Positions 1-64,000 of a stretch of 64,000 bases of DNA are shown piece by piece; within the stretch, counting starts at the first letter, position 1, and every line of letters starts with the position of its first letter. The notes beneath the pieces were generated by a model. That model was not told where the DNA came from and made no database searches. It worked only from the letters and a program-made list of their open reading frames with translations. This DNA is from Tetrapyrgos nigripes (lineage: Eukaryota; Basidiomycota; Agaricomycetes; Agaricales; Campanellaceae). The stretch spans positions 558,001 through 622,000 of the forward strand of contig JAACJM010000031.1 of NCBI GenBank assembly GCA_013368315.1, read 5' to 3'. A program made the position numbers and the translations under genes.

Positions 1-305
1 GTAGCCACGCTTGGAGATGGCCTCGTCCTCAGAGAGGGCGTAAACATGAGGGGCACGTTTAGCAATGGACTCGTCCTCAGAGAGAGCGTAGACGTGGGGA
101 GCGCGTTTGGAAACAGCCTCATCCTCAGAGAGGGCATAGACATGAGGGGTACGTTTGGAGATGCTCTCGTCCTCGGAAAGAGCGTAGACGTGAGGAGCAC
201 GTTTCGATACAGCCTCGTCCTCTGAGAGAGCGTATACGTGAGGTGCACGTTTGGCAACAGCCTCGTCTTCAGAGAGCGCGTAGACGTGAGGGACACGACC
301 TTCAA
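1..305 (-). repeat. 48-bp tandem repeat array encoding peptide cores
   Basis: Direct repeats of 48 bp, six complete and one cut by the window edge. They differ mostly at synonymous or conservative positions (A/T/V before Pro-His; A-V versus S-I before S/A-K-R). The protein-level core PHVYALSEDE is the same in all six, which points to purifying selection or homogenisation by unequal crossing-over. Confidence 0.9.
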
Positions 306-429
306 CTGTAGGTGAAAAAGAAGTCAGCCGATGAACGAAACATGCAGCAGTAATGTACTGACGAGGAGCAGCAGCGGTCAACTTGAAGAGGGCAATGGAA
401 AGGAGAATGGTCTGGAGTTTCAATTGCAT
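1..429 (-). CDS. Kex2-processed repeat peptide precursor 1 (dikaritin-type RiPP precursor), 3' end outside window
   Basis: Exons 363-429 and 305 down to the window edge; intron 306-362 (57 bp, GT-AG). The start ATG at 429 opens a 21-residue signal peptide (MQLKLQTILL then a hydrophobic run ending TAAAP). Exon 2 encodes six complete 16-residue (48-bp) units, PHVYALSEDE followed by A/S-V/I-S/A and the dibasic KR, with V, A or T before the Pro; a seventh unit starts at the edge. KR is a Kex2 site, so one protein would release many near-identical peptides. Repeats of this design after a signal peptide are the hallmark of ustiloxin/dikaritin precursors, whose Tyr-containing cores are crosslinked by UstYa-family enzymes such as those encoded downstream. 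The core YAL resembles the ustiloxin YAI. The mature product is not known; a linear secreted peptide (KEP family) is the alternative. Confidence 0.85.
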   Translation of the reverse strand, partial: MQLKLQTILLSIALFKLTAAAPRQYITAACFVHRLTSFSPTVEGRVPHVYALSEDEAVAKRAPHVYALSEDEAVSKRAPHVYALSEDESISKRTPHVYALSEDEAVSKRAPHVYALSEDESIAKRAPHVYALSEDEAISKRGY

Positions 430-1746
430 GATAATGAAGATGAAGTTGAGTGCGAAGTTCACGAGTAGCTCTGAGAGGAGTAGAGGAGAGGAAACTGTGT
501 TGGGCTTTCTGGCTGAGAAGGGTACACCTTTTATACTTCAAAAACCCGCACCTAACAGGTCAAAGGTAATAAGTGTACATGTGCTGAACTTGGTTGTGGC
601 GAGCAAAATGTTCTGCTCCGGCCCAATGGCCCCATGATTCCTATTGGTTAGCTGACTGGTGAAACGGCGAAGAGCAAAACGACTGAGTGTCGCATCATAG
701 AGAAGCGATGGAGCGCGCGTCGCATGAGCTACAAAAAAGATAGGGAGCGCCTTGGCGATGGGCTTGAATGCTTGTCAATACAGTGCCACAATTCTAACTG
801 GGAAGATAATCGTCAAATTGAGTAGATGCATTATTACTGATGATTGTCACTGACCTGGCAATATGTGGATCTGAAGAAGGTATGTATATCCATACCCCAC
901 AAACCAGTTCGTCAAAAATTTCCGGTGCGATTCGGTTTTATTCCCTACCTACATCGGAACACTTCCCGGACCCCCAGCGTATCAGCTCTTGGTCCTAGCC
1001 CGGGCAATAAATTCCTCCTCCTCCCTGCCAAGATTTGATCTAGGCGGTGAGGCAATATGGTCGGATCCAAGCGTGAGAGGTCAAGGCGGTAGTCTGTAAG
1101 GCTGAGTTTTCCGTTTTTCCGTACGCTGTTGCCCAGTGTCGCGCCCTCCAAATTTTTCGGATACAATGGCTGAGCCTTGAGGGTTGAGGTCCAGGCTCGG
1201 GTGGAACGATAGACGAAGATCGCAACGAATTTTTGGAGGTTGCGATTACCATACCGATGCAAACCCTTGTATCATATGGCACTTAGGGATGGAGAAAATT
1301 TTGTTGCACATTGGTCCCCGCTCGACCGCCTAAGGCTCGAAACGCTGTCGGAAAGGTCAGCAACTTCGAGCCAACAAGTTGAGACTCACCAAATTCGGCC
1401 AACCTGCCATGGATCTTATGGTTACCCTAACATGTAACATCTGACCCTGACAGTTAAGCGTTGGAGCGTTGACAGTGAACGAGAAACCGAGTCTGGCGGT
1501 GTATGGCCATTGCACCTCCTCATCCGATTTGCAACACCAACCAAGCTTGTCTACCCACTTGGTTAGATGTGTTATATCTGCCCGTGCTAAGTCCTAGACT
1601 GACAATAAACAACGGTCAAGAATTAAAACGTAGCATATTTGCAGCGAGACTGTGAATGAACCTTGTATACCTGGTACCAGAAGGAGTTAGCACAAACGTT
1701 AAGTAGAAAAAGATTAGTCTGAAAAGAAATACATCTTAATTTCCCA
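430..1746. promoter_or_regulatory. Intergenic region between divergent precursor 1 and methyltransferase genes
   Basis: These 1.3 kb separate the minus-strand precursor gene from the plus-strand methyltransferase and must hold both promoters. Only short ORFs without recognisable similarity are seen. No clear TATA box, repeat or RNA gene could be assigned. Confidence 0.5.
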
Positions 1747-3142
1747 ATGCCTCGCCGTATCGTACGCGTCCTGTTGCTGCTCATCGTAGTCGGTGGTATA
1801 GGATGGTATTTACCACGGTCTGGACCCATCTCTGTCAACCTCAACGTCAATGTTCCCCTTCCAGTCACTGTTCACGTCGACAACCCTTCAGCTCTTCCTT
1901 CATATCGACAACATGAATCCCAGCACGAAGTCCAAGAGGTCCAGGGGCTAGTCCCAGCATCCAGTCCACCTCAGAAGACATTGTCTTCGAAACAACTTTC
2001 CATCCTATCCTCAATAACCGCCTTTGCTCGCTATCTGGACAACGCTTTGGACAAGATTGCTATACGGGAAGAAAAGTTCAACTTGCTTCCAAAACACCAA
2101 AAGCCTCTTGCAGAGGCAGTCGGCTACGCTTCGCATTTCGAGGATGCACGTACTCGAGCTCGATTCAACGCCAAGTTCTTGGGCAACGTTGCAGATTATG
2201 CTCGCGAAACGTATGGTTTTGGACCAGAGGACGAGACGAACAAGGCTCATTGGGACTATGTCTTTGACTTTTTCGGGCATATCCTTAGGGATTGGAGTGA
2301 GGAGGGAAAACACGAGCGAGACACCGTCTTTCCTCCGATACTCAAGGCTTTGAAGGATGGCATGGCTGTGATCAAAGGAGAAAAGAGAGTTCTAGTCCCG
2401 GGCTTTGGTCTTGGACGACTTGCTCATGAAATCGCCAACGACAAGGGTATGTTCTGTCCACGTCTTCATAACCGAGTTTTATTCAATTCTTTGACTAGAC
2501 TACAAGGTTGACGCCTGTGAACTGGATTATGGCTCAGTCATCGCCTACAACTACCTCGTCAACCAAACCATCACTCCCTTTGAACACACACTCTATCCCT
2601 ATCTCACCAACTGGCAATACCAGGGAACCGCGAAAGGACGTTTCGACGCTGTTCGCTTCCCAGACGTCCTTCCTACCTCACCCGTCCACCTCATCGAAGG
2701 CGACTTCCTCACTGAATTTCCAGAGTCGGAGCAATACGATGCTATCGTTACCCTCTTCTTCATTGACGTCTCAGAAAATATCATCGACTTTTTGTCCAAT
2801 ATCCACCGTCTCTTGAAACCAGGTGGATTGTGGATTAACCTTGGTCGTGAGTCTAGCGTCTCTGCATTTCTATCATCGTTTTCACATGTTCTTTAGCGCT
2901 AAAATGGGGTTCATTCTCGCAAATGCAACTCTCCGCCGAGGAAGTCTTGGACCTCGCCGAGCGATTGGGCTTCACGGTTGACCATGACTCAAGACGGTCT
3001 ATTGACGCAGTCTATGGCCATCAAGTTGGGTCATTGCTCAAGTTTACTTATGGTGAGGATACTGTTTTACTGGCGAATGTACTCCGTTGTGACTATATAT
3101 GTTCTTGCAGTTACGCAGTTCTGGACTGCACACAAAAATTGA
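1747..3142 (+). CDS. Membrane-anchored carnosine N-methyltransferase-like (N2227 family) protein
   Basis: Exons 1747-2446, 2499-2846, 2897-3052 and 3111-3142 (GT-AG introns, frame kept) give about 411 residues. An N-terminal hydrophobic anchor (about residues 6-22) suggests a type II membrane protein facing the secretory lumen. The middle holds an S-adenosylmethionine motif, VLVPGFGLGRLAHEIA (about residues 218-233); the end has INLGPLKWG and FWTAHK, both characteristic of the N2227/CARNMT1 family. Known members N-methylate the imidazole of histidine in carnosine. It is transcribed divergently from precursor 1, whose repeats all contain an invariant Pro-His. Methylation of the core histidine is therefore an attractive inference, but unproved. 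The family assignment is strong; the substrate is open. Confidence 0.85.
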
Positions 3143-3506
3143 ACCGGGAACCCCATCGTACTTTAGCTTGTTATATTTGGTATTTTTACACGAGACTGTA
3201 CGTATATTTGCGATAATAGCAGCAATTATAATTCCTCAAGCTGAGAACGAGCACTTTTGGAAGGATTCGACGTCTTCAGGCGTACTCCCAGTAAATATCA
3301 ACACAAGGAACTTCTGTCTTACGTCCATTCGCCTGGTCAAGTTGGGCACAGTGCTTTTGGAACTATTCACAACTTCGAGTTTAATCACAGCCAGCCTAGT
3401 AGTCTAGGACTTGCAAGGCATGCTCAACTTTCTTCGACAGCCATGAAGTACTTGATTATACCGAAAGAAAACCTAAGTATGTACTACAAAGTCATCCATT
3501 CATCGC
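3143..3506. other. Intergenic, convergent 3' ends
   Basis: Short AT-richer stretch between the 3' ends of the methyltransferase and the copper-protein gene. Small ORFs here look like chance; nothing else is seen. Confidence 0.4.
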
Positions 3507-4242
3507 TCAGTACTCATCCGGCATAGGAATCAGAGTGTTGTTATTCCTCGCACACATTGCAGGGTGATCCTCCGACTTGACATCGTCGTCATCAACCATG
3601 TAGACGTCTGCACACTGAAAAGCAAACGAATTCTCTATCAATATCTCATCGTTCTTCGAAGGCGTTGAACACTTACATGGTACTCAACCACCTCACCACT
3701 CTCGGGATCGACAGCTTCGAACAAGAACATGCCATATTCTTTCTCTTCCAATGGTTTGGGCATCTGGATGTCGAAGCACAGCTGGCCTGTAGGCGAAATT
3801 GGGACGTCTGAGGCGATAGTTATGGGGAAGGCGTCGGGACTTTGAGCAGCGCGTGTATGTCCATAACGAACGGTGACTGATTTTGGATGCAGGTAAGTAT
3901 CGTGTCGAAAACGAAAGCCTACACTGTAACTCACCTAGATCACCAGGATGACCCGAGAAGGAGAGGAATGTCGTCTGATACGCTGCGAATGGTTGGGGGT
4001 TGCGGAATGGGATGCCTGTGTAAGTAATTATCGAAGCTCAGAGTGAGATTCAAATGACAGAATACACTGGAAGGCGTACCACACCACGGCTTGAAATCTG
4101 CTAGTGCAGAGCGAACCTCATCAGCTGGTCGACGTGTAGCCCATGGGTAGTGTACGCTGAACGAGGCGTGCGCAGATGTAGCAGTTTCGATGAGAGAGGC
4201 GAATAAACCGAGAAGGAGGACTTGTGCGTTGAAGATAATCAT
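3507..4242 (-). CDS. BIM1-like / X325 family secreted copper-binding protein
   Basis: Exons 4080-4242, 3935-4015, 3677-3876 and 3507-3614 give about 183 residues. A signal peptide starts MIIFNAQVLLLGLF and probably ends at TATSA, leaving a new N-terminal histidine, the copper-brace residue of this LPMO-related family. Family signatures follow in order: a Tyr-Pro near the start, WCG (about residue 55), a TTFLSFSGHPGDL strand, CFDIQMP, and the terminal CADV motif (exon 4). BIM1/X325 proteins bind copper and have been linked to copper uptake or cell-wall surface roles rather than sugar oxidation. No GPI signal is evident; the protein ends soon after an Asn-rich CARNNNT segment. Its place among histidine-rich UstYa-like genes may be coincidental or may supply copper. 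Confidence 0.75.
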
Positions 4243-5048
4243 CGTTCGAGGCTTTGGACTTGAGAGACTCAGAGTGAGAAGAGAGTCGGGGGACGAAATT
4301 GGGTGGTAAAAGATGGAAGGCTCCTCCTGAGGTTGAGTACACCCTGTAACACTGCGATGATTGGTTCGAATAAACGGGGTTCGGATATCAGCAAAAAAGA
4401 AAATTATGTAGATCTGTGGTCCAGAACCTCTGTTGCATTCGATGCATCGTTTTGAAAGGCTCGGGAACCCGGAAAACTTGCGGAATTGTAGAATGCATGC
4501 TTGGAAGGTCAAGCCAAATCCGGATTCCACATGGATGATGGGCGCAGGGTCCAGGGCCAAGCGCAGTGGCTTCGTTGATAGTAGCCTGTAGGAAGGCGGG
4601 ACCGCAAAAATCGGGAAGCTTTTCCGAGCCGGATACACTTACTAAGCCTCTTTTTCCAATTCACTTGAACGCTGTATTACATAGATCTAGGTGGAGAGCA
4701 GAGGTTTTACCTTTCATTTTGGCGAGGAGTTCAATTATTGATATTGACTATTGTCAGGTCGAGCCAGCTTGCACGTCTCCAAGACCTTTCAAGACTTCAA
4801 CGTAACGCACGCGAGCTCTAGCGAGCTCTTGGCAATCCCATTAGTATAGGATCGGGGGACGAATTGAAGATATGTATCACATCTTCGAAGTATGTTATCC
4901 CCTAAATAGTATTCGAGTAGATCAGATCTACCGCTACCTGCCCGAATGAATTTCTTCCGATGACCGCTGAATTCTGCTCGCATGGTCAGAAAAATCTGCA
5001 CTTCAACTACTCTTCCCAGCTTGCCCCCGACTCCAACTAGCCTCCATC
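4243..5048. promoter_or_regulatory. Divergent intergenic region between the copper-protein gene and UstYa-like gene 1
   Basis: About 0.8 kb carrying the promoters of two divergent genes. An open frame runs upstream of the copper-protein ATG but contains no domain. A GCGAGCTCTAGCGAGCTC duplication lies near 4810-4828. No further signal is assigned. Confidence 0.4.
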
Positions 5049-5875
5049 ATGTCTTCAGTACTCTCCAAGCTCAATATCGCTCACGCCTCCTACATCGTTG
5101 CAGCTGTAACGCTGGGTCTATCTCTCCTCGGGAACTTGTTTGCACTGGTCTACCAATCAGACATCATCTTTGGGCTTACCGCTCACAAATACAGTACGTT
5201 ATTCCTCCCCAGTTTGACTGACGAGTACTCAAGATTAGTATAGCATACATTGAGGGTGATCACCCTCGACATTTGCCACTTACGGTCGGGCCAGCAAACA
5301 TGGTGTTCAAGAGCAATTTGGGTCATTTCGGTCTTGGGAACGACCCCGTTACCTGGGCCGAATGGAGTACCATGCGTCCTCGTGAAGCTGGTTATGTCTA
5401 CCTTGGTCAAACACACCTTCCGATCGACGTCTCGATGTGGCATCAAGTTCATTGCCTCAGTCACATCCGTTCCCTCATTTCTAAAGGCGACGACGGTTCC
5501 GAACACACTGAACATTGGTTAGCTTTAAATTTTACTATTCTTTGATAACTAAGGGTTAAGTTTTTTTTTAGCTTCCACTATCTTCGACAGGGTATCCTAT
5601 GCAATGCAGATCCGACGTTGGAACCGAGATCGAGGCAGAGTTTTGATCTGAATGGGAAGGAGATCTTTCCCGGGGATGAGGTCACGCATACGTGCAAAGA
5701 CTTTCAGTACATTTACGAGTGGACGATGAAGCATAGGGAAGGCTGGTCGCAGGAAGAAGTGGATAGGTTCCTATCGGTTGGGCAGATGAAGCATCATGGT
5801 GGTGGGAACGGTACGATGGAACATGGAGGAATGCATGGTGGCATGCACGGGGGAGGAATGCACGGCGGGATGTAG
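5049..5875 (+). CDS. UstYa/DUF3328-like oxidase 1 with His/Met-rich tail
   Basis: Exons 5049-5193, 5244-5517 and 5572-5875, about 240 residues. One N-terminal transmembrane segment (about residues 14-36) is followed by the two DUF3328 signatures: HQVHCLSHIR and EHTEHC-FHYLRQGILC (the second interrupted by intron 2 inside the Cys codon), then HTCKDF near the C-terminus. UstYa-family proteins act on Tyr-containing RiPP cores in the secretory pathway, catalysing ether crosslinks or other oxidations. The C-terminus is unusual: after residue 212 it becomes a His/Gly/Met-rich tail with repeated HGGM units, which could bind copper. Intron 1 falls at the same phase and position as in the other family members here. 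Confidence 0.85.
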
Positions 5876-6192
5876 AGTTCGTCGGTAGATTTAGTGAACA
5901 ACTCCTGATATTGAGCTTTTCAAGAACTTTTCTATGAATTTCTCCGAAAGTCATAACGCCGTTGCTTGGAACGACGAGTATATATATACTTGCTCGAAGC
6001 ACGTAAGTCTACGAATGTGACTTTGTATCTTAATGTTAAAGCAGATGTTGGTCATACGCATGGACTTGAAGAAAAGCGCATTGTTATTAAGTATTCTACT
6101 GGCGTAAGCTTTTCACGATTCAATGATGTAGACATAGATAATGTATTTATTCAGACGAAGTACTTGTACTAATACCCAAAACATCTGCCCAA
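5876..6192. other. Intergenic, convergent 3' ends
   Basis: 3' flanks of UstYa-like gene 1 and the unknown membrane-protein gene. No gene or repeat recognised. Confidence 0.4.
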
Positions 6193-7123
6193 TCAAGGCA
6201 CCTGCCTGAGCAACTCGAATCCTATTGTGAAGCATCCAATCAGCTCGGTACTCAAAATCAGAGCGAGAATCAAAGTTACCCATGTTAGGATGAACATCCT
6301 TTATCTGGCTGAAGCTAACCTGACAGTCCACCCTCACACACCTGAACTCCACGACCAAAAACTTGTCCTGACTGGGACATCTAAACTTCTCCGTCGTCGC
6401 ATTCGCCAATGAGCTCTTCAAGTCGAGCGTGCCAAGAAGTTCGCCTCGAACGGGTCGAGTACCCCACGACACAGCATCAAAGTCGAGATCGAACGCTGAA
6501 TCGTGGATGATGGACCAGATTTCGATCTCGGAGATATCGCCCTTGGTCGTAAGGTCCTGCACGCGAGTCTCAACGGGACCCTTCCAGCCGACGGCGCATG
6601 ATTGGTCAGCGGATCCTTCAGGGACGGTGAATCTCATGAGAGTCGAGTCCTTGATGGCAATAGAGATAATAATGAGAAAGGGTGAGATGACTGAGAGTAT
6701 GAGGAAACTCACTCTGACGGAAACGAAGACCTCAAGAGAATTGCCATACACGGTGTTCTTGAGTCCCTCGTTGATCCTTGCGATATGTGTTGGCCAAGAA
6801 TGGATATAGGGACGGGGAAGTGTGTCATGCAGGAGCTTCTCGATACGACTGAAGCCTATGTGAAGATCGGGATAGGGCAATTTTGCGAGTGCAGCTTCCG
6901 AAAGCTCGTAGTGAAGGATAGTCTTTGGGAGGAGGACTAGGTTGACGAGGGACAGGAGGGCGACAAGGACAGATGTCCACAAGAGGTATTGGGGTAGACG
7001 AGCTTTGGGACGTGGAACGAGAGTAGGACTGCCAACAGGAGAGTCGACGTCCTCGGAAGAACCACCATCTTGGTGAGTGGCGAGAGGGACGTATTCTGAG
7101 GAGTCCTTTCTTGACCCGTACAT
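6193..7123 (-). CDS. Unknown single-pass membrane protein (copy 1, intact)
   Basis: Exons 6713-7123, 6280-6649 and 6193-6221, introns of 63 and 58 bp, about 269 residues. The exon model is supported by an identical structure and the same C-terminal exon (FELLRQVP) in the copy at 22382-23375. A polar N-terminus of about 45 residues (MYGSRKDSSEYVPLATH) precedes one membrane segment (WTSVLVALLSLVNLVLL). The ectodomain has YPDLHIGF and WPTHIARIN motifs, a Cys-Val-Gly-Trp region, and a beta-rich end with FRCVRVDCQVSFSQ. I do not recognise the family. It is transcribed divergently from UstYa-like gene 2, and the same divergent pair is duplicated at 21.3-23.4 kb, so the two proteins may act together. 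Confidence 0.75.
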
Positions 7124-7550
7124 AGTGTCGAATGGATGGGCAGCGGGTGAAGAAGTTGAGGTGGTGGTGGTGGGTGAAGAAAGGAAGACAGAGTTAGCTT
7201 CGTCGTGCTTTGTGAAATGGTCGAGTGTCAAGAATAAGAAAGAGAACATGTTCAAGTGACGGTACACAACCGGGGTTATGCTAAATGACCGTCCGATGCG
7301 AAAAGGTGAGCAGCGAGAACCGCCAAGCTGAAGTGATACCAATCAACGACCTGTATGGTCAATAGAAACGGCGGCTTGGACCGATAAGGACAATGGTTCG
7401 TAAAAAGTTGAACCAATTCGGACCAGGCTACGCGATGTTGAGAAGTAATATCTGAACAGCAATCCAAATTGGAACACACCTTGAGGTTGGTAAAAAGTAA
7501 AAGCAATCCAGTTTTCCTAAGAGCCATCCCCGTCTTTGTGTCCAGCACCT
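7124..7550. promoter_or_regulatory. Divergent promoter region, unknown membrane protein / UstYa-like 2
   Basis: A 427-bp region shared by two divergent genes; its counterpart in the duplicated block is 22048-22381. No specific element identified. Confidence 0.45.
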
Positions 7551-8296
7551 ATGTCTTTCCTCAATCGTCTACCAAAGCTCGGTCGTCCACCTCCGTTCGT
7601 GATTTTCGGGGCGGTACTTGGTCTTTCTCTACTCCTCAACCTGGTGGCAATAGTTAAACAACTAGGGCTCTTGACACCGTCGTCGAGGTCGTATTGTAAG
7701 TTGTCGTTTCCTCCGAGTCCTGACAAAAGACCTTCCGTTGACGGGATCCAACACTTGCAGCCTACATAGGACACGACCATCCTCGAGAGGCCCCTATCAA
7801 ACTTCGCACTGTCAACCTTGCCTTGTCCGACGACCTTGAGCACTACTTCCTCGAGGGTCGTCGAGCTGTAGCTGAGTGGAACGCTCTCCATCCAGAAGGT
7901 CAGGGAAGCGTCTACCTTGGCGACTCCACCCACGTCAACGGCGAGCTACAGGCTCCATACCACATTTCCATGTTCCACCAACTCCAATGTCTCAATCATC
8001 TTCGATCCACTTTTATTTGGGGCAACGACGAGCCTGATAGAACCGAGCATTGCACGATGTATCTGCTCCAAGGTATCATGTGTTTCTCGGATACGACGCT
8101 AGAGGAAGGAGGAGTTGGAGCCAAAAAGGCAGATGGAAGTGTCATTGCACCGGCGAACAACAACACGCATACTTGCAGAGATTGGAGCCAGGTATACGAT
8201 TTTGCTGCTGAAAATAGGAAAGGATGGACAGACGAACAGATTGAATTGGAAGCTGAGCTTTCAAGGGGGACATTGATGGCTGACTTTATTAGATGA
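7551..8296 (+). CDS. UstYa/DUF3328-like protein 2
   Basis: Exons 7551-7695 and 7761-8296, about 226 residues. Membrane segment at about residues 17-36. The first family motif reads MFHQLQCLNHLR, so the usual second His of HxxHC is Gln. The second motif, RTEHCTMYLLQGIMC, keeps His-Cys, and HTCRDW follows near the C-terminus. Intron 1 sits after codon 48 in phase 1, exactly as in UstYa-like gene 1. The C-terminal segment after HTC (FAAENRKGWTDEQIELEAEL) is acidic and helical. Expected role: oxidation or crosslinking of a peptide core in the secretory pathway. The His-to-Gln change could mean a specialised or weakened active site. Confidence 0.82.
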
Positions 8297-9067
8297 TTGG
8301 CCAGTTTTTTGAGGTGGTGGTGGAAGAAGAGTGACCGAAGTTTAGGAGTTTTTTTCCCCAGTATTCCGAGTCATCAGTTCAAAGAATAGTCTGTGTCTCT
8401 AAAAATCTGTTTTGTTAAGAGTTCAGTGACTCTGAAAAGAGATGAAGGGTTGGAATTACCTTTCTTGACATGTTTTGACATGTCATCGTCACAGACGACG
8501 AGCATCGTGGGCGCGGCTGACTTTGCAATCAACTTCCATATACATCAGACTTATCCCAATCTCGGCCCCACCTTTCCATGCACAGCTGCCTTCGGTACGA
8601 TAGGCTGTCTCTTCAGTTACCCCCTGTAGCTCCGAGAGGATGTCCAACAGCCCGAATACCAAGCTGATTCCAAGAGTGCTACACTCCGTGGTGGAGCCAC
8701 GTATCAGCATCCCAAAAAGTAGCATTCAAGGCTACTGAAACAGCGGTTCGGATCTGCCTGTGAAGAATTGTCAAGATTGTCGGTATATAATGTATTTCTT
8801 CTTGGTAGATATCGGTTTTCTTGTCTTCCGAGTTGTGCCAAGTCGCTTTTTCGGCAAAACAAGCCATACAAAGATTGCTACTGACATACCTGCAGATTGC
8901 CCGCAGGCGGCAGAGTGTCATGGACACTTCAGGGAAGACTTTGTAGATCACTCTTTCACCGGAATTAGACGCGTACGATACGATCTCTGTAACCCTCAAC
9001 CATCTCAAAAGCCTTGATTCTGCCTTCTTGGAACTCCTTCAACTTCACTCTTTTGCCGACCGTCATC
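8297..9067. other. Intergenic
   Basis: Holds the 3' flank of UstYa-like 2 and the promoter of UstYa-like 3. Short ORFs on both strands have no recognisable content. Confidence 0.4.
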
Positions 9068-10051
9068 ATGAACAACAAAGAAGACTATGCGCGACTTCCT
9101 GAAGAAACCGACAGCTTCCTTCACGGCGATGAACCCACCGTCAAGGCTGAAAAGCCTCGTTTCAAACGTCCTCTTTGGCTCCTTCTCGCTATAGGATACT
9201 TTGCAGTCATGGTCGTCCATGTCTCCATATTCTGCTACCAAATCCGTCAGTCAGTTCTTCCAAAGGTCTTCAAGCCGCATTACAGTATGTTCTTCATCTT
9301 CATCATATCACTGATCTGACCTCCCACTAACTCTACCCATCTTGTTAGCCTACATCGACGGAGACTGGCCACAGGAGCTCGTCATACCCGGATCATACGG
9401 CAGCATGAACCCGATTCAGACTGGCTTCAACGACACGCCGCAATTTGTGGATATCTTCTCTCCCGATGCCCACGCTCACTGGGAGTCTATCCTACCCCCT
9501 GGTGGTCGTGGTTACATCAAGCTTGGAGGACACAAGGAGCTCTTTGGTATCACCATGTACCACCAGCTTCATTGTCTCGTCCGACTTCGTGCTGTCAGTA
9601 TTACTCACTTTCATTTCATCTCGCTATCTCATGGCTAGCAACCCAGGTCATCGCTGGTGAAAAGGAAGACATGGGTCACGTCAAGCATTGTTTCGTAAGT
9701 CTTACTCCCAATGATGATAACCGCTCCAAATACTAATCATCGCTGGATAAATCCCTTTTCAGAACTACCTTCGTCAGGTAAGGTCAAGGTAGTGCTCGCT
9801 CTCATGACTCCTCGATTGAGTTTCTTCATCAGGGCATCGTTTGCAATGCCGACATCACCCTGGAACCTGGCAAGACCGTACACACCAAAGGTCCCGATGG
9901 CAACATGGAGTCCATGGTCAAGGGTGGATATGACGTGCAGCATCAGTGTCGCAACGCTGCTCCAGTCTGGAACTATCTGAACGAGAAGTGGGCACAGGAT
10001 TTCCCCAATCATGATCCTATGGGTCATGCCACCGAGTATGGTGAAGCATAG
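9068..10051 (+). CDS. UstYa/DUF3328-like oxidase 3
   Basis: Exons 9068-9284, 9349-9593, 9647-9694, 9763-9777 and 9833-10051, about 247 residues. Exon 4 is a 15-nt micro-exon coding NYLRQ, needed to complete the family motif. A cytosolic N-terminus (DYARLPEETDSFLHG) precedes a membrane segment (about residues 37-58). The motifs are complete: MYHQLHCLVRLR, then GHVKHCF-NYLRQ-GIVCNADITLE, and HQCRN before a conserved PVWNYLNEKW. It is a close paralog of the next gene (same exon structure and lengths) and of the relic at 20582-20797. Likely a membrane-bound RiPP-tailoring oxidase. Confidence 0.88.
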
Positions 10052-11690
10052 GTTGGAACATCAGGATGGTTAACTTTCCTAGAATATTACTTCAGCGTTG
10101 CTTTAATATCTTACTTATAAGTGCTTTCTGTCGCTCATTTCTTTGCTATCTCTGTGATCTTCTCTAATGCATATGTGAAGGAATAACTTATATGATATTT
10201 GTTTCGTTTTGAGTGATGAAGTTTACATACTTAGTCCGAGAAGTCTACAGTAAAGAACAGAATACAGTCGTGTCAAATTCCACACATCTTCTGCCCTTCG
10301 GTCATCCAGCAGTCTTCATGTATAACAATACGTCTACAAGATGAACTTTGGAACAACTTTTGAAAATAAAATTTCGGGATGGCCAATGGCTGTGCGAGCC
10401 CTACTTGGTTTCTCACGGAGCAGGAGGAGGAATGAGTCTGGACGTTCCGACGCGACGACTTGACGGACGGCGACTTGGACAAATCTCGACTATCTCGATC
10501 CTGCTGCTTCATACTCTACGTGGATATCATGCGAGTATTATTTTGGCACTTTGATATGTTCTGGACTAACAAACGGACTTTTGTGTAGAGAAATAGCACG
10601 AAGCTACTTGTTCTTTCGTACTGTAGCCATCACATCACCTAGCGTCCTTCTAGCAAATGATGTTTAGATGTCAGTCGGTTGAAACTTCATTCGTCTTTTC
10701 AAGATCTGTTGCAGTATTTTTGTACGAACTCTCCTGAAACGCCGTCCTGCAACCTTCTGTCTATCGCTCAATATGACCAGTGCATTGGCCCGGATATGGA
10801 TGAGAAGATGTTTTGACGCTTAGGTAGCCTGTGGTGCGTATCTAGTCGTCCTATTCATGAAACTAATACATTATATCTCCAGGGTCTGCTTCATTGGAAT
10901 TATCTCGATTGCCCGTAGCATCCGTGAACCAAGTTCAACTTGCAGTACCGGTAGGAACGGTCATGCTCAGTGACAGCGCTTCTGTCTGTTTTCGGAATTG
11001 GTCAGGAATTGGCAAGAAGGATGGCGTTATGTAAGATAGCATATGTATGTATTCCGAATGCTCTACTAGTAAGACCAGGTGGTAACAGTTCCTATCTCTG
11101 ACTCTGCTCCCCAAGATTGTTGTCCAGGAGAAGCCAAATATTTCGCAAGTTATTTTCCACCGCCGTTGGCGACTTTTGCCAAGCTTGGCCTCTTGCAATG
11201 CTATTGTGGATTTGGTGACGGGACTTATACAGATTGAACTCTTGCAATAATGTTATTGTGGATCTCCGCGGGACCTATACAGATTGAGGTTGTTGATAAG
11301 TATCGTCATTCATGGGACTTGGACGAGGAATGTACGGGATCGTCGGTATGTACATATGTCTGTCCTTTTTTTTTTTTCTCGCTTCAAGCCTCCGATCCCT
11401 TTTCCCGGTGGAATCGCTCTATCTTTTGCCAAGGTTTCCCTTGTCTTTTGAGTTCTCTCCCTTCGGAACGCGACATTCTGATCAACCTTACCCGCCCGGG
11501 CCCCGCAGAACAAATAGTTCAAGTGTATATATCAGGGAAGGAACTGTACATGCCTTCGTGTCCGACAGGCGGAGATTTATTCATGCGATTGTCTTCTATC
11601 AAAAAGACTTTAAGACCTGGAGTTTTTGTTGTGGCCTTGCCCAAGTTCTTGACTCGAGTTGCCCTCCACTCAGCAGCTAACTTGACCAAC
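10052..11690. other. Intergenic region with a small promoter-proximal tandem duplication
   Basis: 1.6 kb without a supported gene. At about 11193-11238 and 11241-11288 two diverged copies of a 45-bp segment lie in tandem (TTGCAAT...TATTGTGGAT...ACAGATTGA). The frame upstream of the next gene's ATG is open for over 400 nt, but it reads as 5' untranslated sequence. Confidence 0.45.
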
Positions 11691-12637
11691 ATGAGCGGCA
11701 AAGGAGACTATGCACGACTCCCCGAAGAAACCGACAGCTTCCTTCACGGCGACGAACCCACTGTCAAGCGCCCTCTTTGGTTTCTTATCGCCATAGGTTA
11801 CCTTGCTATGACAGTCGTCAATGTCTCCATATTTTGCTATCAAATCCGTCATTCCATCCTTCCAAAGATATTCAAGCCGCATTACAGTACGTCTTTCATC
11901 GTTGTGATCCGTCTGACTGTTGACTGACTGTACCGATTTCGTTAGCCTATGTCAACGGAGACTGGCCTCAGGAGCTCATCGTACCCGATAAATATGGTAG
12001 CATGAACGAAATCACGACTCAATTTAACGACAGTGCACAGTGGGAGGATATTCTCTCTCCTGATGCTCGTGCGCTATGGGAGACTACCCTTCCGCCCAAA
12101 GGTCGTGGTTACCTCAAGCTGGGAGGACACAAGGAGCTCTTCGGTGTTACCATGTACCACCAACTTCACTGCCTCGTCCGTCTTCGTGCTGTCAGTACAC
12201 TTCACCATTCTACCCTTCTGCATATCTGATGGATTTATTGCAGGTTATTGCTGGTGAGAATGAAGACATGGGCCATGTCAAGCACTGCTTCGTAAGTCTA
12301 TTCCGCACTATGATTGTCGACATGCATACTGATTGATGCATCCATACTAGAACTATCTTCGCCAGGTGAGAACGACATTCTTTAAATGAACAACGCTGAC
12401 CTACTACCTATTCCTCAGGGCATCCTTTACACCGCCGACATTACCCTCGAAGATGGCCGGAGTACCACTGAAAAAGGTCCTTTGGGCGAAACGAAGTCGG
12501 TGGTCCGCAGTGGATACGATGTTGAGCACAAATGTCGTGATTCTACGCCTGTCTGGAACTACCTGAACGAGAAATGGATGCAGGACTTTCCCGTGCATGA
12601 TATCATGGACCATGCTGCTGAGTATGGTCAAGCTTGA
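11691..12637 (+). CDS. UstYa/DUF3328-like oxidase 4 (tandem paralog of 3)
   Basis: Exons 11691-11886, 11946-12190, 12244-12291, 12351-12365 (15-nt micro-exon, NYLRQ) and 12419-12637, about 240 residues. Exons 2-5 have the same lengths as in the gene at 9068. The N-terminus DYARLPEETDSFLHG is shared; it lacks the seven-residue basic insert before the membrane segment. Motifs MYHQLHCLVRLR and GHVKHCF-NYLRQ are intact. The Cys that follows in the paralog (GIVCNAD) is Tyr here (GILYTAD), so one family cysteine is lost. HKCRD is present near the end. Confidence 0.86.
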
Positions 12638-14748
12638 GGAGACAGAGCATTGAAGGGTCAAGGAATGTTAGCCGTCGAACCGTTTCGGGTTCATCTGGAG
12701 AGGTCGATATTTTTCTGGGTAACTTCAATCTTCTTATAGTGGTTATGAAGAGGCTAGCATGGCATTTGGTCGCTCATTTGTACATGTGATTTATTTAATA
12801 ACAATAACTTTGCTGAGATTTTGTCTGATCTTGTCCATCTCTTGTCAGCGGACGTCCTGGCCACGATACGAAGATGCCACTGAAACGGCACTCTCCCAAA
12901 ACTCTCCGTTCCTTGATCAGGCGTTGACGGGTGCATTTCAGTTTTCTGTCTGAGAAATGTCACGGATCGCAATGATTTGAATCCTGAAGATCACCTTTAA
13001 TCCGTGAAATCTCGGATGAGCGAGCAAGTATTCACTCGCAACAGGGATTTACTCGTGTAGATTCCTGGCCTGACAATGGATGAGAAGAACGCCCAATACA
13101 ATCAGTTTATGGTCACCTTCTCCATCGAGATCATCGAGATCTTCGACAGCGCTTTCGTCGCTGATATTCCTCAGGCTGGCTAGCTATCCTCTTGAACAAC
13201 GCCTGGGGCGTCTTCCTTCACCACGTTTGACTCCTTAGGCAATCTGTGTAAAGTCTCTGTTCTTCTTGTGCATTTCAGACGGTATTTAGAGAGTAATGGC
13301 TGTTCGAAAATGACATTGACAGGAGATGAATCGATGACTGTTGGATGACTGAAAAGAAAAGAATGACTAGTTCTCACGAGACGAGCAGGTTTTCCTCAGT
13401 GTCACTCTGACACTCACGTCTTCCGAAGCTCTTCAAGTCTTCTGCATGAGCATCCAGTAGCCCGTCACCGCTAGCATTGGAATCAAGGTATGAGCTGAAT
13501 AGAGTCGTGTGAAAATTGTCAACACTAACAAGAATGATAGGAAAATAATGAGAATGTAGCAAAGGCTCTGTCGTGACCTTCATTCTTCACTATTATCTCC
13601 TCCTTCTACCCAAGTTCAGTCGTCCAGCAGACTGCATTTTGTGCATATAAGTTTTCTTCTGAAGGTAACTTGCTACTACTCACGTTTTCGATCCAGAGAT
13701 TGCGTTTTGAACTTGAAGTCGTTGATCGTCAGGCAACTACCACTGGACATTTCTATGCAAAGGGCATCCATCGCATCCTTCTCGTGTGGTATGCAAGCAG
13801 TACCTTTCCCCGGCTCCACTGGTCTGCTTTTTGACGCGTCTGCATAATCGAGACCATGGCTCTGGAATGTCCTTCTCTTTTCGGATAATACAACAGGTAA
13901 TGACTTGCTTCCGCATACGTGTTTACTGCTGATAAGTTTGATTTCAAGTGTATGTCTTTGTTTCTGAAGATCCCCGAAACCAATTGATTGTTGCAGGTTG
14001 ATCCTGAAGGTTGTCCAAGCCCCAGCCTTACCTACTCACCTTTTGGAGACGTACATATACCAGCTAACAGGATAACGGTGTGGCTTGTAGACCTCAGCCG
14101 CGGCAGGCCGGGTTTACAGAGTATTCTTCAGGATGAGTACAACATTGGCGACGACATGGTTGCACAGGATAGAGTCTGCTCCCGAATTTCAATGGAGCTC
14201 GGTGACACTGCCAACAGCTAGCGCCGAAGTTCGGTCGATGCCGACCAGTTCTTGAAATAGAACAAAGCAATGTACGCTTGCGACCGGCATCAAGCAAATG
14301 GGACAGCTGGAGGATTGGAAGGACAAGTGATTCGATTGCTTACCGATTGCGAGGCAGTTGACTATTCTCTGTGTGCTTGTGAAGGGGGAACTCCTTAAAG
14401 AACAGGTATGTACATAAGTATCTGCTGCGCAAGTCCGAAATCACGTCCTGATCGTCGGCAAATTCGTTTTGTAGGTGACCTTGTTCTCCTCCTCTGGCGT
14501 TGACGACCACCACCAAATTCCCTCAAGAGCAGCACTTCAAGGTGATTGCTCGTATACTCTTGTTTGTTCACCCCACGGACCGAGGGCATCGCTTTAAACA
14601 GTCTATGAAAGGAAGAAACGAGGATTGCAAGTCGAAATGGACTTCAACCAATCGTCCCCAGAGGGCATATATAAAATGGATCGCGAAAAGCTGTTGAAAT
14701 TTGCCCTCCCCTCTTTCACAAAGCCTTCCCACCTCGTCCATCCCGACA
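12638..14748. other. Intergenic, no gene recognised
   Basis: 2.1 kb with many short ORFs on both strands, all without domains or conserved intron structure. I cannot exclude a small secreted-peptide gene here; none with a signal peptide plus KR repeats was seen. Confidence 0.35.
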
Positions 14749-15997
14749 ATGCCTAGAGCACTCAAGGTCCGTCTGAGGTTACTTCTCTTGAGTCGACGTT
14801 TCTGACACGCATCTAGGAATTGAAGCGTGAAGCCAAAGATTCCAATTGTAGCGTGAGTGGTAGCTTCTTTCTCATTGATTTAATTCTAACCTGCATCTTA
14901 GAAATGGATCTGTCGAATTGAAGGTTGTACGAGGAAACAGCCCTTTACCCGTCCACAAGACCTAGAGCGCCATCACAACGCCGTACATCTTAATATGTGA
15001 GGCCTTCAACTATTTCGTCGTTGTACACGCTCAAATCTTGCATGCCACTCTCCTGTAGTAAATTCAAATGCGATATCTGTGGCCACCCGACTGGACAAAA
15101 GGTAAATCTTGCGAATCATAGAAGGACGCAGTGAGTATTATTTTTATCTTTCATTCTCTTGAAGCTGACGTTCTTTTGGATCCATCAAGTCCTGGAGTAG
15201 AACAGCTCAAATGCCACTATCCCGACTGCCCCTTCGAAGCGGCCAGCACGACTATGATGCACAATCATCAGAAGAAATGTCACGGTCATCGACCCCGGCA
15301 GAGGAAGCAAACGCCAAGGCAGGAGAAACCAGCCGTTCCAGGAATATCGGTCTCCTCCATCCTACCTTTCCATTCCCTTCCGGTAGCAGCAACCAACATT
15401 ACAACTGCCCACAATACAGTAGTCATCGCTTTACGTCCCAGCGAGCCTGTCGCACCTGGTACATCTTTCCTTCCGGTAACCACAATCAATAATGATAGCG
15501 CTTCTAATTCTCTCCAACCTCAACCTCAAGTCTCCGTGAACCATCACCAGCTCCCGCCTCCCTCTTCCTTGGAAAATTACGCTGAAGTCCCCGAAAATGT
15601 GGCTCGTTCTGCGTCACAGTACATGTGTTCGGACAGACAGTCTTCTGCTCTGCTCTCCAGGCCCTCTCCACCGTACAGTCCCACTGTTCACACACTCATG
15701 GCAAGTTTAAGGATACAGGGCTCGGTCGCAAGTACACGGCACGATAACCATGAAGGATACCTCTATGCACTACCTCCACCTCCTCCCGCTCCTGCTATGA
15801 TGAATGTAACATTCCCTGCATATGGATCTCAAGAAGCTCATCCGCCATTTCCCTATTCCATGTACACTGGGCACGCTATGGCACCAGCTCCCCAATTTGT
15901 CACGCCTTTTGTCGCGACTGACACGAATAACGTAGTGGAATATAATCACGCCAAGCTTCCTACTTCCCATCCCAATGTTTATTATCCAATCTTGTGA
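14749..15997 (+). CDS. C2H2 zinc-finger protein 1 (possible regulator)
   Basis: Exons 14749-14766, 14817-14852, 14902-14996, 15059-15130 and 15190-15997 give about 342 residues. The N-terminal third carries three C2H2 fingers: CRIEGCTRKQPFTRPQDLER with HHNAVH, then CDICGHPTGQKVNLANHRRTH, then CHYPDCPFEAASTTMMHNHQ. The rest is a long Pro/Ser-rich, low-complexity region (PPPPPAPAMM) typical of fungal activation domains. It lies between UstYa-like genes and precursors 2 and 3, so it could be a cluster regulator, though that rests on position only. Splicing is supported because introns fall between or inside fingers and restore them. Confidence 0.75.
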
Positions 15998-16592
15998 TGG
16001 AGGATGGGAATCGGGACGACCCAGTTCGTGGATGCCATGACTGGGGGACCCGCTAGCCTTCTTCTGGGAGAGCCTGAATGCATGAACCGATTCAACACCA
16101 TGCCCTCTAATGCGACCTGATCATGTTTTGGACCTATTGCCCTCATTGTTCTGAATCCCTTCTACGATTTACGTGTTCTTTCTCTCTTAATATTCACTGC
16201 AAGTAGTTCCATCAGACTCCTGCTCTGTACGGATAATCCAATCTCGGAACTTTGGACTTTCTAACTAGATGTACTATTTGGGACTTTATTTGGGACATTT
16301 ATACTTATCTCTACATTATGTATCAACTATTGTGGACTTCAGCCTGATGTATCATTCTTTCACATTTGCATCAATCGTACCATCTACACACATACTCTTT
16401 GTAATATTTACACTCTTGCCTTTCAATACCACCACGTTTTCCTCGTTTTAACCTTCAAATGTCAAGGGACTTCAGCAATTGCATTATCAGTAAAGTACGT
16501 CCAACACAACGATCCTCAGTCCTCGCTAACTCGTTTGCCAGAGCCCACTTTAGCGACGTCGAGCCAGTACATAAATATGTGGATTGGCGGTG
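15998..16592. other. Intergenic, convergent 3' ends
   Basis: AT-rich 3' flanks of the zinc-finger gene and precursor 2. Nothing further seen. Confidence 0.4.
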
Positions 16593-16872
16593 TCACTTGG
16601 ACGGAGCGCCCTTGCTCTCAATAATCGCCAGCTCATCCTCAATGATTGTGTAGGTGTGAGGGACACGTTTGGAGAGCGATTCGTCCTCGATGATCTTGTA
16701 GGTGTGAGGGACACGCTTGGAAAAGGACTCCTCTTCGTCGACGGTACGAGCTTCCTCAGCAACTAGCTTAGACTATCAGTGATAGAATTGGGGTGCAACA
16801 GAGGTACTACTCACGAGGAACTGCAACAATCATGAAGGCAACGGAAAGAAGGACAAGGACTTTGAATTGCAT
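16593..16872 (-). CDS. Kex2-processed peptide precursor 2 (two cores)
   Basis: Exons 16815-16872 and 16593-16762; intron 16763-16814 (52 bp). About 74 residues. Signal peptide MQFKVLVLLSVAFMIVAVP, with the intron in phase 1 right after it, as in precursor 1. The mature part has an acidic spacer ending SFSKR, then the core VPHTYKIIEDESLSKR, then a second core VPHTYTIIEDE that is not followed by KR but by a short tail ending APSK. Both cores keep Pro-His-x-Tyr. It is small, and its frame appears only after splicing, which is why such genes are easily missed. Confidence 0.8.
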
Positions 16873-17123
16873 GTCGAATTAATATGACGGTGAAGTCAAA
16901 GATAGTTGAAGGTCGTGACGAGTATAAGAGTGAGGTAGAGGTAGAAGCTGGGGTGGTTGAGACAAAAAACCTCTGCTTTTATGCGCCAAATTATAGGGCA
17001 CAGGTACTGGCAAGCAGGCGATGAACACCGATTCTCCCCAAAACAACCCCAAAATCTTTGAGTACTACTATTGGTCTGTCAGTCATGATTTGATTAGTGA
17101 TCAACGGAGAGCAGGTAAACGTA

Positions 17124-17730
17124 CTAACCACATACAGTAATACCGCCATCGTATTCCTTCGCCGTTTGGTGGATCAATGCTTCAAGCTTTAAGTCTTTTA
17201 AGCTTTCCCCAAGAGTAAAAAATGGATAACCCAAGACGTTAATGGCCTGCGGAACGTCTGTTTGACCTGTTGCAGTATATTCATGACAAGAGCCTTCACG
17301 CCGCTGACATAGCTTGGATAAGGAACAAGTTAATGGGCGAGGCAGCGAGGAGAATGGGGCCGTATCAGCAGTGGACAAACTTTTAACTCCGCGATCCGCC
17401 GTGTACGTGTGCGGGTCGGAGCGCTTGTGAAGAGCCTCCCTCTTATCAAGGCCGTATATATGAGAGGCGCGCTTGGAAGCCGCTAACTCCTCCTCAAAGA
17501 GGGAGTATCGGTGAGGGTCACGCTTGGCGAGAGACTCGTCTTCAATGATCTCGTAGATGTGAGGACCACGCTTGCTGAGGGGCTCGTCTTCGTTGAGGGA
17601 ACGAGCTTCCTCAGCGACTAGAGATATACTGTCAACGATAGAGTGTAGAATGACCGGAATATGACTCACGAGGGACAGTGGCAGCAACCATGAGTGCGAT
17701 GGAAAAAACAAAAAAGATGCTCAACTGTAT
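17124..17730 (-). CDS. Kex2-processed peptide precursor 3, four different cores; canonical ATG replaced by ATA
   Basis: Exons 17670-17730 and 17124-17617; intron 17618-17669 (52 bp) at the same position and phase as in precursors 1 and 2. About 184 codons. Exon 1 aligns with the other signal peptides, but its first codon is ATA, not ATG; the only in-frame Met is seven codons from the exon end, too late for a signal peptide. After AEEARSLNEDEPLSKR come four diverged cores: GPHIYEIIEDE, DPHRYSLFEEE, ASHIYGLDKRE and SDPHTYTADRG, the first three followed by KR sites. A long C-terminal extension (about 85 residues) of unknown nature follows; it may contain an unrecognised intron. It could be a decaying precursor or could start from an upstream exon I cannot see. 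Confidence 0.65.
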
Positions 17731-19087
17731 GTTGAGATATGGGGCTTGATGGCTGGGGGAAAAGTAATAATCGTCAACCTTTATACCCAGAGTTTGTGCT
17801 CCAAGTACTGAGCAAGCGGCTCGTTTTCGTCTGACACTCCAGGTCGTCTGATTTAGTCTGCTATATTATAGTCATGGCCAGTTTCAGTAAACCGAGCTGC
17901 TTCCTTAGAAAACCTTTTCTTTTCGGCCATCTCAGTGCTTCTTGATAAGGAACGAGCCGAAGGGTGCGACCTCTACTGACTGGCGTATGACTCGTTGGCA
18001 TTGGACTTCGAATCATTGATTCACCGCTCGGTAACTTGTAGGCTGCCTTCCATCGAAGCTTCCTGCGACATTTCCGGTGGCTTCTAGTAGAGACACAAGG
18101 GCAGAGGAAGAAATATGTGGAGTCTGGTTCGTCGATGACTGGGTGTCCAAGGAATTTAATCGGAGTCTTCACGGGTTTTTGTGGGCTCTTCGGTGGCTTT
18201 CCAGTGGATGACTTTTCAGTCGTCGATAAGAAGATGAGTAATCGGTGTATTCCAAGACCCAGACTTGACTGCGAGCTCAGATGAGGCAATGGACATGGTT
18301 AGGACTCTGGATGGTGGTGGTTTGGAAGAGCAGTGCATATGCCATCTTTCCCACGATGTGGCGTCTACACCACTGGCGCGTTAATGGATCGAAGTGAAAA
18401 CCCAACCACGACCCTAGGCCTCCTCCTGTAAATTAAAAGTCTAAATCGCATATGATTCTATCTTCCAAATGACAGAAGATGAAAAGCTGAAGAAAAGTTC
18501 AAGGATATTCATCAATTATAATAGAGACAGGTTTGCGATATGCTTGACTCGTTGATAACTTGATCATGAAGAGGTTGACGGTCATGGCCAACGCTCAACG
18601 ATGATTACATAGTAGAAAAGATGGATTATGATACACTATATGGCACGTATAGGTAATAATACAATGGTGCATAATCGTATAGCACTTCTTGTCTTTGTAC
18701 CACCATCATCTCTAGAGTGGCACCGGCTCAAACACAAAACTACGATGTCGAGATACACTAGAACAGTACGAAAGCCCACTGATTGGAGCAAAAGATGAGA
18801 AAAGTGCATAGGTAATTATTGAGAGATTAAGATAAGCGAGGATGATCGTGAACACTTGACACTGATAGCAAATCGGCGAGCATAGAAAACCAGAACGGCA
18901 CGAGAGCGCAATGAGAGCAAAAGATGAGAAAAGTGCATAGGTAATCAAGAGAGATTGAGATGGGCGAGGTAGAGCATAGGTAGTGCATAATAAGATCTGT
19001 GGTGCATAATTGTGATGGCAAACCGGTGAGCATAAGGAAATCAGAACCGCAACGAGAGGAAAAGCTGAGAAAAGTGCATAGGTGTTT
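17731..19087. other. Intergenic; contains a doubtful ORF and tandem repeats
   Basis: A 142-codon open frame (17861-18289, minus, Lys/Pro/Arg-rich, with CPC near its middle) lacks a good ATG or a recognisable domain; I do not call it a gene. Tandem repeats derived from the zinc-finger 3' end begin near 18776 and are listed separately. Confidence 0.35.
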
Positions 19088-19120
19088 TTAAGAGATATCG
19101 AGATGGGCGAGGTCGAGCAT
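18776..19120. repeat. Three diverged tandem copies of the zinc-finger 2 gene 3' end
   Basis: The segment containing GAGAAAAGTGCATAGG occurs at about 18795, 18923 and 19067 (spacings of about 128 and 144 bp), each with related flanks (AGAGAT..AGAT.GGCGAGG, CGGTGAGCATA). The third copy overlaps the stop codon of the zinc-finger gene at 19088, so the others look like duplications of that gene's end. Confidence 0.6.
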
Positions 19121-19626
19121 AATAGTATCTGTATCATCTTGACGAAGGCTGCGAGAAGTAAAGTCATGTTCTTTTCGCATGTGTCGAATCAAACTGGCTG
19201 CGCAAATGGTTCCAAACGTGCAGTAAGTGCATTCACTATGCATAGTACGTAAAAAATGTCAGCGAATGGATCATGAAGGACTCTGTAGATAGATAGGCTG
19301 CACTCACTGGCGAATGTTGGTGTGCTTTGCGATGTGCTTGAGTAGATTGGTTCTTTGGGTGAACCGTTCACTGCAATGAGGGCAGCAGTGGACTTGGGTG
19401 GCACTGAAGCGGAAGGTTGAGAGTCGTGCACCGATGTAGACTTCGACACAGCACTCACCGTGATTTCACCCCATGACGGTCTCGGATATGCCGCTCTAGA
19501 GAACTGCGAGTCGGGAAGACTTTGCTGTGGATCTCACAAAGGAATTCCTGCGAGAGGGCGTCAAAAAGCTACGAGAAACAAATAGATGATTCTGCAGCTT
19601 ACTTTATTGGAAGAAGCTCTGGGCAT
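19088..19626 (-). CDS. Small C2H2 zinc-finger protein 2
   Basis: Exons 19603-19626, 19459-19547, 19308-19403 and 19088-19235, introns 55, 55 and 72 bp, about 118 residues, starting MPRASSNK (compare MPRALK in zinc-finger 1). Fingers: a first with a C-x2-H variant (CEIHSKVFPTRSSLERHIRD then RHG), a second HCCPHCSERFTQRTNLLKHI, and a third CTYCTFGTICAASLIRHMRK. The splice choice at 19404 is supported because it restores the Cys pair of finger 2. The protein ends soon after finger 3. Likely DNA-binding. Intron 1 could be placed differently. Confidence 0.6.
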
Positions 19627-20581
19627 TTTGAGACTTGAGTTTGGCGCAAGCAGCCCCGATGGGGTGTGGGCAGTGGACGTGGTTGAGGTGAAGGAAGGTT
19701 CTGACAAACGAATAAATCTCCGTGGTTTCTTTATAGGCGTGGGCGACTCCGCCTTCGGCACTCATATCGGCACCTGTTCCTCTGATGCTTTTTGTTACCC
19801 TTGTTTATCCTCCATCCAATCTTCTCGAAATGCAGATTAAAGGAATTTTCATTGGACTCGGGGCCGTGATGTTCCATCTGATAACCCTCAGAAGCCCTCA
19901 GAACGAGTCAATCAAACCGAGAACAAGGAGACCCATATATGGAACAATGGTCGTCTAGTCCATCAAACAGAGAACAAGAGCAGACCCATATATGGGAACA
20001 ATGGTCGTCAGTCTGCAGATGTTTATCGCTACTGTATAGACCTATATATGGGAACAATGGCCGTCAGTCAGATTTTTATCGCGAGATAGATGATAAAACT
20101 CACCCTGTTCTTACTCGAGCTTACTGATAGGGTTTCCTCCCGGATCACCAATAGAAGAATCTTTCTCCGGGGCCCTTTCATCAGATGACAAGTTGCTGTT
20201 GGTTTGCTGTCTTCATCGGTTCCGAAGGTCGTAAGGACAGGAACATGTCTCAGATCCACGAGTCCCTTTGTTCTTTATCTTTCAAGTCGAATAGGTTCAT
20301 CAGGGTTCATCCAACGGAGGTTTGGTATAGGGCCTTGGCCGTAATGAGGAACACCTGCACGACGACTCGGAAGGTGTCGACAACCAAGGTTTTGGGCAAC
20401 TTCCGAGTCGTTTGAAGTCTTCTGAAGTTCTTGAGTAAAAGGTCCGACTGAATCCGAAACAATCATAGGATTTTCAATGCTGTAAACGAAAGAGACATTA
20501 AGTGAAATTAATAACTACAAGGATACAACCGGCCCAACTTCCCGTGTAGTGGTAAGCTCGTTCCTTCAGGCCTTCGGCGCC
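19627..20581. other. Intergenic with short tandem repeats
   Basis: No gene supported. A 63-codon open frame at 20275-20466 (minus) might be an exon but has no recognisable features. Repeats at 19925-20075 are listed separately. Confidence 0.35.
19925..20075. repeat. Three tandem copies of a CATATATGG-containing unit
   Basis: ATATATGG(G)AACAATGGTCGTC occurs near 19933, 19991 and 20042 (third copy with GGCCGTC), spaced about 51-58 bp. Each unit begins with the ATATAT palindrome and is followed by CAGTC-type sequence. Function unknown. Confidence 0.6.
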
Positions 20582-20797
20582 CTAGGCCTCGCCATACTCA
20601 CTAGCATGAGCCATGGGATCATGGTCAGGGAAATCTTCCGCCCATTTCTTGTTCAAATAGTTCCAGACGGGAGTAGCGTCCCAGCGTCTGTGCTGAACGT
20701 CGTATCCGCCAGCGAAAATGTTATGCATTTCGCCGTCAGGGACTTTCTTGTTTATGGTCCTGCCAGGCTCCAGAGTGATGTCGGCGTTGCAGTTATG
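20582..20797 (-). pseudogene. UstYa/DUF3328-like relic (last exon only)
   Basis: The minus strand reads NCNADITLEPGRTI, then GGYDVQHRRWDATPVWNYLN, and ends HASEYGEA with a TAG at 20582. This matches the last exon of the gene at 9068. The His-x-Cys of that exon has become HRRW and no upstream exons are found, so it is a fragment. Its orientation relative to the next gene mirrors the 7.5-10 kb region. Confidence 0.75.
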
Positions 20798-21321
20798 ATA
20801 AAGAGGAGTGGTCTCAGAGGCTGACCTGGTCAGATATCGCCAGACTCTAGCGGTTGTTCTGCGGGCAATTCAGGAACCTAAACTGAAGATTGAGAGCTCG
20901 AGTTTGTAGCAAAAGTTCCAGTAGTTGATTTCCATTCTATCGAGTCGGGGGGTTGGTACCAATAACAAGAGTTGCCAATAATACACACGATGAAACGCAA
21001 AATTCTGTTTTCTTGAGCCAGGTTAGAGGTGGATGCATGAGACCATCGTTGCAGAGTTGGTCGTAAACGCGTAAACAAGTGTCGACCATTGCGACTCGAC
21101 CCGCCTTCAGCTTGGACCACAACCATATGCATCACAACCTTACGATTTCAGCTCCCTCTAGAGATCTATAAGAGCCCAAACAACTGTTACTGATGTTCCA
21201 CCAATGATGCCCAAAACTATCAGATAATTGCAAGCGTCTCGAAGTACATTCGTCGAATATTAAAAACTTGCACGCGATCGCTCTTCTTCCATCACCACCA
21301 CCTAAAAAAATTGCCAACCCC
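20798..21321. other. Intergenic
   Basis: No feature recognised; small minus-strand ORFs look like chance. It separates the UstYa relic from the degenerate UstYa-like copy and corresponds to 8297-9067 in the original block. Confidence 0.35.
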
Positions 21322-22047
21322 TCATCTAATAAAGCCAGCCAGCAATGTCCCCCTTGAAAGCTCAGCTTCCAACTCAATCTGTTCATCTGTCCATCCTTTC
21401 CTGTTTTCAGCTACAAAGTCATACAATTGGTTCCAATCTCTGCATATATGCGTGTTGTTCGCCAGCGCAGTGACACGTCCATCTGCCCGTTTCGCTCCGA
21501 CTCCACCTTCCTCAAGTGTTGTGTCCGCGAAGCACATAAAAGCTTGGAGAAGATAGTTGACACAGTACCCTGTTCTCGCAGGTTGGTCGTTGCCGTAAAG
21601 CCGAAGATGGTTGAGGCATTGGAGTTGGTGAAACATGGAAATGTGGTACAGAGTCTGCAACTCTCCATTGACGCGTGCTGACTCTCCGAGGTAGATGCTT
21701 CCCTGGCCTTCTGGGTGAAGTGCGTTCCATTCAGCTACGGACTGACTGCCCTCGAGAAAGTAATGCTCCGGATCGTCAAACATAGCGAGGTTGACAGTGC
21801 GAAGCTTGATGGATGCTTCACGAGGGTGGTCGTGTCCAACGTAGGCTGTAAAATACACGTTGACTCCATCTTCAGCGTAGTTCAAGAAGGCAACGGACTG
21901 GTACCCACTATACGACCTCGTCGATGGTACCAAGAGCGATATTTGCTTGAAAATTGTCACTAGATTGAGCAATAGGGAGAGTCCAAGGATAATACAAAGG
22001 GCGACGGACGCAGCTGGGAGCTTTGGCAGGTACTTGGGGTTATGCGT
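21322..22047 (-). pseudogene. UstYa/DUF3328-like copy, degenerate (paralog of gene at 7551)
   Basis: Exons 21909-22047 and 21322-21845, intron 63 bp. It aligns end to end with the protein at 7551-8296 (LPKL, membrane segment, SVAEWNALHPEGQG, WTDEQIELEAELSRGTL). The codon where that gene has ATG is ACG, and an in-frame stop lies a little upstream. The first motif is HQLQC and the second has decayed from RTEHC to RTGYC, so both metal-type motifs are compromised. The intron is 3n long, so the frame reads through. Probably non-functional, though the frame is otherwise open. Confidence 0.75.
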
Positions 22048-22381
22048 GGTTGCGAATGCAAAGTCTGGGGCATCCAAGGAACCAGGTTTTTAGTTAGGTT
22101 GAGCAGACTTCCATTTTCTGTGTCTCTCTTTCTGATTCGACGCATATCATCTGCAGACCACCGACACCAGATATCAATCTAGCGTTTAGCTATACTCTTT
22201 CTCTTAAACTTCGGATTCCGAGTTTCCCAGTGTCCTTCACCGCTACCCACTCATTTCCGCATATCCGTGCACTCGTTTGCCTTTCCGAGCGTAGAACCGT
22301 TCAAAGGCACCTCGCACTCGCACTCATCCTAGAACCATCTTCAAATCATCTCTTTCCTACTGCTCAACCCCAAGCTCCAGC
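22048..22381. promoter_or_regulatory. Divergent promoter region of the duplicated pair
   Basis: Counterpart of 7124-7550 in the inverted duplicate. No element identified. Confidence 0.35.
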
Positions 22382-23375
22382 ATGTACAGGTCGCACAAGG
22401 ATGAATCCTCAGAATACGTCCCTCTTGCAATGCACCAAGATGGTGATTCCGGTGAAGACGTCGACTACTGCCTTCATCGCCTTATTCCAGTCTCAGAACC
22501 ACCTGCGATAACTCGTCCTTCACCATACGTCTTCTGGACTTCCGTCCTCATCGCGCTCTTATCCCTCGTCAACCTCATTCTCATTTCCAAGACTATCTTG
22601 CACTATCAGGTATCAGACGCCGCACTCGATGCGCTGCCGTACCCGGATTTGCATGTAGGCTTCAATCGTATCGAGAAGCTTCTGCATAACACCTTGCCTC
22701 GGGCTTACATTCATGTTTGGCCGACGCATATTGCGAGGATTAATCAAGGCTTGAAGAACGCGGTATATGGGAGTTTTTACGAAGTTTTTATTTCTGTAAA
22801 GGTGAGTTTCTGGCCGCTCTCATATTATCTTTTCGCTCATAGTTTTCGATGTGGTACTAATACTACTAGGACTCGACAATCATGAAATTCCTCGTCCCAG
22901 ATGGCTCCGCCGACCAACTCTGCACCATCAGCTAGAAAGGCCCCATCGAAACTCGCAAACAAGACCTCGTCACCAAAGGCGATATCTCTGAAATCGAAGT
23001 TTGGTCTATCATCTCACCTGCTGTTGCTGCTTCTGCCAGTGTATCCTGCGAGTCGGTTGGTCAAAGTGATTTGGATAATTTGGACTTTGATACGATGTCT
23101 TGGAATAACCGACCTGTTCGTGGAGAGCTTCTCGGGACATTGGATTTGCAGAGTGGTCAGGGGCTGTTGAATGCGACGACGGAGAAGTTTGCGTGTCCTA
23201 GAAGAAATAAACATTTAGTGGTGGAGTTGAGGTGTATCAGGGTAGATTGTCAGGTCAGCTTCAGTCGGATTATGGATGTGCATCCGAGTATGGGTGAGTG
23301 TTTTGTTGTAGACAGTGGTTGGATAAAGAGTTGATTGTTTCAACAGGCTTTGAGCTCCTCAGGCAGGTGCCTTGA
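22382..23375 (+). pseudogene. Unknown single-pass membrane protein, copy 2, with in-frame stop
   Basis: Exons 22382-22801, 22870-23293 and 23347-23375, same structure as the intact copy at 6193-7123 (SSEYVPLA, YPDLHVGFNRIEKLLHNTLP, GDISEIE, RPVRGELLGTLDL, FELLRQVP). A TAG at 22933-22935 replaces the Trp codon of the paralog (GWKGP there), breaking the protein near residue 162. The rest of the frame is open, so the lesion is probably recent. A Ser/Ala/Val-rich stretch after the WSII motif is longer than in copy 1. Confidence 0.8.
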
Positions 23376-23694
23376 TCTGAGGACAAGATTTTAATCTGCG
23401 TTGGTGAAGTTGTTGCCACATGTAGTGACGTCTTCTGGAGAAATCTTCCTCAGAGGGTCTGCCTGTACTGTACGTCTTCACGAGCTCGCACTGTCACTCT
23501 GATAGTCTGTCAACTTTGTGATTGAAGATTATTATTACACGATACAGCTTAGACTCGCAAGCCAGTTGGTTGGTCAGCAAGTCGAAACAGAACGGATGGA
23601 ACCGAGCCTAGATACAGCTAACAGGCACACTATGCTTAGTCTACATTTTCATGTCCCTGATTATCCGCACTGTCAAGGAAGTGTAATAACTCAG
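23376..23694. other. Intergenic
   Basis: Right end of the duplicated block; no feature recognised. Confidence 0.35.
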
Positions 23695-24138
23695 CTACGC
23701 AAAATGCAACTCAAGACGCATCCCATTTTCCTGAACTTGAAGCAACTCCAATTGTTCCATCACCCGCTCACTCAGGCGCTTCTTTGGAACTAACAACGAC
23801 ACCCAATCCAAGCTACCTCTTGCGCCCAGCCCCTTCGACGCCGTAGGCGAAAATGCATTCACATTTTGCTGACCCTGACCCCTCGAATTGAGCATCTTCA
23901 ACAAGGCCTTTCCATAGAGCATATTTCCACCATACAACACAAGCTTCATGCGAACAAGACCCGTCACCAATGTCTCCTGAACTTGGTCTTTATCGTCCAG
24001 ACTAGGATAGGCCATGCGATTGAAAAACTGTTTCGTAAAAATCCTGTTCCGCAAGATTCCCAATCTTCGAGAGTGAGCTTCCTCCAGAGTGAGGTTTTTA
24101 ACAGACGGAAGCGACTCCAAAGCACGATTACTCGACAT
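23695..24138 (-). CDS. Hypothetical protein
   Basis: An open frame of 147 residues from ATG at 24138 (MSSNRALESLPSVKNLTLEE). It is basic, without signal peptide or membrane segment, and mostly helical-looking (LTLEEAHSRRLGILRNRIFT; ERVMEQLELLQVQENG). I do not recognise it. It is longer than most chance ORFs here, but no intron or paralog supports it; it may be a fragment of a larger gene. Confidence 0.4.
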   Translation of the reverse strand: MSSNRALESLPSVKNLTLEEAHSRRLGILRNRIFTKQFFNRMAYPSLDDKDQVQETLVTGLVRMKLVLYGGNMLYGKALLKMLNSRGQGQQNVNAFSPTASKGLGARGSLDWVSLLVPKKRLSERVMEQLELLQVQENGMRLELHFA

Positions 24139-25420
24139 GTCCACTTTGTATTTGCAGCTCAATCTATGTATTTGATCACTAGAAAGGATTATGAAAGCTC
24201 CTGAAAAACATGGGAGTGCAACCAATGGTAATGATGCCGTCTAGAGGAAGAAAAACATCAGTAAGACGGTCCTCGGATAATGAGCTGGTAAGTTATCCGA
24301 AGTTGCCAGTAAACCGAGTAACCAAGGTAATATTACAAACATTTCTTGGGGTTCCTTCGTCCCCAGATAATTATCCAGATGTTACCAGTTACTACTCAGT
24401 ACTATTCTAAGAGACAACATGATAATACGAAATATTATAGCAAATACTAAGTCAAGTTAAAGTAAGAATAGTCATCCTTGAAGTTGGCGACTTGATTGAC
24501 CTTTCATCGAGGTGTTGCAGAAAGAGTGGTTCGAATCTAACTCTTCTTGGAGTATTTGGGAGTGATACAAAGCACGGACACTCGTAGAGCGTTTCAAAAC
24601 ACCCCTCAATTCGAAAATCTTCTACAAAGCCTTCTGCTGAGATTGCCTTTGACGGAGGATTACTCGGGCCCTGAGTAAGATAACGAGATGTTGTGGACGT
24701 ACTACCTGCCTTGCAGGTAGAACGCCCTTACCTCTAGGTTTTCGCTCAAGATACATATCTCTCAAGACAAGCCTGCGATGATCCATTTCTATTCTCAATA
24801 TCGACTCTCTACGATCTTCGGTCGTAGTCTTCCGTGGCCCTCCTATTTCTGATCAAGACCTGGAAGTTGGGAACAGAGCAGAGTCTGAGGATGGGACGAG
24901 ATGTATTCTTGATGATACTGTTTTTCTTTTCTTTTCTTTCTCATGTTGCGCGTTGATGTATCCAAGGAACTGAGAGGAAGTGGAAGGTCCAAGACGACAC
25001 TCGGGCCACCGAAGCCTCTCCGGTTGAGTGTGCGGGAGGAACACTGAGTCGTTGATTGAGGTGGATTAGTTTGGTGCAACCCCGGTTCTGAGGACTCGAA
25101 ACGACTTCAACCTTTCTGTAGTTAGAAGCAAAACGATCACGTGTATGTATATTAGACGCGCATTACGAAGTGTGGTAATTTTATCTCCTTCTTTCTCTCT
25201 CTCTTCCATCTAAGGTCCAATGAGGCTTTATCCTTAAGACGCCAACGTGCATCTTTCTCCATTGTACTCGACGTTAGTGTAAAGACCGAAGTGTCTTCAC
25301 AAAGGCGAGTATTTATTATTTTCTTTCGTGACTAATCTACTCTACCGTCTCTGAGGAGCGGTTAGGTACATTACTCTACGCTTATACGACTGTCCGTGTT
25401 TCCGACTGTTTCCCTTGGCT
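24139..25420. other. Intergenic
   Basis: 1.3 kb without a supported gene; contains pyrimidine-rich stretches near 24927-24942 and 25189-25210. It holds the 3' flank of the HET gene. Confidence 0.35.
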
Positions 25421-27324
25421 CTACTTGTAGCCAGGACTCTCCTTCCTCAATGTCAGTAACCATAATCTGTTAAGCTTCACAGAAGGCTCACCTGGGACGA
25501 GGTCAAATCTTGGCTGACTGCCCATGACCAACTTCATAACCCTGTTCTCCCAATCCATAAGCAATCCATTAAAGTACACCTTTCCCATCAGAAAATCAAC
25601 CCTCTTCACTCCCTTCAACCTTTCTGCTTGCTGTTTTTCTGCAGCTTTGCACCTCTTCTGATAAGCCTTGGATATGGCGTCTCGTTCGTTCTCTGCTACA
25701 AAGCCCCAGTCGAAATGGAGTATAGGAGTTTGAAGCGCCTGATGTATGTTGTCAAATATATCGAGAAAGGTCACTGGTCGTTTGGTCACCCTTTGGTCTG
25801 TCGTTGGGTCCTTAACCCAGGCGTAGTTGGCTTTTCCCGAAAGGTTAATCGGCCATTGAGGTATCAAATCACAAACGATGCGTAAGGAATTGATAGCTGG
25901 GCGTGTGGCCGGCCCAAGCCCAAAGCGGGAGGGTAAATAATCCATCAGGAATGAATCCAGTTCATTATTGGAAAAGTCAAGATGGAATTGCCCTTTCCAG
26001 GTTTCGGCATTAAGTAGCATGTGTAGCTCGAATCTGGGAAGCGTGAGATCAGACAAGGTGTCTACTTGGGGGAGGGCATCACCAAGGCCTGACATAATAG
26101 GCGGAGTCTGATGACTGCTGAGAGAACGCGAAGACGCATGAGTAGAAGGAGAGCGCTGGATAAGTTGATAGATGCCAGCACCGACGGTAACTAATGGGTT
26201 GACATGATTTGGATCCGAACCAAGGCTGCGTGGCTGAAGTCTTGGGGCAGGTGCCGGACGGCGGATGTAAGGCGTAAAGGTAGAGGTGACAGCGTACTTC
26301 AGGTCTGGGTTCATCAGAGGTGAGGAAGGTTTAGCAAGGGAGACAAACGGTGTCGCTGCGTAATGGTGATGTGCACCGGCATCATTAAACGTGAGGGCTT
26401 TGTAACCCGAGTCGACTCGAGCACGCGTGCTTTGATGAAGGAGTCTGAGGTAGATATCGTCACCCTGCATTGCTTGGAAACGCTCCGGATACGAGTGCGA
26501 GAGCGTGCTGTGCAGCCGTTGGAATGCTGTCCTAACATCCTCGGTGTAATCTGGGGTCAGGGAGACACCCAGAATGCCTAGAAGGCAATAGGCTAGGTCT
26601 GGAGGTTCGGTGGTCTGCCTGCCCGCACACCAAGCCATTCGTTCAAACAAATCGACATCTGATATCGCCCTACTCCTATCCAACACGGCTGCAGGTATTC
26701 CAGTGATCCTAGACACCTCGAACTTCAACAGGTGCCTATTCCCGATCACCTCCCAGCGTGCATTGAGGAATACGACTTCTCGAGGTGCAACCAATTCCTG
26801 CAGAGTCCATCCTCTCTGGAACCAACCACTCATCCAAAGTGCCGTAGTCTTCCCGATCGCGTAAGGTCCGTTGTTTGGATGGAAGACGTCCGCTAAGTGA
26901 GCATAGCAGACGCGAGCGTTCTGATAGTAGGAGTACATGGAGTTGATGTTTCGCGCAACTTCATCACGGTTGCCCTGGTTGATGCAGACGGTGTCTATCC
27001 AGATGAAATTGAGCCCGTCCAAACGTGCTCGTGTGCAAGCGCTTTGTATCTTCCGGTATCCTACTTTCATCTTCGTCTTGGGTCGAGGATCCAGATAATC
27101 CTGATAGCTGATTTCGTGGCCATGACACCATTTGTGCGACAAGATAGCATAGGGCGGAATCACATCGTTTTCCGAAAAGTCCACTAATTTTAACGTATGT
27201 GTATTTATGAGTCGTTTCGGAAGGGCCTGGGGAGGCTAGTAATCAATTTACACTTTCAAGAAAACCAAAAAGGATGTCGCACCTTCGTAGCGATTCCCTG
27301 ATCACTAGCTCTTGCAACCGACAT
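25421..27324 (-). CDS. HET-domain protein (heterokaryon-incompatibility type)
   Basis: The main exon runs from 27235 to 25421. Its N-terminus has the HET signature: RLINTHTLKLVDF, PPYAILSHKW, then the block with KIQSACTRARLDGLNFIWID, TVCINQG and WMSGWFQRGWTLQELVAP, then GI-type sequence (AYCLLGILGVSLTP). No ATG starts that exon; a short first exon (27283-27324, MSVARASDQGIATK) joined by a 47-bp intron (27236-27282) gives an in-frame start. About 619 residues in all. The C-terminal half has no recognised domain. HET proteins mediate non-self recognition and cell death in filamentous fungi. A final intron near 25450-25495 is possible and would change the last residues. Confidence 0.8.
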
Positions 27325-27613
27325 GGCGTAGATGGACCCAAAGCAGATACACGGTGTGGTCCGGAATGAAGTGGTATGCTTGAATATTCCATCGCCCAGC
27401 GTCTGTGACAAGCTGTTGAGAAGCTGTCAGGCCTATCAGGTCCGAAACATATTGCCTGTCTGAGTTAGCCTAATTATCTTGTCACTGCGTTTGATGAAAT
27501 TTCGTGCGAGATTGAGTAAGAGGATCACGGGGAGCCCTGAAACAGCGACTCTCCTGCGTGTCACCACGGGGCGCAAAGTCCACGGCAGTAAGAAATGTAC
27601 TGCTAGCCCGGTG

Positions 27614-27652
27614 ACCAAGCGTCCTGTTGGTGGTCTTTACAGGACTGCGGAC
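27614..27652 (+). repeat. 39-bp hairpin element, copy 1 (right stem decayed)
   Basis: Begins ACCAAGCGTCCTGT, loop TGGTGGTCTTT, then ACAGGAC; the end of the right stem is mutated. It is the reverse complement of copy 2 at 28068-28106. Confidence 0.65.
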
Positions 27653-28067
27653 GTGCCATGGGCATACCTTAATAGCTTGGATCTGCCAACTCGCGCCCTG
27701 GCTCTCAGATTTTGTCTCCTTGCATGGACCGTGACTGGGCATCGTCAAATGCCTTACGCTGAAAACGGGACGGTGTAGAAGGTGAGGCAGGATGGGAATT
27801 TTCCTTTCCGAATGTTTCTGCACTCAAATCCACCTTAAACTCTCCGAAAAAGTTCTGAGTGCACATGGACACGCGTCGTGAACGGTGGAGAGAAGCTCTG
27901 CTCGTGATCGTTACGAAGCCCAAGCGAGCGCCAAGATTCTTACTCAGACGATGCTGTGAAGGAATTTCGTCATTCGTCCATATATGGTAGCTATTTCAGT
28001 TTTTAAGTACAGATTTGGACGGTAAATTACGAGAATCCGAGTCTCAGCCAAATTTAAACTCAGATTT

Positions 28068-28106
28068 ACCAAGCGTCCTGTAAGGACCACCAACAGGACG
28101 CTTGGT
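28068..28106 (-). repeat. 39-bp hairpin element, copy 2 (perfect 14-bp stem)
   Basis: ACCAAGCGTCCTGT and its exact reverse complement flank an 11-nt loop. It lies inverted relative to copy 1, about 0.45 kb away. The pair could bound a small foldback element, but no TSD was found. Confidence 0.7.
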
Positions 28107-28212
28107 TCCAGGCTAATGGGGTGCCTCCAGCGGCGTTCTTCGCGCACACAATTTTCAAAATTCTAACTCAACAGGATCTCAGTCTCGTAATGTTAATGCA
28201 AAGCACTACAGC

Positions 28213-28686
28213 TGTCAAGAACGTTGTCACTTAGCAAAACCACCCAAGTCACACAATGAACAGATAGATTCGACAAGTTACAATGAGATGAGATAGAGAA
28301 AGGATAATGGAGACGAAAGGGATCGAGTAGCTGACTATGCTCGACACTGCACTGTACTAGGAGCGGAGTGGAGACGAAGTGAACAGACTAAGGAATCTAA
28401 CTACGAGATCTAAGATATATATAAGAGAGGAATGAATATGTGAGAATGTCCATGGAGCCTAGGGATTGGAGGAGATAAGAATGTGAGTCAAGTAAAGAAG
28501 TATATGTGTGAGAATGTCCATGGAGATAAAGGAAGCGGAGAAGTGAGTCATAGATCGGGATGGACGATGATGAGAAGTAATTAGTGTTTATGGGTTTATG
28601 GAAGGTGATAGAACAGTGAATAGAAGTGAATAGGTAGTAGACGGAAATGAAGAGGGAATCAAAGAGACGGGAGGCGATTCATGACA
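28213..28686 (-). repeat. 3' LTR of element A
   Basis: Reads TGTCATGAATCGCC to CTTGACA on the minus strand; TG..CA ends. A purine-rich tract (AGAGGGAGGGTAG) directly precedes it. Confidence 0.9.
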
Positions 28687-28697
28687 CTACCCTCCCT

Positions 28698-29234
28698 CTA
28701 GGTCGAGCTTTCACCGGAGCTCGGAAGCCAATTGGTCCACTGCTTCGTCCACTGCTTCTTGATCCTTTTGTCCAAACCACGTATAGTCGGCCAAGTTTCC
28801 GGTGAGTCGTTGGGGAAGGTGCCCCATCCTGTTAGGTCTGACTCACGTCCCCCCCATCCTATCCCTTCCCATGTTCCCCATCCATCGTTGTTGTTACCCC
28901 ATCCGATGTTGTCGTCGACATAGTTTAACTGAGTGTTTCCTCCCCATATGCTTGCATCTCCCCATCCCAGGTTGTTTCGTTCGTTGGCTCGGAGGCTAGA
29001 CCGGTAGGTAGCGCATCTCGCTTGGTGTCCTGCTCCCAACTTGCATCGTTTTGACGACTCATGTCCTGGCCAGATGCATTGATTACATCCGCTGTGCCTC
29101 TCTGTGTGCCCTTCATCTAATCTGCAACGCCGGCCTGAACGTTGACCGTATCTGCAGTGTCCGGTGTTGTCCGTCAACAGGTCGATTGTTGTTGTGGTGG
29201 TAGTCGAGACTGTGATAGCGATGGGTGTAGTCAT
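28698..29234 (-). CDS. ORF3 of element A: Cys/His- and Gly-Trp-rich protein
   Basis: 178 residues from the ATG at 29234 to TAG at 28698, between the integrase/chromodomain and the 3' LTR. N-terminal half: two similar Cys/His units, each ending R-C-[RK]-L-x3-[GH]H-x3-[HC] (RRCRLDEGHTERH; KRCKLGAGHQARC), likely zinc-binding. C-terminal half: at least six Trp-Gly motifs (LGWGD, IWGGN, IGWGN, DGWGT, IGWGG, TGWGT) in acidic, Asn-rich sequence. The frame is open here although gag and pol of A are broken. Homologs occupy the same place in elements B and C. No standard Ty3/gypsy gene looks like this. Trp-Gly repeats are known Argonaute-binding hooks, so an RNAi-related role is a hypothesis. Confidence 0.75.
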   Translation of the reverse strand: MTTPIAITVSTTTTTTIDLLTDNTGHCRYGQRSGRRCRLDEGHTERHSGCNQCIWPGHESSKRCKLGAGHQARCATYRSSLRANERNNLGWGDASIWGGNTQLNYVDDNIGWGNNNDGWGTWEGIGWGGRESDLTGWGTFPNDSPETWPTIRGLDKRIKKQWTKQWTNWLPSSGESST

Positions 29235-29392
29235 GATGGAGGTATAGTGAGAGGGTGAAGAGGTGTGTGGTAGGATGTGATTGAGCTTGTTCTGTCGTTT
29301 AGTTTCGGTATATCTGACTTTTAAAGAGTCCTTGTTTGTGGTGGTGGGAGGCGACGAAGTCGCCGTCAATTAGGTGGTGACAGTAGACGCCG

Positions 29393-30763
29393 TTAGTGTC
29401 GGTAAGCTCGGGGATGTTTCTGATGGAATTCTTTGATCATGTCTTTTACCTTGGTCAGGTTTGACGTAGGTACCCAAGTATTCTCCGAGTCGGGGTAGTC
29501 CAACCATTTGATGAGGTACTGAGTACCTTTTCTGTTTCTGGTTGGTTTTGAGTCTAATATCATTTCAACATCATATTCTTCGTCTGCGTCTAGCAGCTCC
29601 GCGGGAGGTTCGGGGTAGTTTGGTCCGTGAGCGTCCGTTTCGACGTACAGCGTTAATAGGGAAGCGTGGAAGACAGGGTGTATACGCCAGGTTGTCGGTA
29701 ATTTCAATTTGTAGTTGACCTGGCTGATTACTTCAATGATCTCGAATGGGCCATGACGACGATCGGACAACTTAGCTTTCGGTCTTGTTGTCTTTAGATT
29801 TTTTCCGTCGAGTAGCACCTTATCTCCGACCTTGTACCCTGTCCACGACATGGAATGATTTCCATGCTGTGCTTTCATTGTTTCGGCGGCCGATGTCAGG
29901 CTTGCTTTGAGTTTGTCCCTGAGTTGGTTGAGGTTTTCGAGTCTTTCCTCTACCGTCGGTAGGTTAGAGGTTGGATTGAATGATGGAAAGAAGCATGGTT
30001 GGTATCCGTGTAGGAGTTCGAACGGGGATTTTCCTGTCGCTGAATGGATTCTGGTGTTATGACTAAATTCGGCGTAGGGCAGATAGTCCACCCAGTCTTC
30101 TTGTCGGTAGTTGCAGAAGATCCGTAGGAACTGTTCCAATTCTTGATTGTATCGCTCCGACTCTCTGTCGGTCTGTGGGTGGTAAGCGGTACTAAGGGCT
30201 GAAGTTATGCCTAGCTTCTCATGGATCGCGGTCATGACCTTGCTAGCGAACTGCGGTCCTCGGTCGGATATCATTTTGTCCCACAATCCGTACCGCCGCC
30301 AGGTGTTGTCAAGGAGCAGATTAACAGTTCCGTCACTGTCAATTGTTTTTGTGCACGGCGATATGATGACCGTTTTTGTTGACTTGTCGACTGTGACGTG
30401 AATTGCATTGAACCCTTTACATTTGGGGAGATCCGTGATGAAGTCGGTGGTAATAGTTCCAAACGGACGTTCTGGAATTTCGGTGGGAATTAAGGGGATC
30501 CGAGTGGGATGGTTGTTGGTTTTCGTCGCCTGGCATTTGGCGCAGCCAGCTACGTAGTCTCTGACGAAGACTGACATTCCTGGCCACCAAAATTCTCTGC
30601 TGACTAGTTCGTAAGTCTTGTATCGTCCGGGGTGTCCTGTTGCCAGGGAGTCGTGGTGTAGTTTTACGATATCCCGTCGGAGGTCGTTATCTGCTGGTAC
30701 GTAGATTTTGCCTCGGAATAAGATGATTCCATCTTCGTAGTTCCATTCCTGTAGATTCTTCAC
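29393..30763 (-). pseudogene. Element A pol, integrase and chromodomain part
   Basis: 456 codons open: zinc-binding HHDSLATGHPGR and CAKC, integrase core (TTDFITDLP, SDRGPQFAS, YHPQTD, ERYNQELEQFLR) and a C-terminal chromodomain (EYDVEMILDSK, YLIKWLDYPDSENTWVP). It belongs to the pol of element A, which is interrupted upstream by stops. Confidence 0.9.
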
Positions 30764-32383
30764 CAGCGAACGTGGTCCGTTTCGTAGGATGACATCTAAG
30801 GCACTTACTACCTCTAGGTCCCTCTTGGGGCATTCCTTGATTCTCCGTCGTAGTCCTACGTCTCCTATAGCGGTTACTGTTCCTTGTCTAGTCGCTCGGA
30901 TTCAGAAGAATTTGGGGTCGAGGAGGATTCTGTTGGTGTTGTCGTTCTCGGTCCCAATTTTGTGGTCTGGTCGTCTAGACAACGGGTCAGCTTTATTCAG
31001 ACTTCCTGGTTTATGTTGGAGGGAGAACTCAAATCGTGTGAGGAACAACGCCCATCGTGCCTGTCGCTGACTGAGCTTTTGGGCAGTCTGGAAATACTCC
31101 AAGTTCCTGTGGTCGGTGAAGATTTCGATAGAATGGGGGGCCCCCTCCAAATAGTGTCTCCATGCTTCCAGCGCCCGTATGATTGCCAGTAGTTCCTTGT
31201 CGTGGATGTCGTAGTTTCGTTCGGTTTCTGAGAGAGATTTGGAGATGTAGGCGACTGGGTGCCATCAATTGTCTTCTCCGGTTTGCATGAGTATCCCCCC
31301 CGTTGCGTAGTCTGATGCGTCTACTTCCACTCGGTATGGCTTTGTGTGATCTGGCATCAGTAGGACGGGTTTGGATGTGAAGGCTGTTTTGAGGGATTGA
31401 AATGCCTTTTCGGCCTCTGTTCCCCAGTTCCAGTGGTTGTCCTTCCTCGTCAGATCGAAGAGGGGGCGTGCGATTTTCGAAAAGTCTTTGATGAAGCATC
31501 TGTAGAAGTTTCCGAATCCTAAGAAGGCCTGAACTTCTTTTACTGTTTTGGGGGTTGGCCATTCAAGTACTCCTTCTACCTTGGCTGGGTCCATCGACAA
31601 GGTGTCGTGCGAGACAATCAGTCCCAAGAAGTCGACCTTTTCTGCTTCAAATACGCATTTTTCGGGTTTGGCGTATAGGTCGTTGTCTCGTAGTTGTTGT
31701 AGAACTGTTCGAACTAATTCTCGATGTTCTTCTAGGTCATGGGTGAATACTAAAATGTCATCCATATAGATGACGATCTTCCCTTGGTCGATGAGGTCCT
31801 TGAAAATAGTGTTCATCATTGCTTGGAAGGTCGCTGGCGAGTTCATTAGTCCAAAAAACATGACAGTCGGCTCAAATAGTCCTCGGTTGGTTTTGAAGGC
31901 GGCTTTCCATTCGTCCCCCTCTTTGATACGGATGTTATTGTATCCCCACCGTAGGTCGATTTTACTGAACACGTATGCGTTCTTGAGTTTGTCGATTAGT
32001 TCTGGGATGAGGGGTAGTGGGTATGCGTTTTTCACGGTACCCTTATTAAGTGCTCTGTAATCCTGTACTGGGCATAGCTTTCCATCCTTTTTCTTAACAA
32101 AGAAGAAGGGACTTGCCATTGGAGATTTTGATGGTTTAATATATCCCTTTTCGAGATTTTTGTTCAGGAAGGAGTCGAGTTCGGATTGTTCGTTTGGGAA
32201 AGAGGGTATGTTTTACATGCGCGTGGTTGGAAGCCGTCTTGTAGCTCGATTGCATGGTCCCAATCGCTTCGTTGGGGTAAGCGTTCTGAAGTCTTTTTAT
32301 CGAACACCGATAAGTATTCGTGATACTGTTCGGGTATTTGTTCTTGTAACGTGGTCGGCGAGTTTGTGGATTCGTCTTCAGTG
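30764..32383 (-). pseudogene. Element A pol, RT and RNase H part, with stops and a frameshift
   Basis: RT with the YMDDILVF active site and RNase H (DASDYATGG) are readable. Disruptions compared with elements B and C: a missing C near 32196 shifts frame before the [16 protein letters not shown] motif; TGA at 31265-31267 and TGA at 30902-30904 where relatives have Arg (CGA). The 5' part of pol continues beyond element B at 40182. Confidence 0.9.
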
Positions 32384-32899
32384 TGTCATGAATCGCTCCC
32401 CGCCAATTCATTTCCTTTCTATTCTTTTCCTTTTACTACCTATTTCCCACTCTAACCCCATAAACAACAACCATTTCTCATCATCGTCTATAGTTACCAT
32501 TTCCCTAGATCTATGACTCATATTCCTATCTCCTCCGATTCCTATCTCCATGGACGTTCTCACTGTCAATCACTCCGTATGATCTAGTACCTTCATCTAT
32601 CTATATTTGACTCATTATTCTCTCGCCCTTGACATTTCCACATGATACCGTCCATTATTACTTACTTTTTCCCATCTGTTCATATTTTACTTATATACCT
32701 GTGATCTTTGTAACCTATTCCTTAGTTCGTTCACTTCGTCTCCACTCCGTACTTTTACTACGCAGTGTAGAGCCTAGTCAGCCTACTTTCTCTCTATCTC
32801 TCTACCTCTCTATCTCTCTTGATCAATCTATTCTCTTGTAACCGGTTTTCTCGTATTGTGTGACTTGGGTGGCTATCGAGTGTAACGACGACCTTGACA
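32384..32899 (+). repeat. 5' LTR of element B
   Basis: TGTCATGAATCGC to CTTGACA. TATATA at 32692-32697, and 32 nt downstream the sequence AGTTCGTTCA (32724-32733), the predicted RNA 5' end, which is complementary to the site just after the LTR. Confidence 0.93.
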
Positions 32900-32901
32900 C
32901 T

Positions 32902-32911
32902 TGAACGAACT
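32902..32911 (+). promoter_or_regulatory. Putative self-priming primer-binding site of element B
   Basis: TGAACGAACT, two nt after the LTR, is the exact reverse complement of AGTTCGTTCA at the predicted transcription start inside the LTR. Elements A and C show the same arrangement with a matching different sequence. Confidence 0.7.
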
Positions 32912-33342
32912 CACATACACCCACCTCACAAATCCCTCATCGCACCCTACCCTTCACTCTGTCTACCCCACGTCCCCGAATTCGTATCGAACCTCCTGAA
33001 ACCCCTCGTGACTACGAACGGATTCCATTCCCTCTTCCCCGTTACCTCTTGTACTCCGAATACGCGGTCTCTCACGGAAGAAAACTACGAACGGATCCTT
33101 GGAGTCTTGACCGACACTTCGTTTGCACGAGACGTTGGGTGTGGAAACTTATCTCAGGTGACGTAATCCTCTCGACATTCTCGTACATAACGGTAAAAGA
33201 GGACTTCGATACAGGAGAAACTGTGGTTCAGATTCAAGGACCTTTATTCCTCAAGGAACACGTCGACTACTCTCCATTAGCACCTTCCCCCGAATACGGC
33301 CTAGCATCGTCCTATATCCTAGGGCCCAACTACCTTTCATAA
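32905..33342 (+). CDS. Pre-gag ORF of element B (no ATG)
   Basis: An open frame of about 145 codons between the primer-binding site and gag, ending YILGPNYLS and a stop at 33342. No ATG lies near its start. Elements A and C have an ORF at the same place with weakly similar layout (Trp, then a basic/hydrophobic strand, then acidic C-terminus). Function unknown; translation would need a non-AUG start. Confidence 0.4.
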   Translation, partial: TNSHTPTSQIPHRTLPFTLSTPRPRIRIEPPETPRDYERIPFPLPRYLLYSEYAVSHGRKLRTDPWSLDRHFVCTRRWVWKLISGDVILSTFSYITVKEDFDTGETVVQIQGPLFLKEHVDYSPLAPSPEYGLASSYILGPNYLS

Positions 33343-33351
33343 AATCAGTGT

Positions 33352-34863
33352 ATGACTGAGCGACGATCCGCATCTGCAGATCCGAAACTCCGTTGTGCCA
33401 ACCGACCACACGTATTCCACCCCGCATCGAACCAAGACGCCTGCTATATCCCTGAAAACGGCGACGATCCTTGGGTTCCGTGTAAAGCACAACCCTGCCT
33501 GAACAGATACAACACTCAGCGACTTACCGACGTAGAACTCCCGAATTGGTTACACGTTATAACCCAGCTCCAAGAACTCGCAATTCAAAAAGCACATCGA
33601 AAACCGAGAAACAGATCAGGCCAAGGAACTTCTACACCTACCAATCAACCTTCCGAACCCAACCCAGTACCAGAAACACCTTCCAATAACCCACCAGAAC
33701 CAAACGACCCCACTTCCCCACCTTCTTCGCCCATCATTCCATCCGCCGAAGGACCATCCGTAGCCCCCCGTCGTCCCCCTACACCTCCTTCTCCAGACCC
33801 ATCAGACCCAAACAACTCAGTCATGGCTGACACACCTCCTATTGGGTCAAACGGAACCTCAGAACGAGGAAGAAAACCGGATCCCTTCAACGGAGAACGT
33901 AGCGAGGCGAAACGATGGTTGGCCCAGTTTAATAACTATCTACGCATGAATAAAGGAAGGTACCCAACCGAAGAAAGTCAGGTTTCATTATTTCTGTCAT
34001 TCTTCACGGGAGAAAAAGGAGGAGATTGGGCAACGCAGAGATTGACGGAACGAGATGCAGATGAGGAAGACGAGGAGTTGACGGATACACCAGATCAACG
34101 GAGATGGATAACTTTAAAAGAGATACGTGATCGATTCAAAAGGGACTTCAGACCTTTAGCCTCGGAAGATGTGGCCAGAACAAAGATCAAGTTTGCCAGA
34201 ATGAAGGGGACGGATATCAGCGGCTATAACAGCATTTTCGACACGTATGGAGAAGAGTCTGAATTCGGAGAAGCAGCATTGTTGGAATTCTATCAGGACG
34301 GGCTACCACCCAAACTTCGAGAAGCAGTTGGAAGGACGTATCCGAAATGGAAAAACTTCGACCAGTATCAGGAAAGAGCTGTGGAGCTTCACTTAGAGTG
34401 GTTGAAGGAACGAGAGAGACAAGGACGCTGGAAGACTACTTCAACGTCAAAGAATAGTCCAGGTCCGTCTCAAGGAAGAACGGTAGCTAGCGTAAATGTG
34501 CTCATGGGATCAGGTGCTAACTCGTCTTTCAATCTACCGCCGAAACTGACACCTGATGAAAGGGACCGACTCCGAAAAGCAGGAGCATGCTTCGCATGTA
34601 GACAGACTGGACACATGAGCAACGAATGTCCAACATTCCTGAGAACGTCATCTCAGAACACTTCCCGAACCTTTCCTTCTCGTACCATTCGAACAACCGA
34701 AACCGCATCCCCTCCACCGGTAACGGTGGCACAGGCATCTTCATCTCGAAACACGATCAAGGAAATCTCTGATATGGTAAACAGGGTTAAAGGATTAGAA
34801 GGAGAAGAAAAGGAACAAGCAACCGTTTATTTGAAGGATATTATGTCTAAATTGGATTTTTAA
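33352..34863 (+). CDS. Gag of element B
   Basis: 503 residues. Pro/Ser-rich N-terminus with an early CANRPHVFHPA block, a central capsid-like region (FNGERSEAKRWLAQFNNYLR, then TLKEIRDRFKRDF), and a C-terminal zinc knuckle CFACRQTGHMSNEC. Forms the virus-like particle and packages RNA. It ends nine codons after KGLEGEEKEQATV. The pol frame lies at -1 and is open across the gag stop, so a frameshift or bypass is needed for Gag-Pol. Confidence 0.93.
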   Translation: MTERRSASADPKLRCANRPHVFHPASNQDACYIPENGDDPWVPCKAQPCLNRYNTQRLTDVELPNWLHVITQLQELAIQKAHRKPRNRSGQGTSTPTNQPSEPNPVPETPSNNPPEPNDPTSPPSSPIIPSAEGPSVAPRRPPTPPSPDPSDPNNSVMADTPPIGSNGTSERGRKPDPFNGERSEAKRWLAQFNNYLRMNKGRYPTEESQVSLFLSFFTGEKGGDWATQRLTERDADEEDEELTDTPDQRRWITLKEIRDRFKRDFRPLASEDVARTKIKFARMKGTDISGYNSIFDTYGEESEFGEAALLEFYQDGLPPKLREAVGRTYPKWKNFDQYQERAVELHLEWLKERERQGRWKTTSTSKNSPGPSQGRTVASVNVLMGSGANSSFNLPPKLTPDERDRLRKAGACFACRQTGHMSNECPTFLRTSSQNTSRTFPSRTIRTTETASPPPVTVAQASSSRNTIKEISDMVNRVKGLEGEEKEQATVYLKDIMSKLDF

Positions 34864-37800
34864 ATCGCTCCTCTGCTACGTCGTCAGTAGGAGTAGAACA
34901 GTACACCGGACAGTTAAAGAACAATCGATATAGTGTGTTATACCCCTCTGGTGAGCGAGCCTTTCCTTCAGAAATAAGAATGTCAGCAATCACTCGCAAC
35001 AAACAGATACCATCAATCACACTCAAAACTGAACTAATCGGCAAAATTACTGGCAGAAAAATCGACGCAAACGCTCTGATAGACAGCGGTGCAGAAGGCA
35101 TAATCATTAACAGTCAATTCGCACAAAGAAATCAACTTACCCTCCTTCCTATCAAAAACCCATTCCCAGTTCGAAACGTTGACGGCTCTGAAAACACCAT
35201 GGGATGGGTACGAGAATACACTATCCAAAATCTTCGTATCTATTCTCGAAACAACAAGGCGTACCATGAAGAACAGGCCGAATTCTATGTAACGGACATT
35301 GGGGATCACGATATAATCCTCGGTACCGACTGGTTGGAAGAACATAATCCAGATATAGACTGGTCAGACTCACGGGTAAACATGACTAGATGCCCAGAGA
35401 CATGTATCACAGCGAAACCTCCCGTTCTCCACTTGAAAACTAAAACCTTGAAATCCACAGTCATCGATCCAAGAACCCATCACAAGGAGTACCAAGTTAG
35501 GTGGATAGAACCAGTTGGACGATTCAAACCAATTGCCCAATCGAAAATTGCAGGGCGACGTCGTCGAATTACTATTCGATCTTTCCACCGAAATTCAGAA
35601 GAAACGGCAATCTTTACCAAAGATGACTATGGGAGAGATACGATCCCAGAACGGTGGGAACAGGACGTAATGGAAGAATTGTTAGGGAAAGAGGAAAGAT
35701 TCGATGAAGAAGCATTAGGGACACCGGATCTGAACATCCGTGCGGGTTTTACGAAAGCACAAGAACTCGCAGAAGCAGCTCAGAACGTTCAGGTCGATGT
35801 ACCTCTTAAAGATAAGATTCCTTCGCAGTATCATCAGTTTCTACAAGTCTTTGACAAACAAACCTCAGAAAGATTACCGAAACGTGGCGAATGGGATCAC
35901 GCTATCGAGTTAAAATCGGACTTTGAACCACGTCCTTGCAAAACATATCCATTGTCCCCAAATGAACAAAAGGAACTCGATGAATTCATCAAGGAAAACT
36001 TGGAGAAAGGGTACATAAGACCGTCGAAGTCTCCTATGGCAAGTCCCTTCTTCTTTGTAAAAAAGAAAGACGGAAAACTACGACCAGTACAGGATTACCG
36101 TGCCCTAAATAAAGGGACCGTCAAGAACGAATACCCTTTACCGCTTATATCGGAACTCGTAGACAAGCTCAAAGGGGCACGAATATTTTCCAAAATCGAC
36201 CTTAGATGGGGATATAACAACGTGCGTATCAAGAAGGGAGATGAATGGAAAGCGGCGTTCAAAACCAACCGCGGTCTCTTCGAGCCAACGGTGATGTTTT
36301 TCGGTCTTATGAACTCTCCAGCCACATTCCAAGCGATGATGAACACTCTATTCAAGGACCTGATCGACTCTGGAAAAGTCGTAATCTATATGGATGATAT
36401 TCTCATATTCACGGAATCACTAGAAGAACATCGACACATGGTAAAACAAGTGCTGGCACGACTCCATGATAACGACTTATACGCTAAACCGGAAAAATGC
36501 ACCTTCGAAACCGACTCAGTAGAATTCCTCGGCCTCATCGTGTCACATAACACATTGGCGATGGATCCAGTCAAGGTCGAAGGAGTAACTAAATGGCCAG
36601 TCCCACGGAACGTCAAAGACGTACAGTCATTCCTCGGCTTCGGGAACTTTTATCGTCGTTTCATACGAGATTTCTCAAAAATCGCACGACCACTGTTCGA
36701 TCTCACGAAAAAGGAACATCCATGGGAATGGTCCGAGGAAGCTCAAAGGGCCTTCCAGGCACTCAAAGATACGTTCACGACTTCACCAGTTCTTCTCATG
36801 CCTGATCATTCTAAACCGTACCGAGTAGAAGTTGATGCGTCAGATTACGCCACAGGAGGTATCCTGCAACAACAAGGATCGGACAGCAAATGGCACCCAG
36901 TAGCCTACCTGTCAAAAGCGCTGTCCGAAACCGAACGGAATTACGACATCCATGACAAAGAACTGCTAGCAATCATACGTGGACTCGAAGCCTGGCGGCA
37001 CTACCTGGAAGGAGGGCCGCACACCATCGAAATCTTGACTGATCACGACAACCTTAGGTACTTCACCACGGCTCAAAAACTCAGCCGACGACAAGCAAGG
37101 ATGGCCTTGTTCCTAACCAGATTCGACTTTACGCTCGCCCATAAACCTGGAAATCTGAATCGAAGTGACCCACTTTCTCGAAGATCAGACCATAAAGAGG
37201 GGGTCGAAAACGACAATAAGGACAGGGTCTTGCTTGACCCTGGATTCTTCAGAATTCGAGCGACACGACCAGGGACGGTAACCGCTATAGGAGATGCAGA
37301 GTTGAAAAGGCGGATTAAGGAGTGTCCGGATAAGGATGCCGAAGTCGTAAGTGCGTTACAAACTATTTTTGACAACGGACCACGCGCTTTGGCAAAGAAC
37401 TTACAGGAATGGAACTACGAAGACGGAATTATCTTGTTCAGAGGGAAAATCTACGTCCCAAACGATCAACAACTCAGACGAGACATCGTTAAAATGCATC
37501 ACGACAACCTTACTGCCGGCCACCCGGGACGATTCAAAACATACGAACTTGTCAGTAGGGAATTCTGGTGGCCTGGTATGTCAGTATTCGTTTGCAACTA
37601 CATTGAGGGATGCGCTACCTGCCAGTTAACCAAGGCAAACAACCACCCTGCGCACGTACCCTTAATCCCGAACGAAATACCGGAACGGCCCTTTGGTACC
37701 ATTACGACTGACTTCATCACAGACCTGCCAGAATGTGACGGCTTCAATGCAATTCACGTCACGGTCGATCGTTCAACAAAAACAGTTGTCATCTCCCCAT

Positions 37801-38969
37801 GCAGAAAAGATATTGATAGCGACGGAACAATCGACCTATTGTTCAACAACACTTGGCGACGGTATGGCCTATGGGATAAAATGATATCTGACCGCGGACC
37901 TCAATTCGCAAGCCAAGTGATGAAAGGCATTTACGCTAAGTTAGGTATCACTTCGGCACTTAGTACTGCTTACCATCCGCAGACAGACGGCGAAACAGAG
38001 AGGTTCAATCAAGAACTGGAACAATACCTTCGAACCTTCTGTAACTATCGCCAAGACAATTGGGTCAAATACCTGCCGTACGCGGAATTCTGTCATAATA
38101 CCCGGGTTCACTCAGCAACTGGGAAATCGCCGTTTGAATTACTCCATGGATTTTTGCCTCGACTATTCCCTTCCATCAATCCAACTTCACACGTACCGAA
38201 AGTCGAAGAACGCCTCCAGAACTTGGATACAATTCGAGAAGAACTGAAAGCAAGTCTGGAAACGGCGGCTAAACAAATGAAAGAGCAAAACAAGGATTAC
38301 CGGAAAGAAGGGGTGAAGTTTAAGGTTGGGGATAAAGTGCTGCTGGATGGGAAGAATCTGAGAACGACGAGACCGAAAGCTAAGTTGGCAAATCGTCGTC
38401 ACGGACCATTCGAAATCACTGACGTTATCAGTGAAGTCAATTACCGACTCAAACTACCGAATGGCTGGCGCATTCACCCAGTGTTCCACGCCTCACTCCT
38501 ATCGCCGTACAAAGAGACCGAAGCCCATGGACTGAACTACCCGGGAGAACCTGCTGAGCTACTGCCCGAAGACAACGAATACGATGTGGAAGCAATTCTA
38601 GATTCAAAACCAACGAAAAACCGCCGGGGAGTACAATACCTTGTCAAATGGTTGGACTATGCTGACTCGGAAAACTCATGGGAACCAGCGTCAGGATTGA
38701 CGAAGGTGAAGGAGATGATTGAAACCTTCCATCAACAACATCCAGATGCATATCGACCCAAGAACCTGATACGCCCAGGAACGACGGTGCGTTCACTAGG
38801 AGTCGCCATGGAAGACATATGGCGAAGTACCCGTGTGCTTCAAGCGAAAGCACAACTCCGAGGAGAAACTCTGTTACGAACAGTGGGTATCCTATGCCCG
38901 CCTTCACACCCCACTCGGCAATCGAACTCAGAATTCTGTCATCACTCATCAATCGCATTCCCTCGTTAA
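34864..38969 (+). CDS. Pol of element B (protease, RT, RNase H, integrase, chromodomain)
   Basis: A single open frame of more than 1340 codons in the -1 frame relative to gag. In order: aspartic protease (ALIDSGAEG), RT ([16 protein letters not shown], active site YMDDIL at about residue 485 from 34935), RNase H ([18 protein letters not shown]), integrase zinc domain (HHDNLTAGHPGR, CATC), DDE core (TTDFITDLP, SDRGPQFAS, YHPQTDGETERFNQ) and a chromodomain (EYDVEAILDSK, YLVKWLDYADSENSWEP). A C-terminal extension of about 70 residues follows the chromodomain. All catalytic residues are present. Confidence 0.95.
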
Positions 38970-39133
38970 CGGCGTTTACTGTCAAAACCATCCTCGGAGG
39001 GGACCTGACCGTCCATTCAAATTTCCTCCATACACAAGTATAAAAGACGCCTCTCCACAACGAAGAAGGGCAGAACTCAACCACATCCTACCAGTTTCAC
39101 CGCACTCCCCTCTACTACACCTTCATCATTATC

Positions 39134-39649
39134 ATGTCAACCACTTCCTCCATCGACACCATCGTGAACGACGCGCTCCCAACCAACAAGGGACGCTGCA
39201 GCTATGGAACCCGCTCCGGACGTCGATGCAGACTGCCAAAACAACACACAGGACCTCACATTGGGTGTCAACATTGCACGTGGGGAGGAGAGGATGGACC
39301 AGGACGGTGTAGATTAGGCAGAGGACATAAAGCCCGCTGTGTGGTGCAATGGACGTCGCTCCGTGCGGAACACAGAGGAAATCTCGGATGGGGAGACGCC
39401 AGTATATGGGGGGCAAACAACATTGTACAGTGGGACACGAACGACAATGGAGGAGGATGGGGAACAGCGACCAACACAACAGAGTGGGGAAATTTCGACT
39501 GGAACGACCCTAGATGGGAGATTGGGAACTACACGATGGATTGGGACAAATATTGGCCGAGCCAAGGGGATGTGGACAGACGACTCCGCAAACAATGGGC
39601 GGAGCATTGGAAGACTAGCTTGTCGAGCTCCGGTGAAAGCTCGTCCTAA
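39134..39649 (+). CDS. ORF3 of element B: Cys/His- and Gly-Trp-rich protein
   Basis: 171 residues, starting 164 nt after pol and ending 11 nt before the 3' LTR. Two Cys/His units (RRCRLPKQHTGPH; GRCRLGRGHKARC) are followed by Trp-Gly motifs (LGWGD, IWGAN, GGWGT, TEWGN) and a Trp-rich acidic tail ending SSSGESSS. It shares the start of its zinc region, NLGWGDASIWG and SSSGES with the ORF3 proteins of A and C while the rest has diverged, so the protein is under constraint. Intact in this young element. Confidence 0.85.
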   Translation: MSTTSSIDTIVNDALPTNKGRCSYGTRSGRRCRLPKQHTGPHIGCQHCTWGGEDGPGRCRLGRGHKARCVVQWTSLRAEHRGNLGWGDASIWGANNIVQWDTNDNGGGWGTATNTTEWGNFDWNDPRWEIGNYTMDWDKYWPSQGDVDRRLRKQWAEHWKTSLSSSGESSS

Positions 39650-39660
39650 AGAGGGGGTAA

Positions 39661-40176
39661 TGTCATGAATCGCTCCCCGCCAATTCATTTCCTTTCTATT
39701 CTTTTCCTTTTACTACCTATTTCCCACTCTAACCCCATAAACAACAACCATTTCTCATCATCGTCTATAGTTACCATTTCCCTAGATCTATGACTCATAT
39801 TCCTATCTCCTCCGATTCCTATCTCCATGGACGTTCTCACTGTCAATCACTCCGTATGATCTAGTACCTTCATCTATCTATATTTGACTCATTATTCTCT
39901 CGCCCTTGACATTTCCACATGATACCGTCCATTATTACTTACTTTTTCCCATCTGTTCATATTTTACTTATATACCTGTGATCTTTGTAACCTATTCCTT
40001 AGTTCGTTCACTTCGTCTCCACTCCGTACTTTTACTACGCAGTGTAGAGCCTAGTCAGCCTACTTTCTCTCTATCTCTCTACCTCTCTATCTCTCTTGAT
40101 CAATCTATTCTCTTGTAACCGGTTTTCTCGTATTGTGTGACTTGGGTGGCTATCGAGTGTAACGACGACCTTGACA
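39661..40176 (+). repeat. 3' LTR of element B
   Basis: 516 bp, no difference from the 5' LTR noticed. Preceded by the polypurine tract AAAGAGGGGGTAA. Confidence 0.93.
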
Positions 40177-40181
40177 CAGTG

Positions 40182-41107
40182 TTTCGTCGTGCTTTGGTAA
40201 AGGCAGTTCGGATACTCAGCTTGGTTCCTGACAGACCTTCGTCAGGGTTGTTTGGGATATCTAGATATTCCATAACGAGTTCACTCCATTGTTCTGGGAC
40301 ATTCCATTGTCCAGTCGTGTCTTCTGAGCCAAGCATCGCTCCTAAGTCCATTCGTTGCAGTCGGATCTTCCTAGGTCGTTGTGATCGACGTTGTCCGGCC
40401 ACCTTGGGTTGTGGTGTCGTTTTGTGAGGTCCTACGATGTCTTTGAATATTACTTGGTAATTTCGGTGATGTGTTCTGGGGTCGACTATTTCAGGTTGTT
40501 TTGTTTTCAGAGGGGAGATTTTCGACTTAGCTTGGGTTAATACTGGGGCTTTTCCCAGTGTACAAGCATTGGGGCATCGTGTTAGGTTGATCTCTGATGT
40601 CACCCAGTCGATCTCCGGATTATGATGTCGTAACCAATCGGTACCCAAGATGATATCGTGATCTCCGATATCCGTGATATAAAACTCGGCGGTTTCTTCG
40701 TGGTGAGATTGGTGGTCTTGGGTGTAGATTCGTAGTTTTTGAATGGTGTAGTGCCTTACCCATCCCATCATGTTTTCTGATCCGTCGACGTTTCGAACCG
40801 GAAATGGTTTTTCTAGGGGGATGCGTTTGAGATGATGTTTTTGGGTGAAGGCGTCATTAATGATGATTCCTTCTGCTCCACTGTCTAGCAGAGCGGTTGC
40901 GTCGATTTTTCGTCCAGTTATTTTCCCGATCAATTCGGTTTTAAGCTCTATTGAGGGGGTCTGTTGGTTTCGAGTGATTGCCGTGATTCTCAATTCAGAT
41001 GGGGATCGTGGCTTACGAAAGGGTATAAGGCTCGTGTATTGCCTGTGTTTTACTGGTATGTATGTCCATGTCCCTCCTCCCGACAACGTGGCAGGGGAGG
41101 TATTCAA
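40182..41107 (-). pseudogene. Element A pol, protease part (5' of the B insertion)
   Basis: Open frame with the protease site ALLDSGAEGIII and the DHDIILGTDWL strand, continuing up to the B insertion site and resuming at 32383. It overlaps the gag end and is in the -1 frame. Confidence 0.88.
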
Positions 41108-42750
41108 AAATCCGATTCCGTTACGAACTTCTTTAGTAGCCCTTCTTTCTCTTCTCCTGACAATGCTCCGATTCTGGCAGTGAGTTCTGAGATGTTATCC
41201 GTGGTAGTGTTGACCTTGGGCTCTGAGGTCTCTGTGACAACTGCGGTCTTCTTTATGGAGGGTCTCCAGGTCGTGTTGTTGGGAGTGGTCGGGGGCGTGC
41301 TAGGGAACGTAGGGCAATCGTTACCCATATGTCCCTGTCCTCGGCACCTGAAACATCGCCCTTCCTTCCTCATTTTGTCCCTTTCTTGGGGGGTCAGCTT
41401 CGGTGGATATTTAGTGATTGAAGATGCACCTGGGGTGTTATCTTGGAAGGCGTTTACTTCCATACTTCTTGCTCGACCACTTCTCGTGCCCTGTGATCCC
41501 CTTCCCGGTTGTCCTTCTTCTCTTCGAGGTTTACTCCATGAGGTTTTCTCTTCCTGTCTTTCTAACCAAATCATGTGTTGTTTTACCGCTGCCTTTTGTA
41601 ATGCCGCGAGATTTCTGGGTTGAGTGGATAGGTAGGAGATCCGGTCGACTAGTCCTCGGGGGAGTCCCTTTCGATAGTACTTCATTAACGCCTTGTCGTT
41701 ATAGCCAGTATCGTCAGCGTATCGTTTGAATTGGGAGTTGTACTTATCTATATCGGCCAGGGCTCCCTCCATTTTGATGTGTTCTATTTTGGTTTGGGCC
41801 TGGGTTTCCCGAGCTGAGGGTTTGAAATCCCGTAGGAATTCTCACTTTACTTCGCGTAGAGTCCAGGATTTTCCTTTCGTTTTTGGTTTCGAGGCGGAGG
41901 AATCTTCATCGGTACTCGTATATTCTTCGTCGCTATCGCTGAAATCGTCTTCTTCTTCAAACACCTTTACCATCATGTTATGAGCCCATCGTTTCGCTTC
42001 TTCTCCTGAGAACAACGTGAGGAAGAATGATATCTTTTCCTCTTCAGTGGGATAGACTTGATCGTTGAGCTGAAGATAGTTGTTAAATTCGGCCATCCAA
42101 TCCTTTGTTTGGTTCTGGTCTCCTGTGAACTTTTCTGGCTTTACTCCTCGTTCTTTGGTAGTCATATTGGGAAAGACTGAGGACTGAGCGTCGTCGTCGG
42201 GTGGTGCGGCGTCTCGGGGAGCTTGGGTTCCTCCTGCAGCGGCTGTAGCTGAGCCAGGGTTTTCGGACATTTCGAGAGCGGCGTGAATGGAGTGGAAGTC
42301 GATTGGTAGTGAGGGATTGACTGATATAGGTTCTTGGACTGCACTAGGAGTACTGTCCGTTGGGGATCTGTTGAGAGGGTTTTGGGATTCTGAGGGAGTT
42401 TCGTTGTTTGGATTTGGTTCGTGAGAAGGAGTCGGTGACGGGGTTGTGGTAGGATTTGGGTTTTCTGTGGTTGGTTCTGATGGGAGTGATTGGAAGAGTA
42501 GAACTGGTTCGATACCGACTGTTTGTTCTTCGACTGAGAGGGGTCGATTGTTTATGGAGAGTCGGTTGGGACATGGATGGGTTGTGCAGAACTCCCACCG
42601 GTTTTCATGCGAGAAGTAGCAATCTTGTTGGTTTCGAGGAAAGTGTGCGTGAGGTCGTCGGAGACAAACGATGTTGGGAGAGGAGGTGCGACTGGGATTT
42701 TGTGAGGCTGTGCGAGATCTAGTGGTTCTAGGAATTCCGCTTCCGCTCAT
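41104..42750 (-). pseudogene. Gag of element A, split by an in-frame TGA
   Basis: The first part (42750 to 41845) ends SWTLREVK then TGA (41842-41844); the same frame continues as EFLRDFKPSARE to 41104, through the zinc knuckle CFRCRGQGHMGNDC. Element B has sense codons at the aligned position. Element C carries a TGA at the same codon. It is either a shared inherited lesion or a read-through codon. Confidence 0.88.
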
Positions 42751-43260
42751 TCACTCGTTTTCGGTTTCCGGAAACAGATGGTCCCACTGTTCTCCCGAGG
42801 TATCTTCCCAAGAGACCAATGATCTATAATAGTTGTTTACTCTAGGAACTCGAGTCTGGAGATATTCGTGGTATTCCTCTTGGCAGAATTCGGAGATGGC
42901 GCTATCTTCGTAGTCAGCGTGACTGAACCAATATGGGAGGGTTGTGTCTCCTAGTTGGACGAGGAAGCACGTATCTGCAATTGCAACGTAGCGTGGAGAA
43001 GTGTTTTCAGGTGATATCTTTATTCGGAGGTATTCGGAGACAGTCACTTCACCTGAGGTCCACGATCTCTTGTTGAGTATAATCCAATAGTCGTCGAATG
43101 CGATAGCGTGTTCGCATACTGTTGTTTTGAGTTCTTCTAGGTAGTTTACGAAGCGTTTTGATTCTTCGATGGGGAAAGGATATATCGGTGGGGGTCGAGT
43201 TCGTAGGTTGTCAAGAAGGGGTTCGAAGTTAAGAGCCAGTGTGTTTATCAGGGATTTCTG
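42751..43260 (-). CDS. Pre-gag ORF of element A
   Basis: Between the 5' LTR and gag the minus strand carries an ORF ending EDTSGEQWDHLFPETENE just before the gag ATG. The matching part in C starts MTNTLALNFEPFFDNLRT and includes WIVLNKRSWTSGEVTILEYL. About 165-170 residues; no known domain. It is conserved between A and C and similarly placed in B. Confidence 0.5.
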   Translation of the reverse strand, partial: QKSLINTLALNFEPLLDNLRTRPPPIYPFPIEESKRFVNYLEELKTTVCEHAIAFDDYWIILNKRSWTSGEVTVSEYLRIKISPENTSPRYVAIADTCFLVQLGDTTLPYWFSHADYEDSAISEFCQEEYHEYLQTRVPRVNNYYRSLVSWEDTSGEQWDHLFPETENE

Positions 43261-43292
43261 TACGGGGTTTGTTTGTGAGGTGGGTGTAAGAG

Positions 43293-43302
43293 AGTCTGTT
43301 CA
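43293..43302 (-). promoter_or_regulatory. Putative self-priming primer-binding site of element A
   Basis: On the minus strand TGAACAGACT lies two nt after the 5' LTR and is the reverse complement of AGTCTGTTCA within the LTR (43472-43481), which itself lies about 33 nt downstream of the TATATATA box. Confidence 0.7.
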
Positions 43303-43304
43303 AG

Positions 43305-43778
43305 TGTCAAGAATGTTGTCACTTAGCAAAACCACCCAAGTCACACAATGAACAGATAGATTCGACAAGTTACAATGAGATGAGATAGAGAGAGGATAAT
43401 GGAGACGAAAGGGATCGAGTAGCTGACTATGCTCGACACTGCACTGTACTAGGAGCAGAGTGGAGACGAAGTGAACAGACTAAGGAATCTAGCTACGAGA
43501 TCTAAGATATATATAAGAGAGGAATGAATATGTGAGAATGTCCATGGAGCCTAGGGATTGGAGGAGATAAGAATGTGAGTCAAGTAAAGAAGTATATGTG
43601 TGAGAATGTCCATGGAGATAAAGGAAGCGGAGAAGTGAGTCATAGATCGGGATGGACGATGATGAGAAGTAATTAGTGTTTATGGGTTTATGGAAGGTGA
43701 TAGAACAGTGAATAGAAGTGAATAGGTAGTAGACGGAAATGAAGAGGGAATCAAAGAGACGGGAGGCGATTCATGACA
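43305..43778 (-). repeat. 5' LTR of element A
   Basis: 474 bp with TG..CA ends. On the minus strand TATATATA (about 43508-43515) precedes the predicted start AGTCTGTTCA (43481-43472). Confidence 0.9.
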
Positions 43779-44104
43779 ACAGCTTTGAACAATGAGCGAC
43801 TAAGGTTGCTTGGAGAATGGGGGAGGGTATAAGAGGAGCAGTGGAAAGTACGCGAACACGTGACAGATCACGTTTTGTTAAATTAAAAAAAAAGCTCGGT
43901 CCTATAGTGTTGGGGAAAAAACTTGAGTTATTTACCAAAGCACTTTTTTACCGGTAATTTACGGGTAAATTACTGGTCAATAAGATGGCCTTCAGAAGAG
44001 GGAGTAATTTACCAAGGGCCAAGTAGTCACGTGTAGTACCTTTCCAAGAATCTGAAAAATTTTTCAATGAGCCGTCGTCGTGTAACACAGACTCCTACAA
44101 CTGA

Positions 44105-45220
44105 ATGGAGCCCACCCACGGGGTCATCGAGCTACCAGATGAGCCCAGTCACCATACCGATACTCTCACCATTCCTGAAGAATTTCTTCCTATACTGCTT
44201 CCCCCTCCGAGCTGCTCTATCATCGACCTCACAAACTTTACAATACCTGCTGTGGACAATCCAGACACTCCGGCACTCGATCCATCTCATTTCACATCTG
44301 GCGCCACACTACTAATACGCCACCTACCGTCAGAATTCTACGCTCACAGCCGGTCCCTTCTCTTACCGAAATCCATGTGCTCATTTCACTGGTACCAGGT
44401 GCTGTTGCTCAGGGACATCATTGCCTAAAGCGGCAGATGCATAGCACCCTGACGTTGATGCAAGTGCCATCCCAGATGAATCTTCCTCTATGGGTCCTTA
44501 GCTATTGGGAGATAGTTCACGATCTTTGGATCCATAAGAAGACATGGACTATGGTACAGGACTGGCTGAAAAATAATGGGTGGTATGCAAGCATCTACAG
44601 CACACTTAGCCCGGTTTGCTGGAAGCAAGACCTTCCCAACGAGTCAGGAACAACCTTCGACCTTGCCAAATTCCTAAGCGACTCGTGGCTTGGCAATGTA
44701 CAGGTTGCACAAATGGTGGCCCAACTACGCTCACAGAAGATGGACGACGGAATATGGTTGATGAATAATTATTGGAGCAATAAACTGGTGGTGGGATATC
44801 GTAAGCAGGAATGGATATTGGTGAAGACTGGGGACGCACTGAAGGAAGGATCTATCAAGGCAATAGCCTTTCCGGTCTTTATCTGATTGGGTACCTCTGT
44901 AGAGCTGCCTTCCGAAGAGGCTCGTGGTAATCACTGGGTTGCAGTCGTGGTTGATGTTGCTGGCAGGAGCATTCTGTACGGGGACTCCATGCAGCATCCT
45001 GCTCCAAATGAATTGATTAGTGCTATTCAATGGTGGCTCTCGGACTGGGGAACAGTCTCCGACAACTTCAAGGTTGACAACTTGCGGGAGGCAGACCGAC
45101 AATGAGTCCTGCGCTCTCTATGCCATTAATACCCTCGCCAGTTATGTCACCCCACTGGACTTCCCCATTTACGATAAGAAATTTTTGCCAAACAAACACG
45201 CTATCAGACATTCCAAACGT
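44105..45220 (+). pseudogene. Ulp1-like cysteine protease gene of D1
   Basis: Starts MEPTHGVIELPDEPSHH. Compared with D2 it lacks one T near 44306 (frameshift) and has TGA at 44884-44886 where D2 has CGA. The C-terminal Ulp1/C48 catalytic parts are readable: GNHWVAVVVD (His), ILYGDSM (Asp region) and QTDNESCALYAIN (Cys). The last part is in a different frame from the rest in both D1 and D2, so an unseen intron or shared frameshift lies near 45095. Confidence 0.75.
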
Positions 45221-45624
45221 TAGTCAAGTACTTCAATGATACAGTGAGTACTGGTTTTGACTCACAAAAGACCCTGTGTTGATGTCCTCCAACCTCCAAG
45301 AACGCGGATATTGAACCAGCGGTACCAGAAACAACGACTACCACTACAGATCCAATCCCTATACATCCCTTCTTCGCCCCAAAGTCTCGAAAAGCACCTA
45401 AAACAGCACGGTCTGAAACAAAGTGAAAACGAGAGGAGATGGTTAATGTTGGTGTAAAAATCCGAAAAACAGCTGAAAACGATGATAGAAGTGATGAGGA
45501 CAGTAGTGATAATGAAGACTCTGGAGATGAACCAATGGGCAACGAAGAGGACACACCTAGAAGGGAAATAGTGCTGCTTCCTGTTAACGGGACCTGCAGC
45601 ACTGGTGCACCATGAAAAGCCATT

Positions 45625-46100
45625 TGTCAAGAACGTTGTCACTTAGCAATTAACCACCCAAGTCACACAGTGAACAAGATAGATTGACAAGATATGAGAG
45701 ACGAGAAAAGAGATGTAAAGAGATAGTAGAGACGAGAGGAGAGCGAGTAGCTGACTATACTCAACACTGCACTGTACTAGGAGCGGAGTGGAGACGAAGT
45801 GAACAGACTAAGGAATCTAGCTACGAGATCTACGATATATATACGAGAGGAATGAATATGTGAGAATGTCCATGGAGCCTAGGGATCGGAGGAGATAAGG
45901 ATGTGAGTCAAGTAAAGAAGTATATATGTGAGAATGTCCATGGAGATAAAGGGGACGGAGAAGTGAGTCATAGATCGGAATGGACGATGATGAGAAGTAA
46001 TTAGTGTTTATGGGTTTATGGAAGGTGATAGAACGGAAAGTGAATAGGTAATAGAAAGAAATGAAGGAGAAATGAAGGAGGCGAGAGGCGATTCATGACA
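45625..46100 (-). repeat. 3' LTR of element C
   Basis: 476 bp, TG..CA ends. Preceded on the minus strand by the polypurine tract AGAAAGGGGGGTAG. Confidence 0.9.
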
Positions 46101-46112
46101 CTACCCCCCTTT

Positions 46113-46655
46113 CTAGGTCGAGCTTTCACCGGAGCTCGGAAGCCGATTGGTCCACTGCTTCGCCCACTGCTTCCTGATCCTTTTGTCCAAACCACGTATA
46201 GTCGGCCAAGTTTCTGGTAGGTCGTTGGGGAAGGTGCCCCATCCTGTTAGGTCTGACTCACGTCCCCCCCATCCTATTCCTTCCCATGTACCCCATCCGT
46301 TGTTGTTGTCGACAGTATCCCATCCGTTGTTATCGTCGACATAGTTTAACTGAACGTTTCCTCCCCATACGCTTGTGTCTCCCCATCCTAAGTTATTCCG
46401 CTCGTTTGGTCGGAGGCTAGATCGGTAGGTAGTGCATCTCGCCCGGTGTCCTGCCCCTAATCTGCATCGTTTTGACGATTCCCGTCCTGGCCAGATGCAT
46501 TGATTACATCCGCTGTGCCTTCCCGTGTGTCCATCATCTAACCTGCAACGCCGGCCTGAACGTAGGCCGTATCTGCAGCGTCCGGTGTTGTCCGTTAGTG
46601 GGTCGATCGTCATTGTAGTGGTAGTTGAGACTGTGATGGCGATGGGCGTCAACAT
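46113..46655 (-). CDS. ORF3 of element C: Cys/His- and Gly-Trp-rich protein
   Basis: 180 residues, MLTPIAITVS at the start. Cys/His units RRCRLDDGHTGRH and KRCRLGAGHRARC, then Trp-Gly motifs LGWGD, VWGGN, NGWGT, IGWGG and TGWGT, and the same SSGESST end as in A. Open, though C's gag and pol are broken. Confidence 0.75.
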   Translation of the reverse strand: MLTPIAITVSTTTTMTIDPLTDNTGRCRYGLRSGRRCRLDDGHTGRHSGCNQCIWPGRESSKRCRLGAGHRARCTTYRSSLRPNERNNLGWGDTSVWGGNVQLNYVDDNNGWDTVDNNNGWGTWEGIGWGGRESDLTGWGTFPNDLPETWPTIRGLDKRIRKQWAKQWTNRLPSSGESST

Positions 46656-46817
46656 GATAGAGGTGTGGTGTGTGGGTGGGGAGGTGAGGTTTGGTAGGAT
46701 GTGGTTGAACTCTGTTCTGTCGTTTGGTTTCGATGTGTCTGCCTTTTAACGAGTTTTTGTTTGCGGTAGAGGAAGGTGGCCAAGTCGCTGTTTGTTAGGT
46801 TGTGACAGTAGACGCCG

Positions 46818-48407
46818 TTAGTGTCGGTAAGCTCGGGGATGTTTCTGATGAAATTCTTCGATCATGTCTTTTACCTTGGTCAGGTTTGACGTAGGTACCC
46901 AAGTATTCTCCGAGTCGGGGTAATCCAACCATTTGATAAGGTACTGGGTCCCTTTTCTATTCCTGGTCGGTTTCGAGTCTAGTATCATTTCGACGTCATA
47001 TTCTTCGTCTGCGTCCAGCAGCTCCGCGGGGGGTTCGGGATAGTTTGGTCCGTGAGCGTCCATTTCAACGTACGGCGTTAATAGGGATGCATGAAAGACG
47101 GGGTGTATACGCCAGGTTGTCGGTAATTTCAATTTGTAGTTAACCTGACTGATCACTTCAATGATTTCGAATGGGCCATGACGACGATCGGACAACTTAG
47201 CTTTCGGTCTTGTTGTCTTTAGGTTCTTTCCGTCGAGTAGTACCTTATCTCCGACCTTGTACCCTATCCAGGACATGGAATGATTTCCATGCTGTGTTTT
47301 CATCGTCTCGGCAGCTGATGTCAGGCTCGCTTTGAGTTTGTCCCTGAGTTGGTTGAGGTTTTCGAGTCGTTGCTCTACCGTTGGTAGGTTAGAGGTTGGA
47401 TTGAATGATGGGAAGAAACGTGGTTGATATCCGTGTAAGAGTTCGAATGGGGATTTTCCTGTTGCTGAGTGGATTCTGGTGTTATGACTGAATTCGGCGT
47501 AAGGTAGATAGTCTACCCAGTCTTCTTGTCGGTAGTTACAGAAGATACGTAGGAATTGTTCGAGTTCTTGGTTGTATCGCTCTGATTCTCCGTCGGTCTG
47601 TGGGTGATAAGCGGTACTGAGGGCTGAAGTTATGCCTAACTTTTCATGGACCGCGGCCATGACCTTGCTAGCGAATTGCGGTCCTCGGTCGGATATCATT
47701 TTGTCCCATAGTCCGTAACGTCGCCAAGTGTTGTCAAGTAGAAGATTCACTGTCCCGTCACTGTCAATTGTTTTTGTACACGGTGATATGATGACCGTTT
47801 TGGTTGACTTGTCAACTGTGACGTGAATCACATTGAACCCTTTACATTCGGGGAGATCGGTGATGAAGTCGGTAGTGATAGTTCCAAAAGGACGTTCTGG
47901 GATTTCGGTGGGAATTAGGGGAATCCGAGTAGGATGATTGTTAGTTTTCGTCGCCTGGCATTTGGCGCAGCCAGTTATGTAGTCCCTGACAAAAACCGAC
48001 ATTCCGGGCCACCAGAACTCTCTGCTGACTAGTTCGTAAGTTTTGTATCGTCCGGGGTGTCCTGCTGCTAAGGAATCGTGATGTAATTTTACGATATCTC
48101 GTCGGAGGTTGATGTCTGCCGGCACGTAGATTTTGCCTCGGAATAAGATGATTCCATCTTCGTAGTTCCATTCCTGTAGATTCTTCACCAGCGAACGTCG
48201 TCTGTTCCGTAGAATGACATCTAAGGCACTTACTACCTCTAGGTCCCTTTTGGGGCATTCCTTGATTCTCCGTCGGAGTTCTACGTCTCCTATAGCAGTT
48301 ACTGCTCCCTGTCTAGTTGCTCGGATTCGGAAGAATTTGGGGTCCAGGAGGATCCTATCGGTGTTGTTGTTCTCGGTTCCAATTCTGTGATCTGGCCGTC
48401 TAGACAA
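46818..48407 (-). pseudogene. Element C pol, integrase and chromodomain part
   Basis: 529 open codons, from RRPDHRIGTEN to the chromodomain end HPRAYRH. Integrase motifs (HHDSLAAGHPGR, CAKC, SDRGPQFAS, YHPQTDGESERYNQ) are intact. Separated from the RT part by TGA codons. Confidence 0.9.
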
Positions 48408-50945
48408 CGGATCAGCTTTGTTGAGGCTTCCTGGTTTATGTAGAAGGGAAAACTCAAATCGTGTGAGGAACAGCGCCCATCGTGCTTGTCGTCAACTGAG
48501 TTTCTGGTTAGTCTGAAAATATTCCAAGTTCCTATGGTCTGTAAAGATTTCGATAGTATGGGGGGCTCCTTCCAAATAATGCCTCCATGTTTCTAGCGCT
48601 CGTATGATTGCCAGTAGTTCTTTGTCATGGATGTCGTAGTTTTGTTCGGTTTCGGAGAGGGATTTAGAGATGTAGGCGACTGGATGCCATCGGTTGTCCT
48701 CCCCTGTTTGCATAAGTATTCCTCCTGTTGCGTAGTCTGATGCGTCCACCTCTACTCAGTATGGTTTCGTGTGATCCGGCATTAGTAGGACAGGTTTGGA
48801 TGTGAAGGCCAATTTGAGGGATTGAAAGGCTTTCTCGGCCTCTGTACTCCAGTACCAGTGGTTGTCCTTTTTCGTCAGATCGAAGAGAGGTCATGCGATT
48901 TTCGAAAAGTCTTTGATGAAGCGTCTGTAGAAGTTTCCGAACCCCAAGAAGGCCTGTACTTCTTTCACCGTTTTGGGCGTTGGCCATTCAACTACTCCTG
49001 CTACCTTGGCCGGGTCCATTGCCAAAGTATCATGAGAGACAATCAGTCCTAGGAAGTCGACTTCGTCTGCTTCGAATACGCACTTTTCGGGTTTGGCGTA
49101 CAGGTCGTTGTCCCGTAGACGTTGTAGAACTGTTCGGATTAGTTTCCGATGTTCTTCTATGTCATGGGTGAATATTAAAATGTCGTCCATATAAATGACG
49201 ATCTTCCCTTGGTCAATGAGATCCTTGAAAATAGTGTTCATCATCGCTTGGAAGGTCGCTGGCGAGTTCATCAATCCAAAGAACATGACCGTTGGTTCGA
49301 ATAGTCCTCGGTTGGTTTTGAAGGCGGCTTTCCATTCGTCCCCCTCTTTGATACGAATATTATTGTATCCCCACCATAGATCGATTTTGCTGAATACATA
49401 TGCATTTTTGAGTTTGTCGATTAGTTCTGGGATGAGGGGTAGTGGATACGCGTTCTTCACAGTCCCTTTATTGAGTGCTCTGTAATCCTGTATGGGACGT
49501 AGCTTTCCATCCTTTTTCTTAACGAAGAAGAAGGGACTTGCCATTGGAGATTTTGATGGTTTAATATATCCCTTTTCGAGATTCTCATTCAGGAAGGTAT
49601 CGAGTTCGGATTGTTCGTTTGGGGAAAGAGGATATGTTTTACATGTGCATGGTAGAAAACCGTCTTGTAACTCGATTGCGTGGTCCCAGTCACTTCGTTG
49701 GGGTAAGCGTTCTGAAGTCTTTTTGTCAAATACCGACAAGTATTCGTGATAGTGTTTGGGTATTTGTCCTTCCAATGGAGTTGGTGAGTTCATGGACTCG
49801 TTTTCAGTGTTTCGACGTGCTTTGGAAAAGGCAGCTCGGATACTCAGCTTGGTTTCTGATAGATCTTCGTCGGGGTCGCTCGGGGTATCTAGGTATTCCA
49901 TAACGAGTTCACTCCATTGTCCTGGAACCTCCCATTGTCCAGTTGTATCCTCTGAGGTAAGCATTGCTCCTAAGTCGATTCGTTGCAGTCGGATGTTTCG
50001 AGACCGTTGTGATCGACGTCGTCCGGCTATCTTTGACTGTGGTGTAGTTTTATGAGGTCCTACGATGTCTTTGAATGTCACTTGGTAGTCTCGGTGGTAT
50101 GTTCTGGGGTCAACTACTTCAGGTTGTTTCGTTTTCGTAGGGTAGATTGTTGACTTAGCTTTGGTTCGCACTGGAACTTTCTTCAGTGTACAAGCGTCGG
50201 GGCATCGTGTTAGGTTGATTTCTGATGTTGCCCAATCGATTTCCGGATTATGATGTCGTAACCAATCGGTTCCCAAGATGATATCATGGTCCCCTATGTC
50301 TGTGATGTAAAACTCGGCGGTTTCCTCATGGTGAGAGTGATGGTCTTGGTTGTAGATTCGTAGTTTTTGAATGGTGTAGTGTCTTACCCATCCCATTACA
50401 TTTTCTGATCCGTCGACATTTCGAACTGGGAATGGTTTTTCTAGGGGAGTACGGTTGAGGTGATGTTTTTGGGCGAAGGCGTCGTTAATGATGATTCCTT
50501 CTGCTCCACTGTCTAACAAAGCGGTTGCGTCGATTTTTCGTCCAGTTATTTTCCCGATCAATTCAGTTTTAAGCTCTATTGAAGGGGTCTGTTGGTTTCG
50601 AGTGATTGCCGTGATTCTTAATTCAGATGGGAATCGTGGCTTACGAAAGGGTATAAGGCTCGTATATTGCCTATGTTTTACTGGTATATATGTCCATGTT
50701 CCTCCTCCCGACGACGTGGCAGGGGAGGTATTCAAAAATCCGATTCTGTTACGAACTTCTTTAGCAGTCCTTCCTTTTCTTCTCCCGATAGTGCTCTGAT
50801 TCTGGCAGTGAGTTCTGAGATATTGTCCGTGGTAGTGTTGACCTTGGGGTCTGGGGTCTCCGTGATGGCTGCGGTTTTTTTTATGGAGGGTCTCCAGGTC
50901 GTGTTGTTGGGAGTGGTCGGAGGTGTACTGGGGAACGTAGGGCAA
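48408..50945 (-). pseudogene. Element C pol, protease, RT and RNase H part, with three TGA codons
   Basis: Open from 50945 to 48891: overlap with gag, protease (ALLDSGAEG), RT with YMDDILIF. TGA codons at 48891-48893, 48756-48758 and 48492-48494 all fall where A or B encode Arg. In addition Asp-Leu-Arg-Trp of the RT is Asp-Leu-Trp-Trp (CGG to TGG). Not functional. Confidence 0.9.
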
Positions 50946-52372
50946 TCATTCCCTATATGTCCCTGTCCCCGACATCTGAAGCATCGCCCTTCCTTCCTCA
51001 TTTTATCTCTTTCTTGGGGGGTCAGTTTCGGTGGATATTTAGTGATTGAAGATGCACCTGGGGCGTTGTCTTGGAAGGCGTTTACTTCCATGCTTCTCGT
51101 TTGACTACTTCCCGTTCCCTGTGACCTCCTGCCCGGTTGTCCTTCCTCTCTTCTCGGTTTGTTCCATGAGGTTTTCTCTTCTTGCCTTTCTACCCAAATC
51201 ATGTGCTGTTTTACCGCCGCCTTTTGTAATGCCGCGAGACTTTTGGGTTGAGTGGATAGGTAGGAGATCCGGTCGACTAGTCCTCGGGGAAGTCCTTTTC
51301 GATAGTACTTCATTAACGCCTTGTCGTTATAGCCAGTATCGTCAGCGTATCGTTTGAATTGAGAGTTGTACTTATCAATATCAGCCAGGGTTCCTTCCAT
51401 TCTAATATGTTCTATTTTGGTTTGGGCCTGGGTTTCCCGAGCCGAGGGTTTGAAGTCCCGTAGGAATTCTCACTTCACTTCGCGTAGAGTCCAGGATCTC
51501 CCTTTCGTTTTTGGTTTCGAGGCGGAAGAGTCTTCATCGGCACTTGTATATTCTTCATCACTATCACTGAAGTCATCTTCCTCCTCAAAGACCTTCACCA
51601 TCATGTTATGTGCCCATCGTTTCGCTTCATCTCCTGAGAATAGCGTGAGGAAGAATGATATCTTTTCGTCTTCGGTAGGATAGACTTGGTCGTTGAGACG
51701 GAGATAGTTGTTAAATTCGGCCATCCAATCCTTCGTTTGGTTCCGGTCTCCTGTGAACTTCTCTGGTTTTACTCCTCGTTCTTTGGTAGTCATGTTAGGG
51801 AGGGCTGAAGACTGCGCGTCATCGTCGGATGGTGCGGTGTCATGGGGTGCTTGGGTCCCTCCTGCAGCGGCTGTGGCAGGATTTTCGGACATTTTGAGGG
51901 CGGCGTGAAGGGAGTGGAAGTCGATTGGTTGTGAGGGATTGACTGAGATGGGTTCTTGAACTGCACTAGGAGTACTGTCCGTTGGGGATCTGTTGAGAGG
52001 GATTTGGGGTTCTAGAGGAGTTTCGTTGTCTGGGTTCGGTTCGTGAGACGGAGTTGGTGATGGGGTTCTGGCAGGATTTGGGTTTTCTGTGGTAGGTTCT
52101 GATGGAAGTGATTGGAAGAGTAGAACTGGTTCGATACCGACTGTTTGTTCTTCGGTTGAGAGGGGTTGATTATTTATGGAGAGTCGATTGGGACACGGAT
52201 GGGTTGCACAAAATTCCCACCGGTTTTCGTGCGAGAAGTAGCAGTCTTGTTGGTTTCGGGGAAAATGTGTGTGAGGACGTTGGAGACAAACGATGTGGGG
52301 AGAGGAAGTGCGACTGGGATTTTGTGAGGCTGTACAAGATCTAGTGATTCTAGGGATTCCGCTTCTGCTCAT
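50732..52372 (-). pseudogene. Gag of element C, split by an in-frame TGA
   Basis: First part ends SWTLREVK then TGA (51470-51472), second part continues EFLRDFKPSARE through CFRCRGQGHIGNDC to 50732. The stop is at exactly the codon where A has one. Otherwise close to A's gag. Confidence 0.88.
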
Positions 52373-52566
52373 TCACTCGTTTTCGGATTCCGGAAACAAG
52401 TGATCCCACTGTTCACCTGAGACGTCTTCCCAAAAGGTTAGCGACCTGTAGTAGTCGTTTACTCTAGGGATTCGAGTTTGGAGATATTCGTGGTATTCTT
52501 CTCGGCAGAATTCTGAGAAGGCACTATCTTCGTAGTCAGCGTGACTGAACCAATATGGAAGAGTTG
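52373..52566 (-). pseudogene. Pre-gag ORF of element C, 3' part
   Basis: Ends EDVSGEQWDHLFPESENE before gag. It was cut from its 5' part (55270-55574) by the pogo insertion. Confidence 0.6.
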
Positions 52567-52568
52567 TA

Positions 52569-55267
52569 CAGTACATTAGTTCATATCGAATAATATAATA
52601 ACGAATATTCGCCATAACGAATAGGATTTGGCCTTCTCCCATGTCGGGAGGCGGGGATATTCAGCAACCCGCCATCCGGAATAACAAATACAATGTTCAG
52701 TGGTAATATTCATTTTGGCGGGTGCCATTCTGCGTGGGATTTTGTTGACCTGAGGCCCAAATTGGTAAATTTTGAGGTCCTTTCCCTGTTTTAGGAGACA
52801 ATAAATATTCTAGATCATATTAAAATCGCATAGAGGTTTATTCTTGAGCTCGTAGCATCCATGGCTATTTCCTCCTCTACTAAAGTTCGCACTGTTCGCA
52901 CTAATCAAAAAAAACCAACCAAATTCAAGCCTCAAGGACCACACAAGTCCAACAACCAGCCACGAACCAGTGCTAAACCTACGCAGACTCGGCGCGAGAA
53001 CCTTACGCTCTTTGACTGGCTTCAGGTCCTGGACTACGTTGATGATCACCCTGACTTAACGCAGCCACAAATTGTACGGTACTTCGAGACCCGATCAGAT
53101 AACGAGGGAGGATCTTTGAAGTTTTCTCAAGGGACACTGTCAAAGAAGCTCAAACCTGAGGCCAAGGAAGAGCTTCGGCAATGTGCTCAGTCTCACCCAG
53201 ATGCTCTTTCTGGAAAACGAGCTAGAATTGTCACAAGGCCGGATGTAGAGAAGTGTTTGATTTTATGGGTTGAGGATATGGAGTGTCGTGGTGAGACAGT
53301 CTCAGGTCCTATGTTAGTTGAGAAGCGACGAAGGATTGAGGAAATGCTCGAGGTTCCAGATGAGCAGAGATTGACGGGAACAGGATGGATAACGTCTTTC
53401 AAAAAAGCGTGCGTTGTTCTGAATATGGTCATCTTATTGAAATTAACTGTGAATCGGCATTTGTTATATAAGGTACCAAATGCGAGAGCGCTGCCGCCAC
53501 GGAGAAGCTGGGTCAGTTGACCTTCGAGCTGTTGAGAAGGAGCGACAACATCTCCATAAAGTGCTCGCAAAGTTCAAACCAGAGGACAGATGGAATGGCG
53601 ATGAAACATCTTTCTTCCCCTCTCTTGCACCAGACCGTGGACTTTGCATGAAGCAGCTGCCTGGCAAGAAGAAGAGCAAATTCCGCATTTCAGTCTTAGT
53701 TCTCACAAATGCGACAGGCACTGAGAAGCGTAAATTGCTCTTCATTGGTCGGTTTAGACGTCCTCGGTGTTTCAATAAAAAGGACCCTGCTCGCATGCGA
53801 CCACCTTTGGAATATCGCTTCAACAAGAAGGCTTGGATGACTGGAGTCATATTTGAGGAGTAAGTTTTTTGTTGGTTACTCTTACAAACTTTAATTGACA
53901 TGACGACAATTTCAATTTTCTACAGACATCTTCGAAAGCTTGATCTTGAGATGCGTCGCCAGAAGCGACACATCCTGCTGCTTTTAGACAACTTCTCAGG
54001 TCACTATGTCTCCTACCAACCGAAAAACATCACAATCCATTTTCTCTCACCAAATCTAACCTCTTATGTCCAACCTTGTGATGCTGGTATTATCCGCTGC
54101 CTCAAGGCTCATTATCGTCGACTCTTGTGCATGCGGGCTATGGAACGGGCTGAAGCAGGAGAAGATAATCTCTGGGAGATTGAGATCTTACCGGCTATGC
54201 GCATGCTCACAGAAGCTTGGAGTCTGGTTACCCCTCAAACTATCCGTAACTGCTGGAATCATACTGGGATCTGCCCCCCAGCACAGTCAGATGACTCGGA
54301 GGAGGAGTCTGAGTGCGAAGATGCTGATGCCGAGCCTTCAACTGATGACATCATTCTCCAGGAGGCATGGGACGTGATGGTGGAATATGCCTCCTCAGAT
54401 ATGACCATGGATGAAGCAACTCAAAAACTCAAGTCTATTTATGGCGAGAGCTACAACCCCCAAGATTGGCATGGCCCGCTAAATGCAGTCAGTGAAGCAG
54501 AACATGATGTCCAAAAAGCACTAGAGGCTGTTCATGAGCTCATGCCGAACTTCAATGACGAGATCGCATCACATTCCCACCCCATGGATATTGACAGCGA
54601 CGACGAGGAAATCATCATTGCGCCATCTGTAAAGGCAACTTCCTCTCGGAAACCAACTCATTCTACCTGCGCTCATCTCAAGGAAGCTGAGGATGAATTT
54701 ATGTCTTGGGTTCAACGCTTGCATGCAAAGGGAAAGCTTCGGGATGTCCTTGATCTTGACAGTTTACTTAATCCAGCTTTAGAGAGGGAGGATGGAGACT
54801 CGGAAGAGACTGCCAACTGGTCAGAGGGAGACAAGGGATTGCGGGAGATTGTTGAATACATTAGCAACAACGAGGCTAAGAAGGGAACTGCAGAAGACTC
54901 TGATAATGAAGAAGACGATTCTGAGGAAGAGAATGGCGGATTGCAGGTGGATTATAATGATGTGATGGCTGCCGCTCAGCTTCTTGAAAGGGTGTGTGAA
55001 ACTCGAGGTGATCTAGATAACGCTTTTGATCTGGAGCGTTGTCTAAGGAGGTTCCGAGGTGAGCTGCGTGCTGATGCAGAATCGCAAAAGCAGCAAGTCG
55101 GCATTGAACACTTTTTCTCGAAAGTATAATTAATGTATTCTGGATGTACATAGCAGTCCCAACAAAAAAAAATTCGATTTTATCATCTTTATACCATACT
55201 GAATAACCGTCATAACGAATAGCCTTGGTCCGTCTCCCAAGATTATTCGTTATGATGTATTTGACTG
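52569..55267 (+). mobile_element. pogo/Tigger-type Tc1-mariner transposon inside element C
   Basis: Ends CAGTACATTAG... and ...TGTATTTGACTG, with internal CGAATAAT / CATAACGAATA repeats near both ends in inverted orientation, flanked by TA on each side (52567-52568 and 55268-55269). 2699 bp. The uninterrupted site is seen in element A near 42945. It carries one complete transposase gene. A, C and D1 lesions are absent here, so it is probably the youngest DNA transposon in the window. Confidence 0.9.
52861..55129 (+). CDS. pogo/Tigger-family DDE transposase
   Basis: Exons 52861-53408, 53473-53859 and 53926-55129, frame kept, about 712 residues. N-terminal basic region and psq/CENP-B-type helix-turn-helix DNA-binding part (LTLFDWLQVLDYVDDHPDL; GTGWITSFKKA). 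DDE_1 catalytic domain with the three acidic residues in WNGDETSFF, HILLLLDNFSGH and NLTSYVQPCDAGIIRCLKAH. A long acidic C-terminal tail with two Asp/Glu-rich stretches ends in GIEHFFSKV. No disabling mutation seen, so possibly active. Confidence 0.9.
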
Positions 55268-55269
55268 TA

Positions 55270-55574
55270 TTTCCTAGTTGAACGAAGTAACAAGTGTCTG
55301 CAATTGTAACGTGGCGTGGAGACGTGTTTTCAGGTGATATCTTTATTCGGAGGTATTCGAGGATGGTCACTTCACCTGAGGTCCACGATCTTTTGTTGAG
55401 TACGATCCAACAGTCGTCAAATGCGATAGCATGTTCGTGTATTGTTGTTTTAACTTCTTCTAGGTAGTTTATGAAGCCGTCTGATTCTCTGATGGGGAAA
55501 GGGTATATCGGTGGGGGTCGGGTTCGTAGGTTGTCAAAGAAGGGTTCGAAGTTGAGAGCCAGCGTATTTGTCAA
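55270..55574 (-). pseudogene. Pre-gag ORF of element C, 5' part
   Basis: Starts MTNTLALNFEPFFDNLRT and reads to the pogo insertion site (ADTCYFVQLGN), then resumes at 52566. Same protein as in element A. Confidence 0.6.
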
Positions 55575-55615
55575 GGATTTCTGTGCGAGGTTTGTTTGTG
55601 AGGTGGGTGTAAGAG

Positions 55616-55625
55616 AGTCTGTTCA
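55616..55625 (-). promoter_or_regulatory. Putative self-priming primer-binding site of element C
   Basis: TGAACAGACT on the minus strand, two nt after the 5' LTR; reverse complement of AGTCTGTTCA in the LTR, as in element A. Confidence 0.65.
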
Positions 55626-55627
55626 AG

Positions 55628-56103
55628 TGTCAAGAATGTTGTCACTTAGCAATTAACCACCCAAGTCACACAGTGAACAAGATAGATTGACAAGATATGA
55701 GAGACGAGAAAAGAGATGTAAAGAGATAGTAGAGACGAGAGGAGAGCGAGTAGCTGACTATACTCAACACTGCACTGTACTAGGAGCGGAGTGGAGACGA
55801 AGTGAACAGACTAAGGAATCTAGCTACGAGATCTATGATATATATACGAGAGGAATGAATATGTGAGAATGTCCATGGAGCCTAGGGATCGGAGGAGATA
55901 AGGATGTGAGTCAAGTAAAGAAGTATATATGTGAGAATGTCCATGGAGATAAAGGGGACGGAGAAGTGAGTCATAGATCGGAATGGACGATGATGAGAAG
56001 TAATTAGTGTTTATGGGTTTATGGAAGGTGATAGAACGGAAAGTGAATAGGTAATAGAAAGAAATGAAGGAGAAATGAAGGAGGTGAGAGGCGATTCATG
56101 ACA
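55628..56103 (-). repeat. 5' LTR of element C
   Basis: 476 bp, nearly identical to the 3' LTR at 45625-46100, with a TATATATA box and predicted RNA start as in A. Confidence 0.9.
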
Positions 56104-56150
56104 CCATTCTCAATAAATTGTTGCTGCGCTGCTGATACAGTAACGATCCT

Positions 56151-58691
56151 ATGACTCGTTCGCGGTACAAATGTGTTGGAGAAGGCTGCATCAAAGTCCA
56201 CTCCAATTGAAGTCAGCAGCGAGCCCTCAAGCACGCTATCCAATGCCCTTTGATTTCACCAGATCTAAAAGTGGAAGTACAGCGTATTATGGTGGATAGG
56301 GCACCATCGTCAGTGGTGGAAAAATTGCAGACAGAGAGGAACACACCAGCAGCCAACGAACCTGCATTGAAAACTGGGACTTTGGATAGGGAAGTAAGAC
56401 TGGGAAGGAAGGAACGGTTGATAAAGCGGAAGGCAGTCCTTGATTTAGGAGTAACAAAGCTCTTCTGTGTTGGAAATTTTGCAGGACTTGTTGCCAACTT
56501 GCCAGTATGGAGAGAGTTGTGGATGGATGCTACACCGGATTACACTCCTCCCACCCGTAACATGCTCCTCGATGATCTCATCCCTTCCGAAGCAGCGAAA
56601 ATCATCAGTAACAACACTGCACTCCTGAAGAAAGAACGAAACCTCACTATATCATTTGATGGGGGTACCCGACACCGCAAGTCACACTGGACTGTCCATA
56701 TTTCAGAGCAAAATCGAAGTGTGCACTTGATGGAAGTCAACAATGCTACCAACAAGAGACACACAAAGGAATGGGTGCGGGATTTGGCCTTGAGAGTGAG
56801 TTGTGCTCGCTGAGCTGGCAAGTTCTGTATTGCTAATGTAATCATCAGTGGATGCGTGAAATTGGAGAAACACAGTTCTGTGCTGTAGTCTCTGATAGCA
56901 CTGGAAACACACTCGGTGCTTGTTTGCTGCTAGCCAACGCAATACCGACACTCTTGGCATTGGCTGATATCTGCCACCACTGCAACAATACTTCAAAAGA
57001 TATCGTTAAAATTGCATACTTTGCAAAAGTACGTACCAGCAACTATGTCCCATTTCTTTACTTATGACGATTATAGGCTGTCAAAGTTGTGAGGGCCACT
57101 CTACAGAAATTTCATCAATCTAATCATGCCAGCTTTCTTCTCGACCGTGCAAACAAGGCCCAACTCCAAAAAGTACGAGGTTTGGAAGCCATAGGGAAGA
57201 CTCATTTCTCGACTGTAACTTTGTCTGCATTGTCCGTTCAGCACAATTCACCAATAATCAGAATAGTTGTTGAAAGTGATGAAAGCTTACAGGACTGGGT
57301 AAAATTCTATTCTCCGTGCAGTGTCATCAATACTAGCATTTTTGTGCAGGAATATGCATCTATCTTCCAGAGTTCTCCGACAAGGGCATCACAAGATTTT
57401 GAGTTCGTTCTCAAACATCTCATTGACATTGGAATGCCTTTGGCCAGGGCATTGGCATGTCTAGAGGCTAACGATGCAAATCCTGCTGATGTCTTCCTTT
57501 ATTGGCACGCTCTCATCTTTGAGATTGAGCGAACGGTCACCAATAAGAAGAGTGAGTATCCGAAGGAAGTACAGGATGAGATCCTCAGCATCTTGGACTA
57601 TCGACACAATCAACTTTTCATTCAAGGAGGACGACTTTATAACGCTGTCTACTTAGCTACTGCATATCTCAATCCAGGTGCGTTTGATTTTATCTCTTAG
57701 CTCTATAATACTCACATCTCGGACTGTTCATTTCTAGTATATCTACGATCTCAACTTTTCCGAAACAACGATCCAGATCCGACGCAGCCCCTTGACGAAA
57801 AAGTCTATCCTCCATTGCAAGGCATCCGGCATCACAAAATCTTCTGGCCTGTCGCCCATTTTCTTTTCGAAGTAGCCTGCAACGAAGTCAAACATGGCAG
57901 TAACAAGTTTTTCACAAAGTGGGTCGAGTATGGGAAGGAATTCTCAGAGCGGTTTCGAGATGAGCTGCAAGCTTACGCGCAGTCGAGTTTCCCTTTCAAT
58001 GCACCAATAGACAACGACGTAAGCACTGAGGGGTTGATTAGGTGGTGGCAGAGTACAATTGGTGAAGAAGCCCAAATCTTACCGGTGCCGTGTTTTATCC
58101 TCCCTCCTCTGACACCCACTGACGAGACAACAGTATGTTGCCATCAAGCTGGTTTCCATTCGCGTCAATTCGATGGCAGATGAACGAACTGGCTCAACAC
58201 TCACCTGGATGACACCGGCATTGCGAAACAGAATGTCAGTTGAGGCGATGGGTGCGAGAACGGTTGTGAAGCAACATTACTCACAGGTAAGTCTTTCCCT
58301 TCAATATCATACACTATGTGACCCAGATATCTTCTAGTCAAAGCCCTGCAGCAAGAGAGTCAAGTTTTGTGACATCAAAAAGGATTTCGAAGATCCGGAC
58401 ACGAGAATTGATGAGGAGGACGACAGCTGGCTCGATGAACAAGAAGCCGACCCTGCTGACCCTGATGCTGATGGCGAGAACGACTCAGATACGATAATTG
58501 ATGAGTATGTTGGCGTGGCCCGTTCCTTTATCACTGCCGCCAACATCGTGAATCTGGATGCCTTCGAGATTGTTTCATTGCTGAAAGACTCAGCAATACA
58601 GAAGGCTAGTCCAGTGAAGACCGCTGAAGTAGGTCCAAAGGGGTCTAGGAGCTCGGAGTTTGTACTGTGGCCTGGAACGAAGCAAGTTTGA
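56151..58691 (+). pseudogene. hAT transposase of D1 (one early stop)
   Basis: Exons 56151-56795, 56849-57028, 57077-57677, 57738-58084, 58134-58286 and 58338-58691, frame kept; about 759 codons. N-terminal BED-like zinc finger (YKCVGEGC ... ALKHAIQC), a DUF659-type RNase-H-like core (TISFDGGTRHRKSHWTVHIS; CAVVSDSTGNTLGA), and a hATC dimerisation region (SMADERTGSTLTWMTPALRN). A TGA at 56208-56210 (codon 20, inside the finger) interrupts it, probably from CGA. The following ATG-free stretch means the intact product would lack the finger. D2 has the same stop. Confidence 0.85.
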
Positions 58692-58876
58692 GGGGCTTTT
58701 GAGCAGTTTCGAGCACAGTTTGAGCGTTTGACAGTATGACGAGGCGTAAAAAATGAAGTCACGTGTTTAGGTAATTTACCGTAAATTACTGGTAAAAAAG
58801 GTCCCTTCCTTCCCGCCTCTGGTAAATTACTGGTCAGAAAGTCTGGACGAGTTTTTTCCCCAACACTACGGTCCTA

Positions 58877-58985
58877 CAGTGAATCCGAAAACTGATGTCA
58901 CCCCCGTGACCAGATCAAATTGAGTTTTTGATAGTAACTCAATTTGATCTGGTCACGGGGGTGACATCAGTTTTCGGATTCACTG
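58877..58985. repeat. MITE-like foldback at the centre of the palindrome
   Basis: CAGTGAATCCGAAAACTGAT and onward for 50 bp, a 9-bp spacer (58927-58935), then the exact reverse complement, flanked by TA on both sides. Half of a related copy lies at 63476-63529. It looks like a Tc1/mariner-type MITE. Confidence 0.7.
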
Positions 58986-59170
58986 TAGGACCGTAGTGTT
59001 GGGGAAAAAACTCGTCCAGACTTTCTGACCAGTAATTTACCAGAGGCGGGAAGGAAGGGACCTTTTTTACCAGTAATTTACGGTAAATTACCTAAACACG
59101 TGACTTCATTTTTTACGCCTCGTCATACTGTCAAACGCTCAAACTGTGCTCGAAACTGCTCAAAAGCCCC

Positions 59171-61711
59171 TCAAACTTGCTTCGTTCCAGGCCACAGTAC
59201 AAACTCCGAGCTCCTAGACCCCTTTGGACCTACTTCAGCGGTCTTCACTGGACTAGCCTTCTGTATTGCTGAGTCTTTCAGCAATGAAACAATCTCGAAG
59301 GCATCCAGATTCACGATGTTGGCGGCAGTGATAAAGGAACGGGCCACGCCAACATACTCATCAATTATCGTATCTGAGTCGTTCTCGCCATCAGCATCAG
59401 GGTCAGCAGGGTCGGCTTCTTGTTCATCGAGCCAGCTGTCGTCCTCCTCATCAATTCTCGTGTCCGGATCTTCGAAATCCTTTTTGATGTCACAAAACTT
59501 GACTCTCTTGCTGCAGGGCTTTGACTAGAAGATATCTGGGTCACATAGTGTATGATATTGAAGGGAAAGACTTACCTGTGAGTAATGTTGCTTCACAACC
59601 GTTCTCGCACCCATCGCCTCAACTGACATTCTGTTTCGCAATGCCGGTGTCATCCAGGTGAGTGTTGAGCCAGTTCGTTCATCTGCCATCGAATTGACGC
59701 GAATGGAAACCAGCTTGATGGCAACATACTGTTGTCTCGTCAGTGGGTGTCAGAGGAGGGAGGATAAAACACGGCACCGGTAAGATTTGGGCTTCTTCAC
59801 CAATTGTACTCTGCCACCACCTAATCAACCCCTCAGTGCTTACGTCGTTGTCTATTGGTGCATTGAAAGGGAAACTCGACTGCGCGTAAGCTTGCAGCTC
59901 ATCTCGAAACCGCTCTGAGAATTCCTTCCCATACTCGACCCACTTTGTGAAAAACTTGTTACTGCCATGTTTGACTTCGTTGCAGGCTACTTCGAAAAGA
60001 AAATGGGCGACAGGCCAGAAGATTTTGTGATGCCGGATGCCTTGCAATGGAGGATAGACTTTTTCGTCAAGGGGCTGCGTCGGATCTGGATCGTTGTTTC
60101 GGAAAAGTTGAGATCGTAGATATACTAGAAATGAACAGTCCGAGATGTGAGTATTATAGAGCTAAGAGATAAAATCAAACGCACCTGGATTGAGATATGC
60201 AGTAGCTAAGTAGACAGCGTTATAAAGTCGTCCTCCTTGAATGAAAAGTTGATTGTGTCGATAGTCCAAGATGCTGAGGATCTCATCCTGTACTTCCTTC
60301 GGATACTCACTCTTCTTATTGGTGACCGTTCGCTCAATCTCAAAGATGAGAGCGTGCCAATAAAGGAAGACATCAGCAGGATTTGCATCGTTAGCCTCTA
60401 GACATGCCAATGCCCTGGCCAAAGGCATTCCAATGTCAATGAGATGTTTGAGAACGAACTCAAAATCTTGTGATGCCCTTGTCGGAGAACTCTGGAAGAT
60501 AGATGCATATTCCTGCACAAAAATGCTAGTATTGATGACACTGCACGGAGAATAGAATTTTACCCAGTCCTGTAAGCTTTCATCACTTTCAACAACTATT
60601 CTGATTATTGGTGAATTGTGCTGAACGGACAATGCAGACAAAGTTACAGTCGAGAAATGAGTCTTCCCTATGGCTTCCAAACCTCGTACTTTTTGGAGTT
60701 GGGCCTTGTTTGCACGGTCGAGAAGAAAGCTGGCATGATTAGATTGATGAAATTTCTGTAGAGTGGCCCTCACAACTTTGACAGCCTATAATCGTCATAA
60801 GTAAAGAAATGGGACATAGTTGCTGGTACGTACTTTTGCAAAGTATGCAATTTTAACGATATCTTTTGAAGTATTGTTGCAGTGGTGGCAGATATCAGCC
60901 AATGCCAAGAGTGTCGGTATTGCGTTGGCTAGCAGCAAACAAGCACCGAGTGTGTTTCCAGTGCTATCAGAGACTACAGCACAGAACTGTGTTTCTCCAA
61001 TTTCACGCATCCACTGATGATTACATTAGCAATACAGAACTTGCCAGCTCAGCGAGCACAACTCACTCTCAAGGCCAAATCCCGCACCCATTCCTTTGTG
61101 TGTCTCTTGTTGGTAGCATTGTTGACTTCCATCAAGTGCACACTTCGATTTTGCTCTGAAATATGGACAGTCCAGTGTGACTTGCGGTGTCGGGTACCCC
61201 CATCAAATGATATAGTGAGGTTTCGTTCTTTCTTCAGGAGTGCAGTGTTGTTACTGATGATTTTCGCTGCTTCGGAAGGGATGAGATCATCGAGGAGCAT
61301 GTTACGGGTGGGAGGAGTGTAATCCGGTGTAGCATCCATCCACAACTCTCTCCATACTGGCAAGTTGGCAACAAGTCCTGCAAAATTTCCAACACAGAAG
61401 AGCTTTGTTACTCCTAAATCAAGGACTGCCTTCCGCTTTATCAACCGTTCCTTCCTTCCCAGTCTTACTTCCCTATCCAAAGTCCCAGTTTTCAATGCAG
61501 GTTCGTTGGCTGCTGGTGTGTTCCTCTCTGTCTGCAATTTTTCCACCACTGACGATGGTGCCCTATCCACCATAATACGCTGTACTTCCACTTTTAGATC
61601 TGGTGAAATCAAAGGGCATTGGATAGCGTGCTTGAGGGCTCGCTGCTGACTTCAATTGGAGTGGACTTTGATGCAGCCTTCTCCAACACATTTGTACCGC
61701 GAACGAGTCAT
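59171..61711 (-). pseudogene. hAT transposase of D2 (same early stop)
   Basis: Mirror image of the D1 gene, with the same six exons and the same TGA at codon 20 (61652-61654). I saw no difference from D1 over this gene. Confidence 0.85.
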
Positions 61712-62095
61712 AGGATCGTTACTGTATCAGCAGCGCAGCAACAATTTATTGAGAATGGCTTTTCATGGTGCACCAGTGCTGCAGGTCCCATTAACAGGAA
61801 GCAGCACTATTTCCCTTCTAGGTGTGTCCTCTTCATCGCCCATTGGTTCATCTCCAGAGTCTTCATCATCACTACTGTCCTCATCACTTCTATCATCGTT
61901 TTCAGCTGTTTTTCGGATTTTTACACCAACATTAACCATCTCCTCTCGTTTTCACTTTGTTTCAGACCGTGCTGTTTTAGGTGCTTTTCGAGACTTTGGG
62001 GCGAAGAAGGGATGTATAGGGATTGGATCTGTAGTGGTAGTCGTTGTTTCTGGTACCGCTGGTTCAATATCCGCGTTCTTGGAGGTTGGAGGACA

Positions 62096-63275
62096 TCAAC
62101 ACAGGGTCTTTTGTGAGTCAAAACCAGTACTCACTGTATCATTGAAGTACTTGACTAACGTTTGGAATGTCTGATAGCGTGTTTTGTTTGGCGAAAATTT
62201 CTTATCGTAAATGGGGAAGTCCAGTGGGGTGACATAACTGGCGAGGGTATTAATGGCATAGAGAGCGCAGGACTCATTGTCGGTCTGCCTCCCGCAAGTT
62301 GTCAACCTTGAAGTTGTCAGAGACTGTTCCCCAGTCCGAGAGCCACCATTGAATAGCACTAATCAATTCATTTGGAGCAGGATGCTGCATGGAGTCCCTG
62401 TACAGAATGCTCCTGCCAGCAACATCAACCACGACTGCAACCCAGTGATTACCACGAGCCTCTTCGGAAGGCAGCTCTACAGAGGTACCCAATCGGATAA
62501 AGACCGGAAAGGCTATTGCCTTGATAGATCCTTCCTTCAGTGCGTCCCCAGTCTTCACCAATATCCACTCCTGCTTACGATATCCCACCACCAGTTTATT
62601 GCTCCAATAATTATTCATCAACCATATTCCGTCGTCCATCTTCTGTGAGCGTAGTTGGGCCACCATTTGTGCAACCTGTACATTGCCAAGCCATGAGTCG
62701 CTTAGGAATTTGGCAAGGTCGAAGGTTGTTCCTGACTCGTTGGGAAGGTCTGGCTTCCAGCAAACCGGGCTAAGTGTGCTGTAGATGCTTGCATACCACC
62801 CATTATTTTTCAGCCAGTCCTGTACCATAGTCCATGTCTTCTTATGGATCCAAAGATCGTGAACTATCTCCCAATAGCTAAGGACCCATAGAGGAAGATT
62901 CATCTGGGATGGCACTTGCATCAACGTCAGGGTGCTATGCATCTGCCGCTTTAGGCAATGATGTCCCTGAGCAACAGCACCTGGTACCAGTGAAATGAGC
63001 GCATGGATTTCGGTAAGAGAAGGGACCAGCTGTGAGCGTAGAATTCTGACAGTAGGTGGCGTATTAAGTAGTGTGGCGCCAGATGTGAAATGAGATGGAT
63101 CGAGTGCTGGAGTGTCTGGATTGTCCACAGCAGGTATTGTAAAGTTTGTGAGGTCGATGATAGAGCAGCTCGGAGGGGGAAGCAGTATAGGAAGAAATTC
63201 TTCAGGAATGGTGAGAGTATCGGTATGGTGACTGGGCTCATCTGGTAGCTCGATGACCCCGTGGGTGGGCTCCAT
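62096..63275 (-). CDS. Ulp1-like cysteine protease gene of D2
   Basis: 333 codons open from ATG 63275 to 62274 (MEPTHGVIELPDEPSHH ... VDNLREADRQ). The catalytic Cys segment QTDNESCALYAIN follows in another frame (62359-62096). His (GNHWVAVVVD) and the Asp region (DSM) precede it as in the Ulp1/C48 SUMO-protease fold. The N-terminal 200 residues, with WKPDLPNESGTTFDLAKFLS, are unrecognised. Because D1 has the same frame change, an intron or an old frameshift is likely. Ulp1 domains occur in several eukaryotic DNA transposon types; here it travels with a hAT transposase. Confidence 0.65.
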
Positions 63276-63475
63276 TCAGTTGTAGGAGTCTGTGTTACAC
63301 GACGACAGCTCATTGAAAAAATTTTCAGATTCTTGGAAAGGTACTACACATGACTACTTGGCCCTTGGTAAATTACTCCCTCTTCTGAAGGCCATCTTAT
63401 TGACCAGTAATTTACCCATAAATTACCAGTAAAAAAGTGCTTTGGTAAATAACTCAAGTTTTTTCCCCAACACTA

Positions 63476-63529
63476 GTTTTTGAATTGAATCTGGTCACGG
63501 GGGTGACATCAGTTTTCGGAGTCACTGTA
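63476..63529. repeat. Half MITE adjoining D2
   Basis: Reads CTGGTCACGGGGGTGACATC then AGTTTTCGGAGTCACTG: the right half of the foldback found at 58877-58985, with a few differences. The left half is not adjacent. Confidence 0.6.
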
Positions 63530-63737
63530 CACTGCGGACGGCAATGGGTATTTGCCAGCCATTTTTGCGCGGCGTAAATCTCAAATCTTTCAGAGCAGTT
63601 TTTGCAGGCCGAACATACCCCATATGGGACCGTTTTGAGGCCGGAATTCCATATGGGGTAGTTCCGGCGCCGAGCAGAAGTTTGAGATTTAAGGTTGCAC
63701 AAAAATGGATGGCAAATACCCATCGCCGCCCGCGGTG
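63530..63737. repeat. Second MITE-like foldback element
   Basis: About 38-bp inverted ends (CACTGCGGACGGCAATGGGT / reverse of ATGGCAAATACCCATCGCCG) with about five mismatches; the interior is also foldback, with CCCATATGG and CCATATGGGG arms. No coding content. TSD not clear. Confidence 0.7.
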
Positions 63738-63808
63738 CTACACACCCTTATTTAGCACAGCGCGCCACTGACGGGACGTGAGACCCGATACTGAACAAAC
63801 ATTATTTA

Positions 63809-64000
63809 CTACAATACCAGTTCTGTTGCCATTTCGAACCACCTAGCACCTAGCATGGCCACTTCAATCTTATCAGCCATTATGAATGGTATCACGCCGC
63901 CCTCGAACATGCGAAAGTCGATGCGAACGGTGAGATTGATGACCGTGCCCTCAGTAATAGCCTTGAGGTGAGGTTGAGAAGGTTGGTTGTAAAATTGACA
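63809..64000 (-). CDS. 3' end of an unidentified gene
   Basis: The minus strand is open from the window edge for 63 codons to TAG at 63809 (TEGTVINLTVRIDFRMFEGG, then ADKIEVAMLGARWFEM). No family recognised. It may be the last exon of a gene lying to the right; it could also be chance. Confidence 0.35.
   Translation of the reverse strand, partial: CQFYNQPSQPHLKAITEGTVINLTVRIDFRMFEGGVIPFIMADKIEVAMLGARWFEMATELVL

Follow-up and report, generated by a model that had tools for sequence, protein, structure and literature searches.

A candidate dikaritin-like peptide cluster with a CARNMT1/N2227-family methyltransferase in Tetrapyrgos nigripes

UstYa peptides are a known kind of fungal product. In the dikaritins ustiloxin, phomopsin and asperipin-2a, a precursor with a signal peptide, repeated Tyr-bearing cores and dibasic sites is encoded near several UstYa/DUF3328 genes, and the locus described here shares all of these features. 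The YxIx core marks the ustiloxin/phomopsin branch and is not common to asperipin-2a. Among the KEX2-processed repeat proteins (KEPs) collected by Umemura 2020, those of type G-5/P-1 contain Tyr, and, in the part of the paper accessible to us, 16 of 35 lay near DUF3328 genes. According to the accessible part of Le Marquer et al. (PMC6339444), the STE13 signature is absent from the precursors of ascomycete cyclic tetrapeptides and epichloecyclins.

Gene content and repetition of the cassette

We analysed a stretch of 64,000 nucleotides (the window) on one contig (C31) of T. nigripes. As shown in Table 1, repeat precursors that are cut at dibasic sites and whose unit reads x-P-H-x-Y adjoin four intact UstYa genes. 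A previous sequence-only reading had counted four intact and two decayed UstYa/DUF3328 genes, and the present analysis agreed: the four intact genes were modelled cleanly, with PF11807 scores of 61.4-71.2 bits (cut-off 25), and a 3' fragment and a frame without a clear start fit the decayed pair. By sequence, the UstYa proteins are type II membrane proteins. The fold prediction for UstYa1 gave no usable model.

Table 1. Features of the T. nigripes window
Feature	Position	Strand	Description
Precursor A	1..429, continues left of the window on C31	-	Signal-like first exon, 16-residue units xPHVYALSEDEAVSKR
CARNMT1/N2227-family methyltransferase	1747..3142	+	411 aa, N-terminal membrane anchor; PF07942 194.5 bits; exons 1747-2446, 2499-2846, 2897-3052, 3111-3142; identical to annotated D9758_009349
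BIM1-like (X325-type) secreted copper protein	3507..4242	-	183 aa; PF20238 27.5 bits (cut-off 27)
UstYa1	5049..5875	+	240 aa with a His/Met-rich tail and two HxxHC motifs; same sequence as annotated D9758_009350
But2-like type II membrane protein	6193..7123	-	269 aa
UstYa2	7551..8296	+	226 aa; first motif HQLQC in place of HxxHC
UstYa3	9068..10051	+	247 aa encoded by five exons; C93 has a counterpart
UstYa4	11691..12637	+	240 aa encoded by five exons; sister to UstYa3
C2H2-type gene	14749..15997	+	Recognised by eye
Precursor B	16593..16872	-	75 aa, two PHTY copies, units VPHTY[K/T]II...; annotated protein D9758_009356, letter for letter
Precursor C	about 17127..17720	-	Four degenerate KR-(x)xHxY segments
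UstYa3-like 3' fragment	20585..20791	-	Decayed
UstYa2-like frame without clear start	21325..22089	-	Probably decayed
But2-like copy, decayed	22382..23372	+	Stops in frame

One cassette was found at three loci of this genome, C31 (the window), C68 and C93, with identical order and orientation: precursor, methyltransferase, BIM1-like copper protein, UstYa1, But2-like membrane protein and UstYa2. Precursors and DUF3328 genes, whose co-occurrence the sequence-only reading relied on, stood together at 3/3 loci within the T. nigripes genome. The dikaritin-like pathway of that reading is therefore well supported, while we infer its Tyr-crosslinked cyclic product. The methyltransferase family, the BIM1-like and But2-like genes, the X-P (STE13) signature and the repetition of the cassette were additions to it.

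The long exon frame of the C2H2 gene had no match at the other UstYa loci compared, so that its membership of the cassette is not established. Within this genome, no But2-like gene was found outside the three cassette loci. The one at 6193..7123 scored 21.8 bits for PF09792, below the cut-off of 24.2, and was rejected as a UstYa gene by a family search; its decayed copy is likewise But2-like and not a UstYa gene. The BIM1-like protein only just exceeded the PF20238 cut-off. Its gene is not specific to the cassette, since further copies lie at C31:624k and on C38.

Precursors and their repeat units

Read on the whole contig, precursor A comprised 423 aa with 24 PHxY copies. Three secreted repeat precursors had been claimed; A and B appeared intact, while no ATG was seen by eye upstream of the signal-like stretch of precursor C, which leaves two apparently intact precursors and one that is probably decayed. 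The repeated cores were separated by Kex2-type dibasic KR/RR sites, with the signal peptide judged by eye. A dibasic site preceded 69 of the 70 PHxY copies, the exception being the first copy of precursor A, which followed a single Arg. Since xPHxY opened 69/73 segments, X-P stood after the cleavage site, and the conserved Tyr, a candidate ring cross-link site, was present in the core, in as many. From this Tyr on, the residues were Y-x-I-I in precursors B and C, YALS in A, YGPD at C68 and YGLA at C93.

In all, 98.5 Mb of DNA was searched with a loose pattern ([KRHQNS]-R-x-P-H-x-Y plus RRN codon), and the reversed pattern served as the control. The pattern gave 83 matches compared with 32 in the control, and 62 of the 83 fell inside precursor genes on C31 (2), C68 (19), C87 (17) and C93 (24), with the remaining 21 dispersed over the genome. 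A looser pattern gave 140 matches vs 119 in the control, with places known for part of the matches. These counts against the reversed control ruled out chance repeats as the source of the PHxY runs. All precursor runs found by pattern lay near UstYa genes, with one exception at the end of contig C87, where the C68 precursors are repeated. A profile search for precursors in other species, in which 7996 candidates were scored, recovered only precursor B of the window itself.

The computed [M+H]+ of the unit HVYALSEDEAVS was 1319.611, changing to 1333.627 with CH2 added, 1317.596 with 2H lost and 1331.611 with both. The corresponding values for HEYGPDAVEALS were 1287.585, 1301.601, 1285.570 and 1299.585. 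The released cores are possibly shorter than these units.

The methyltransferase and the proposed maturation

The membrane-anchored methyltransferase of the sequence-only reading was present, and by sequence it belongs to CARNMT1/N2227, a family that methylates the histidine ring: it scored above the PF07942 cut-off and had the CARNMT1 fold. In this genome, an N2227 gene was found at each of the three PHxY loci, and none was found on the remaining contigs that had a UstYa match. The membrane anchor, after which the soluble domain extends from about residue 80, is not peculiar to the cluster enzyme, as the C25 protein and other fungal N2227 proteins are anchored too. Aligned to CARNMT1, the enzyme conserved the imidazole-binding Asp and the Glu for SAM. 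This Asp was kept in 49/50 relatives, with Tyr at that position in the Dendrothele copy; being conserved throughout the N2227 family, it is no proof of a His-peptide as the substrate. In CARNMT1, the N1 position is fixed by H347; the cluster enzyme has no equivalent of this residue, which falls in a stretch that is missing from it.

We favour, with some reservation, a dikaritin-like cluster with Kex2/UstYa maturation, a Tyr cross-link and an N-methylated conserved His. Kex2 and Kex1 would cut the precursor in the Golgi, and STE13 would take off the X-P dipeptide, leaving His as the N-terminus (H-x-Y-...). The UstYa proteins would cross-link Tyr oxidatively, and the imidazole of the conserved His would be methylated by the CARNMT1-type enzyme, which would face this lumen as well, with VPHEYGPDAVEALS and HEYGPDAVEALS as candidate peptide substrates. 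Maturation of the peptide by UstYa is very likely. Placement of the methyl group on the conserved His of the core is the probable outcome, and STE13 trimming is slightly favoured, although the lack of its signature in the ascomycete precursors of PMC6339444 speaks against this reading. Both the cross-linking and the methylation are inferred steps.

The enzyme might instead act on the N-terminal amine of the peptide, with His kept as cross-link partner or copper ligand, which we consider improbable. Removal of X-P would make His N-terminal and bring amine and imidazole near each other, the N1-locking H347 is missing, and the known dikaritin N-methyltransferases, those of ustiloxin and phomopsin, act on the amino group according to the accessible part of PMC12048977. 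However, the solved relatives of the cluster enzyme by sequence, in a comparison that left out these dikaritin enzymes, are all carnosine imidazole methyltransferases, and the near-invariant imidazole-binding Asp also argues for ring methylation.

Still less probable is that the precursors yield linear, STE13-trimmed, hormone-like peptides while UstYa and the methyltransferase act on something else. The X-P signature fits such a fate: agaricomycete precursors are described as giving linear, STE13-trimmed peptides in the accessible part of PMC9769878, and the signature is tied to hormone-like peptides in that of PMC6339444. Against this, precursor, UstYa1, UstYa2 and the enzyme are kept together in one order at three loci, and only the C87 run lay away from UstYa genes. 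It is very unlikely that the enzyme methylates the BIM1-like protein at its N-terminal His, with the peptide only cross-linked: the BIM1-like gene adjoins the enzyme, HASF follows the signal-like stretch at all three loci (SA-HASF, cleavage site by eye) and X325 proteins carry methylated His1, but a seven-transmembrane NHMT does this task in the ER of Aspergillus nidulans (PMC10349129, accessible part for both), and for the further BIM1-like copies no N2227 gene was found within 9.8 kb around C31:624k or on C38. The cluster enzyme was rejected as the LPMO His1 methyltransferase, because NHMT has already been shown to be one in the part of PMC10349129 available.

Returning to the favoured dikaritin-like reading, UstYa1 and the same enzyme clade shared one contig in 16 further fungi, including ascomycetes. 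The locus tags of the pair are two apart in Cordyceps militaris (A9K55_001987/001989), Penicillium psychrosexuale (N7518_007247/007245), P. expansum (N7453_011589/011591), Coniothyrium glycines (ACN47E_002197/002195) and Didymosphaeria variabile (N0V89_004759/004757), with one gene between them. Against the reading, the two lay on different contigs in 5/22 species, and 36 tags apart in Hohenbuehelia. A wider proposal is speculative and rather unlikely as a whole: ascomycetes and basidiomycetes would share a widespread class of UstYa peptides that is as yet undescribed, in which the lumen-facing CARNMT1-type enzyme would ring-methylate an N-terminal His exposed by STE13, and UstYa oxidases, with copper via the BIM1-like protein, would tie Tyr to His or to an adjacent residue. 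The product would be a small peptide that binds copper through a methyl-His brace.

As far as searched, in open-licence PMC papers, a cluster of this kind is not in print, and no paper linking an N2227 enzyme to UstYa peptides was found there. If the favoured reading is true, a histidine ring is methylated within the secretory pathway, a tailoring step of UstYa peptides for which this literature yielded no report. The UstYa1 and N2227 gene pair would be a handle for finding clusters across Dikarya without knowing the precursor, and membrane-anchored fungal N2227 proteins would gain a candidate substrate class. An orphan repeat-precursor neighbourhood is thereby turned into predictions that can be tested by mass: +14.016, -2.016, or both.

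Comparison with described systems

The accessible part of PMC10349129 describes NHMT of A. nidulans as a fungal enzyme with a membrane anchor that methylates histidine on secreted proteins in the ER, which shows that this chemistry is possible there. The cluster enzyme would resemble it in this respect; unlike it, NHMT has seven transmembrane segments, a spermidine-synthase-like domain, and LPMO and X325 substrates. Human CARNMT1, the carnosine/zinc-finger histidine N1-methyltransferase, shares 28-29% identity over the fold with the cluster enzyme, which differs from it in the N-terminal membrane anchor and the lack of the H347 stretch.

Among the KEPs of Umemura 2020, 13 of the 19 genera with type G-5/P-1 recur in our enzyme or UstYa1 lists (Leptosphaeria via Plenodomus), and the word 'methyltransferase' does not occur in the accessible portion of its main text. 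That the G-5/P-1 repeat is identical to PHxY is a guess.

Compared with the dikaritins, the unit here is PHxY and not YxIx alone, although precursors B and C carry a matching Y-x-I-I stretch. The X-P signature, the N2227 enzyme and the BIM1-like and But2-like neighbours are additional. Ustiloxin and phomopsin need a tyrosinase; a search for one gave no match on C31 or C68, whereas the C93 locus, like these dikaritins, has a tyrosinase in addition to the cassette genes.

Repeat precursors and their constant part

The genome of T. nigripes comprised 98.5 Mb in 587 contigs, and the contig that carries the window (C31, window at 558001-622000) had 631,795 bases. The spliced models of the membrane-anchored N2227-family methyltransferase (N2227 enzyme), the DUF3328 protein UstYa1 and precursor B were equal, letter for letter, to the annotated D9758_009349, D9758_009350 and D9758_009356, respectively, and the methyltransferase model of C93 was equal to an annotated T. 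nigripes protein. Independent annotation therefore backs the organism and these gene models.

Precursor A (423 aa) contained 24 PHxY copies, chiefly in APHVYALSEDEAVSKR or NPHVYALSEDEAVSKR units, and precursor B (75 aa) contained two. Precursor C had four degenerate units, and no ATG was found ahead of its signal-like stretch. Two precursors were found at C68 (13 and 5 PHxY copies) and one at C93 (26 copies). In these five precursors, C left out, the signal-like stretch was encoded by a short first exon (MQLK.../MQFK...) with a shared intron position, and xPHxY opened 69 of the 73 segments after dibasic sites; the remaining four were GYDFSEDDEFVG, VPQCFLC, SPYGLDDVD and LPHKTVN. Among the 70 PHxY copies, the residue preceding P was V (47), A (13), N (9) or T (1), and codons varied (His CAC 43/CAT 27; Tyr TAC 51/TAT 19; Pro CCT 50/CCC 17/CCG 3). 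Because the remaining unit sequence varied among the loci (ALSEDEAVS, GPDAVEALS, GLAKEEVVD, KIIEDESLS), xPHxY is the constant part.

The pattern [KRHQNS]-R-x-P-H-x-Y plus an RRN codon gave 83 matches in the whole genome, compared with 32 for the reversed pattern. Precursor genes held 62 of them (C31 2, C68 19, C87 17, C93 24), and the other 21 were scattered. A looser pattern gave 140 matches versus 119 in the control. The C87 stretch, at a contig end, repeats the C68 precursors and is perhaps their other haplotype.

Three cassette loci and other UstYa loci

At C31, C68 and C93 the gene order was precursor, N2227 enzyme, BIM1-like, UstYa1, But2-like and UstYa2, with relative orientations in agreement. 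UstYa3 was present at C31 and C93, and was not seen in the 20 kb examined at C68. A tyrosinase, not seen on C31 or C68, lay between BIM1-like and UstYa1 at C93; it was identified from pieces, one reaching 43.8 bits against PF00264 (cut-off 22.6) and another matching weakly. Genome-wide, N2227 matches were limited to C25 (two), C20 and the three cassette loci, and the But2-like protein to the cassette loci, with one more copy, decayed, in the window. Two further, near-identical BIM1-like copies were found, and no cassette gene lay within the 9.8 kb examined around that on C31.

UstYa matches occurred on 13 contigs, C84 being added with UstYa1 as query, and their flanks were examined on 8 of the 13. 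Using tblastn (E <= 1e-4), no N2227, BIM1-like or But2-like match was found at the UstYa places examined outside the cassette, on C337, C1, C421, C172, C341 and C93:28-48k, and the long exon frame of the C2H2 gene had no match at the other UstYa loci examined. A further repeat precursor (SVFGVAADYELD...KR), whose units contain Tyr and lack His, lay beside UstYa genes on C421, and the genome-wide search found no N2227 gene on that contig; this single case fits a His-N2227 link.

The C-terminal tail of UstYa1 is His/Met-rich (MKHHGGGNGTMEHGGMHGGMHGGGMHGGM) and looks metal-binding. The first UstYa motif of UstYa2 and of a further copy is HQLQC, not HxxHC. Elsewhere in the window, the palindrome is either a mobile element or an assembly fold-back.

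Coordinates of features in the window and on other contigs
Feature	Location	Strand	Remarks
Precursor A	window, first position 429, extends outside window	-	contig reading
UstYa1 tail	window about 5780-5875		
UstYa2	window 7551-8296		
Further copy with HQLQC	window 21325-22089		
HET-domain protein with DUF6699 domain	window 25424-27235	-	
Chromodomain-type LTR retroelements	window 29393-52372	both	several copies
Retroelement frame	window 34851-38966		protease, RT, RNase H, integrase, chromo domains
Inverted copies flanking palindrome	window 43905-45624 and 61754-63475		98-99%
DDE_1 transposase frame	window 53864-55126	+	
Perfect palindrome	window 56104-61758		arms 2,823 nt, 100% complementarity, 9 nt spacer
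BIM1-like copies	C31:624005-624821 and C38:34814-35629		
C87 repeat	C87:1-2600		
Tyrosinase	C93:about 113947-115370		PF00264
C421 repeat precursor, second kind	L014 9325-9687	-	

The UstYa1/N2227 pair in other fungi

Searches gave 847 relatives of the enzyme (120 listed) and 65 of UstYa1. Among the enzyme matches listed (120 of 847), named rows in the cluster part belonged to 57 species; named UstYa1 rows belonged to 36 species, and 22 species occurred in both sets. Among the matches listed, the two genes lay on equal-sized contigs in 17 of these 22 species and on unequal-sized contigs in five (Aspergillus alliaceus, A. sclerotiicarbonarius, A. turcosus, Clathrospora elynae and Dacryopinax primogenitus), and the 41 other named N2227 species shared no species and no contig size with the UstYa1 list. 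Where locus tags were comparable, the distance was 1 in T. nigripes, 2 in Cordyceps militaris, Penicillium psychrosexuale, P. expansum, Coniothyrium and Didymosphaeria, 3 in Stygiomarasmius and 36 in Hohenbuehelia. In the enzyme tree (52 rows), a 100/99 branch separated the 17 linked rows and 24 others from 11 rows including C25. The co-occurrence in the listed species thus indicates that the pair is common to ascomycetes and basidiomycetes.

Proposed maturation and known systems

The proposal starts from what was observed: the parts, their order and conservation, the enzyme family and its key residues. Kex2/Kex1 cleave at dibasic sites, and STE13 takes off X-P or X-A, as was observed in Pichia with a precursor from Coprinopsis cinerea (PMC9769878). 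According to PMC6339444, the ascomycete precursors of cyclic tetrapeptides and epichloecyclins lack the STE13 signature, so the PHxY precursors combine two patterns and their products could be linear peptides. Cyclisation of ustiloxins, asperipin-2a and phomopsins requires UstYa proteins (PMC7329392). For the preferred dikaritin-like peptide, STE13 trimming would leave His as the N-terminus, and the N2227 enzyme, probably lumenal since basic residues precede its anchor, would methylate the His ring. Fungal ER histidine methylation was shown for NHMT, an Aspergillus nidulans N-terminal histidine methyltransferase (PMC10349129). Alternatively, the methyl could go to the amine of the N-terminus, the site used in ustiloxin (PMC12048977). 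The conserved Asp is typical of the N2227 family as a whole, so it does not prove that this His is the substrate. In the proposed scheme, UstYa proteins would oxidise the Tyr and may couple it to the residue two positions after it (I or L in precursors A, B and C93) or to the His. DUF3328 enzymes use copper. BIM1/X325 proteins are linked with copper transport (PMC10952591), and such a role of the BIM1-like protein would suit oxidases carrying His motifs.

No literature joining N2227 or CARNMT1 with UstYa or RiPPs was found among open-licence papers, and the word "methyltransferase" is absent from the main text of Umemura 2020. The same study places DUF3328 near 103 of 1680 basidiomycete KEPs (KEX2-processed repeat proteins), and 13 of the 19 genera it gives for type G-5/P-1 are common with the enzyme or UstYa1 matches listed here, so PHxY-type precursors may already be catalogued there, without function.
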